64,000 bases of DNA from Halichondria panicea (lineage: Eukaryota; Porifera; Demospongiae; Suberitida; Halichondriidae), in the NCBI RefSeq assembly GCF_963675165.1, contig NC_087385.1:780001-844000 (forward strand), given 5' to 3'. Below are positions 1-64,000 of the stretch, piece by piece; positions within the stretch are counted from its first letter, which is position 1, and each line of letters starts with the position of its first letter. The notes under the pieces are model-generated. The model had not been told where the DNA came from and ran no database searches. It worked only from the letters and a program-made list of their open reading frames with translations. Made by a program: the position numbers and the translations under genes.

Positions 1-520
1 GTGCATGTGTTTATGTGTGTATGCATGTGACTGTCTCTCTGTACTGTGTAGACTGCTACAGCTGCTCAAGGATCAGTTAATGAAGTGTAAGTATAAGAGT
101 TTCTATAGGCTTCTAGTTTTCTTGGATTTTAATTTGAAAAATGATGCTTCGTTCTCGAGTTACGTATGCCCACTTGGAATGCCATTGCAGCCTTTACAGA
201 AGAGTAGACTACGTACCACAACTTGTCCACCGAGTGTTGCTACTCTATATACTTAGTAGCCCTCTACACTATAACGCTAGCTATTGGTAGCTGCAAGGCT
301 CTGCTGATGCAGTCATCAATTTTAAACTTGGACTTTTGGCATCGATCGTTTTAACAACAATCATGGTATCATAACCCACTCTTTGAGTTTCCCTGTGATA
401 TGGATTCTGCATGCAGCAAAATTAATATTCATCATTGTATAATGTGTGTATAAAACAGCTTTATGTTATGTAGCTTAATTTGACACCCACCGAGGTGCTT
501 TCATTATGAAATAGCAAAAT
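1..520 (+). repeat. dispersed repeat, copy 1
   Basis: This stretch is, in reverse complement, a diverged copy of about 8690-9210 and of the last 400 bases of the window. Shared landmarks are the 'gctacagctgctcaaggat' block, the 'ttctataggcttctag' block, the 'tagctattggtagctgcaag' block and the 'caccgaggtgc' end. A more diverged copy sits in a K2 intron (12,040-12,850). No coding potential is evident. The 83-codon open frame here is an accident of the repeat. Confidence 0.6.
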
Positions 521-692
521 TACTTATACATTTTTGGCTAGAATCAGTCTCTCAAGAACTCTGCTTTCAAGAGTAAGTTAGTAGTGTCGTTGTTGGCTTT
601 GTTCAAGTGAGACTCTTATATAGCTATATAGCTACAGCCTAGCCTAAGCTAGCTAGCTCTTCGATTTCCACAGAAGCTCTTCCAGCTAGCTA

Positions 693-1087
693 CCGTATAT
701 CTTCTAATTTATCGGACACTTCTAATTACCCGGACACTCTTTTGGGCAATTTTCGTTGTTCTAATACAACGGACACTCCAGTACTTTAATATTACATTTG
801 TTCTAAATATCCGGACAATACCTTGAAAAGTTGAGTTACCATTCATAGACGGCAAGTAAGACTTGGAGTGCTGCAGTTAGATAGCTTTGAGTAGCTAGTT
901 TTAGATAGTTAGTGCAACTATTCAGTCGTACCTTGTTCTATTAAACTTAGCTAGCTCGCATGCAGCTGCTTGCTTGTTCTAATTATTCCGGACACTTCGC
1001 ATGCTCTATAAAAATCTGTTCCAATTATACCCGGACAATTTCCAGAATAATTATTTTTTGCTGTCCGATAAATTAGAAGATATACGG
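693..1087. mobile_element. TA-flanked MITE with 26-bp terminal inverted repeats
   Basis: The left end CCGTATATCTTCTAATTTAT... (693-718) and the right end (1062-1087) are perfect inverted repeats of about 26 bp. The element is flanked by TA on both sides (691-692 and 1088-1089). Inside, the motif 'TTCTAAT...CGGACA' recurs several times in direct and inverted orientation. No ORF is present. TA target sites suggest mobilisation by a Tc1/mariner- or PIF-like transposase (inference). Confidence 0.75.
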
Positions 1088-1089
1088 TA

Positions 1090-2280
1090 TATAGTATATA
1101 TAGTACGTAGCTTTTATTCTCCGCATAATTATGCCAATAGTAGATCAGTTTGGAGGTAGTAAAGATTAACCGAATGTAGCCACACCCAATTATGCATTCC
1201 TGAAGCGTGACATTCCTGAGCGTGACATACATACATACATACAAAGGTTTTCTGAGATAAGGCGCTCGGCAATTATAGGCTAACATCACGTGACTAGTAC
1301 CATCTTTGGTTTAATCATGGTATTGGTCGAAAATGGGTCAAATATAGTTGAACGTGCCAACTGAAAGAGCATCTTTTAAGCTTTCAGGATACCGCTAGTT
1401 GGGCGAAGTCAAACCAACGCTGATCTCTGGGTTGAGTATCATTCCACTGGTACTTGAGACAGAGTATGAATATTGTTTAATCTTAAGTGGCTGACAACCG
1501 CGGCTCAGGGGTGCGATATAAAGAAATCAATTAAGTATCTGGGATGCTATTGTCCAGCTAGCTAGCTGAGCTAGAGTTGTTTTGGAATTCAAGACAGACC
1601 TCAGAACTCTTAGAGAAAGTATAGAAGAATACTGTAGCCTGTAATACAAGATTTAGTACAGGCAGAAATAATCACAATAGTTAGACATCTAGCTCAAGGA
1701 GAGATACAACCAGCTATAAGACTACCCCGAGGCTTCTGGAGAAGCTTTTCCAAGACCAAAGAAGGCACACATAACAGAGGATTGGTCCAAACTAATCTTA
1801 TTGGTAGCACAACAAAACTTAAAACAAAGACAATTAAGTACTAATTAATACAAAGATGCTACTGTTCAAGCTTCATTCATAATTTATAGATGCTAAGATA
1901 GTTATTTTCTAGTAGCCTAGATATCCAGCAGGAGCTGTTTCTGCATTTTATGGAGAAATACAGTGACCCAGCTCGCCTTGTCAGCTAAGTTGAGCTGTAA
2001 GGTTTCCCACTTGAACGTAGCAATCTGCAAATTTCTTGTAGTGGAACAAAATTACTGTACTGATACCCAACCATGAGCGCAGCGTTAGATGGACTCCGGC
2101 CAACTAGGATACCACAAAGTTACTGAAATTGGGTCACCGGAACTAAATAATTATGGTTGTTTAGATTTACCCCTTGGACCAAATTTAATTGACTATAGCC
2201 CATATTAATTATTCCAGTGGAAAGTGTCTCTAAGTGATTGTGGCTGGCATAGACTCACTAACAGCAGTGCTCTAATTATT
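1090..2280. other. intergenic, no gene seen
   Basis: No exon-like conserved frame was recognised. Around 1290-1400 and 2090-2280 the sequence resembles 9720-9960, so this is the duplicated 3' flank or intron of the DNAJA-like gene, interrupted by unrelated sequence. The block at 1280-1330 also resembles 63,400-63,460. Confidence 0.5.
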
Positions 2281-2287
2281 CTCATAC

Positions 2288-2562
2288 CTCTTGTTTGTGG
2301 TTGATTTCCACGAGACGCTTTCCTTTGCATTTCTTGCACTTGTCCTTGTCTCTTATGTAATCATCAGACCCCCCACAGTCTGTGCACACGCTCTGTATCT
2401 GCTGCATCATGCCGGGGCCGAGTGGGCGGTGGGTCACCTTGATACCAGACCCCCCACAGTCTGTGCACACGCTCTGTATCTGCTGCATCATGCCGGGGCT
2501 GAGTGGGCGGTGGGTCACCTTGATACCAGACCCCCCACAGTCTGTGCACATGTCATGCATGG
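2288..2562 (-). CDS. DNAJA-type Hsp40, cysteine-rich zinc-finger exon (D1, partial gene)
   Basis: The minus-strand exon encodes the CxxCxGxG zinc repeats of type I (DNAJA) Hsp40 co-chaperones. CTDCGGSG and GPGMMQQIQSV are followed by DKDKCKKCKGKRLVEI, matching the second half of the DNAJA zinc domain. A unit of 27 codons (81 bp) is duplicated in frame, giving three CTDCGG motifs plus one CKKCKGK motif. The exon ends with a good donor (GAG|GTATGAG at 2288/2287). The acceptor is probably CCAG at 2563. Following C-terminal exons would lie left of the window. No J domain with an HPD motif is visible upstream, because that space is the shared 5' region with K1. Family assignment is strong. Whether the gene makes a functional protein is unknown. 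Confidence 0.7.
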
Positions 2563-3240
2563 CTGGATTCTAACGTAATTGCATCGTCGATTGTCGTCAA
2601 CTGTTGAATGTTGTTTAGTTCTCAGGAGCTCAAAGAGGATAGTGTCATCTCCATGGATACTGGAGAGTGGTGGTGACGGAGGATGCTCCCACTCAACAAA
2701 CACATCTCCTCTACACAATGATAAATACACACACTGTCATGAGCAATCTTTACACATTGTACGATATGCTCTGCAACTAGACTAGACCTAGACCTATAAT
2801 ATTCCCCATTGACAGGCCTATGGGTATAAGCTGTATGTGCAATATTCCTAGTATTCCTAGTTACACTCACCTACTCCTGCAGCGCTAGACAACCTTCAGA
2901 TCTCTACACCTCCTCCAGCCATTTTGGGATCCCGAGAGTGGGCATAACCTTTGCAATAGTGGGGGCGTGGCTGGTATGCAAGATCAACAGAACTCCAACA
3001 ACAATAGCAGCTCTCTGATATCTCTGAGGGAGTGTTCTACTGTCCATGACTTGTAAGTTGAAATGCTGTGTCTCATTGCTGCTATAGATATACAGAGTTC
3101 ATGTCAGTCATGTGATGGTTGTTGATCTGGTTAGGTCCTATAGCTAGCATGCATAATCTCAGTCCAGGCTCAACCAATGATTGTGTGTGTGTGTGTGTGT
3201 GTGATGGCATAAACACTGTCTCATGATCACTCCTGTGCAG
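2563..3240. promoter_or_regulatory. head-to-head 5' cassette between D1 and K1
   Basis: A 5' region is shared by a minus-strand and a plus-strand gene, and is repeated at 10,230-10,903, 24,370-24,685 (plus 35,266-35,522) and 56,965-57,497. Recognisable parts are a minus-strand 5' exon ending GCAGGAGTAG|GTGAGTG, a 'gggggcgtggc' GC-box-like block, a plus-strand 5' exon ending near 'gtccatgacttgtaag', a (TG)n tract and the acceptor CACTCCTGTGCAG before the K1 start codon. The promoter role is inferred from position. Confidence 0.5.
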
Positions 3241-3243
3241 GTA

Positions 3244-6200
3244 ATGGATGGTCCAGTTGAACCATCACCTCGTTGGGGTCAATTCTCTGCAGTTGACGGA
3301 CGCCATTACATGTGGAGGGGGACTGGTCCAGGACTAAGGGGGTCTAACATCATTGCTGTGTATGATCCAAGCACTGAGCTGTGGAGCCTCTTGCCCACCA
3401 CTGGACCTCTACCCCCTGGAGAGTTGGGTGGTTACTCTGTTTGTGTAGGTCGTTGCCTGTACACTATTGGTGGTGGTGATGGGTCTTCTTACTTCAATGA
3501 CATGAGCAAGCTTAATCTGGACACTCTCCAGTGGACCAACATTCAAACCTCTGGTAGTCAACCTATGAAAAAGGCTTACTGTGGACTTGTCCGTGTGAAT
3601 GAGAGAACTCTGTGCTGCTTTGGAGGAGGAGGTATTGAGGGCACCACACAACCAGGATCAACATTCACCAAGACTAGACTTTGTTTTTTCTTTGACACAC
3701 AAAATGGTAACTTTTGTCAATGTGCACATTCGCTGTATGTTTTCATTGCATACACTTATAGGGTATCTAGCTACTGGTGGGCGGAGTCCCACCCTCACTC
3801 ACATAGGAAACCATGTTCACTTTCATATCAATCAATGTTATAAGGATGATGTAACATTGTACCATTCTCTAAATTGCCCCACCCCCACTTCCAGGTGTCT
3901 GGTCGTCCCCTGAGCTCAGAGGAGAGAGACCTCCTCCCTGTAGTAACTTCACCTTCACCATGGTGGACCAGAACAGGGCAGTCCTCTTTGGAGGGTACCA
4001 ATCTGGCCGTGGTGGGGTCAATGAAGTCTACCTATTAGATTTCAGGACCATGGTGAGTTGGAATTAGTACTGCCACATTGAAATGCACAATACTGTGTGT
4101 TCACTGTGTGTAGGAGGTCACTAAGGTGAAGCCAGTACAGGGAGAGCCATGGCCAGTGGGTAGGGCAGGCCATGCTGCCTGTTGTCTCAACTATGGACAG
4201 GACCACCCTCAACTACTGGTGTACGGAGGACTGGGTAATGGCAGCAAGGCACTGGGGGACATGTGGACACTTAATGTTGACGCTGTCAAGTGGACAGAGG
4301 TGAGTCTTGTCTTATTATGAACTGTTAGTGTACGTGTAATAAATGGACGTAATAAAGAGATACGAGACGTTCATTTACAAGAGTAAATAACTTTGAAGTC
4401 TAGGAGGATGTTAAATACTTGTGCTATGTACACACACCTTTACTGTATTATATCACGTTGTCAAGGTTACAAGCGTGTAATAAAAGTCATACAGTCCCTT
4501 CCGTACACGGTCGCGTAGCCTCGAGGCATAATTTGGTAAAGGGTCACTGTAATATAAAACACATAGCCTTGAGATTCCTCGTGTTGTAATGTTATATTTA
4601 TTTCATACAGTACATGGATTATCTGATGATCTGTTCAGAATACACAGTACTACTGTACACTCAACATTTATTTATCAGAGCATTATTTTTATTTTATGCC
4701 TCCAGGTGACACCTCCTGAGTCAATGACACCACGTTTCCTCCACTCCATCACTGCCACCAGTCTGGGACCAGGACTCACTGAGGTCCTCGTGTTTGGAGG
4801 CCTGTCGGAAGGAGATCCCATTGCTGAGACCACCATACTGAGATTTGGTGAGCAGCTACTAGTACATGTAGCCATGGCAACTATTTTTTGATAGACAAGT
4901 ACACACAATACATGTGTCAATGACTCTGAATGCATTATACTGTTACATTTGTTCCTTAATCCCCCCTACAGAGTTGACTGGACCCTCAGCGTCTGTTGCT
5001 GGACCCTCGGCTGGGAAGTGGGCTCTCGTGGATGTGGCCCACAACGACACTAGAGGCTCCGCCCAGCGACTGAGTGAGAAGAGGATCAGACAAGCAACTG
5101 CTCGTGCCTCATCAGTCAGTGAGACCAGCGACCACTCCTCTCAAGACCAGGTGAGGGCTCTGGAACAACAGTTACAAGCAGCAGAGCAGAGAGAGCACGA
5201 CACTCAACGTCACCACCAACTACAGTTGCAAGAGAAGGATCGTGAATTCGCTACACAAGCTAGAGAATTGATCGAGGCCAACCGTCGTCATGGAGATACG
5301 GAGGAAAGAGCACAGCTGGCAGAGCAAAGAGAGCAAGCTACACAATTACTTTTACAAGTGAAAGATCGAGATTTGGCTGAGGCCAACAGAAGAGAAGCTG
5401 ACCTGTCTGCTCGAATCACAGCTCTAGAGAGGGAGTTAGAAGGCAAGACGAAAGAGTTGGCAGCACACAACACAGAGGTGTGGAGGATTCCGGCCAACAG
5501 AGTGATCACGATGAGAACGATTGGCACTGGAGGATGGGGGGAGGTGCTGGAGGGAACAGTGAGCGTGGCCGTTAAGCGACTCTTTGCTGCCATTGTCAAC
5601 CCACGCAATCTGGAGAGACTCCAGAGAGAAATGATGCTCTTGGCTGAAGTACGACACCCCAACCTGGTGCAGTTCATTGGGGCAGTGTTTGACCAATCCC
5701 CTCCTCTCATCATCACCGAGCTTCTGGACATGAATCTTCGACAAGCGTATGAAGAGAATGAACTGGACCCAGGAAACCGCCTCTCGATCTTCATGGACAT
5801 TGCCCTAGCTCTGAACTACCTGCACCAGCGCTACGATCCCATCATCCACCGTGATGTGAGTGCTCCCAACGTCCTCCTCCAGCGAATGCCCAACCACCAG
5901 TGGAAGGGGAAGGTCTCTGACCTGGGCTCAGCCAACTTCCTGCAGCATGCTCATACGATGGGAGAGGGGGCCATAATCTACTCCCCTCCTGAAGTCATCC
6001 CTCAACCGCTTGTACGACCTCCTCCACAAACTGTCAAGATTGACGTGTACAGCTACGGCATTGTGTTGGCTGAAGTGACTGCCAGTCGATTTCCGAGTCA
6101 AGACAATTTCCCTGAGATGTTTGAGAGAATCAAGAGAGAGCGTCCTGCAGTGTACGAGCTGATACTCGGCTGTATTGAGAGAGAGCCCAGCCATCGACCC

Positions 6201-6248
6201 AGCATGGCACAGGTGATGGTGGAACTGAACAAAATAGCACCCTTTTAA
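3244..6248 (+). CDS. K1: kelch-repeat / coiled-coil / TKL-like protein kinase (kinase type I)
   Basis: Five exons join in frame: 3244-3706, 3895-4052, 4114-4299, 4706-4847 and 4972-6248, giving 741 residues. Residues 1-316 hold six kelch repeats, each with a GG doublet. Residues 317-490 form a charged coiled coil of EANRRHGD / QLAEQREQ modules. Residues 490-741 are a kinase with glycine loop GTGGWGEV, lysine in VAVKRL, HRDVSAPN catalytic loop, SPPE and a DLG in place of DFG. There is no signal peptide or membrane segment, so the protein is probably cytosolic. The start is the ATG just after the exon-1 acceptor, because an in-frame ATG at 3223 lies inside the intron. Compared with its paralogues, K1 lacks about 7 residues before FFDTQNG. 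It is convergent with D2. The substrate is unknown. Confidence 0.85.
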
Positions 6249-6725
6249 CTATGAACAATGTGAACACTTATAATTATCTAGTATCGTCTTATTATTGATT
6301 TTTAATTACTTTATGAATTTTATTTTTAGCTTTGGCTTTTGTAGTGTGTATTTGCACTCTCCTATTATGATGATTACTATTGACTTTATCTCAGTCTCAT
6401 GCTAATCGTTCACAATAATTATGATGAGTGGTATGGGCAAACGTTATTCACACGTACATAATTAGAACAATAGTAGTAACCACAAAACCAGTCCATTAAT
6501 AGAATCAAAGCGGTGAATATAGAGTTCCTAAGAGTGTGGCTGTTGAGAGCAGCCCACCCTCTGTGCCCCACCCACTCCTTCATCCACCTCATCTTTATTG
6601 TATATGGCTCCACCCCCTTGTACCCCGCCCACTCCACTCGTCCCCTCACTCTCTATCATATCCACTTCCTCTGCCTCTGGGTCCAGTGCTGGTGGGTCAG
6701 GTCCTGTAGGCAGGAGACACTCCAA

Positions 6726-6730
<5 letters not shown>

Positions 6731-6793
<63 letters not shown>

Positions 6794-6802
6794 GGGGGGG
6801 GG
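6731..6802. repeat. (TG)n microsatellite plus G-run
   Basis: About 30 TG dinucleotides are followed by a run of G, just inside the last intron of D2. The long open frames through it are artefacts of the repeat. Confidence 0.9.
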
Positions 6803-7462
6803 TAGAGTACATTGCTATATACAGTGGGGGCCTGTGTATTGGATCAGTATACCAACTACTTCACAAAGACACCTTAATTATAGAAGACAAGGTGGTACAG
6901 CATAAAGATATTGCATGTATACAGTGGAGGCCTGTGTATTGAGAGGCTGCATACACTGCACACACATATCACATGATTATAGCCACTGCATACCTTTAGT
7001 TGACTCTCCTCCAGGAAACCAGAGTCAGGGAATTGGATGGTGAACTGAACATAGAGGTTGCCCTTGACATGAGGCCTCCTGAACACTGGCATCCCCTCAC
7101 CCTCCAGACCCTGGACACACACACACACACACAGTACTGCATGTACATGTACACACACATTGTAAACTCAATTGATACTACTTTCAGTATGTTGTAATTA
7201 GATTGGCAGAGTTTTCGTAGCTTTTTAGCAACTGTACATGTACCTACGTACAACACTGCCCACACAACACAACCACTGTTAGTATTGCACATGACCACAA
7301 GACTATAAATACATACACATGAAGTGAAAATAGAAATAACAAGATCAAAAGTCCTATACCTAACCCTAATTATGACCCGTTCCAAATTCGGGAATTAAGC
7401 ATCTGAAAGAGCTTCTTCTCTAAAATGATATCATCAAAGTTCATATTTGAGTGATAAAACTA

Positions 7463-7648
7463 CCGTATAGCGGGTATATTTCGAGGGTATACACTTTCGC
7501 GGATTGACCGTTTAAAAGGTTTTCGGGAATTCAGAATAGCAGTCTTTCTATGCGTGCGATATTAAATTCGTGGGAATAAATGTTCGCGGTAGATGCTTGA
7601 TCAGCGAAAACCACGAACATTTATACCCTTGAAATCTCCGCTATACGG
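7463..7648. mobile_element. TA-flanked MITE in D2 intron
   Basis: The ends begin CCGTATAGCGG and are inverted. The element is flanked by TA at 7461-7462 and 7649-7650. The orthologous position in D3 (62,182-62,376) carries the same element, so it inserted before the DNAJA duplication. It belongs to the same family as the copy at 35,036-35,259. Confidence 0.75.
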
Positions 7649-8204
7649 TATTTGCCAATTTGGCCACACCACCTCAACAGTCTATTGAAGAACAAGAAGG
7701 ATGTCACTATATATAAGACAGCCATGCCAGTACACCTCAATGAACCTCCCTCCTTCACACTGGTACTCTTAGCTATCACTTTCAATTCAGCTGCTTTGGT
7801 TCTCATGGATAATAACAAGGGTGTATATATATGCCCTTGATAATAAATAGCCTAAGTCTTGTTAAAGCTGCCAGATCAACAGTCCTAAGGTACCTAACCC
7901 TAACACATGTCCCCTCAGCTTGTAAGGCTGGGACACACTATAATAGCTTGTATGTACACTCCTCTCAAAGGCAGCCCTATACACAATCCTCCTCCTACCA
8001 GCCACCTACTCACCTGGTGACAGCACTGCTCCTGGTGACCTGGACACACGCACGCTCCTCCCGCCCAGGGGTACAGAGTGCAAGTGAAGCCACACAAGGC
8101 CTCCCTTAAACTGATGCTCTTCTCCACAAACAGGTCACAGTCGACTCTCCTGTAGTCGATGTGATCCAGCTGCTGCAAGATGTGAAGATAAAAGTATTTG
8201 CCAA

Positions 8205-8425
8205 TTTGACCCCACCATGGATTATAGCCCATATTCCAAGGCCAAAAATGACAAATTATTGCCCCATCTAAATTTTGGATTGATCATTTAAAAGGCCTCT
8301 TTCTAAGCTTTAGAAAATCATACAATTTTTGATATTGGATCAACGGTAGGAAAGTAATGGCTGTTAACAGATGTTCAACTACAACCCCCCTCACGTTTAA
8401 TTGAATAATAATTTTATGATCGCAA
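8205..8425. repeat. interspersed repeat (also in ATP9 introns)
   Basis: The landmarks 'gccaaaaatgacaaattatt', 'ttctaagcttt' and 'ggatcaacggtaggaaagt' recur at 62,940-63,130 in the same orientation and at 22,430-22,800 and 55,010-55,370 in reverse complement. No ORF is present. Confidence 0.6.
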
Positions 8426-8689
8426 CAATTTAGTAATGCTGAGATTAGATTAGGTGATGATAACATTACAGGGTACACAGGTCTTACAATATGTGGATAG
8501 AGCTGCCATTCTACAGTGCTTGCAGTCTAGAGAGTAGATTACCACACATTTGTGAGTAGTTGTACTTACCTTGTCACTATGGTCGTCACCAGCAGTGTTT
8601 TGAAGAGACAAGACATAAAGTGTTTAGTTCACACGAGTTCAGAGGTTAAATAATAATGTAACACGTAGGAAACATATTATAATGAAAGC

Positions 8690-9210
8690 ACCGCAGGTGC
8701 TGATGCCTCGGTGGAGGTGCCAAAGCTACATAACATAAAACTACTAATAGCTAGCTTTTATTATACATTGTACACACATTGATTATGATGAATTTTGCTG
8801 CATGCAATCAACCGAATAGTGGGTAATGATCGACCATGATTGTTGTTAAAAACGATCGATGCCAAAAGTTCAAGTCTAAAATTAATGGCTGCAAGTCAGC
8901 AGAGCCTTGCAGCTCTCTGCTCACTCTTGCAGCTACCAATAGCTAGCGTTCTAGTGCAGAGCTAACTACTAAGTAGAGTAGTAACACTCGGTGAACAAGT
9001 TTTGCTACGGACTCTTCTGAAAAGGCTGCAATAGCATTCCAAGTAAGCAAAACTAGGCATAACTCGAGAACGAAGCATTATTTTGCAAATCCACAAATTG
9101 AAAACATGACTAGAAGCCTATAGAAACTCTTACTTGCACTTCATTGATCCTTGAGCAGCTGTAGCAGTCTACACAGATAGACACAAACACACTACCGTAT
9201 CCCTCGCTTG
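8690..9210 (-). repeat. dispersed repeat, copy 2 (inverted)
   Basis: This is the reverse complement of the 1-520 repeat, with the same end blocks. It lies in the long intron between the D2 30-nt exon and its zinc-finger exon. Confidence 0.6.
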
Positions 9211-9960
9211 CGCATGCGCACCAAGGCATAGTAAATGCTATACAAGAAGGAATAGCCGTTACTACTATGAAGTTGTGGGAGGTCAAGGCCCGTGGTGTGT
9301 CTAAAAGTATACTACAGCAGTTTGAAGGACTATACTGCAAACATTTATGAACTGTTATTATTTAAGGTACAGCTTATATCCATGCATAGCATGAAGCCAT
9401 TCTATATAGCACTTAGATACATAATAACCAAGTCAAGTTTCCGCTTCACAGCAGGGAAAGAGAAAAGTTGACATGGAGTAAGCTAAACTCAACAAAAATT
9501 AAAAACGGAGTAAAAGACAACGAACTTAGTCAGTGGTGTAAACTTTCTTCTCTAGAGTACCTCCCAGCCCCTGAGTGATCGCTAGTGGATAGGAGAGCTA
9601 GAAACAGTTGAAATACAACCGGAGTACGGTAAAACTAAGCGAGCGCAAAATCATAACGCAGAGTGTTTCACCGGTTTACACAGAAGGGCCTGCATGGTCG
9701 TTTCCAATCCCTCCTACTGTTCAATCTATGGTTGAACGTACCAACTGAAATAGCATCTTTTAAGCTTTCAGGATACCACAAAGTCACTGAAAGTAGGTAA
9801 CCAGAAATAAATTAATTGGGCCTTTCAAAAATTGGCACTTGGGACCACATTTCATGACCGACCATGAATTATAGCCCATATTAATTATTCCACTGGAAAG
9901 TGTCTCTAAGTGATTGTGGCTGGCATAGACTCACTAACAGCAGTGCTCTAATTATTCTCA
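9210..9960. other. D2 intron, no gene seen
   Basis: No conserved exon was recognised. The part from 9720 to 9960 matches 1330-1390 and 2090-2280, so it is ancestral DNAJA intron sequence. Confidence 0.5.
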
Positions 9961-10224
9961 TACCTCTTGTTTGTGGTTGATTTCCACGAGACGCTTTCCT
10001 TTGCATTTCTTGCACTTGTCCTTGTCTCTTATGTGATCACCAGACCTCTGTGCACACGCTCTGTATCTGCTGCATCATGCCGGGGCCGAGTGGGCGGTGG
10101 GTCACCTTGATACCAGACCCCCCACAGTCTGTGCACACGCTCTGTATCTGCTGCATCATGCCGGGGGCGAGTGGGAGGTGGGTCACCTTGATACCAGACC
10201 CCCCACAGTCTGTGCACATGTCAT

Positions 10225-10903
10225 GCATGGCTGGATTCTAACGTAATTGCATCGTTGATTGTCGTCAACTGTTGAATGTTGTTTAGTTCTCAGGAGCTTA
10301 AAGAGGATAGTGTCATCTCCATGGATACTGGAGAGTGGTGGTGACGGAGGATGCTCCCACTCAACAAACACATCTCCTCTACACAATGATAAATACACAC
10401 ACTGTCATGAGCAATCTTTACACATTGTACGACATGCTCTGCAACTAGACTAGACCTAGACCTATAATATTGCCCATTGACAGGCCTATGGGTATAAGCT
10501 GTATGTGCAATATTCCTAGTATTCCTAGTTACACTCACCTACTCATGCAGCGCTAGACAACCTTCAGATCTCTACACCTCCTCCAGCCATTTTGTGAGTG
10601 GGCTCCTCATAACCTTTGCAATAGTGGGGGCGTGGCTGGTATGCAAGATCAACAGAACTCCAACAACAATAGCAGCTCTCTGATATCTCTGAGGGAGTGT
10701 TCTACTGTCCATGACTTGTAAGTTGAAATACTGTGTCTCATTGCTGTTATAGATATACAGAGTTCATGTCAGTCATGTGATGGTTGTTGATCTGGTTAGG
10801 TCCTATAGCTAGCATGCATAGTCTCAGTCCAGGCTCAACCAATGATTGTGTGTGTGTGTGTGTGTGATGGCATAAACACTGTCTCATGATCACTCCTGTG
10901 CAG
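10225..10903. promoter_or_regulatory. head-to-head 5' cassette between D2 and K2
   Basis: This is the second copy of the cassette, more than 90% identical by eye to 2563-3240. It carries the same minus-strand 5' exon, GC-box-like block, (TG)n tract and acceptor. The site 'agcagctctctgatatctctg' at 10,669-10,689 is intact here and serves as an empty-site reference for the KDZ insertion. Confidence 0.5.
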
Positions 10904-10906
10904 GTA

Positions 10907-12073
10907 ATGGATGCTCCAGTTGAACCATCACCTCGGTTAGGTCAATTCTCTGCAGTTGACGGACGCCATTACATGTGGAGGGGTTATGGTCCAGGACTGA
11001 GGGGGTCTAACATCATTGCTGTGTATGATCCAAGCACTGAGCTGTGGAGCCTCTTGCCCACCACTGGACCTCTACCCCCTGGAGAGCGGGGTGGTTGCTC
11101 TGTTTGTGTAGGTCGTTGCCTGTACACCTTTGGTGGTTGTGATGGGTCTTCTTACTTCAATGACATGAGCAAGCTTGATCTGGACACTCTCCAGTGGACC
11201 AAAGTTCAAACCTCTGGTAGTCAACCTATGAAAAAGGCTTTATGTGGACTTGTCCGTGTGAATTAATGAGAGAACTCTGTGCTGCTTTGGAGGAGAAGGT
11301 ATTGGCACCACACAACCAGGATCAACATTCAACAAGACGGGACACTCTGATGGAAGGGGATGGACAAACGAGTTTCATTTCTTTGACACACAAAATGGTA
11401 AATTTTTGTCAACGCATACACTTATAGGGTATCTAGCTACTGGTGGGCGGAGTCCCACCCTCACTCACATAGGAAACCATGTTCACTTTCATATCAATCA
11501 ATGTTATAAGGAGGATGTAACATTGTACCATTCTCTAAATTGCCCCACCCCCACTTCCAGGTATCTGGTCGTCCCCTGAGCTCAGAGGAGAGAGACCTCC
11601 TCCCTGTAGTGCCTTCACCTTCACCATGGTGGACCAGCACAGGGCAGTCCTCTTTGGAGGGTACCAATCTAGCCGTAGTAAAGTCTACCTATTCGATTTT
11701 AGGACCATGGTGAGTTGGAATTAGTACTGCCACATTGAAATGCACAATACTGTGTGTTCACTGTGTGTAGGAGGTCACTAAGGTGAAGCCAGTACAGGGA
11801 GAGCCATGGCCAGTGGGGAGAGATAATCATGCTGCCTGTTGTCTCAACTATGGCCAGGACCACCCTCAACTACTGGTGTACGGAGGAGTGGATAATAGCA
11901 GCAAGGCACTGGGGGACATGTGGATACTGGATGTAGACACTGTCAAGTGGGCAGAGGTGAGTCTTGTCTTATTATGAACTGTTAGTGTACGTGTAATAAA
12001 TGGACGTAATAAAGAGATACGAGACGTTCATTATGCCTCGAGGCGTAGCCGCACGAGGGATACGGTAAAGCTG

Positions 12074-12104
<31 letters not shown>

Positions 12105-14816
12105 CTGTTCCAGCTGTAACTGCTCAACGGTTGCAATGCGACGAAAACTAACAGCTTCTATAGGCTTCTAGCCACGTTCTCTTGGATTTTGATTCGTGGA
12201 TTAGCAAACTAAAGCTTCTTTCTCGAGTTATGGCTAGTTTGACTCACATTGAAGGCTGTTGCAGTCTCTTCAGAATCTTTCATAGCATCATCTGTCCGCA
12301 CATACTTTCTATTCAACATATGAGTTAGCCTTGCACTAAAGCGCTAGCTTTTTGTTAGCTACAAGACTCAGAAAATATCTGTTAAAACAGCTAGCTAGCA
12401 GTAGCCATTGATCTGTTTGGACACACCCTTTATTATTCCTGTGGATGTAATGCGCATGCGCGCTCATTCCCCACGTGTGAGAAACCAAGATCCAGATCCA
12501 GATCCTCCTGGCAGAATCATCTTTGTCTTGAGGGCCTGGTAAGCCACAAAACACTACCATATAACAATATAGATAACAATATGCATGTACACAGGTCTGA
12601 TATTATATACACTGAACTACAGATCCTGGAAGAATCAATTTTCTTCTTTCTTGAGGTCCTGGTAAGCCACATAATACAATAAATAACAACAATAGATGCA
12701 TATAAATAAGTCTTTTCTTCTCAGTGACTTTATATAGGTAAGCTAACTTTAATATAAAATTCATTATAGAAACTAATATAACACTCTAATACTTTTGAGC
12801 GAAAGCAAAAACATGGCGAGAGGCATTAGCACAGCGCCAGCTTGAACACTAGTTTACAAGAGTAAATAACTTTGAAGTCTAGGAGGATGTTAAATATGTG
12901 TGCTATGTACACACACCTTTACTGTATTATATCACGTTGTCAAGGTTACAAGCGTGTAATAAAAGTCATACAGTCCCTTCCGTACACGGTCGCGTAGCCT
13001 CGAAGCATAATTTGGTAAAGGGTCACTGTAATATAAAACACATAGCCTTGAGATTCCTCGTGTTGTAATGTTATATTTATTTCATACAGTACATGGATTA
13101 TCTGATGATCTGTTCAGAATACACAGTACTACTGTACACTCAACATTTATTTATCAGAGCATTATTTTTATTTTGTGCCTCCAGGTGACACCTCCTGAGT
13201 CAATGACACCACGTTACAGCCACTCCATCACTGCCACCAGTCTGGGACCAGGACTCACTGAGGTCCTCGTGTTTGGAGGCAAGTGGGAGTGGTGGGGAGA
13301 TGCCATTGCTAGGACCACCATACTGAGATTTGGTGAGCAGCTACTAGTACATGTAGCCATGGCAACTATTGTCTGATAGACAAGTACACACAATACATGT
13401 GTCAATGACTCTGAATGCATATACTGTTACATTTGTTCCTTAATGCCCCCACAGAGTTGACTGGACCCTCAGCGTCTGTTGCTGGACCCTCGGCTGGGAA
13501 GTGGGCTCTCGTGGATGTGGCCCACAACGACACTAGAGGCTCCGCCCAGCAACTGAGTGAGAAGAGGATCAGACAAGCAACTGCTCGTGCCTCATCAGTC
13601 AGTGAGACCAGCGACCACTCCTCTCAAGACCGGGTGAGGGCTCTGGAACAACAGTTACGAGCAGCAGAGCAGAGAGAGCACGACACTCAACGTCACCACC
13701 AACTACAGTTGCAAGAGAAGGATCATGAATTAACTGAGGCCAACCGTCGTCATGGAGATGCAGAAAGACAACTCAGAGAATCTCAACAAATTTTCCAAGA
13801 AGAATTGGCCGAAGCCAACCGTCGCCTTAGAGATACCGAGGAAAGAGTACAACTGGCAGAGCAAAGAGAGCAAGCTACTCAAAATCGCTCTGAACAATTG
13901 TTGCAAGAAAAAGATCGGATAATGGCGATAAAAGAACGAGAATCATACGAGGCCAACCATCGTCGTGTTGATACTGAGAGGAGAGTCCAAGAGCTGATTG
14001 CTGAAAATGAAACCAAAGGTCAGAGAGGAGAGCCCAGCTGGCAGAGGAGCGAGCAGAGGGTCTGGAGACTCAGTGGGTGGTCCATCGCGAGGAAATCACA
14101 ATGACAGAGAGACAGCTCGGTGGGGGAGGATGGGGGGTCGTCAAAGTGGCCAAGTTCCGAGAAATCGAGGTGGCAGCCAAGACACTGTACGAGCAGCTCA
14201 GATCCGACTATTATCGACACGTGTTTATTCGTGAGATGAACATGGCGGCTCGTCTGCGACACCCACACCTGGTCCAGTTCATAGGAGCCACGCTGGAGGG
14301 GGAGATGATCATCCTGACAGAGCTCATGGCCACCAGTCTGAGGAGGGTGCTGGAGGGAGGTCGTATCTCACGTGAACACATCCTCTCCATCTCTGTGCAG
14401 GTCTGTCAAGCCCTCAACTATCTCCACCTCATGCAGCCAGACCCAGTGATCCATCGTGACATCAGCAGTGCAAACATCCTCCTCTACCCGATGGCCGCTG
14501 GAGTGCAAAGGTTACCGACTACGGCTCCGTGAACACCCTGCGAGCATTGGCGACAGAGAATCCTGGTAATCCAGTGTATGCTGCCCCTGAGGCAAGAACC
14601 CCTTCCCTCCAGTCAACCAAGATGGACATGTTCAGTTTGGGGGTGCTCCTGATCGAGATGTGTTCTGGCCAGTTTCCGAGTGATGACGGACGTGAGTGCT
14701 TACTCCTCACCATCCAAGACCGTCAGTTCTCTGGCATCATCAGTCGCTGTATCCATAGAGACAGAGACAATCGACCAACCGCTCGACAATTGTTGAATGA
14801 GCTGCTACATTTATAG
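10907..14816 (+). pseudogene. K2: kelch / coiled-coil / kinase (type II), decayed
   Basis: This has the same exon plan as the other K genes but carries at least three frame-breaking lesions. A 4-nt insertion after GTGAAT makes a stop at 11,264-11,266 in the first kelch exon. A deletion near 14,010 removes the LQEDLQRSD part of the coiled coil and shifts the frame. A 7-nt loss near 14,487 breaks the kinase after HRDISSANILL. The kinase module is type II (GGGGWGVV loop, DYG replaced by a shifted frame, YAAPEA). The third kelch intron carries an extra insertion of about 800 bp. The gene lies 300 bp upstream of ATP9 copy A. A shortened product of the kelch part alone remains possible. Confidence 0.75.
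12036..12850. repeat. about 800-bp insertion in K2 intron (dispersed repeat, copy 3)
   Basis: The other K genes read 'gacgttcatttacaagag' here. K2 is interrupted after 'gacgttcatt' and resumes at 'tttacaagag'. The insert starts 'tgcctcgaggcgtagccgca', contains a (TG)n tract and resembles the 1-520 repeat. No clear terminal inverted repeat or target duplication could be fixed. Confidence 0.6.
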
Positions 14817-15113
14817 ATAGATACATAGATAGTCTATATAGTCCATGCCATGCTTTTAGATTTATCGTGCTGTTTTTGTAGTGTTGTATAATGCCTGTGT
14901 TGGTGCATGGTGTAACCTCAACCATAGATAAAGATATTGTGTATTTTGTGATTAGAATTTTATACGCCCACTTGATTATGTTTGTGTACACAAGCTAAAG
15001 GGGAAAGCACCTAATTATTATGCTGTGTCAGCACTATGGGCTCTATTTGGATCATGAAATAATTTGTAGCAGACTAGTGGACTAGACTAGACGATCGACA
15101 AGCAAGCTAAGCC

Positions 15114-15677
15114 ATGGATGAAGATGAGCTCCCATCACTGAGTTTCCCATCCCCTTGGAGCAGGAATGGGCGTGGCATAGACACTACAAGAGGGCGTGGC
15201 AGAGGTGTAAGGTAACTTCATACCAATATAATCTGAATATTTCCGTATGAATACGTCTCCTTTTTGCTACCTCCAGATACTCTGCGCTGGATGTGAAGGA
15301 CCTTGACGAGGTGCCACTCATGAGTGAGGATGGTGTGGGCGGGAGTGATGAGGAGACTGTGTGGGAGGGTGGTGGAAGCCACACAAGATGGCAGCGACGG
15401 ATACGCTCACACTCCACACTAGTGAGCCTGCTCTTCAACGGAGGATGGGTCGTCGTACTCAAGAAGTGAGTGAGAAATCAGACTTTTGATATTAATTTAC
15501 TGTAACTGTACGTGTACATGTAGAGACATTGGACGGTTAATTTAAGACCAATAAAGTTGCCTAGTAATGCTTTTCAGGGCTCACAGGAATACTAGTGATT
15601 ACTACCAAGCCCTTTCTACTACTACATACTGTGTGGAAATTTCATACACAGTACTCTGTTATGATGTCGATCATCAT

Positions 15678-15712
<35 letters not shown>

Positions 15713-18116
15713 CTGTGTCTCTTCATTGCTCTCTGTGTGTAGACGTAAGAAACAACCACAGTCACAGACCATCAGTCTCGGCCACACTGTGAGTGGTCAC
15801 TCGTACCCAGTGTAACTACCTCTATTGTTTGCACACAGGACAGCCATCAGAGGTACACCCACAACAGGATATGCAATCAGAAGTACACCATGTGGACCTT
15901 CTTCCCAAAGGTGAAAAAAATGATTTTGGAAGCTCTAATAATTGAAGTCATATGTGTTCTCTCTCTCCCTCTCATGACAGATTTTGTATGAGCAGTTCAA
16001 GTTCTTCCTGAACCTTTACTTTCTGGCAGTGGCTCTCACTCAGTTCATTCCTCAGCTCAGGATAGGCTACCTCTACACCTACTGGGCTCCACTGGTGAGG
16101 GGGGGTAGACTAACTGGGTAGGCTACCTCTACACCTACTGGGCTCCACTGGTGAGGGGGGTAGACTAACTGGGTAGGCTACCTCTACACCTACTGGGCTC
16201 CACTGGTGAGGGGGGGGTAGACTAACTGGGTAGGCTACCTCTACACCTACTGGGCTCCACTGGTGAGGGGGGTAGACTAACTGGGTAGGCTACCTCCTAC
16301 ACCTACTGGGCTCCACTGGTGAGGGGGGTAGACTAACTGGGTAGGCTACCTCTACACCTACTGGGCTCCACTGGTGAGAGGGGTAGACTAACTGGGTAGG
16401 CTACCTCCTACACCTACTGGGCTCCACTGGTGAGGGGGGTAGACTAACTGGATAGGCTACCTCTACACCTACTGGGCTCCACTGGTGAGGGGGGTAGACT
16501 AACTGGGTAGGCTACCTCTACACCTACTGGGCTCCACTGGTGAGAAATTTCAATAGCCTAAGAATTGGTTTTTCTGTCGTGATTTATTTAAAACATTTTC
16601 TGCATGATGGTCTAATGTATGTTTCTGGCCTGCAGTGTTTCGTGATTGCCGTGACAACACTTAGGGAGTTCTACGATGACCTGAAGAGATATTGGAGGGA
16701 CAGGGAGATCAACTCACAACGATACCACAAACTGACTCCCAAAGGTACACACACACACACACACACAACCCTACTGAGATATTGTACGCACACTGCCCTG
16801 CCAGCTATATACTGAGAGTTTGTGTATTTTAAAGCATAGGCTTATTTGTACTCCTGGTGTATGCCACACTCTCACCTACCAGTCTACGTGTTTTCTGAAA
16901 TTTAAACCACCACCAGAGCTCAACAACTGAGACTTGTGTAGTTCTTCTTCCTAAACTACCATATACTCTCATTTGCACTCTCCAACACATGCAGGGAGAG
17001 TGGTCACTACAGCCAGTCAACTACAAGTCTCTGACATTCTTATCTTAGAGAAGGTACACATTTCAATACCCCATACCCCATACCCAATACCCATCAGTGA
17101 TATCCTCCCATTCCAGAATCAGCGTGTGCCTGCTGATCTGATTCTCCTACGAACCACTGAGAAGTCCGGAACATGTTTCGTACGCACGGACCAATTAGAC
17201 GGAGAGACAGACTGGAAATTGAGGGTGGCCACTTGTCAGGGCCTGACCTCCGATGAGGTAGGTCATGTGATCAGCAGGCCTAGTCATGTGATAGTCATAT
17301 GATGGTTTTCTCAGGAGCTGTTTGGCATCAATGGCTCAGTGTTTGCAGAGCCACCTCAAAAAGATATTCACAGCTTTGTCGGAAAACTTACAACGGTAAT
17401 TTGAAGTATTATAAATGTATCACTGTCCCATTCCTATGTAGCAGAATTCTGATTCCGAGACCAAGGAAGACCCGCTTGGAGTGGAGAACACACTGTGGGC
17501 CAACACTGTACTAGCGTCAGGATGTGCAGTGGGTGTGGTTATCTACACTGGGGGTGATACGAGGAGCGTCATGAACACCACCACCCCAAGATCAAAGGCA
17601 AGGGACCGGACCCCCCACACACACACACTTGTATTTGATGCATGCTGTACCGTAAAAGTACTGTTGGTATGTGTACAAAATGTATGTACAGACAACTTGT
17701 TACTGTGTAGGGCCGGCTATGGGTGTGTATATATATACACATGATCTTTCATTACAAATGATTTTTCAATACTGCAGATTGGTTTGGTGGACCTGGAGAT
17801 CAACAGACTGACCAAGATTCTGTTCCTAGCCACTGTAGTGTTCTCTGTAGCCATGCTGGCACTCAAGGTTTGCACAACCTCTGGTGTATGTGTACTAGCG
17901 TCATCACTGTACATGTACATGTAGGGTTTCTCTGGGCTCTGGTTTGTGTACCTCATTCGATATGTCATCCTCTTCTCCTACATCATTCCAATCAGGTACC
18001 CACTATAGGCTCTTGAATCACAGTCCTCTATATAGTTGTGTGTATGAGTAAGAACTACATGTGCAATGGAATAGTTCGGCAGTCACCTCTACCTACACCC
18101 ACCACACACACCCACC

Positions 18117-18166
<50 letters not shown>

Positions 18167-21100
18167 CTCCGTGTGAACCTGGATATGGGGAAGGTGTTAT
18201 ACAGCTGGAGCATACAGAGAGATGGTCTCATCCCGGACACCATTGTCCGTACCAGCACCATTCCTGAGGAGCTGGGCAGGATAGAGTACCTCCTCACTGA
18301 CAAGACTGGCACTCTCACCAGGAATGAGATGGTGAGGTCAAGGGTCATAATGAACGTGTTTAACTTAGTATTAATGTCTACAATGGAAGCTTTGTTGGCA
18401 TTTCCATAGAAGGTACTGGTCTGTCTACCGTACATGTGAGCTGGTGAATCTTGTCTAGTTACGTACATATTATGTGTAATACATAGAGATTTACTGGTCT
18501 GCCTGCTGTATGCTTTTGCAGTCTATAATATACATGTATTATATACTACATGTATACTTTGTATTGTGAGTTGGTGAAGTGATTGTGGGGATACACATGT
18601 AGTTATGTAACTTGTAATCAATGTTTGAGATACTGGTTTACCTGCTCTTCTTGTCTGCAGGTGTTTCGTAAGCTCCACTTGGGTAGTGGTGCCTACAGTA
18701 CAGAGTCCATGCCAGAGGTGAGCCTATACTGTCAGTACAATGTGGCAGTATCATCCATCGTGCATATACAGGTGAAGGAGAACGTGAGACAAGTGTTTCA
18801 GGAACAGTCGGAAGTCATTACTCCACAAACTGGGCAAAGACCTGCAATCGTAAGACCCAAGCTACGTACACATGTAACTCATAAGATGAGCTAAGTAGTG
18901 TACAGCATTTACTCTGAGAGGCGTTTTTGCAGAAAGCATCCTAGTAGAAACACTGATCATAGTTACTGTCGAGAGGTATGCCTACCAACTGTACTACCCC
19001 CCCCCCCTCTCAAACAGTCTCAGCGAGCATCCATTAATCATCTGTTTGAGTGTGTGAAGGCGATTGCTCTCTGTCACAATGTGTCCCCTGTACTGAACGA
19101 AGATGAGTCACATGACTTGGAGGACGGGTCATGTGATAGTGGGTCAGAGCAAGAGGCGGTGGTGCTGTACGAAAAGGATAGGTCTAACCAGAGTGGCAGT
19201 ATTTCATATCAAGCCTCAAGTCCTGATGAGGTACAGTTTGTTAGGGAAGTTCCCTCAATACAAGGTCCTGTAGTTGAACAAGCCATAGCTTTCCCATTAT
19301 CTTAGCTAAAATGCTATTATTACACAGATAGCTCTAGTGAAGTGGAGTGAGAGTGTAGGACTGACCCTGGTGGAGCGAGACCTAACCAGCATGCAGCTAC
19401 AAGGACCCAATGGCCACAGACTCCACTACAAGATATTGCAGCTCTTTCCCTTCACTTCAGAGTCAAAGAGGATGGGCATCGTTGTGAAGGTAGGTGGTTA
19501 GTTTACATATACAATGCACAGTGTAACAGAGCGCTTATACTGTGTGCCTACATCTTGTGTACCAGCCTGTACAGTTTGTTTAGTATGGTTTTATTGTGTG
19601 TACGTACAATGTACTGCTGCTTATGTGTTTGGGTTGAACTCTGTTCTTTGCCCCCTGTATACAGTGTTCCTACCCCCCCACACACACTACCCCTGTATAG
19701 AGTGTTCCTACCCCCCACACACACTACCCCCTGTATAGAGTGTTCCTACCCCCCACACACACTACTAGTGTTCTACATGAAGGGTGCAGACACTGTCATG
19801 GCCTCTATAGTGCAATACAACGACTGGCTGGATGAAGAAGTACGTGAGAACACAGAGACAGACATTGAGTGTTTATAACTGAGTTACGAGTGTGTCCTTT
19901 GACAGGCCATCTAATGATCAGTGATTGCTTTCTGATCGAACAAGCACAGGCTGTTTTAGCCTTGGTGATTTTTTAGCTACATGAAATTATTAACCTTTTC
20001 ATCTCTCCCCACTAGTGTGGTAACATGGCGAGGGAGGGACTGCATACTCTAGTGGTGGGGAAGAGGGTGCTCACTGAAGATCAGTACGCCAGCTTTGAGG
20101 TACGTGTACAAATGATCTTACATGTACATGTATGTAGCTACAAAGCTAACAGCACAGCTGACCATTAAGAGAGCTTTGTTATAGTGTGAGTGTTCAGTAG
20201 CTTGCTTTGAGAGGGATGAAATTAGTAGCACCCAAACTTGCACATTTTTACGGCAGTGTGTAACGTAGCTGCATGGATTGTGTGTCAGTGTGGTATACTA
20301 CCTCCCTACATACACTCCAGACTCGGTACAAGCAGGCCAAACTGAGTGTGACTGATCGGGCCTCCCAGGTGGCGGCAGTTGTGGGGGGACTGGAGGAGAA
20401 CTTGGAGCTCCTCTGTATCACTGGAGTGGAGGACCAGCTGCAGGTGATCTCGAGCTTTGCATTGACATTTTCTGCACATTAATTCCGACCTTGATACATT
20501 TACTGTAGTACTTCAACCTCTGAGTTCAAAATAATGTACATGTACTCCAATCCATTGCAGACTGATGTCAGGCCCACACTGGAGCTGCTCAAGAATGCTG
20601 GTATCAAGGTGAGCCATATCTACATGCCTTGGGGCAGGTCTCTAGATTGAGTAGTCTTCTGTGATGCTTCATTTTTGTTGATGTTTCTGTAGAGATAGTA
20701 CCTGTGTGTATATTCTCCCTTTTTAGTGCCTCGATCAAGCATTAATAATAGTTCAAACCACTAGTGTTGTCATGATGTAGAAGTGAATGGATATCACACT
20801 GTGTACAGGTGTGGATGTTGACTGGGGACAAGTTGGAGACAGCCACTAGTATTGGACGTAGCTCAAAGCTCATCTCTAAGACACAGACTCTCTTCACCTT
20901 CAAACAAGTAAGCCAGTTCTCTGCCTGGTCATGTGATGACATGAACCCCCTCCCCCTGTGTCAGGTGGGCAGCCGGAGTGAGGCTCACACTGAGCTCAAC
21001 AACTGGAGGAAGAAGAACGACTGTGCTCTCATAATAGCAGGGGACTCACTCGAGGTATGCACTGTACTTTGTAGGGAAACTTATAATTATAGAAGATCGA

Positions 21101-22104
21101 CTTATTTTCGAGAATGTGCTTATGCACCAAGTTTATACTGTGCTGACAGCAATTCTTGGCCCCTATATTTACATAACATACACCCTGCACTCTTAGACTA
21201 ATGAACATTGGGCTGTTTATGAACTCGTCTCCCACCCACACACCACACACACACACAGCTGTGTCTCCAGTACTACAAGAGTGAGTTTGTTGAGCTGGCG
21301 TGTCAGTGTCCAGCTGTCATCTGCTGTCGGTGCTCGCCCACTCACAAGGCACAGGTCGTCAGTCTCCTACGAAACCACACCCACAAACTCGTGTGTGCGG
21401 TTGGGGACGGGGGTAACGATGTAAGTATGATCCAGGCGGCTAATGTTGGAGTGGGGATTGTGGGGAAGGAGGGGAAGCAAGCATCTCTAGCAGCTGACTT
21501 CTCTGTCACTCAGTTCAGCCACATCAGTCGATTATTAGTCTGGCATGGGAGGAACAGGTGAGCCCCTGTAATTAATGAGAAAGCTACACTATGTATACAT
21601 GTGCATACGATCATACAAGTGAACAAATTATGTGTTTAGTAGTACTTTTCATAAGTTGTCATGATTATGTTTTTTGTTTGTTTTTTCTGTAGTTACAAGA
21701 GGTCGGCTGCTCTAAGTCAGTTTGTGATGCACAGAGGTCTCATAATCTCCGTCATGCAGGTGAGTGTAGTGTGTGTGGGGTGGTGAGTGTAGTGTGTGTG
21801 TAGGGTGGTGAGTGTAGTGTGTGTGGGTGGGGTGGTGTGTTGTGTAACTAGATGTGATTCACTGATGCCTCTCCCTTACAGGCTGTGTTTTCTTCTATAT
21901 TCTACTTTGCAGCTGTAGCCCTCTATGAAGGAGTGCTCATGGTCGGGTGAGTTGGGATATTACCTATACATTGTAAAATTTTCTGTTACCCAAATTCATC
22001 ATTTTTAATACCATGAGTATGGTAGCTACATGTAAGCTGTAACTGTTTATAGGGAGCTATGTATATATTAGCTAGGGTACATGAACCCAACACCCTACCC
22101 ACCC

Positions 22105-22158
<54 letters not shown>

Positions 22159-23381
22159 ACTCCACGATCTACACCATGTTCCCTGTGTTCTCACTGGCTC
22201 TGGATGAAGACGTATCAGCTGATATTGCTCTTATGTACCCTGAACTCTACCAGGAGCTGATGAAGGGACGATCTCTCACACTCAAAACATTCCTCATCTG
22301 GGTCCTCATCTCCATCTATCAAGGTTAACCACTTGGACTCTTTAAAGCTAGTGAATATTGACCACTTGTATACCTGTAGGTGCTTGTAAAAGCCCACTTA
22401 ATTGTTTATTTGCTTAATTTAACCTTGCTTCTAGCTGTACGTCTTTAAAACAGCCGTAACTTTAGTATCGTTGATCCAATGTCAAAAATATTATGATTTT
22501 CTGAAAGCTTAGAAAAACACCTTTTAAATGATGTGTTTAAATCCAAAATTCAGGCGGGGCCATAATTTGTCATTTTTCGGCTTTGGTCCATGGGCTATAT
22601 ATATATAATCCATGGTCCAACCAAATTGGCAAATATTTTTATCTCTCAAATATGAACTTTGATGGTACCATTTGAAAGGTCTCCTTCTAAGCTTTCATAA
22701 AATCCTAAAATCGTTGAAATTAGATCCACGGAATTCAAGATATGGCAGCTAAAAGCATCCCTGAACTGTTAATAAAATAATGGTGGTACGTTGTACATCT
22801 TTCAACAGCCATAACCTTAGTACCGGCTGTAAGCTTCCTACAGTATTCTTGCCCCATTTACACGTTCACAGAACTCTCTCTGTCATAGACACACCTACCA
22901 ACACCCACTCCCCCACACACCACACCCCCCCACATACACACACAGGTGGTGTGATCATGCTGGTGGGATTCCTTCTCTTTGAGTCGCAGTTCATCCACGT
23001 TGTGTCCATCACGTTCACGGCCCTCGTACTCACAGAGCTACTTATGGTGGCACTCAAGATACGAACATGGCACTTCCTGATGGTCCTGGCCGAGGTCGTC
23101 TCTGTCGTCATTTATATCCTCTCTCTCTTTGTCCTCAAGGATTATTTTGGTGAGAGTCGTTAATACGTACGCATGTAATTCTAGCAACTGTGTGAGTAGA
23201 AACATTCTCAGTGACTGTTACAAATTTTTAAATTACTGATTGCCTGAGGCATAATGTATCAGGAGCAGTAAAAATATGGTGGTGCTGATTGTATTTCATG
23301 TGAGTGCTTAGAAATTCGAACTTAATTATGTGAGTTTTTGGCTAGCTAAAATATTCTACAATTATTGATATGTACTTACCC

Positions 23382-23413
<32 letters not shown>

Positions 23414-23593
23414 GTAGACTCCTCCTTCTTACTGACGTTTGGTTTTGTGTGGAAGACGCTGGCTGTGACTGGAGCAAGTTGCGTGCCACTGTTCATTGCC
23501 AAGTTCATGCAGCGATGGTGTGCTCCCTCCAGCTACACCAAGCTACTCAAGAAGAACACCATGCTTAGAAACTGTTGCAAACTAACTTGCTAG
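15114..23593 (+). CDS. ATP9-like: P4-ATPase of the ATP9A/ATP9B (Neo1) class, copy A
   Basis: P4-ATPases of the ATP9/Neo1 class move phospholipids across Golgi and endosomal membranes. About 25 exons follow the family from end to end. They include [17 protein letters not shown], the first membrane pair ([15 protein letters not shown]), [24 protein letters not shown], the phosphorylation site DKTGTLT (18,299-18,319), [38 protein letters not shown] and six C-terminal membrane segments. It ends at TAG 23,591-23,593. The start is ATG 15,114 ([11 protein letters not shown]). The intron after TTTPRSK uses a GC donor (17,598). One oddity: before VFYMKGAD the normal acceptor and the SGEI codons seen in copy B are missing, replaced by minisatellite sequence. 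An in-frame acceptor in the repeat (TATAGAG|TGT) could rescue it. No other lesion was found. Confidence 0.85.
16060..16545 (+). repeat. 55-bp minisatellite containing an exon end and splice donor (9 units)
   Basis: Nine near-perfect 55-bp units start at the 3' end of the ATP9 exon that ends [10 protein letters not shown]. Each unit holds 29 nt of exon sequence ending CCACTG, a GTGAG donor and a CTAAC...TAG stretch resembling a branch point and acceptor. Copy B has four units at the same place. Confidence 0.9.
19655..19767 (+). repeat. 38-bp minisatellite in ATP9 intron (about 3 units)
   Basis: The units have the form 'gtatagagtgttcctacccc' followed by 'ccacacacactac'. The array abuts the exon coding VFYMKGAD directly. 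The same array in copy B has about 15 units. Confidence 0.85.
22430..22800. repeat. interspersed repeat in ATP9 intron
   Basis: This is the reverse complement of the 8205-8425 family and is followed by a related second unit ('ggtctccttctaagctttca'). It is present at the same intron position in copy B (55,010-55,370), so it predates the duplication. Confidence 0.6.
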
Positions 23594-23875
23594 TACATGT
23601 ATTATATATTATAATTATACAGTGCAAATCAATTTCTATCACATAATTTTTATTTGGATGACCGACATTAATTCCTCATAAGTAGAATTTTGTACCATGG
23701 ACTCTCTCAACACATAATTATATATTCATTGTTAATAATATTATTTGTAATTTTTGCTTCAAATTTAAACAACAACATTAACAGTTAATTTGACATAATC
23801 AATGAGAATTTTTATTCAATGAGCGACCATTAATTTGAAAGATATAACATACATAAATTATTGTACATAATTATG

Positions 23876-24590
23876 TTAATTGCTTGGAGTTCCCAGTCTC
23901 TGGTAGGCAGTCTCACACTCCAGACTCATCTCTGAGCCTCGTGTCAGTGATGGTCGTCCCGGTCCCCTACGATTGAGGAAATTACTGATGATTGATTCCG
24001 AGTCCTCCCCCGGCTCCACTCCCCTCACACTTCTACTGGGTCCGCCCACTCCACTGTGTCCTCCCACGCCTCGACTACTGCCAGTGTGGGTCCCAGCGTT
24101 GAGTATAGCGTCCAATCGTCTCATCCTCTCCTCATTGCGACCAGCCATGCCGTCCACATCCAGGGTAGCTACAGAGAACTGGGACTGACCACCTACAGGG
24201 AAATTAAGGAAACAGTAAAACAGATTACGTGTTAGCAAAGATATCTCAATGAAGTGAAGACATGGATGACTATTATGGTAGGCATGTCATGCTGTGACGG
24301 TAATTAACAGTGTACAGTAATACCTACATGTACATCTTAATCAGTTTTAAGGCAACATAATGTAGTTTCCATTCTACACAATGATAAATACACACACTGT
24401 CATGAGCAATCTTTACACATTGTACGACATGCTCTGCAACTAGACTAGACCTAGACCTATAATATTGCCCATTGACAGGCCTATGGGTATAAGCTGTATG
24501 TGCAATATTCCTAGTATTCCTAGTTACACTCACCTACTCCTGCAGCGCTAGACAACCTTCAGATCTCTACACCTCCTCCAGCTAGCCATT
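23876..24590 (-). CDS. S-A: small minus-strand gene, unrecognised product
   Basis: The main coding exon is 23,876-24,192 (acceptor CCCTGTAG|GTGG, stop at 23,876). It encodes about 105 residues: a front part DVDGMAGRNEERMRRLDAIL that looks helical, a Gly/Ser-rich middle and a tail RRGPGRPSLTRGSEMSLE. A 5' exon sits at 24,534-24,590 (donor GAGTAG|GTGAGT), and a middle exon probably starts at 24,373. I do not recognise the family. The front part resembles C-terminal segments of some centrosomal/ciliary proteins, but this is only an impression. The reading frame is kept in the S-B copy except for its last residues. It is head-to-head with K3, from which it is now separated by the KDZ insertion. 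Confidence 0.45.
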
Positions 24591-24678
24591 TTGCAATTTG
24601 GGAGTGGGCTCCTCATAACTGCAATAGTGGGGGCGTGGCTGGTATGCAAGATCAACAGAACTCCAACAACAATAGCAG

Positions 24679-24685
24679 CTCTCTG
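24679..24685. other. left 7-bp target-site duplication (CTCTCTG)
   Basis: CTCTCTG precedes the KDZ element and is repeated at 35,266-35,272. The uninterrupted paralogues (3011-3017, about 10,675-10,681, about 57,274-57,280) have it once. Confidence 0.85.
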
Positions 24686-24989
24686 GAGTTATTACACTTT
24701 CCAGATTGTGGCAATGGACTCTGATGAATGGACCAACGGTAGATTACGTCATGAGGAGGCTGAGAGCCTGCAGGTGGGTGGGGCTCACACACACAAGCCC
24801 CATGCAGTATGCACACGTACACAGTACAGTGCTAGACGCTCAAGTATCCACTGCAGCATGTAGACTAGATCTACTGTTGATTGAAGCATAGATAGTAGAA
24901 GAAGTAAGGGAGTAATCTCTCGAAACATGTCTGTCGATTCCTCTACTATATATCTATAATTGAAGCAACAATTTAAGAAAGGTATGGAA

Positions 24990-26700
24990 CAGCTGGTCCA
25001 GGTCTCCTTGGTGTCGTCCTTTCACTCCCTACACAAAGTACAAGTGTTTAAACATTCTCGGTATGGCTCCGTTGGTATCAGGTAAACCTGAAAATGCATT
25101 CGTTGGTCCATTAAAGTTCCTATTTCAGTGGGTGGACCAACGGGCTGGATAACAAGCAAGAAAATACATTGTACTTTGCATGCATTCTTTTTTATAGCCG
25201 TATCCGAGCTCATTTAAAAGCTTGGTGTCTTCGTTGGCATCAGGAAAACCTGCTCGTTAGTCCATACAGGAGGCCGTTTCTGGAAACTAGGTGGACCAAC
25301 GGCCTGGACGACAAGTAAAAAAATAGTTCACGCACTTTGAATGCATGCACTTTGAATGCATTCTGTGTTCCCCAGTTTGGTGTGATTATGAGCTCATTTC
25401 AAAGCTTGGTGTCTCCGTTGGCATCATTATAAACTGGAAATCCTGCTTGTTGGTCTATGAGGTTTCCTGTTTCTGGAAACTGGATGGACCAACGGCCTGG
25501 ACGACAAGTAAAAAAATAGTTCGCGCACTTTGAATGTATTCTTTTAATGTGTTCTCCAGTTTGGTGTGATTATGAGCTCATTTCAAAGCTTGGTGTCTCC
25601 GTTGGCATCATTATAAACTGGAAATCCTGCTTGTTGGTCTATGAGGTTTCCTGTTTCTGGAAACTGGATAGACCAACGGCCTGGACGACAAGTAAAACAA
25701 TAGTTCGCGCACTTTGAATGTATTCTTTTAATATGTTCTCCAGTTTGGTGTGATTATGAGCTCATTTCAAAGCTTGGTGTCTCCGTTGCATCATTATAAA
25801 CTGGAAATCCTGCTTGTTGGTCTATGAGGTTTCCTGTTTCTGGAAACTGGATGGACCAACGGCCTGGACGACAAGTAAAAAAATAGTTCGCACACTTAGA
25901 ATGTATTCTTCTTAATGTGTTCTCCAGTTTGGTGTGAGCAAGCTTGCATGGTGTCTCCGTTGGCATCATTAAACTGGAAAACCTGCTCGTTGATCCATAT
26001 AAGGTTTCATGTTTCTGGAAACTGGGTGGACAATTAATGGCCTGAACGACAAGTAAGAAAATAGTTCACGCACTTTCTTTTAATGTGTTCCAGGTTGGTG
26101 TGAGCTTCAAAGCTTGCATGGTGTCTCCGTTGGCATCTTTAAACTAGAAAACCTGCTCGTTGGTCCATAAGATGTCCTGCTTCTGGAAACTAGGTGGACC
26201 AACGGCCTGGACGACAAGTAAGAAATAGTTCACGCAGCTTGAATGCAATGTGTTCCAGGTTGGTGTCAGCTCATTTCAAAGCTTAGTGTCTCTTGTTTGC
26301 ATCAATTAAGGAAACTAGGTGGACCAACGGCCTGGACGACAAGTAAGAAAATAGTTCACGCAGCTTGAGCATTCTTTTAATGTGTTCCTGCATAGTTGGT
26401 TGTCAGAGCTTGGTGGCTCTCCGTTGGCATCATGCAGTTATACTAATAAACCTGGACGTTGGCCCATAACCTTTTCTGTTTTGGAAACTGGGTGGACCAA
26501 CGGCCTGGACGACACTGACAGGTAAGAAAATAGTTCATGCAGCTTAGCTTGCATTCATTCTTTTATAGGTGGGTATCAGCTCATTTCAAATGCTGCATGC
26601 ATGGTGGCTTTGTTGGAAACTCGAAAACCTGTTTCCTGCATGGTCTATCAGAATATCATATCCAGCCGGAAATTGGATAGACAACAGCCTATACGACAGG
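24990..26700 (+). repeat. left subterminal array of hairpin-forming units
   Basis: About ten diverged units of 120-190 bp share 'TGGACCAACGGCCTGGACGA', 'agctcatttcaaagcttggt' and 'gtctccgttggcatcat'. Each unit holds TTGGTCCAT...GTTTCC...GGAAAC...ATGGACCAA, an inverted repeat with a short loop. Confidence 0.8.
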
Positions 26701-28087
26701 TAAGGTAATAAGTAACACACGACAGTCTGGTATGTACACTTTTACAGCTGTGATGATCACAATGATATCGACTAATTCAAGTCTATAATTATTAATTTTG
26801 TTTACACAATTTGTCAGACTACTGTCGTAAAAACTCACCATACAGCTGCATCTACAGACTCTATTATACATCAGACTGAATGAAAGCCTCACTGCGACTC
26901 TGTATGCTGAAATCTACAATGACATTAAGGATTCTGTTTCCGTGTAGAGTAAGGTATAAGTTGTCACACTGAATTCACTTTCATATTGTGTTTATGAGAA
27001 TTTCATTGTTCCAACGTATACATCATATAGAGGCTGGCACGGGATTCTTGTTGCTGTCAATCTCCCAAAGAAAACGTATGTTATTATGCATGTGATTGAG
27101 TTTCTGGAGTCTAATTCGACCAGTACCCATACATGCATGTGAGCTCCTCATGGATGCATTATATTGTGTGATAGGATTACATGTTTTGTTGGTCTGTCAA
27201 AAAGGTTATTACTAATGTGAGTACAATTTTCCTTTTCTGTAGTGTCTATGTTCTTGACTCCCAGTCGCCAATTCTCTCACCTTTTACTGAGCAGGCAACA
27301 TGCATGCACAAGACATTAATCAATTCTTAAGCATGTGCATTCGATCACCTGCAAAGATGGATATACAGTGTGTGAAGGTATATAATTTATAATAATTTAT
27401 AGAGTGCACATGCATGGGGTAATCATAAAAGTTAAATCATTGACTTGCTTAGTTGCCCCAAATGCAATTTTTTTTGTCTTCTTGGATACTCCACGCACTC
27501 CTTAATTGTTTCGTGATGGATTTTATTTCACGAATGTTTATTGTATTAGGTGGCCGCTCAGGATGGAGTTGAATGTGGCATTCATGTGATACACAATAAT
27601 TATTATGACAATGGTCAAGGTACGTGATGGTATATGTAAAAGCATTTGTGAGTATTTACACTAACACAATTGATCAGTTTTCTGGACTACCTGCATCAAA
27701 GCACCTGCAAAAGTCTGTAAACACTGCTGAATTACGTGGATTGATCCTGTTATCATGCTACTCCACTCAACAAAGGTAAAAAAAATGATTTTGGCTACTC
27801 CCTCATGCATGTGTACCTATATACTGCAGCCAAAAGACATCTCACGGCGTCAGAAGGAGTAAAAGGGTTGCTAATACAGATCTGCAGGTGAGTACACCAC
27901 ACTGACACGCACTCATGATTGTGTTCATGCATTCACAAACGTTGATTGCTATGTACTTGTATAATGTGTATATGAGCATGCTTCAATGCATGCTGGTATA
28001 TAAACTATACCGACATTGTCTACTATGCAATAGACTGATGATGATGCCAGTGTATCTGTTAAGAAGACAGCAAAATCGAAGCCTTAA
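26655..28087 (+). CDS. Ulp1-like (C48) cysteine peptidase of the KDZ element
   Basis: Short exons are visible: GNWIDNSLYDR (to 26,699), GWHGILVAVNLPKKT (about 27,032-27,076), VYVLDSQSPILSPF (from about 27,240), AAQDGVECGIHVIHN (27,551-27,620), RRSKRVANTDLQ (27,830-27,889) and TDDDASVSVKKTAKSKP with stop TAA (28,034-28,087). The His (WH), Asp (LDS), Gln (QDG) and Cys (ECG) of the Ulp1 catalytic set are all present in order. This fold removes SUMO-like modifiers or processes polyproteins, and it is known to accompany several transposon groups. One frame change is needed between the LDS exon and its 3' part, and another after NGQ, so decay has begun. It is convergent with the transposase. Confidence 0.65.
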
Positions 28088-28379
28088 CTGCTATTTTTAC
28101 TTAACATTAATTGTATAGCTTGTAGTATAGATCAGAATGTTTATTTTTTATTGTATATAATTATGTGCAATAATATAGTTACTAGTTTCCCTCATATAGT
28201 TTTTCATCTGTTATTCCCCCATGCATATAATATGATTGTGTTGTGTGTAATTTCTTCAGTCACCCCTTATTGTAACGCATGCATGATAAGTCAGAACAAG
28301 TGACGCCACAATTTTAAATTCATGGTTGTAAAAACAAAAAGTGCATGACAAGACCATCATGCATGTGAGTACATTATAC

Positions 28380-31300
28380 TTATAGTTTTTTCTGATTGTG
28401 ATACCATAAATAAAATCCACAATGTGTGAGGAAATTTCTTTTATTCATATACGACAGTGACGATTTGATTCTCTTCAAGCATGAATTGCTTTGCTCTACC
28501 ATCTGGCTGTTCAAGGCATCATATTGTCTATAGGTGCTCATTTTGTAAGCAACACTGCATCCTGTATGATATATAAGTGCATGGTAATTAAAATCATAAT
28601 TATACTTAACATACAATTATTATATACCTGAATGATTTGGCCAATGGAAACGATCTACTAGACCTAGAAACCGACTGTGCCTGAAAAAGGGGGGCTCTCT
28701 AGTATTGGTGCAGGTTGCAACTATTGTCGTATATGATGACTTCAGGTGCTGCAGATACAAGGGCATATAATTATATTATGCAATTGCATGCCGGAAGAGT
28801 TCAAAAATAATCATCCCGATATATATAGCATTTATACCTGATGAGAATCGTTCATATAAGATAGTGAAGGAATGTTGGGGGATTCCTGAACTTCCATCAG
28901 TTGGAATCCATAGCAAATTCCTATACAATATTGATGCAAATTAATGTACCATAATTATTACTAGAATGTTTTGCGAGCATCAAACATTTGCGAATTTTGC
29001 GAGGGTTGATCAATAAAATCCGCAAAACCTAAATTATTACTAGTAAATACTTGCCAGAACACAATAGTTAGATCGCAAAGGGTCAAATTTTCTGCTGATT
29101 TGGCTCATTCGCAAAGGTTTTTCACCTGCAAAATATTCTAGTAATACGGTAGAGGCGTAATAATTATAATTATCATGCATGCAGCATTACCATGCATGCT
29201 GACAATACAGAGTAAATATCCCCGGTAGCAGTGATGGATGTCTTGAGCTTTTTTTTGTACATACAGAGGATTTAGAACTGTCAGCCTTATAAATCTTTCG
29301 TTTTCTTAGTGAAGGAAGCTTTGGAAAGTACGATATCATATCATCATCATTAATGTCAGTGTGGTCACCAGTACTAGACTCTGTGAAGTCTTGCGTAAAT
29401 GGGGCTAATGATAATTCCACAAGCCTTTTTAGTATAGGCTGCAATGCTTCAGTGGGGTAAGAAGGAAGACATTCAATTAAAGTGAACAGTACTGGAGCTT
29501 CCTTTTGTAGAAAGGCCATCTTTTTTGCATTTGACTTCAAGGAGCCAGAAGACTCCATTTCCTTTAGCATTTTGTGCACTTCTTCTGTAGGTGGTACCAA
29601 AGCACACACAGGTGATGCTGAACTGAGAGCTTGCAGTAAATTAATCCAGTGCTTGCAACAGGAGACAGCTGTATCAGCCTCGTTGACTTCTTTAGCTATT
29701 GTGGTGATAAGTTTGACCAAACTTGGTGCGTGCAAATGTAGTAATTCTAGAAGAGAAGTGAATTCATGCTGGCTTATACACTTCTTTGTAGTAAACATCT
29801 TCAGCTGCATGCGTGCGTGTTGTCTTGTTGTTGATGTATATCCGATCATGGAAACTAGTGTTGAAAGAAAATAAATACAGTAACTTTTCAGCTGTCCGCA
29901 TGATCCTAAACTTATCACAACAATAATTGCTGAATAAATAAAACAGCTTTCGCCACACTGTATATGATTACTATGATGAGAGGCACCTTCTACAAATGGA
30001 TTCAAGTTTTGAATAAATCTGTGCATGCATGCTTGGCAAGGTATTTATTTTGTCTTAGCTCAGGGAGGACTATCATTATATATATAATCATTATATACAG
30101 TGGTTGATTACATGGGAAAATTTGCACTTATCTTCCAGTACAGCTGATAGGGGATGAGGTTTTATGAACTCCAGAACCGTTGAGTTGGGACTTCCAGGGC
30201 ATAAGGTCTTTTCTGAATGCTAAACAAGTAGCATCCATGACAACAATGGGTGGACAATCTCCACACGCAGTGCACTGAAATCCTACTTGATAATCAATGT
30301 CTAACAGGTCAAGAAAGGCATACCACGACAACCGATAGTGATTGTATGTAAACATATACTTATTAAACTGATCGCCGAATCCTGCATCTTCATGGTTTTT
30401 AACCAACACACAATACTGGGTATATATAGTTGTTCTGAAGAGGAAATGTATCGTTAATAGTCAAAGTGCACACACATGCAACATTAATTACCTTCCCAAA
30501 AGGAATTGATGCATAAAACCTCGCAGAACTTCATAGGATACCAGGAACTTGCCCATAGTCACTAATTCTACTAGTTGGCCATCAAATTCTTTACGTTTCT
30601 TACATCCTGAGCAATACCTAACATGCACTGTTTGGTCAATAATAATTGTTATGGATTTATACTTCTAAAGCCACCTACCATTCGCATTGATAACTGTATT
30701 GAGCAGTATAATTTTGCTCCGTACAGATTCCTGCTTGTCTTCTTCATCTCGTGTAAGCGTACTGCACACTTTACAATATGTGTCGACTGAGCCCAAAATA
30801 GAAGTGTTGTTTACAATGTTGAAGCGATCAGCTACAGTACATGCCAGTTGTTGAGACAATTCACTTGATAAATTGAACGGTATATACTGCTTGATGAAAT
30901 TAAGGGACCGATACTGATGCACATGCACTTGTCTATTCTGCTGCACACTAGACAGATCTTTTGCAATTTTATTGAGGCAGTCATGTTTACCCTCATCCGG
31001 GCTATTCAATGCTTTCTCGACAATGTCCACATGTGAACTGTGCTGTTTATTGTACTTGCATGTATAACAGTACAGACTCCTTAATTGTTTATCATCAATA
31101 CGAACTTGTACAACACCATGGCCACTATATCAGCTCTTGTACATACCGCCTGCCACCGCCTGCCCAATAGAGCATACAACCTGTAAATCATTATAATTAT
31201 ATAGTTGTGATTGGAGACGTACATGCATGCACAGTAGTGTCCAACTTACCTCTGTGCCAACATTTATACTGTAGGAGGTGTCCTCCTTGTGAGGTTCGAT

Positions 31301-32134
31301 ATATTCAAAGTATACGAATGATCTGAATGGGTATGAGGATAAATCATAAATATTAGCTGTGCATGCACTTTTAGAAGACATGTACCTGATAATTCTTGAG
31401 CTGATGTAATGTTGTGAATATTGTCAGTCTCTTGGATAATCAGTCTAGTTGGTTCGATGTGGATACATTCAGAGCCAACAATGCTTGTGAATGCATCATA
31501 TGTGGAATCAACCGAAGTGGAGCAGCTATTTAGTAAGTGGCCACGTGCACTATCACAACTGCACCAGTATACCCACTGTATACCATCACTGAAGTGCAAC
31601 CCACAGCGTGAGACGAAAAGAAACTCCATGCTCAGTGAAGTTAACCGATTAGCCGCGGTTGACGCAAATTTGCGTCATTAAGGAGATCAACAGACCAACC
31701 TACATGAATATAATTATACTTCATCTCTCTATAATTTTTATAATATTATATGCATGCAATTATACGCACGAAAAAGATAATATACTTACATTCAAAGAGG
31801 AATCGATTCTATTGATTCCCTGTATAACAAACGACCGGAGAGAGTTGTCCAATGAGTTGAAAGCACGCTGTTCATGTACACTGATGAGATATGCAGACAG
31901 CAATGGCACTGGAATTCCAGACGGCTTTGTTTCTGACTTTGAAACATTATCCTGCAATGGCATGATTGTAGAGATCTAATGTTTGAGTTTGTACAATTAC
32001 CTGTACTTTGTATCCGGCTTGACTTAGTGTCATATCATCAAAAGGCTCATTATATGGCCCTCTTGGTCACTCCTGAATTGAGTTGACACGATTCCCTTTC
32101 CCTGAACAACTCGGTGCATTTTCTTGATCTGACC
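28380..32134 (-). pseudogene. KDZ transposase, decayed
   Basis: Minus-strand exons run from 32,134 to the stop at 28,380. They include 31,790-31,951, 31,386 to about 31,650 (WCSCDSARGH...ECIHI, a SWIM-like CxC...CxH finger), about 30,665-31,030 (TYCKVCSTL), about 30,492-30,620 (YCSGCKKRKEF), about 30,142-30,432 (FQCTACGDCPPIVVMDAT), 29,191 to about 30,010 (ends LPGIFTLYCQH), 28,838-28,920 (ICYGFQLMEVQESPN), 28,628-28,748 (PEVIIYDNSCNLHQY, then LVDRFHWPNH) and 28,380-28,561 (NSQMVEQSNSCLKRIKSSL). These are the KDZ signature blocks with both Asp (MDA, YDN) and the Glu (VEQ) candidates. Lesions are a TGA at 32,067-32,069, a CATG duplication before the 29,191 donor and a frameshift after HQY near 28,705. 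Confidence 0.8.
28945..29152. mobile_element. MITE-like element inside a transposase intron
   Basis: The left 'attattactagaatgttttgc' and right 'gcaaaatattctagtaatac' are inverted copies separated by about 170 bp. The internal sequence has repeated 'gcaaa'/'tttgc' palindromes. It lies wholly within the intron between the exons at 29,191 and 28,920. The exact ends and target duplication are not certain. Confidence 0.55.
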
Positions 32135-33600
32135 TACAAATTGAACGATATAATACACACTTGGGATTAATTTACTTCTTCGTGATCACTTAGCAATAGG
32201 TTGTGGATGGTACCGTATATTGGAGGATAGTTCTTTCTATTGCAAACTGCGAATGCATAATTCGCAATCGAAATAAACGCAAAGAAAGAGCATGCGCATG
32301 CATTTCGCAATAGCAATCAGGCTTGTACATCAATATCGAATACCCCGCATTCATACCCATATAGATTTATACTAATTATGCTTTAATACTCTTACTATAG
32401 GGTAGTGTTTCCTCTTCTTCTTTAACTTGTTTGAGCAAAATGAATATTTATCTTCGTTAGCCTCTCGAATCTGTTTCCATGAGTGGCTTATAACTGGATC
32501 ATATATAGGCCTTCTATAATTGATGACGTGTTTTATTGCCACGAGCTAGTGCATTTGTACATAGCACATGCACAATGATAGCTATACATTATTATAGTGA
32601 CTCACTACATCAGTGTTGCAGATGTTGCATGAATGAATAGGAATCACCCATGCAGTGATACCCAACCAATTATACTGATTACTCATATACATGTCATTGG
32701 ATACAATATAATATATAAATTATATATAGATATACATGGGTATATATAATATACCCATGCACGGCAAATATCGTCATGGTCAATGTTGCTAGATTAAGAA
32801 ACCGATTCTGGATCATGGGCCTTCTATAATGATGACGATATGATTGATGGATGTTATAGAGGTCCGGGATAATTATATTTATTGTTCACCCAAAAATAGC
32901 AATATAATTATATAGATAGGAGAAGTATCAATTTCAGCCCCACTACGCCCCGTGTACGTATGTCGGGGTTTAGTGTGGATTTGCATGATCAATATCCTGG
33001 GAGCCTGGGTGAAATCAAATTGCCTCTTTCCCTCCCATATACCCCCACTTCATAACCTCGGGATTTGACTATACACGCGTGCATGTGCTATACACTTCTC
33101 TCCATGGATATTGCTGTTGTAAGTTTGTATACTAAGGAACTCAAATTCTCACCCTATATCCCGCACCTCAGGGTTACCAAAACCCCACTATGTCCTACAG
33201 GGGGAGGGCAGTGGGGACTGACATGGATCGGTGCATAATTCACTTGTGCATGGTATCACTATTTTTTATATATAGATCTAGACTGAGGCTCAGTATCACT
33301 GTTGCTCACCGAGAATTCAAAGTCATCTTGTTCATTGCCTGTGGCAGCCTGCTCTTCATTAGAATCAGTCATTATACAGCCTAAGTCTAGATCTATAGAA
33401 TTAACAGAAAGATCAGAGTTCATTAGATGTCATAATCGGCACCGCAGCCAGGTTTAAATCAACCACATCAAATAGCAAAGTTTATGCAACAACACCCACA
33501 CACACATATTCAAAAGATGTGATGTCTAACCACAGGATGTCAGGTCCCACACTGAGGCAGCATGCACTGTATGTAATAGTAGTCAACAACTGGAGAAACA
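32135..33600. other. non-coding AT-rich part of the KDZ element
   Basis: No convincing exon was recognised. Many 'tgcatgca' and 'tatata' runs occur. Unseen 5' exons of the transposase could lie in the first few hundred bases. Confidence 0.4.
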
Positions 33601-34720
33601 TAATTATTTTCTTACCTGCATGGATTGGTCCATCGAATTTCCAGGAATAATTTTTATGATATACTTATACGATGGGGCCCCATGCAGTTATCTCGTTTAA
33701 TTGATGCCAATGGAGCCACCAAACTTGGAAAGTTGAAACCAACACAATAAATGCAAGCTGCATAAAAACTCTTTTCTTACCCCTGTTGTCTGTTGGTCTA
33801 CCCAATTTCTAGAAACTGGAAACTTTAATAGATCAACAAGCAGGTTTTCAATGCTAAAGGAGCCACCAAACATTGAAATGAGTATACATGAAATCAAGCT
33901 GCGTGAACTATTTCTTGCTTGTCGTCCAAGGACGTTGGTCCATCCAGTTTCCATAAACAGGTAACCTTATGGACCAACGAGCAGGTTTTCCAGTTTAATG
34001 ATGCCAAAGGAGACACCAAGCTTTGAAATGAGCTCAAACACATTAAATTATGCATTCAAGCTGCGCGAACTATTTTCTCACTTGTCGTTCAGGTCGTTGG
34101 TCCACCTAGTTTCCAGAAATAGGAAACCTTATGGACCAACAAGCAGGTTTTGATGCCAACGGAGATACTAAGCTTTGAAACGAGCTGACACCAATCTGAT
34201 ACCAACATGGAACACATTAAATAATGCATTCAAGCTGCGTGAACTATTTTCTTACTTGTCGTCCAGGCCGTTGGTCCACCTAATTTCCAGAAAAAGGAAA
34301 CCTTATGGACCAACAAGCAAGTTTTCTTTTAATTGATGCCAATGGAGACACTAAACTTTGAAAAATGAGCTGTGACACCAGCCTGGAACACATTATTCAA
34401 GCTGTGCGACTATTTTCTTACTTGCCGTCCAGGTCGTTGGTCCACCTAGTTTCCAGAAACAGCCTCTTATGGACCAACAAGCAGGTTTTCCTGATGTCAA
34501 CGAACCCCTGCAAGCTTTGAAATGAGCTGCCCACCTAGAACACTTTATGCAAGCTGGGTGAATTCTTTTACCAGTCGTCCAGGCAGTTGGTCCATGCACC
34601 TAATTTTAATAGGCCCCTTAATGGACCAACCAGCAGGTTTTAATGATGCCTGGAGCAATCAAGCAAGTGTAACATGCAACACTGTTTGCTGTAGATCCTG
34701 TGAACAGAAGTTTGCAATGA
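33600..34720 (-). repeat. right subterminal array, inverted copy of the left array
   Basis: Seven to eight diverged units carry 'gtcgtccaggccgttggtcc' and 'ctttgaaatgagct', the reverse complement of the left-array units, with the same GTTGGTCCA...TGGACCAAC hairpins. Confidence 0.8.
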
Positions 34721-35035
34721 AACGGATAAAGAAACTGGCAAACTGTAGGGCAACCCGGTAAAACCAGACATGCATTAAAAATTAAAATGTGCATGCAGCT
34801 TTCCATATCCTTTTGCTTCAAGACATAGTACATGCTGCAGGGGGTACTTTATATAACCATATTTCTGTGCTCTATTATCTATGATATAACTAGTCTATAT
34901 ATCTCTAGTTAGCTGTGTGTGGTATCAGCTTGTTGTGTGAGCCCCACCCACCATGCAAGCTCTCAAGCCTCTATGACGTAATCTACCGTTGGTCCATTTA
35001 TCAGAGTCCATTGCCACATTCTGGAAAGTGTAATA

Positions 35036-35259
35036 CCGTATAGCGCGAAATTTTCGAGGCACTTATATTTCGTGGATTAGCCTCTAAAAGCTATTTCGTT
35101 GCACAATGTTCGCGGAATGACTGCTTACCGGAAGCCACGCCTTTAAATCTATGCATGCTATAGCAGGTAATTCAATTTTCGTGGACTTAATTTTCGTGTA
35201 GGATTCTAACCCACGAAATCCGCGAAAATTAAGCCCCTCGAAAATTTCGCGCTATACGG
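35036..35259. mobile_element. TA-flanked MITE nested in the KDZ right end
   Basis: The 224-bp element has perfect 24-bp inverted ends starting CCGTATAGCGCGAAATTTTC. TA dinucleotides at 35,034-35,035 and 35,260-35,261 are the target duplication. Removing it restores the KDZ right terminus. Confidence 0.9.
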
Positions 35260-35265
35260 TACCTC

Positions 35266-35431
35266 CTCTCTGATATCTCTGAGGGAGTGTTCTACTGTCC
35301 ATGACTTGTAAGTTGAAATGCTGTGTCTCATTGCTGCTATAGATATACAGAGTTCATGTCAGTCATGTGATGGTTGTTGATCTGGTTAGGTCCTATAGCT
35401 AGCATGCATAATCTCAGTCCAGGCTCAACCA

Positions 35432-35486
<55 letters not shown>

Positions 35487-35522
35487 TGGCATAAATACTG
35501 TCTCATGATCACTCCTGTGCAG
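35266..35522 (+). promoter_or_regulatory. K3 half of the split 5' cassette
   Basis: It begins with the right 7-bp duplication CTCTCTG and continues with the plus-strand 5' exon, an expanded (TG)n tract of about 50 bp and the acceptor CACTCCTGTGCAG. Its other half is at 24,370-24,685, so K3 has lost the normal adjacency to its divergent partner. Confidence 0.5.
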
Positions 35523-35525
35523 GTA

Positions 35526-38500
35526 ATGGATGCTCCAGTTGAACCATCACCTCGTGCGGGTCAATTCTCTGCAGTTGACGGACACCATTACATGTGGAGG
35601 GGGGCTGGTCCAGGACGAGGGTCTAACATCATTGCTGTGTATGATCCAAGCACTGAGCTGTGGAGCCTCTTGCCCACCACTGGACCTCTACCCCCTGGAG
35701 ATTATGGTGGTTGCTCTGTTTGTGTAGGTCGTTGCCTGTACACCTTTGGTGGCCGTGATGAGTCTTCTTACTTCAATGACATGAGCAAGCTTGATCTGGA
35801 CACTCTCCAGTGGACCAAAGTTCAAACCTCTGGTAGTCAGCCTATGAAAAAGGCTTTCTGTGGACTTGTCCGTGTGAATGAGAGAACTCTGTGCTGCTTT
35901 GGAGGAGAAGGTATTGAGGGCACCACACAACCAGGATCAACATTCACCAAGACTAGACTGTCTGATGGAAGGGGATGGACAAACGAGTTCCATTTTTTTG
36001 ACACACAAAATGGTAACTTTTATCAATGTGTGCACATTCGCTGTATGTTTTCATTGCATACACTTATAGGGTATCTAGCTACTGGTGGGCGGAGTCCCAC
36101 CCTCACTCACATAGGAAACCATGTTCACTTTCATATCAATCAATGTTATAAGGATGATGTAACATTGTACCATTCTCTAAATTGCCCCACCCCCACTTCC
36201 AGGTGTCTGGTCGTCCCCTGAGCTCATAGGAGAGAGACTTCCTCCCTGTGCTGACTTCACCTTCACCATGATGGACCAGCACAGGGCAGTCCTCTTTGGA
36301 GGGTACCACCCTATCCATGGTGAGCTCAATGATGTCTACTTCCTTGACTTCAGGACCATGGTGAGTTGGAATTAGTACTGCCACATTGAAATGCACAATA
36401 CTGTGTGTTCACTGTGTGTAGGAGGTCACTAAGGTGAAGCCAGTACAGGGAGAGCCATGGCCAGTGGAGAGGTCACTCCATGCTGCCTGTTGTCTCAACT
36501 ATGGCCAGGACCACCCTCAACTACTGGTGTACGGAGGACTGGATAATGGTAACAAGACACTGGGGGACATGTGGATACTGGATGTTGACACTGGCAAGTG
36601 GGTAGAGGTAAGTCTTGTCTTATTATGAACTGTTAGTGTACGTGTAATAAATGGACGTAATAAAGAGATACGAGATGTTCATTTACAAGAGTAAATAACT
36701 TTGAAGTCTAGGAGGGTGTTAAATACTTGTGCTATGTACACACACCTTTACTGTATTATATCACGTTGTCAAGGTTACAAGCGTGTAATAAAAGTCATAC
36801 AGTCCCTTCCGTACACGGTCGCATAGCCTCGAGGCATAATTTGGTAAAGGGTCACTGTAATATAAAACACATAGCCTTGAGATTCCTCGTGTTGTAATGT
36901 TATATTTATTTCATACAGTACATGGATTATCTGATGATCTGTTCAGAATACACAGTACTACTGTACACTCAACATTTATTTATCAGAGCATTATTTTTTG
37001 TGCCTCCAGGTGACACCTCCTGAGTCAATGACACCACGTTCCTACCACTCCATCACTGCCACCAGTCTGGGACCAGGACTCACTGAGGTCCTCGTGTTTG
37101 GAGGCAAGCATAATACTTTGTTTGGATATGCCACTGCTGAGACCACCATACTGAGATTTGGTGAGCAGCTACTAGTACATGTAGCCATGGCAACTATTGT
37201 CTGATAGACAAGTACACACAATACATGTGTCAATGACTCTGAATGCATATACTGTTACATTTGTTCCTTAATCCCCCCTACAGAGTTGACTGGACCCTCA
37301 GCGTTTGTTGCTGGACCCTCGGCTGAGAAGTGGGCTCTCGTGGATGTGGCCCACAACGACACTAGAGGCTCCGCCCAGCGACTGAGGGAGAAGAGGATCA
37401 GACAAGCAACTGCTCGTGCCTCATCAGTCAGTGAGACCAGCGACCACTCCTCTCAAGACCGGGTGAGGGCTCTGGAACAACAGTTACGAGCAGCAGAGCA
37501 GAGAGAGCACGACACTCAACGTCACCACCAACTACAGTTGCAAGAGAAGGATCATGAAATAACTGAGGCCAACCGTCGTCATGGAGATGCAGAAAGACAA
37601 CTCAGAGAAGCTCAACAAATTTTCCAAGAAGAATTGGCCGAGGCCAACCGTCGCCTTAGAGATGCCGAGGAAAGAGCACAACTGGCAGAGCAAAGAGAGC
37701 AAGCTACTCAAAATCGCTTTGAACTATTGTTGCAAGAAAAAGATGGGATAATGGCGATAAAAGAACGAGAATCATACGAGGCCAACCATCGTCGTGTTGA
37801 TGCTGAGAGAAGAGTCCAGGAACTGATTGCTGAAAATGAACGACTTCAAGAAGACCTCCAAAGGTCAGACAGGAGAGCCCAGCTGGCAGAGGAGCGAGCA
37901 GAGGGTCTGGAAACTCAGTGGGTGGTCCATCGCGAGGAGATCACAATGACAGAGAGACAGCTCGGTGGGGGAGGATGGGGGGTCGTCAAAGTGGCCAAGT
38001 TTCGAGAAATCGAGGTGGCAGCCAAGACACTGTACGAGCAGCTCAGATCCGACTATTACCGACACGTGTTTATTCGTGAGATGAACATGGCGGCTCGTCT
38101 GCGACACCCACACCTGGTCCAGTTCATAGGAGCCACGCTGGAGGGGGAGATGATCATCCTGACAGAGCTCATGGCCACCAGTCTGAGGAGGGTGCTGGAG
38201 GGAGGTCGTATCTCACGTGAACACATCCTCTCCATCTCTGTGCAGGTCTGTCAAGCCCTCAACTATCTCCACCTCATGCAGCCAGACCCAGTGATCCATC
38301 GTGACATCAGCAGTGCAAACATCCTCCTCAATCCTCTACCCAATGGCCGCTGGAGGGCAAAGGTCACCGACTACGGCTCCGTGAACACACAGCGAATGTT
38401 AAACACGATGAACCCGGGGAGTCCTGTATACGCTGCCCCTGAGGCCGGTAACCCGTCCCTCCAATCAACCAAGATGGACATGTTCAGTCTAGGGGTGCTC

Positions 38501-38668
38501 CTGATCGAGATGTGTTCTGGCCAGTTTCCGAGTGATGACGGGCGTGAGCGCTTACTCCTCACCATCCAAGACCGTCAGTTCTCTGACATTATCAGTCGCT
38601 GTATCCATAGAGACAGAGACAATCGACCAACCGCTCGACAACTGTTGAATGAACTACGAGATAGATAA
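35526..38668 (+). CDS. K3: kelch-repeat / coiled-coil / TKL-like kinase (kinase type II)
   Basis: Five exons join in frame: 35,526-36,012, 36,203-36,360, 36,422-36,607, 37,010-37,160 and 37,284-38,668, giving 788 residues. Residues 1-327 hold six kelch repeats. Residues 328-546 hold the longest coiled coil of the family, with extra EANRRLRDAEERAQLAEQRE modules. Residues 547-788 are a kinase with GGGGWGVV loop, lysine in EVAAKTLYEQL, VIHRDISSANILL catalytic loop, TDYGSV in place of DFG, and AAPEA. HPHLVQFIGA fits TKL kinases. All motifs needed for catalysis are present apart from Tyr in place of Phe in DFG. No signal peptide or membrane segment is present. Its 5' region is split by the KDZ insertion, which may affect expression. 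The C-terminus (NELRDR) differs from K2 and K4 (NELLHL). Confidence 0.87.
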
Positions 38669-38980
38669 AACTAAATTATTGTTGTAGCGTTAATTATGCT
38701 TATTTTGTGCTTTTTCTATTTTTATTTGTACAATTGTGATTTGTTGAACTAACACCCACTTAACTGCTATAAACAATAGAAGGGAAAGCCCCTCTTGTCA
38801 TGTATGTAATTATTATAATCATATCAGCTCAATACAATGCATGGACAAATGTACAGACTAAATAATTATGTTATAACAACTCTTGTCAGTATAAGCAGTG
38901 CACATTGTACATGTAATAGGTGGACACACACACACACACACACAGGGTTAGGGGGAACAAGTTCATAGTGTCTCTTGAGT

Positions 38981-39622
38981 TCAGCCCATACTGTTCTCTC
39001 CACTGTAGGCCATGTACACGAACCCGTCCTCACCCTTGTGCTCCTGGTAGATCACAGACATGCTCGAGCTGGAGGGAGGGAGGGAGGGGGACAGTCATTA
39101 GTGTGGACACATGCAGGGGGTCAAAGTACACAGTCATTAGTGCGGACACGTACACTGGGTCAAAGTATACATTCATTAGTGACATGCAGGGGGTCAAAGT
39201 ACACAATCATTAGGACATTTAATAATGGCTAAGTTGTGTGTATACATCCAGTACCACAGTGAACGGAGTGCAGTGTATATTCTACCATAGGTACTTGAGA
39301 CAGTGCCTACAATGATGCTGTACACGACCTCTTACATGTTGACAGGGTTCAATATAGTCTCAAGCTTTACTAGCCTAGTAAACAAAGCTGCAAGAATGGC
39401 TACATGTGTATAGGCTTTCATTACACAACCTTTAATAAAGTGTCCAATAACTACACTGTATACACCAGCTTCAATGCATTACACAACTAGTGTGATCACT
39501 AGATAGCATTCCCCTGGCATGTGTGTACCTGGTGGTGGGAGTGAGGCCATTGACCATGAGGTAGATGGACTCAGTGGCCCCCAGCTGGATCCTCTGTCTC
39601 AGCACGTGCATGAACTGGGCCA
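38981..39622 (-). CDS. ATG8/LC3/GABARAP-like protein, C-terminal exons
   Basis: Two minus-strand exons are clear. Exon 39,529-39,622 encodes [20 protein letters not shown] plus [10 protein letters not shown], and exon 38,981-39,068 encodes [20 protein letters not shown] plus SGENSMG and a stop. They match the second half of ATG8 ubiquitin-like proteins of autophagy (RKRIQL; EEHKDEDGFLYxxYSGENTFG). The chain ends at the conjugating Gly with no tail, so no ATG4 trimming would be needed. Phe before the Gly is Met here. The N-terminal half (helices and the DKTKY region) was not found with confidence. The exon at 40,050-40,216 has IEKSKY in one frame, but its fit is poor. It could be a partial gene or have unseen 5' exons. 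Confidence 0.6.
39060..39215. repeat. short minisatellite (about 3-4 units)
   Basis: Units of roughly 35-40 bp carry 'gggtcaaagtacacagtcat' and 'tagtg(c/t)ggacac' in the ATG8-like intron. Confidence 0.7.
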
Positions 39623-40049
39623 CTGGAGGGAGGGAGGCAACAAACAACAACACAAGTCACACCACCTCACAATACAATACAACACATTCGATCTCCCTAA
39701 TAATGATATACTATAATTATACAGAATTATTTATCAGATTTCAGGCCATTGCAAAACTAACGGTAGAGTCAGTACATGGCGATTGAATAAAACCATCTCG
39801 AGGGTTGGTCCCCATAACAAGAGGCTCATCAATATCCATCCAATGAATGACAGGAATTATGAGGGAGGTAAGATATGACACAGAGCAGCTGTATTGATGC
39901 TACACATGTGATAAAGCTCTCTACAATACTCACAGACATACTAGCACTAATGAGTGGCTACAGTGAGGCTTTATAGAGGAATCAAGATGGACATGGGAAC
40001 ACTCTAGAGAGAGATGGACTCATATACTCACAACCATATTATTCCCTAC

Positions 40050-41114
40050 CTCCACAGATACTGAGAAGCTTCCAGAGAAGGAGTACTTTGACTTCTCTAT
40101 AAAGAGCAGGTCCATTCGTTGCAGGTATATGTGTACATGAGTAGCTGACGCTGGTTGAAAGAGAGAGCAGGGTGATTCACAGCCATCACATAGAGGAGGC
40201 GGAAATCCTTCAGCACCTAGACACAAGGCAAATAGATATAGTATTATAAGCATTGGACTGAGAATACTGTTAACTATTAGTCTAGTCAACTGACAAGTGA
40301 GTCAAGTTGATAACTGGAGTGCAGACAATGTGCCATCCATTAGGAGCAGTGTACATGCACCTGGACACACACTTGTATAGCTGTGTATTGCTTTAGCTGG
40401 TCATGACGTGCTCAGGCATACAGTTAGTGAGTATGTGATTGTTGGTACAACATTGAAATACCCGCAGATCCTTGCAGGCACATCAACACACCCTAATCCA
40501 GGTCACCACTCTGCATGGCTATTCTATTATATGAAACCCACTAAAACAGCAAATATTGTGGCTTGGCCAGAAACATCTGCCACAACTTGGTATACAGTAA
40601 GAGCTTTTAGCAAATGAGTAGGTGGCATGAGTGATCCTAGGTAATACATAACAACCACTATAGAAGCAATACCCACCACACTAGCTAATAATGAATATGA
40701 ACACCTCATGCAAATGGAGTTAGAGAAACACTGACAGTGTCCAATCTTAATTACTTTGAGCTCATTGCAATCCTCAAAAAACGTCAGCACTTTCTTATCG
40801 TTGAGTAGTTGGAATACGACCTCAGCCACAGGTCGATTATCCGAATGCACAACAGACAGAGAACTGCACAGTTTGAGACATACTTGGTGAGAGAGGCCTG
40901 ACTCTTGGAAGGGCTTGTAGTAGCTCACTCTGTTGGCATGTATCTCAATTTTATTCACTTGCGATTTGTAATGCTCTTTAGAGGCGTCTAATAATACGGT
41001 ACCGAGGAATCGAGATTCAAATGCCAGACAGTGACGTAGCATTCGACAGATGAGGTCCACACGATCGCACGCCTCGAGGCCATGAAACGCTTGCAATATC
41101 TCTGATAGCTTCAT
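40050..41114 (-). CDS. ZCCHC2/ZCCHC14-like N-terminal region (partial)
   Basis: Exon 40,755-41,114 starts with ATG (MKLSEILQAF). It encodes DRVDLICRMLRHCLAFESRF and LGTVLLDASKEHY, then LSVVHSDNRPVAEVVFQLL, ending ELK at a GTAATT donor. The next exon, 40,050-40,216, reads on in phase as VLKDFRLLYVMAVNHPALSF plus NQRQLL. Both resemble the N-terminus of ZCCHC14/ZCCHC2 (a helix-rich region before their SAM or PX parts). The second exon then meets a stop near 40,105. A shift of frame gives YLQRMDLLFIEKSKYSFSG. So either an indel is present, or an internal donor is used, or this exon serves another gene. No zinc knuckle was seen. Orientation and spacing would also allow one model with the ATG8-like exons, but I cannot join them in frame. 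Confidence 0.45.
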
Positions 41115-41619
41115 ATCTGTATACGTCAGCCACTAGGCCTGTAATAGAGACAACGGTATATACGTTAATGCAGTTTATATATAGGACACACAACAGTACG
41201 GCTATAATTATTGTGCAGTGGAGCTATCAAGACTAGCTGTGTACAATCTAGGACTAACACTTGCCTTGGAATTTAACCACAACACACAGTCTCAACAATT
41301 CATCATCTTTGGGAGACCTAGTTATCTGTACTTAATAGCAATAGACTCTTGATTCATGTCGTGTGTGCAGCTCTATAGTAACTGTATAGTTGAGGCTATA
41401 GTATCTAGATACAAGGCTCTCATGCACAACACACAATTCTGCACAGTAGGTGAGCACACGTAGCTAGCTGGTTGTACACTTGTTATAACTGTTAATAGTT
41501 TATTATTGTTACCTAAACAGGCAGATAGTCTCAGAGCTAGCTTGACCAGACAGCCCTATTTGGGTAGAGGACTCTTGAGGCACAAAATTCAGTTATTTGC
41601 AGAGATCAAAGGTTTCATC

Positions 41620-42349
41620 TAGCCTGCCTCTCCTTTTTCTGTTCTTTGTCACAGAAGAGAAAATTGGAGGAACAAAGAAAGAAAGAAGGAAGCAACTAAG
41701 AAAAAGGAGAGCCTGCCTTGCTAAGTCGCGTGATCCCCTACTGACGTAGACAAATTTTAACGAGCGTGGGCGAGAGAAAACCTCAATAACTGTCCTCCCA
41801 CACAGTACTTGGAGCGCATTTACCAGGAACTAATCTGTTATGAACAGTACAGTACAGTGCAGTAGAGTCAGCCTTCGTGAGACCTTTAGTCAGTAGAGGA
41901 AGTATGAAAGACTAGAGTAGAGTAGACTATACTGCTGTAATAATTATATCTACTAATCAAGTGGGTCTGTTCTGAACTCAGGAAAAAAAACTGAGCTAAA
42001 TTTAGATATTTAGTCTCTTTAGTCTTTACTAGGTAAGCCCTTGTCTACGATGTCTCCACGCTTGATTCTGGCTTACTATCTACGATGCTAACAGCTTTTA
42101 TTTAGAGTTTGCAATGCGTAGGCATGCTGTAGCTTTTTGCTCTGTCAGGCTCCGCCCAGCTAGTGATTGCCCACGTTCATTTTCTCTCGTCTACCACTCG
42201 TCTACCGTCACGCGACTTAGCAAGGCAGGCTCTCCTTTTTCTTAGTCTCTTCCTTCTTTCTTTCTTTGTTCCTCCAATTCGTCCCGTATTTTATCTTATT
42301 GAACTACAGTGACAAAGAACAGAAAAAGGAGAGGCTGCAAAGGAGGCTA
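41620..42349. mobile_element. 730-bp Mutator-like non-autonomous element
   Basis: The left arm (from 'tagcctgcctctcctttttc') and the right arm are inverted copies for about 130 bp, including a purine tract 'ggaacaaagaaagaaagaag' and 'gccttgctaagtcgcg'. It is flanked by a perfect 9-bp duplication GGTTTCATC (41,611-41,619 and 42,350-42,358). Long inverted arms with a 9-bp duplication fit MULEs. There is no ORF. It sits 76 bp upstream of the ZFAND1 start codon. Confidence 0.85.
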
Positions 42350-42425
42350 GGTTTCATCATTTATAGCTTATCGTGACTCACAAATTGTGTGGGTGGAGCT
42401 AAGATTGCCCAAGAGACTAAGAAGA

Positions 42426-44011
42426 ATGGAAGTTGATGTTGGGGAACACTGTTTTTTCCCTCAATGCAACAGATTAGGTATGCAAATTAATAATGTTGTT
42501 TTGTGTATAAATTAACTACTCATTTTCAGATTTCCTTCCATTTGTGTGCGACCTCTGTCATCAAACATTTTGGTAAATAAAGATCTAGCTACCATTTTAC
42601 CATTTACATATTAATTTTGTTGGTTTTGCCACAGTAAATATCATCGAGTCCCCTCCTCTCACAACTGTGAGCACATCGACACAAATATTATATCCACATT
42701 GCCTGAGAAACAAGAGGTAATCATTTACACAATTAGATGACAAACTCATAATAATGTAATTATACATCTTCCTCCCCGGCATGCACTGAACGTGTGTCCA
42801 TAGTTTCTCTTCCACTGTTCCCTCCCCTCGTGCAAGAAGTGTCATGTGACTAGTGTGCTGTGTGAGTCTTGTGAGCAGTCGTATTGCATCCAGCACAGAC
42901 ACCAGGAGGACCACAGCTGCCCTGCACTGATAGTAGCCGAGCAACACTCTACTATAGGACCGTGAGGGGGAGGCCACTGGGACAACCTGCCAAAGCAACT
43001 GGAACAAGTGAGCATGCAAACAGTGTGGTGTACTCAACACTGAGCCTGTAATAATGAGCAATTTAGTACTCCATTCTTTATTCTAGTTCCCTACCACTCT
43101 TAATCTCAGCTACTTTAACTGTTGAGTCTACTTGTACACGCTTCATAGGATGTCTACATTCTGTGTACTATTGAACAATGTGTGTGCACTCTTTGACTGG
43201 CCAGGTGGGGTGAAAGGTGGCAGTCCATCCAAACACACGAGTGGAAAAGTTGCTTTGATGAAGTTAAAAATGAGAGCAGTTGGTCTGGACTCCATACCAC
43301 AGGTATGAAGTGGAGGAGTGGTTGCTGGGGAGGTTAGCTAGAGCTTGGACCATCGTCCTGTATTCACTACTGCATTATGCTCAGTATTCACTGGAGAATT
43401 GTGCTCCCTTTTGTAGGTGGACAGAGTGTATTTTGAAGTGGAGCTGCCAAGGACTAGTGGACTCCCTAACACCTCCATGTTTGTCTCCAAGGTGACCGCC
43501 CGGGGAAACACTTTATGCACTGGAGTGTATAATGCATACCATACCATACAGTGGAACCCTGTAACATTGGGGGATAAGATATTGGCCATTATACAGAGGT
43601 GTCCTTTGTTGAGGAGTTGTTTTGTACTGGGTACTTGACCTTTTATTTATATCTGCTGTTGGTCTTTCTGCAGGATGGTTGTTAAGTTCCACTGTATTAT
43701 ACAATTATTATATTACATGTTATAACAAAGTACATGAACCTAATACACACAATGAATAGGAGTGGTGTGTTGGACGGACGGTCGATTATATTGCTCAGAG
43801 ATTCAAACTAAAGAACGACAATCACAAAGCACATGCTCAAGTAAGTGAGACCACTAATACACTAACTGTTTGAGTGGCTCCTCTACAGAAGCTGTGTCTG
43901 TATTGTGAGGGTGCAGTACTGGGCATGTCTCATAAGCTACAGGACCTTATACACACTGTCATCACCATGGGAAGCCGAACTACACTTACACTAGAATATG
44001 AATGCAAATGA
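42426..44011 (+). CDS. ZFAND1: AN1-type zinc-finger protein, ZFAND1-like
   Basis: Exons: 42,426-42,477, 42,530-42,572, 42,635-42,716, 42,804-42,961, 43,205-43,302, 43,417-43,491, 43,760-43,840 and 43,889-44,011. Two AN1 zinc fingers are present: CFFPQCNRLDFLPFVCDLC...FCKYHRVPSHNC and CSLPSCKKC...CESCEQSYCIQH. They are followed by KVALMKLKMRAVGLDSIPQ and VDRVYFEVELP, then a ubiquitin-like tail (EWCVGRTVDYIAQRFKLKND), as in ZFAND1. Human ZFAND1 recruits p97 and the proteasome to stress granules. The join after the second finger (STIGP at 42,961) is uncertain, because a short intron or unseen exon is needed before 43,205. It is not duplicated within the window. Confidence 0.82.
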
Positions 44012-44226
44012 TATCCAATAAATTTTTGTTATGTGGAGTTTGTGAAAGTGGGTGGGGCTGCTGATATTACAGGAAGTGTCTTCCATGAGGTGAGTTCAGA
44101 GATAGACTACTAGCTAGAGAAGTGTGTGCATAAGAGAAGTGTGTATGATACATGTGATCTGTATATCAGTGTCTAGATAGCCAATGTGTATATGTATATT
44201 GCTCACTGTCCTTACTCCTGCAGACA

Positions 44227-47200
44227 ATGTTGAAAGCTCGGCTGCACTCCTTTTTTGGTCGTCCACCAGTTGAACCATTAGTTGAACCACCACCTCGTTA
44301 TGGTCAATTCTCTGCAGTTGACGGACACCATTACCTGTGGAGGGGGGTTGGTCCAGGACGAGGGTCTAACATCATTGCTGTGTATGATCCAAGCACTGAG
44401 CTGTGGAGCCTCTTGCCCACCACTGGACCTCTACCCCCTGGACCTCTACCCCCTGGAGAGGCTGATGGTTGCTCTGTTTGTGTAGGTCGTTGCCTGTACA
44501 CCTTTGGTGGTTGGGATGGGTCTTCTTACGTCAATGACATGAGCAGGCTTGATCTGGACACTCTCCAGTGGACCAAAGTTCAAACCTCTGGTAGTCAGCC
44601 TATGAAAAAGGCTTACTGTGGGCTTGTCTGTGTGAATGAGAGAACTCTGTGCTGCTTTGGAGGAGTCGGTATTGAGGGCACCACACAACCAGGATCAACA
44701 TGCACCGGTGGACGCACAAACGAGTTTCATTTCTTTGACACACAAAATGGTAACTTTTGTCAATGTGACATTCGGTGTATTTGCATACACTTATAGGGTA
44801 TCTAGCTACTGGTGGGCGGAGTCCCACCCTCACTCACATAGGAAACCATGTTCACTTTCATATCAATCAATGTTATAAGGATGATGTAACATTGTACCAT
44901 TCTCTAAATTTCTCCACCCCCACTTCCAGGTGTCTGGTCGTCCCCTGAGCTGAGAGGAGAGAGACCTCCTCCCTGTAGTGCCTTCACCTTCATCATGGTG
45001 GACCAGCACAGGGCAGTCCTCTTTGGAGGGTGGCAACTTGGCCGTGGTAGGCTCAATGAAGTCTACCTCTTCGATTTTAGGACACTGGTGAGTTGGAATT
45101 AGTACTGCCACATTGAAATGCACAATACTGTGTGTTCACTGTGTGTAGGAGGTCACTAAGGTGAAGCCAGTACAGGGAGAGCCATGGCCAGTGGAGAGGT
45201 CACTCCATGCTGCCTGTTGTCTCAACTATGGCGACCACCCTCAACTACTGGTGTACGGAGGACTGGATGATGACATCAAGACACTGGGGGACATGTGGAT
45301 ACTGGATGTTGACGCTTTCAAGTGGACAGAGGTGAGTCTTGTCTTATTATGAACTGTTAGTGTACGTGTAATAAATGGACGTAATAAGAGACGTTCATTT
45401 ACAAGAGTAAATAATTTTGAAGTCTAGGAGGATGTTAAATACTTGTGCTATGTACACACACCTTTACTGTATTATATCACGTTGTCAAGGTTACAAGCGT
45501 GTAATAAAAGTCATACAGTCCCTTCCGTACACGGTCACGTAGCCTCGAGGCATAATTTGGTAAAGGGTCACTGTAATATAAAACACATAGCCTTGAGATT
45601 CCTCGTGTTGTAATGTTATATTTATTTCATACAGTACATGGATTATCTGATGATCTGTTCAGAATACACAGTACTACTGTACACTCAACATTTATTTATC
45701 AGAGCATTATTTTTTGTGCCTCCAGGTGACACCTCCTGAGTCAATGACACCACGTCTCTACCACTCCATCACTGCCACCAGTCTGGGACCAGGACTCACT
45801 GAGGTCCTCGTGTTTGGAGGCCGTCGAGAGCTGTGGGGAGATCCCATTGCTGAGACCACCATACTGAGATTTGGTGAGCAGCTACTAGTACATGTAGCCA
45901 TGGCAACTATTGTCTGATAGACAAGTACACACAATACATGTGTCAATGACTCTGAATGCATATTCTGTTACATTTGTTCCTTAATTCCCCCTACAGAGTT
46001 GACTGGACCCTCAGCGTCTGTCTCGGCTGGGAAGTGGGCTCTCGTGGATGTGGCCCACAACGACACTAGAGGCTCCGCCCAGCGACTGGGTGAGAAGAGG
46101 ATCAGACAAGCAACTGCTCGTGCCTCATCAGTCAGTGAGACCAGCGACCACTCCTCTCAAGACCGGGTGAGGGCTCTGGAACAACAGTTACGAGCAGCAG
46201 AGCAGAGAGAGCACGACACTCAACGTCACCACCAACTACAGTTGCAAGAGAAAGATCGAGAATTAGCTACACAAGCTAGAGAATTGACCGAGGCCAACCG
46301 TCGTCATGGAGATGCGGAGGAAAGAGCACAGCTGGCAGAGCAAAGAGAGCAAGCTACACAATTACTTTTACAAGTGAAAGATCGTGAATTGGCTGAGGCT
46401 AACCATCGCCATGGAGATGCTGAGACTAGAATCCAAGAACTTCAAGAAGACCTCCAAAGGTCAGACAGGAGAGCCCAGCTGGCAGAGGAGCGAGCAGAGG
46501 GTCTGGAGACTCAGTGGGTGGTCCATCGCGAGGAGATCACAATGACAGAGAGACAGCTCGGTGGGGGAGGATGGGGGGTCGTCAAAGTGGCCAAGTTCCG
46601 AGGAATCGAGGTGGCAGCCAAGACACTGTACGAGCAGCTCAGATCCGACTATTACCGACACGTGTTTATTCGTGAGATGAACATGGCGGCTCGTCTGCGA
46701 CACCCACACCTGGTCCAGTTCATAGGAGCCACGCTGGAGGGGGAGATGATCATCCTGACAGAGCTCATGGCCACCAGTCTGAGGAGGGTGCTGGAGGGAG
46801 GTCGTATCTCACGTGAACACATCCTCTCCATCTCTGTGCAGGTCTGTCAAGCCCTCAACTATCTCCACCTCATGCAGCCAGACCCAGTGATCCATCGTGA
46901 CATCAGCAGTGCAAACATCCTCCTCAACCCTCTACCCGATGGCCGCTGGAGTGCAAAGGTCACCGACTACGGCTCCGTGAACACACAGCGAATGTTGAAC
47001 ACAATGAACCCAGGGAGTCCTGTATACGCTGCCCCTGAGGCCGGTAACCCGTCCCTCCAGTCAACCAAGATGGACATGTTCAGTCTGGGGGTGCTCCTGA
47101 TCGAGATGTGTTCTGGCCAGTTTCCGAGTGATGACGGACGTGAGCGCTTACTCCTCACCATCCAAGACCGTCAGTTCTCTGACATCATCAGTCGCTGTAT

Positions 47201-47264
47201 CCATAGAGACAGAGACAATCGACCAACCGCTCGACAACTGTTGAATGAACTGCTACATTTATAG
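44227..47264 (+). CDS. K4: kelch-repeat / coiled-coil / TKL-like kinase (kinase type II)
   Basis: Five exons join in frame: 44,227-44,749, 44,930-45,087, 45,149-45,331, 45,726-45,873 and 45,997-47,264, giving 759 residues. Residues 1-337 hold six kelch repeats, 338-518 a shorter coiled coil, and 519-759 a type II kinase almost identical to K3 (GGGGWGVV, AAKTL, HRDISSAN, TDYGSV, AAPEA). The N-terminus (MLKARLHSFFGRPP) and 5' flank differ from all other K genes, so K4 lacks the head-to-head cassette and instead follows ZFAND1 by about 200 bp. An in-frame tandem copy of PLPPG is present in the second blade (about 44,425-44,455). ATP9 copy B starts 290 bp downstream. Confidence 0.87.
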
Positions 47265-48098
47265 ATAGATACATAGATAGATATAGTCCATGCCATGCTT
47301 TTAGATTTATCGTGCTGTTTTTGTAGTGTTGTATAATGCCTGTGTTGGTGCATGGTGTAACCTCAACCATAAGATAAAGATATTGTGTATTTTGTGATTA
47401 GAATTTTATACACCCACTTGATTATGTTTGTGTACACAAGCTAAAGGGGAAAGCACCTATATTATGCTGTGTCAGCACTATGGGCTCTATTTGGATCATG
47501 AAATAATTTGTAGCAGACTAGTGGATCGACTAGACGACAAGCAAGCGCAACTAAGCCATGGATGAAGATGAGCTCCCATCACTGAGTTTCCCATCCCCCT
47601 GGAGCAGGAATGGGCGTGGCATAGACACCACAAGGGGGCGTGGCAGAGGTGTAAGGTAACTTCATACCAAAACAATCTGTATGAATACGTCTCCTTTCAG
47701 ATACTCTGCGCTGGATGTGAAGGACCTTGACGAGGTGCCACTCATGAGTGAGGATGGTATGGGCGGGAGTGATGAGGAGACTGTGTGGGAGGGTGGTGGA
47801 AGCCACACAAGATGGCAGCGACGGATACGCTCACACTCCACACTAGTGAGCCTGCTCTTCAATGGAGGATGGGTCGTCGTACTAAAGAAGTGAGTGAGAA
47901 ATCTGACTTTTGGTATTAATTTACTGTAACTGTACGTGTACATGTAGAGACATTGGACGGTTAATTTAAGACCAATAAAGTTGCCTAGTAATGCTTTTCA
48001 GGGCTCACAGGAATACTGATTACTACCAAGCCCTTTCTACTACTACATACTGTGTTGAAATTTCATACACAGTACTCTGTTATGATGTCGATCAACAT

Positions 48099-48135
<37 letters not shown>

Positions 48136-48479
48136 CTGTGTCTCTTCATTGCTCTCTGTGTGTAGACGTAAGAAGCAACCACAGTCACGGACCATCAGTC
48201 TCGGCCACACCGTGAGTGGTTACTCGTACCCAGTGTAACTACCACTATTGTTTGCTACACAGGACAGCCATCAGAGGTATGCCCACAACAGGATATGCAA
48301 TCAGAAGTACACCATGTGGACCTTCTTCCCAAAGGTGAAAAAAATGATTTTGGAAGCTCTAATAATTGAAGTCATATGTGTTCTCTCTCTCCCTCTCATG
48401 ACAGATTTTGTATGAGCAGTTCAAGTTCTTCCTGAACCTTTACTTCCTGGTAGTGGCTCTCACTCAGTTCATTCCTCAG

Positions 48480-48690
48480 CTCAGGATAGGCTACCTCTAC
48501 ACCTACTGGGCTCCACTGGTGAGGGGGGTAGACTAACTGGGTAGGCTACCTCTACACCTACTGGGCTCCACTGGTGAGGGGGGTAGACTAACTGGGTAGG
48601 CTACCTCTACACCTACTGGGCTCCACTGGTGAGGGGGGTAGACTAACTGGGTAGGCTACCTCTACACCTACTGGGCTCCACTGGTGAGAC
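48480..48690 (+). repeat. 55-bp exon-end minisatellite, ATP9 copy B (4 units)
   Basis: This is the same unit and position as 16,060-16,545, but with four copies. Confidence 0.9.
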
Positions 48691-51600
48691 ATTTCAATAG
48701 CCTAAGAATTGGTTTTTCTGTCGTGATTTATTTAAAACATTTTCTGTATGATGGTCTAATGTATGTTTCTGGCCTGCAGTGTTTCGTGATTGCCGTGACA
48801 ACACTGAGGGAGTTCTACGATGACCTGAAGAGATATTGGAGGGACAGGGAGATCAACTCACAACGATACCACAAACTGACTCCCAAAGGTACACACACAC
48901 ACACACACAACCCTACTGAGATATTGTACGCACACTGCCCTGCCAGAGTACGACCACTATATACTGAGAGTTTGTGTATTTTAAAGCATAGGCTTATTTG
49001 TACTCCTGGTGTATGCCACACTCTCACCTAGCTACCAGTCTACGTGTTTTCTGAAATTTAAACCACCACCAGAGCTCAACAACTGAGACTTGTGTAGGTC
49101 TTCTTATCCTAAACTACCATATACTCTCATTTGCACTCTCCAACACATGCAGGGAGAGTGGTCACTACAGCCAGTCAAATACAAGTCTCAGACATTCTTA
49201 TCTTAGAGAAGGTACACATTTCAATACCCCATACCCCATACCCAATACCCATCAGTGATATCCTCCCATTCCAGAACCAGCGTGTGCCTGCTGATCTGAT
49301 TCTCCTACGAACCACTGAGAAGCCCGGAACATGTTTCGTACGCACGGACCAATTAGACGGAGAGACAGACTGGAAGCTGAGGGTGGCCACTTGTCAGGGT
49401 TTGACCTCCAATGAGGTAGGCCATGTGATCAGCGGGCCTAGTCATGTGATAGTCATGTGATGGTTTTCTCAGGAGTTGTTTGACATCAACGGCTCAGTGT
49501 TTGCAGAGCCACCTCAAAAAGATATTCACAGCTTTGTCGGAAAACTTACAACGGTAATTTAAAGTATTATAAATGTATCACTGTCCCATTCCTATGTAGC
49601 AGAATTCTGATTCCGAGACCAAGGAAGACCCGCTTGGAGTGGAGAACACACTGTGGGCCAACACTGTACTAGCGTCAGGATGTGCAGTGGGTGTGGTTAT
49701 CTACACTGGGGGTGATACGAGGAGCGTCATGAACACCACCACCCCGAAATCAAAGGCAAGGGACCGGACCCCCCCCCACACACACACACACTTGTATTCG
49801 ATGCATGCTGTACCGTAAAAGTACTGTTGGTATGTGTACAAAATGTATGTACAGACAACTTGTTACTGTGTAGGGCCGGCTATGGGTGTGTATGCACATG
49901 ATCTTTCATTACACAATGATTTCTCAATACTGCAGATTAGTTTGGTGGACCTGGAGATCAACAAACTGACCAAGATTCTGTTCCTAGCCACTGTAGTGTT
50001 CTCTGTAGCCATGCTGGCACTCAAGGTACTCACAACCTCTGGTGTGTGTGTACTAGCGTCATCACTGTACATGTACATGTAGGGTTTCTCTGGGCTCTGG
50101 TTTGTGTACCTCATTCGATATGTCATCCTCTTCTCCTACATCATTCCAATCAGGTACCCAATGATGCCCAAACTACAGAACTACATGTGCAATGGAATAG
50201 TTCGGCAGTCACCTCCACTTACACCCACCACACACACACCCACCCACACACCCACCCACACACACACACACACAGTCTCCGTGTGAACCTAGATATGGGG
50301 AAGGTGTTATACAGCTGGAGCATACAGAGAGATGGTCTCATCCCGGACACCATTGTCCGTACCAGCACCATTCCTGAGGAGCTGGGCAGGATAGAGTACC
50401 TCCTCACTGACAAGACTGGCACTCTCACCAGGAACGAGATGGTGAGGTCAAGGGTCATAATGAACGTGTTTAACTTAGTATTAATGTCTACAATGGAAGC
50501 TTTGTTGGCATTTCCATAGAAGGTACTGGTCTGTCTACCGTACATGTGAGCTGGTGAATCTTGTCTAGTTACGCACATATTATGTGTAATACATAGAGAT
50601 TTACTGGTCTGCCTGCTGTATGCTTTTGCAGTCTATAATATACATGTATTATATACTACATGTATACTTTGTATTGTGAGTTGGTGAAGTGATTGTGGGG
50701 ATACACATGTAGTTATGTAACTTGTAATCAATTTTTCAGATACTGGTTTACCTGCTCTTCTTGTCTGCAGGTGTTTCGTAAGCTCCACTTGGGTAGTGGT
50801 GCCTACAGTACAGAGTCCATGCCAGAGGTGAGCCTATACTGTCAGTACAATGTGGCAGTATCATCCATCGTGCATATACAGGTGAAGGAGAACGTGAGAC
50901 AAGTGTTTCAGGAACAGTCGGATGTCATTACTCCACAAACTGGGCAAAGACCTGCAATCGTAAGACCCAAGCTACGTACACATGTAACTCATAAGATGAG
51001 CTAAGTAGTGTACAGCATTTACTCTGAGAGACGTTTTTGCAGAAAGCATCCTAGTAGAAACACTGATCATAGTTACTGTCGAGAGGTATGCCTACCAACT
51101 GTACTACCCCCCCCCCCCTCTCAAACAGTCGCAGCGAGCATCCATTAATCATCTGTTTGAGTGTGTGAAGGAGATTGCTCTCTGTCACAATGTGTCCCCT
51201 GTACTGGACGAAGATGAGTCACATGACTTAGAGGACGGGTCATGTGATAGTGGGTCAGAGCAAGAGGCGGTGGTGCTGTACGAAAAGGATAGGTCTAACC
51301 AGAGTAGCAGTATTTCATATCAAGCCTCAAGTCCTGATGAGGTACAGTTTGTTAGGGAAGTTCCCTCAATACAAGGTCCTGTAGTTGAACAAGCCATACA
51401 TGTAGCTTTCCCATTATCTTAGCTAAAATGGTATTATTACACAGATAGCTCTAGTGAAGTGGAGTTAGAGTGTAGGACTGACCCTGATGGAGCGAGACCT
51501 AACCAGCATACAGCTACAAGGACCCAATGGCCACAGACTCCACTACAAGATATTGCAGCTCTTCCCCTTCACTTCAGAGTCAAAGAGGATGGGCATCGTT

Positions 51601-51764
51601 GTGAAGGTAGGTGGTTAGTTTACATGTACAATGCACAGTGTAACAGACCGCTTATGCTGTGTGCCTACATCTTGTGTACCAGCCTGTACAGTTTGTTTAG
51701 TATGGTTTTATTGTGTATACGTATACAATGTACTGCTGCTTATGTTTGGGTTGAACTCTGTTCT

Positions 51765-52355
51765 TTGCCCCCTGTATACAGTGTTCCTACCCCCCACACA
51801 CACTACCCCCTGTATACAGTGTTCCTACCCCCCACACACACTACCCCCTGTATACAGGTTTCCTACCCCCCACACACACTACCCCCTGTATAGAGTGTTC
51901 CTACCACCCACACACACTACCCCCTGTATACAGTGTTCCTACCCCCCACACACACTACCCCCTGTATACAGTGTTCCTACCCCCCACACACACTACCCCC
52001 TGTATAGAGTGTTCCTACACCCCACACACACTACCCCCTGTATAGAGTGTTCCTACCCCCCACACACACTACCCCCTGTATAGAGTGTTCCTACACCCCA
52101 CACACACTACCCCCTGTATAGAGTGTTCCTACCCCCCACACACACTACCCCCTGTATAGAGTGTTCCTACCACCCACACACACTACCCCCTGTATACAGT
52201 GTTCATACCCCCACACACACTACCCCCTGTATAGAGTGTTCCTACCCCCCACACACACTACCCCCTGTATACAGTGTTCCTACCCCCCACACACACTACC
52301 CCCTGTATAGAGTGTTCCTACCCCCCACACACACTACCCCCTGTATAGAGTGTTG
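51765..52355 (+). repeat. 38-bp minisatellite, ATP9 copy B (about 15 units)
   Basis: Near-perfect 38-bp units have the form 'ctgtata(g/c)agtgttccta' followed by 'ccccccacacacactacccc'. The period is not a multiple of 3, so the open frames through it cycle through all three frames and are not genes. Confidence 0.92.
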
Positions 52356-54700
52356 AGAGTGGTGAGATAGTGTTCTACATGAAGGGTGCAGACACTGTCA
52401 TGGCCTCTATCTATAGTGCAGTACAACGACTGGCTGGATGAAGAAGTACGTGAGAACACAGAGACAGACATTGAGTGTTTATAACTGAGTTACGAGTGTG
52501 TCCTTTGAAAGGCCATCTAATGATCAGTGATTGCTTTCTGGTCGAACAAGCACAGGCTATTACCAAAATGGGTCTGTTTAATGGCTACTAACCCATTCTT
52601 CTCTCTCCCCATTAGTGTGGTAACATGGCGAGGGAGGGACTGCGTACTCTAGTGGTGGGGAAGAGGGTGCTCACTGAAGATCAGTACGCCAGCTTTGAGG
52701 TACGTGTACAAATGATCTTACATGTACATGTATGTAGCTACAAAGCTAACAGCACAGCTGACCATTAAGAGAGCTTTGTTATAGTGTGAGTGTTCAGTAG
52801 CTTGCTTTGAGAGGGATGAAATTAGTAGTACCCAAACTTGCACATTTTTACGGCAGTGTGTAACGTAGCTGCATGGATTGTGTGTCAGTGTGGTATACTA
52901 CCTCCCTACATACACTCCAGACTCGGTACAAGCAGGCCAAACTGAGTGTGACTGATCGGGCCTCCCAGGTGGCGGCAGTTGTGGGGGGACTGGAGGAGAA
53001 CTTGGAGCTCCTCTGTATCACTGGAGTGGAGGACCAGCTGCAGGTGATCTCGAGCTTTGCATTGACATTTTCTGCACATTAATTCCGACCTTGATACATT
53101 TACTGTAGTACTTCAACCTCTGAGTTCAAAATAATGTACATGTACTCCGATCCATTGCAGACTGATGTCAGGCCCACACTGGAGCTGCTCAAGAATGCTG
53201 GTATCAAGGTGAGCCATATCTACATGCCTTGGGGCAGGTCTCTAGATTGAGTAGTCTTCTGTGATGCTTCATTTTTGTTGATGTTTCTGTAGAGATAGTA
53301 CCTGTGTGTATATTCTCCCTTTTTAGTGCCTCGATCAAGCATTAATAATAGTTCAAACCACGTAGTGTTGTCATGACGTAGAAGTGAATGGATATCACAC
53401 TGTGTACAGGTGTGGATGTTGACTGGGGACAAGTTGGAGACAGCCACTAGTATTGGACGTAGCTCAAAGCTCATCTCTAAGACACAGACTCTCTTCACCT
53501 TCAAACAAGTAAGTCAGTTCTCTGCCTGGTCATGTGATGACATGAACCCCCTCCCCCTGTGTCAGGTGGGCAGCCGGAGTGAGGCTCACACTGAGCTCAA
53601 CAACTGGAGGAAGAAGAACGACTGTGCTCTCATAATAGCAGGGGACTCACTCGAGGTATGCACTGTACTTTGTAGGGAAACTTATAATTATAGAAGATCG
53701 ACTTATTTTTGAGAATGTGCCTATGCACCAAGTTTATACTGTGCTGACAGCAATTCTTGGCCCCTATATTTACATAACATACACCCTGCACTCTTAGACT
53801 AATGAACATTGGGCGTTTATGAACTCGTCTCCCACCCACACACCACACACACACAGCTGTGTCTCCAGTACTACGAGAGTGAGTTTGTTGAGCTGGCGTG
53901 TCAGTGTCCAGCTGTCATCTGCTGTCGGTGCTCGCCCACTCACAAGGCACAGGTCGTCAGTCTCCTACGAAACCACACCCACAAGCCCGTGTGTGCGGTG
54001 GGGGACGGGGGTAACGATGTGAGCATGATCCAGGCGGCTAATGTTGGAGTGGGGATTGTGGGGAAGGAGGGGAAGCAAGCATCTCTAGCAGCTGACTTCT
54101 CTGTCACTCAGTTCAGCCACATCAGTCGATTGTTAGTCTGGCATGGGAGGAACAGGTGAGTGGCAATGGTTCGATTATGTGCGTTCTGTATTCTGAACAT
54201 CATGCGAGTGAATGGTTTATTTTTTCTTACAAAGTTGTGATTGGCCTATCGTCTAATTCTTATGGTCTATTAATTAAATAAGTATTTTGTTTTTGTAGTT
54301 ACAAGAGGTCGGCTGCTCTGAGTCAGTTTGTGATGCACAGAGGTCTCATAATCTCCGTTATGCAGGTGAGTGGGTGTGTGTGGAGTGGTGTGGGTGGGGT
54401 GGTTGGTGTGTGTCTAGTCATGTGATACACTGATGCCTCTCCCTTACAGGCTGTGTTTTCTTCTATATTCTACTTTGCAGCTGTAGCCCTCTATAAAGGA
54501 GTACTCATGGTCGGGTGAGTTGCTTTAAGTTTTGAAATTAGAATTTGGTGTGACCCAAATTCATCATTTTTAGTACAGTGATTTTTATGGTAGCTACGTA
54601 CATGTACGTGCACACTTTGATTGTCTGTAACTGTTAAGGGAGCTACATGTAGTACTGTATACACAGAGTACATGAACCCAACACCCTACCCACCCCCTCA

Positions 54701-54739
<39 letters not shown>

Positions 54740-55009
54740 ACTCCACGATCTACACCATGTTCCCTGTATTCTCACTGGCTCTGGATGAAGACGTACATTG
54801 CTCTCATGTACATGTACCCTGTACTTTACCAGGAGCTGATGAAGGGACGATCTCTCACACTCAAAACATTCCTCATCTGGGTCCTCATCTCCATCTATCA
54901 AGGTTAACCACTTGGACTCTTTAAAGCTAGTGAATATTGACCACTTGTACACCTGTAGGTGCTTGTAAAAAGCCCACTTAATTGTTTATTTGCTTAATTT
55001 AACCTTGCT

Positions 55010-55370
55010 TCTAGCTGTACGTCTTTAAAACAGCCGTAACTTTAGTATCGTTGATCCAATGTTAAAAATATTATGATTTTCTGAAAGCTTAGAAAAACAC
55101 CTTTTAAATGATGTGTTTAAATCCAAAATTCAGGCCGGGCCATAATTTGTCATTTTTCGGCTTTGGTCCATGGGCATCCATGGTCCAACCAAATTGGCAA
55201 ATTGTTTTTTTTCTCAAATATGAACTTTGATGGTACCATTTGAAAGGTCTCCTTCTAAGCTTTCATAAAACCCTAAAATCGTTGAAATTCGATCCACGGA
55301 ATTCAAGTTATGGCAGCTAAAAGCGTCCCTGAACTGTTAATAAAATAATGGTGGTACGTTGTACATCTTT
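55010..55370. repeat. interspersed repeat in ATP9-B intron
   Basis: This is the counterpart of 22,430-22,800, with small indels ('gggctatatatatata' is missing here). Confidence 0.6.
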
Positions 55371-56456
55371 CAACAGCCATAACCTTAGTACCAACAGTAA
55401 GCTTCCTACAGTATTCTTGCCCCATTTACACGTTCACAGAACTCTCTCTGTCATAGACACACCTACCAACACCCACTCCCCCACACACCACACCCCACAT
55501 ACACACACACACAGGTGGTGTGATCATGCTGGTGGGATTCCTTCTCTTTGAGTCGCAGTTCATCCACGTTGTGTCCATCATGTTCACGGCCCTCGTGCTC
55601 ACAGAGCTACTTATGGTGGCACTCAAGATACGAACATGGCACTTCCTGATGGTCCTGGCCGAGGTCGTCTCTGTCGTCATTTATATCCTCTCTCTCTTTG
55701 TCCTCAAGGATTATTTTGGTGAGAGTCGTTAATACGTACGCCTGTAATTCTAGCAACTGTGTGAGTGGAAACATTCTCAGTGACTGTTACAAATTAATTA
55801 CTGATTGCCTGAGGCATAATTATCAGGAGCAGTTGGTAATCAAAAAAATACTGTAGTATCGTGGTGCTGATGGTATTTCATGTCAGTGCTTAGAAATTAT
55901 CAAACTTAATTCTGTGAGTTTTTGGCTAGCTAAAATCTACAATTATTGATATGTACTTACCCCCACCCCCCCCCCCACACACACACACACACACACACAA
56001 CACACTGTAGACTCCTCCTTCTTACTGACGTTTGGTTTTGTGTGGAAGACGCTGGCTGTGACTGGAGCAAGTTGCGTGCCACTGTTCATTGCCAAGTTCA
56101 TGCAGCGATGGTGTGCTCCCTCCAGCTACACCAAGCTACTCAAGAAGAACACCATGCTTAGAAACTGTTGCAAACTAACTTGCTAGTTTATGTATATATA
56201 CAGCTAGTGCAAATCAGTTTCTATCACATAATTTTTATTTTATCGATGCATGACCGACATTAATTCCTCATGAAGTAGAATTTTGTACCACTCTCTCAGC
56301 ACATATATACGAAAACATTTTGTTTCAAATTATTTTAAACAACAATAGTTAATTAATTTTGACATAATTATGGGACAATGAGAATTTTTATTCAATGATG
56401 GACCATTAATTTGAATAATACAACATACATACATACATGTACATACGTTTATAGTC

Positions 56457-57185
56457 TCAATTAATTGCTTGGAGTTCCCAGTCTCTGGTATATATATAGG
56501 CAGTCTCACACTCCAGACTCATCTCTGAGCCTCGTGTCAGCGATGGTCGTCTCGGTCCCCTACGATTGAGGAAATTACTGATGATTGATTCCGAGTCCTC
56601 CCCCGGCTCCACTCCCCTCACACTTCTACTGGGCCCGCCCACTCCACTGCGTCCTCCCACGCCTCGACTACTGCCAGTGTGGGTCCCAGCATTGAGTATA
56701 GCGTCCAATTGTCTCATCCTCTCCTCATTGCGACCAGCCATGCCGTCCACATCCAGGGTAGCTACAGAGAACTGGGACTGACCACCTACAGGGAAATTAA
56801 GGAAACAGTAAAACAGATTACGTGTTAGCAAAGATATCTCAATGAAGTGAAGACATGGATGACTATTATGGTAGGCATGTCATGCTGTGACGGTAATTAA
56901 CAGTGTACAGTAATACCTACATGTACATCTTAATCAGTTTTAAGGCAACATAATGTAGTTTCCATTCTACACAATGATAAATACACACACTGTCATGAGC
57001 AATCTTTACACATTGTACGACATGCTCTGCAACTAGACTAGACCTAGACCTATAATATTGCCCATTGACAGGCCTATGGGTATAAGCTGTATGTGCAATA
57101 TTCCTAGTATTCCTAGTTACACTCACCTACTCCTGCAGCGCTAGACAACCTTCAGATCTCTACACCTCCTCCAGCTAGCCATTTT
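56457..57185 (-). CDS. S-B: copy of the small unrecognised gene
   Basis: The main exon 56,457-56,785 is the counterpart of the S-A exon, with a few residue changes (RRLDAIL to RQLDAIL, GHSG to GRSG). An 8-nt 'tatatata' gain near the end shifts the frame and replaces the last residues with IYTRDWELQAIN. The upstream exons at about 56,966 and 57,127-57,185 match S-A. Keeping an open frame over about 90 residues in both copies supports a real coding exon. Function is unknown. It is head-to-head with K5. Confidence 0.4.
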
Positions 57186-57497
57186 GGGAGTGCATGGGCT
57201 CTCCTCATAACCTTTGCAATAGTGGGGGCGTGGCTGGTATGCAAGATCAACAGAACTCCAACAACAATAGCAGCTCTCTGATATCTCTGAGGGAGTGTTC
57301 TACTGTCCATGACTTGTAAGTTGAAATGCTGTGTCTCATTGCTGCTATAGATATACAGAGTTCATGTAAGTCATGTGATGGTTGTTGATCTGGTTAGGTC
57401 CTATAGCTAGCATGCATAGTCTCAGTCCAGGCTCAACCAATGATTGTGTGTGTGTGTGTGATGGCATAAACACTGTCTCATGATCACTCCTGTGCAG
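57186..57497. promoter_or_regulatory. head-to-head 5' cassette between S-B and K5
   Basis: This is an uninterrupted cassette with 'gggggcgtggc', the intact target site 'agcagctctctgatatctctg' and a short (TG)n tract. It is the direct empty-site comparison for the KDZ insertion next to S-A and K3. Confidence 0.5.
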
Positions 57498-57500
57498 GTA

Positions 57501-60500
57501 ATGGATGCTCCAGTTGAACCATCACCTCGTCGGAGTCAATTCTCTGCGGTTGACGGACACCATTACTTGTGGAGGGGGGTTAGTCCAGGACCGAGGGGGT
57601 CTAACATCATTGCTGTGTATGATCCAAGCACTGAGCTGTGGAGCCTCTTGCCCACCACTGGACCTCTACCCCCTGGAGAGCATGGTGGTTGCTCTGTTTG
57701 TGTAGGTCGTTGCCTGTACACCTTTGGTGGTAAGGATGGGTCTTCTTACTTCAATGACATGAGCAAGCTTGATCTGGACACTCTCCAGTGGACCAAAGTT
57801 CAAACCTCTGGTAGTCAGCCTATGAAAAAGGCTTTCTGTGGACTTGTCCGTGTGAATGAGAGAACTCTGTGCTGCTTTGGAGGATTCGGTATTGAGGGCA
57901 CCACACAACCAGGATCAACATTCACCAAGACTGGTGGATACACAAACGAGTTCCATTTCTTTGACACGCAGAATGGTAACTTTTATCAATGTGCACATTC
58001 GCTGTATGTTTTCATTGCATACACTTATAGGGTATCTAGCTACTGGTGGGCGGAGTCCCACCCTCACTCACATAGGAAACCATGTTCACTTTCATATCAA
58101 TCAATGTTATAAGGATGATGTAACATTGTACCATTCTCTAAATTGCCCCACCCCCACTTCCAGGTGTCTGGTCGTCCCCTGAGCTCATAGGAGAGAGACC
58201 TCTTTCCTGTGACTTCACCTTCACCATGGTGGACCAGCACAGGGCAGTCCTCTTTGGAGGGTACCAACCTGGCCGTGGTGAGGTTAATGAAATCTACATT
58301 TTTGATTTCCAGACCATGGTGAGTTGGAATTAGTACTGCCACATTGAAATGCACAGTACTGTGTGTTCACTGTGTATAGGAGGTCACTAAGGTGAAGCCA
58401 GTACAGGGAGAGCCATGGCCAGTGGAGAGGTCATTCCATGCTGCCTGTTGTCTCAACTATGGCCAGGACCACCCTCAACTACTGGTGTACGGAGGACTGG
58501 GTAATAGCAGCAAGGCACTGGGGGACATGTGGATACTGGATGTAGACACTGTCCAGTGGACAGAGGTGAGTCTTGTCTTATTATGAACTGTTAGTGTACG
58601 TGTAGTAAATGGACGTAATAAAGAGATATGAGACATTCATTTACAACTTTGAAGTCTAGGGGATGTTAAATACTTGTGCTATGAACACACCTTTACTGTA
58701 TTATATCACGTTGTCAAGGTTACAAGCGTGTAATAAAAGTCATACAGTCCCTTCCGTACACGGTCGCGTAGCCTCGAGGCATAATTTGGTAAAGGGTCAC
58801 TGTAATATAAAACACATAGCCTTGAGACTCCTCGTGTTGTAATGTTATATTTATTTCATACAGTACATGGATTATCTGATGATCTGTTCAGAATACACAG
58901 TACTACTGTACACTCAACATTTATTTATCATTATTTTTTGTGCCTCCAGGTGACACCTCCTGAGTCAATGACACCACGTTACTACCACTCCATCACTGCC
59001 ACCAGTCTGGGACCAGAACTCACTGAGGTCCTCGTGTTTGGAGGCAAGCGGGAGAGCCTGGGAGATGCCATTGCTGAGTCCACCATACTGAGATTTGGTG
59101 AGCAGCTACTAGTACATGTAGCCATGGCAACTATTGTCTGATAGACAAGTACACACAATACATGTGTCAATGACTCTGAATGCATATACTGTTACATTTG
59201 TTCCTTAATCCCCCCTACAGAGTTGACTGGACCCTCAGCGTCTGTTGCTGGACCCTCGGCTGGGAGGTGGGCTCTCGTGGATGTAGCCCACAACGACACT
59301 AGAGGCTCCACCCAGCGACTGAGTGAGAAGAGGATCAGACAAGCAACTGCTCGTGCCTCATCAGTCAGTGAGACCAGCGACCACTCCTCTCAAGATCGGG
59401 TGAGGGCTCTGGAACAACAGTTACGAGCAGCAGAGCAGAGAGAGCACGACACTCAATGTCACCACCAACTACAGTTGCAAGAGAAGGATCGTGAATTAGC
59501 TTTAAAAGATTGTGAATTGACCAAAGCCAATCGTCGTCATGGAGATGCGGAGGAAAGAGCACAGCTGGCAGAGCAAAGAATGCAAGCTACACAATTACTT
59601 TTACAAGTGAAAGATCGAGAATTGGCTGAGGCCAACAGGAGAAAAGCTGACCTGTTTGCTCGAATCACAGCTCTAGAGAGGGAGTTAGAAGGCAAGACGA
59701 AAGAGTTGGCAGCACACAACACAGAGGTGTGGAGGATTCCGGCCAACAGAGTGATCATTGGCAGGAGAATTGGCAAAGGAGGGTGGGGGGAGGTGCTGGA
59801 GGGAACAGTGAGCGTGGCCGTCAAGCGACTACACGAAGAAATTACTCTCCCAATCTACATCGAGAAAATGGAGAGAGAAATGAATCTATTGGCTGAAGTG
59901 CGACACCCAAACCTTGTGCAATTCATTGGTGCTATTTTTGATGTGCCAAACCAAGCCCATCGATCCCCTCCTCTCATCATCACCGAGCTTCTGGACATGA
60001 ATCTCCGACAAGCGTACGAGAGGAATCAACTGGACCCAGGAAATCGTCTCTCGATCTTCATGGACATTGCCCTAGCTCTGAACTACCTGCACCAGCGCTA
60101 CGATCCCATCATCCACCGTGATGTGAGTGCTCCCAACGTCCTCCTCCAGCAAATGCCCAACCACCAGTGGAAGGGGAAGGTCTCTGACCTGGGCTCAGCC
60201 AACTTCCTGCAGCATGCTCATACGATGGGAGAGGGGGCCATAATCTACTCCCCTCCTGAAGCCATCCCTCAAGCCTTTGATCCTCTCACTCCACCTCTGA
60301 GACAGTCTGTCAAGATCGATGTGTACAGCTACGGCATTGTCCTCTGTGAGGTGACCGCTAGTCGATTCCCAAGTGCTGAACATTATCGAGACATGATTCT
60401 CCAAGTACAGAGGCAGCATCCTGCAGTGTACGAGCTGATACTCCACTGCACTAAGAGAGAGCCCAGCCATCGACCCAGCATGGCACAGGTGATGGTGGAA

Positions 60501-60524
60501 CTGAACAAAATAGCACCCTTTTAA
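57501..60524 (+). CDS. K5: kelch-repeat / coiled-coil / TKL-like kinase (kinase type I)
   Basis: Five exons join in frame: 57,501-57,975, 58,164-58,318, 58,380-58,565, 58,950-59,097 and 59,221-60,524, giving 755 residues. Residues 1-321 hold six kelch repeats, 322-494 the coiled coil and 495-755 a type I kinase. The kinase has glycine loop GKGGWGEV, VAVKRL lysine, IIHRDVSAPNVLL, SDLGSA in place of DFG, and SPPEA. Relative to K1 the kinase has extra residues in two loops (DVPNQAHRSPP and FDPLTPPLRQ) and a divergent C-lobe helix (AEHYRDMILQVQRQHP against QDNFPEMFERIKRERP). No signal peptide or membrane segment is present. It is convergent with D3, just as K1 is with D2. Confidence 0.87.
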
Positions 60525-60913
60525 CTATGAACAATGTATATACGGTGAACACTTATCTATAGTATAGCTTCCTTTTTAGTTTAGGTTGTAATTGATAATG
60601 GGACTCTGTGTTATACGACACACTAATTTGAACACTTATAATTATTTAGTAGCTAGCTTCTTGAATTAATATTGATTTTTAATTACTAGAAGTTTATTTT
60701 TAGCTTTGGCTTTTGTAGTGTGTGTTTGCACTCTCCTATTATGATGATTACTATTGACTTTATCTCAGTCTCATGCTAATCAATATTACCGTTCACAATA
60801 ATTATGATGAGTGGTATGGGCAAACGTTATTCACATAATTAGAACAATAGCAGTAACCACAAAACCAGTCCATAAATACAATCAAAGCGGTGAATATAGA
60901 GTTCCTAAGAGTG

Positions 60914-63309
<2,396 letters not shown>

Positions 63310-63399
63310 CTGAAGAGACAAGACATAAAGTGTTTAGTTCACACGAGTTCAGAGGTTAAATAATAATGTAACACGTAGGAAACAAAAATTATTATAATT

Positions 63400-64000
63400 A
63401 TACGCTAACATCACGTGACTAGTACGATCTTTAGTTAATCATGGTATGTGTCGAAAATGGGTTGAACCATAGATAGAACAGTAGGAAGGATTGGAAACGA
63501 ATGTTTGCGTGAAACACTCCGCGTTATAGGGTGTGGCTAAAACTACAAAGGATTAATCCTGTCTTGACTGCCATACAATGTGCTGTACATAGAAATGATT
63601 GTTGTTAAAAACGATTGATGTCAAAACTTCAAGTCTAAATTAACTGAATTAATGGCTGCCATCAGCAGAGCTTTGCAGCTCTCTTCTCACTCTTGCAGCT
63701 ACCAATAGCTAGCGTTCTAGTGCAGAGCTAACTACTAAGTAGAGTAGTAACACTCGGTAAACAATTTTGGCTACGTGCTCTTCTGAAAAGGCTGCAATGG
63801 CATTCCAAGTAAGCAAAACTAGCAAAAACGAAGCATTTTTTGCAAATCCACAAATTGAAAACATGGCTAGAAGCCTATAGAAACTCTTACTTGCACTTCA
63901 TTGATCCTTGAGCAGCTGTAGCAGTCTACACAGACAGACACACAAACACACTACCGTATCCCTCGCTTGCGCATGCGCACCGAGGCATAGTAAATGCTAT
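63400..64000 (-). repeat. dispersed repeat, copy 4, at window end
   Basis: From about 63,590 this matches 8820-9240 closely ('gcagctaccaatagctagcg', 'cttgcgcatgcgcaccgagg'). The segment 63,400-63,470 matches 1280-1330. No gene is seen. Confidence 0.55.

Follow-up and report, generated by a model that had tools for sequence, protein, structure and literature searches.

A family of tandem kelch-kinase genes in Halichondria panicea with hypervariable codons at the predicted ligand-binding face of the propeller

Kelch-kinase genes in the window and in the genome

The window, that is the whole stretch of 64,000 nt of contig NC_087385.1 of Halichondria panicea analysed here (position 1 corresponds to contig position 780,001), harbours five copies of a gene encoding a kelch propeller, a coiled coil and a kinase (K1-K5), one of which is a pseudogene. 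The K1 kelch exons were delimited by AG/GT sites and in-frame translation, its hypervariable codons by entropy.

3241..3706, + strand: K1 kelch exon A, blades 1-3
3274-3276, 3322-3324, 3424-3426, 3475-3477, 3577-3579, 3628-3630, + strand: hypervariable codons of K1 exon A
3895..4052, + strand: K1 kelch exon B, blade 4
3945-3947, 3996-3998, + strand: hypervariable codons of K1 exon B
4114..4299, + strand: K1 kelch exon C, blade 5
4168-4170, 4231-4233, + strand: hypervariable codons of K1 exon C
4706..4847, + strand: K1 kelch exon D, blade 6
4736-4741, 4802-4804, + strand: hypervariable codons of K1 exon D, followed by an indel-rich loop
4972..6248, + strand: K1 exon E, coiled coil and type-1 kinase (VAVK and HRD present, DLG in place of DFG)
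10904..14815, + strand: K2 pseudogene (A 10904-11397 with stops, B 11561-11709, C 11771-11956, D 13185-13332)
from 13455, + strand: K2 kinase exon, broken across reading frames
35523..38668, + strand: K3 (A 35523-36012, B 36203-36360, C 36422-36607, D 37010-37160)
37284-38668, + strand: K3 exon E, type-2 kinase
44269..47264, + strand: K4 (A about 44269-44749 with a divergent 5' end, B 44930-45087, C 45149-45331, D 45726-45873)
45997-47264, + strand: K4 exon E, type-2 kinase
57498..60524, + strand: K5 (A 57498-57975, B 58164-58318, C 58380-58565, D 58950-59097)
59221-60524, + strand: K5 exon E, type-1 kinase

The initial annotation had described five tandem kinases with nearly identical kelch exons. 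The near-identity is confirmed, as the kelch exons of the other four copies share 88.5-93.7% of their DNA with those of K5, but the number of kinases has to be reduced to K1, K3, K4 and K5, because the exon A stops and the frame-split kinase exon make K2 a pseudogene. All variable residues listed there for K1-K5 were found again, except that the K2 residue after CCFGG lies beyond a frameshift and was not scored. Also in agreement with that description, K1 has no membrane segment (highest Kyte-Doolittle mean over 19 residues 1.26) and no signal peptide in its first 40 residues as judged by eye.

The focus on five genes was too narrow. About 73 places in the 131 Mb genome match the kelch-kinase gene (100 match rows minus 27 judged to be fragments of others or weak, unrelated kelch matches), 68 of them on one contig, and a second family displays the same pattern (see below). 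Wnt genes also occur in this genome. We read 47 of the kelch-kinase places, with preference for high-scoring copies; in at least eight of them a kelch exon is broken. Left out as broken were K2, L033, L034 and L037 for exon A, L067 and L073 for exon B, and L034, L044 and L045 for exon C, where one further row was missing; for exon D five rows were missing. After exact duplicates had been collapsed, 40, 41, 40 and 39 sequences remained for exons A, B, C and D, respectively.

At least three types of kinase exon are attached to the same kelch sensor. The K1 kinase domain matches PF07714 (E 3.5e-32), and its best PDB matches are, in order, CTR1, an EGFR construct, TNNI3K, ABL and B-Raf; judged by such similarity, the kinase of the family is TKL-like. 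The VAxK and HRD motifs are preserved in the 12 aligned type-1 members, while the canonical DFG is absent and reads DLG in type 1 and DYG in type 2. Among the 53 kinase match rows with at least 69% identity, three contain stops. A Pfam scan of exons A and E of K1 and exon E of K3 returned nothing beyond kelch and kinase matches and weak matches of coiled-coil type; neither a NACHT domain, nor WD40 repeats, nor a death domain was found in these exons.

Hypervariable codons and the predicted binding face

Column entropies across the 47 members reveal a scaffold that is almost fixed and two hypervariable codons per blade in all six blades; the top-entropy columns include A7, A24, A66, A84, A122, A140, B17, B34, C19, C40, D11/D12 and D33. 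The initial annotation had omitted blade 4, which varies after CS and after FGG, as well as another variable segment of the loop that follows GG. Its statement that the propellers vary almost only at ligand-contact positions captures the concentration of changes there but is too strong, since most amino acid differences lie outside the 12 sites: these make up 3.7% of the columns and 19-20% of all amino acid differences, and the ligand-side loops together 43% of the columns and 67-72% of the differences. Compared pairwise, 32 members differ at a mean of 9.8 of the 12 sites (minimum 1, exact duplicates having been collapsed beforehand). Tyr accounts for 17% of the residues at the 12 sites versus 2.6% elsewhere.

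The contact logic had been taken from KEAP1, and the sites indeed match ligand-contact positions; KLHDC2, however, is the better full-length match and thus the better yardstick. The propeller aligns with KLHDC2 end to end over all six blades (phmmer E 1.1e-31, query 3-313 to chain 8-324). The eight ligand-contact residues of KLHDC2 (seven defined by crystal structure, one docked) occupy columns ranked 3-32 by entropy among 322, with a mean entropy of 2.45 versus 0.53, a value reached by none of 100,000 random sets. The ligand-side loops hold 34 of the 36 high-entropy columns and the opposite loops none; an even spread, or variation at the bottom face, was thus not observed (0 of 39 bottom-loop columns with H>1.5). 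These faces were assigned by sequence alignment and the general kelch topology, because an AlphaFold2 model of exon A from four window rows reached a pLDDT of only 35 and was discarded. The carboxylate-binding set Arg236/Arg241/Ser269 of KLHDC2 is not kept across the members; the aligned columns read Y14 I5 W4 N3 R3..., R27 E5... and S23 A8..., respectively.

Site-wise selection and a second kelch family

At the hypervariable codons pN is 0.579, compared with a pS of 0.090 and a pN of 0.073 elsewhere (922 pairs); intron identity is about 98% for B-C, C-D and D-E (pi 0.016-0.019; 18 of 25 full-length genes read). A site test by our own FUBAR-like script with a coarse grid gave a nonsynonymous excess with a posterior above 0.95 at 11 of the 12 sites; A7 was not flagged, A122 only weakly, and several likelihood ratios are small (A122: 0.6). 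This tree-based test is weakened by the near-zero linkage among the 12 sites. The incompatibility of neighbouring sites, used as a recombination test, gave the uninformative values of 0.267 for adjacent and 0.252 for permuted sites. No positively selected site was detected in the coiled coil and kinase exon of 12 type-1 members, which is a weak negative because this control comprised 12 sequences against about 40 and detected just three purifying sites. Taken together, the KLHDC2 contacts, the comparison of top and bottom loops and the site tests support the earlier claim of a binding face diversified on a fixed scaffold.

The second family, of which 126 copies were scored, has the same hypervariable pattern, and all 12 of its sites were flagged in the site test; it appears to use the same recognition face as the kelch-kinases. 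Its kelch ORF is free of stops in 123 of the 126 copies. L102, the only copy followed upstream, combines death-like and kinase exons with coiled-coil and kelch exons. The death-like exon of L102 has no Pfam match at E<=0.1, and all 11 of its PDB matches are FADD, at weak E values of 0.15-0.59; the death-domain call therefore rests on linked homology, the exon being homologous (E 2.8e-13) to C3:8275384, which matches Pfam Death at E 2.5e-6. Among hand-picked rows a death-like exon lies beside a kelch ORF in 60 of 85 (control, 7); the count was redone with the first 124 death-like rows listed and all 126 kelch rows. The putative death-like domain would strengthen the immune reading.

Proposed function, alternatives and known systems

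A near-identical propeller that differs mainly at putative target-touching residues is the mark of an immune-like recognition repertoire. Judged from their sequences, K1, K3, K4 and K5 probably belong to a large tandem family whose products act as cytosolic recognition receptors with a predicted kinase output. Each would consist of a six-bladed, KLHDC2-like propeller with some 12, perhaps up to 20, pocket-lining residues, at least two per blade, that differ between most genes, and of a coiled coil connecting it to a TKL-like protein kinase. Each gene may have its own ligand, for instance the end of a peptide or a surface, belonging to a microbe, to a symbiont or to another individual; its binding would bring the coiled coils together, and the kinase would then trigger a response. 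The diversity would stem from duplicated genes that exchange sequence with one another and then come under selection at the pocket; mutation directed at the DNA around it would not be its source.

It is improbable that the propellers merely dock substrates for ordinary signalling kinases whose duplicates have specialised on internal partners, not on non-self. Kelch domains often act as substrate adaptors, and KLHDC2, the closest solved relative, binds the cell's own protein ends; however, most pocket sites differ between copies with introns as similar as those given above, and the close pair L040/L042 already differs there, hypervariable codons in exons A and D being changed while exons B and C are unchanged. 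Internal partners would seldom select for such fast diversification, and the putative death-like domain of the second family also speaks against pure docking. Far less credible still is relaxed constraint, by which many dying copies would vary wherever the fold permits. The broken kelch exons would fit, as would the tolerance of loops to change, but the bottom loops, expected to be exposed as well, show no such variation, the kinase motifs are preserved in the 12 aligned members, few kinase match rows contain stops, and among the hypervariable residues Tyr and Trp are frequent and Pro is nearly absent. In its plain form this explanation is contradicted by replacement rates which exceed the synonymous and intron rates many-fold instead of equalling them.

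Targeted mutation, comparable to phage diversity-generating retroelements or somatic hypermutation, is very unlikely to be the cause in place of selection, although codons do differ at several bases between copies with almost identical introns, as would be expected from it. Two further observations point the same way: A is scarce at third positions of hypervariable codons (0.07 versus 0.21 elsewhere), and in the second family the mean pi of fourfold sites is highest, 0.083, within three codons of hypervariable codons (0.034, 0.053 and 0.080 further away). In the kelch-kinases, however, the corresponding values are 0.043 versus 0.034, 0.055 and 0.022, and synonymous pi does not change significantly with distance in the one family or the other (Spearman p 0.11 and 0.39). 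Moreover, positions 1 and 2 of the hypervariable codons vary more (pi 0.46-0.67) than position 3 (0.17-0.51), and in exons A-C of the pair L072/L073, one of which is broken, none of 11 changed bases lies in a hypervariable codon. With no clear rise at the synonymous sites nearby, the pattern is better explained by selection than by local hypermutation.

Returning to the receptor reading in its broadest form, we see a somewhat better than even chance that the genome encodes a cytosolic, germline-encoded kelch repertoire of hundreds of genes, with a six-fold symmetric pocket, at least 12 hypervariable positions and several kinase outputs (coiled coil-TKL, death-like-kinase), which would serve immunity or self/non-self recognition, differ from NLR, TLR, lectin and immunoglobulin repertoires, and possibly read protein ends as KLHDC2 does. 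If the receptor reading holds, an early-branching animal owns a large kelch-based receptor-kinase repertoire that we did not find described in the literature searched. The kelch-kinases would be a candidate answer to the question of how such animals distinguish microbes, symbionts and other individuals, and the analysis yields a concrete list of candidate pocket residues.

KLHDC2 is the C-end degron receptor of a CUL2 ubiquitin ligase and reads the cell's own protein ends. The kelch-kinases share its six-bladed propeller and vary among each other at its ligand-contact positions, but their propeller continues into a coiled coil and a kinase, and instead of one gene there are dozens of paralogues. 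In KEAP1 and other KLHL proteins the ligand contacts lie directly after GG and directly before strand a, at positions that correspond to the variable ones noted in K1-K5; these proteins have a BTB-BACK architecture, act as E3 adaptors and are single conserved genes. The combination of a death-like exon with a TKL-like kinase exon in the second family resembles IRAK/RIPK-type death-domain kinases, unlike the window genes, whose scanned exons contain no death domain; we know of no IRAK/RIPK-type kinase with a hypervariable kelch propeller.

In the full-text literature searched, partial texts included, with most subscription journals and all preprints outside it, no description of a kelch-kinase receptor repertoire was found. 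According to excerpts, two sponges down-regulate a "Kelch motif containing gene" after exposure to microbial molecules (PMC6208332), the sponge Mycale shows differential expression of kinase and Kelch-type propeller families, which are discussed alongside microbes (PMC11000336), and the domain labels listed in the legend of a figure on kinases of choanoflagellates and filastereans include Kelch (PMC6993872). The excerpts of these three papers describe neither tandem kelch-kinase arrays nor hypervariable positions, and the main text of the Terpios genome paper never mentions kelch. A functional parallel comes from the HNWD proteins of Podospora (het-d, het-e), fungal NOD-like receptors with a beta-propeller sensor, for which four hypervariable codon positions per repeat at a predicted interaction surface, under diversifying selection and with exchange between copies, are described in excerpts of PMC12222747. 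As far as that excerpted account goes, both systems diversify a beta-propeller face by hypervariable codons, for which we claim no common descent. HNWD proteins combine a WD40 propeller of near-identical repeats within one protein with an NLR architecture in a fungus, whereas here the propeller is kelch, the variation lies between paralogues, the predicted output is a kinase and the host is an animal. Beside the fungal WD40 NLRs, the kelch-kinases would be a further case in which the face of a beta-propeller has diversified while its scaffold stayed fixed.

Organisation and extent of the kelch-kinase family

K1, one of the five tandem kelch-kinase genes in the window (K1-K5), has five exons with AG/GT borders and 742 codons counted from the exon A border. 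They encode a kelch propeller (exons A-D) followed by a coiled coil and a kinase (exon E), and a scan of the K1 translation reveals no likely membrane segment. K3, K4 and K5 share this exon plan and K2 is a pseudogene. Further features of the window are:

10904-14815: K2 pseudogene, whose C-D intron has 1,228 bases versus about 400 in the other window copies; the extra length is likely an insertion
40530-41132, minus strand: ORF with a Vts1-like domain (PF25479, E 1.6e-11), followed by hydrophobic stretches
61377-61910: long (CA)n/(GT)n microsatellite just beyond K5

Wnt matches (10 rows) mark the genome (131 Mb, 39 contigs) as that of an animal, probably a sponge. Searching it with the K5 exon gave 100 match rows, which were grouped manually into about 73 separate places. 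Of these 68 are located on C9, the contig of the window (which spans its positions 780001-844000), and 67 lie between 0.04 and 2.4 Mb on this contig; 47 members were read. On the same contig a block of about 28 kb is duplicated (298-318 kb versus 326-346 kb; locus pairs L040/L041, L044/L045 and L055/L056), with two gene pairs identical across about 5 kb and the third diverging after exon D. This block represents either a recent duplication or an assembly artefact.

The same kelch sensor precedes at least three kinase types (window 4972-6248 and 37284-38668; loci L046 and L054), and the presence of these types behind one kelch and coiled coil suggests that output domains were swapped between copies. 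Kinase match rows at least 69% identical to the K1 kinase number 53, a few being fragments of one gene, and three contain stops. The VAVK and HRD motifs are preserved in 12 aligned members and DFG is replaced by DLG or DYG. In the PDB the best-scoring relatives are CTR1, TNNI3K, ABL, B-Raf and an EGFR construct.

Position of the variable residues in the propeller

The residues which the initial annotation listed as variable in the K1-K5 kelch exons are present in the sequence; it had noted whole-codon differences between nearly identical exons at positions corresponding to ligand contacts of KEAP1. Its statement that the propellers vary almost only at predicted ligand-contact positions holds for the concentration of changes there but is too strong as to exclusivity, because the 12 hypervariable sites account for 19-20% of all differences, and 67-72% fall in the ligand-side loops. 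Among the 47 members the scaffold is nearly fixed (median column entropy 0.19), and the variable columns, named by exon and alignment column, are A7, A24, A66, A84, A122, A140, B17, B34, C19, C40, D11/12 and D33. In each blade they form a pair, one residue following GG and the other preceding the first strand; the loop after GG holds more variable positions, some equally so (A157, A166, C44, D40, D41). With loop borders drawn by hand from general kelch topology, 34 of the 36 columns with an entropy above 1.5 lie in the d-a and b-c loops, which make up 138 of 322 columns, while none of the 39 opposite-loop columns exceeds this value and the remaining two sit in strands. Members differ on average at 9.8 of the 12 sites (minimum 1; 32 members after collapsing exact duplicates), and the variable residues are enriched in Tyr (17% versus 2.6%) and Trp (7.5% versus 2.6%), with Pro almost absent.

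All six blades of the spliced K3 propeller can be aligned with KLHDC2, its closest solved relative (8uxs, E 1.1e-31). In a crystal structure KLHDC2 reportedly contacts a compound through K147, Y163, W191, R236, R241, S269 and W270 (PMC11377542), and docking adds R189 (PMC12169847). All eight contacts fit one numbering offset, and their columns rank, in this order, 16, 4, 13, 3, 32, 23, 6 and 19 of 322 by entropy. Their mean entropy is 2.45 versus 0.53 over all aligned columns, a value reached by none of 100,000 random column sets. The kelch-kinase propellers have a KLHDC2-like fold, but the carboxylate-binding set of KLHDC2 is not preserved.

Selection, mutation and exchange between copies

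At the 12 sites pN is 0.579, compared to pS 0.090 and pN 0.073 elsewhere (922 pairs). A custom FUBAR-like site model, using one tree per exon built without the hypervariable codons, gave a posterior above 0.95 in 38 of 349 codon columns of the kelch exons, including 11 of the 12 sites; A7 was missed, and the signal at A122 is weak, its synonymous rate being high. Exons A, B, C and D contain 8, 23, 6 and 0 purifying sites. Applied to just 12 sequences of the coiled coil and type-1 kinase, the model found no positive and three purifying sites, at mean nonsynonymous and synonymous rates of 0.83 and 1.70. Linkage between sites is near zero even at less than 20 bases, so that recombination or repeated change weakens these trees; the intron, fourfold and loop contrasts are tree-independent.

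Concerning mutation versus selection, fourfold sites adjoining hypervariable codons show no significant excess of diversity over distant ones in this family or in the second family described below, although in the latter the nearest class has the top mean (0.083). Within hypervariable codons, positions 1 and 2 are more variable than position 3. In 18 full genes pi is 0.016-0.019 in introns B-C, C-D and D-E (about 0.017) and 0.043 in intron A-B; the former lie below the 0.024-0.068 at fourfold sites of exons A-D, which suggests a homogenising exchange that spares exons. The upstream flank (pi 0.27) and the end of exon E that encodes the kinase comprise a mixture of several types and are therefore much more diverse. 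Between loci L040 and L042 exons B and C are unchanged, 651 intron bases hold four changes, yet exons A and D differ at hypervariable codons, interspersed with synonymous and other changes. We read this sequence pattern as putative exchanges of short segments between copies, combined with selection. In the pair L072/L073, one member of which is broken, no hypervariable codon differs across exons A-C.

A second kelch family and comparison with known systems

A second, larger hypervariable kelch family is located on contigs C1 (mainly 15.48-17.39 Mb), C6 (0.46-0.80 Mb) and C28 (loci L074-L080 and L082-L102). Its kelch parts are single-exon six-blade ORFs, and 123 of the 126 scored, out of 460 candidates, are without stops. 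The two positions per blade that vary in the first family are also variable, together with others, in the 27 members compared, and the FUBAR-like model flagged 43 of 333 columns including all 12 sites. In the one member read upstream, the kelch ORF is preceded by a death-like exon, a kinase exon with HRD and DFG motifs, and a coiled coil. This death-like exon has no direct Pfam match; its PDB matches are all FADD (11 of 11, all weak), and it is homologous to C3:8275384, itself called Death by Pfam. Of the first 124 death-like rows, 65 are followed on their own strand, at no more than 4 kb, by the start of a listed kelch ORF, compared to 8 with one upstream, and 65 of the 126 kelch ORFs have such an exon upstream; the remaining rows may belong to unlisted kelch copies or other genes. 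Many Death or death-like matches on C12 (1.0-2.1 and 5.9-6.1 Mb) and related kinases on C3 (0.09-0.63 Mb) perhaps represent further receptor families.

The fixed scaffold, the diversification of contact sites, the differing pockets and the kinase outputs support the recognition system proposed in the initial annotation, and the kelch-kinase genes probably encode cytosolic recognition receptors. Microbes, symbionts or other individuals are candidate targets. Sponge kelch genes are reported to respond to microbial molecules (PMC6208332), and sponge kelch and kinase families to differ between niches (PMC11000336); the cited passages of both papers do not describe a hypervariable kelch-kinase system. 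Although the kelch-kinases are not members of the group of Podospora HNWD receptors, they resemble these, as described in PMC12222747, in their way of working.
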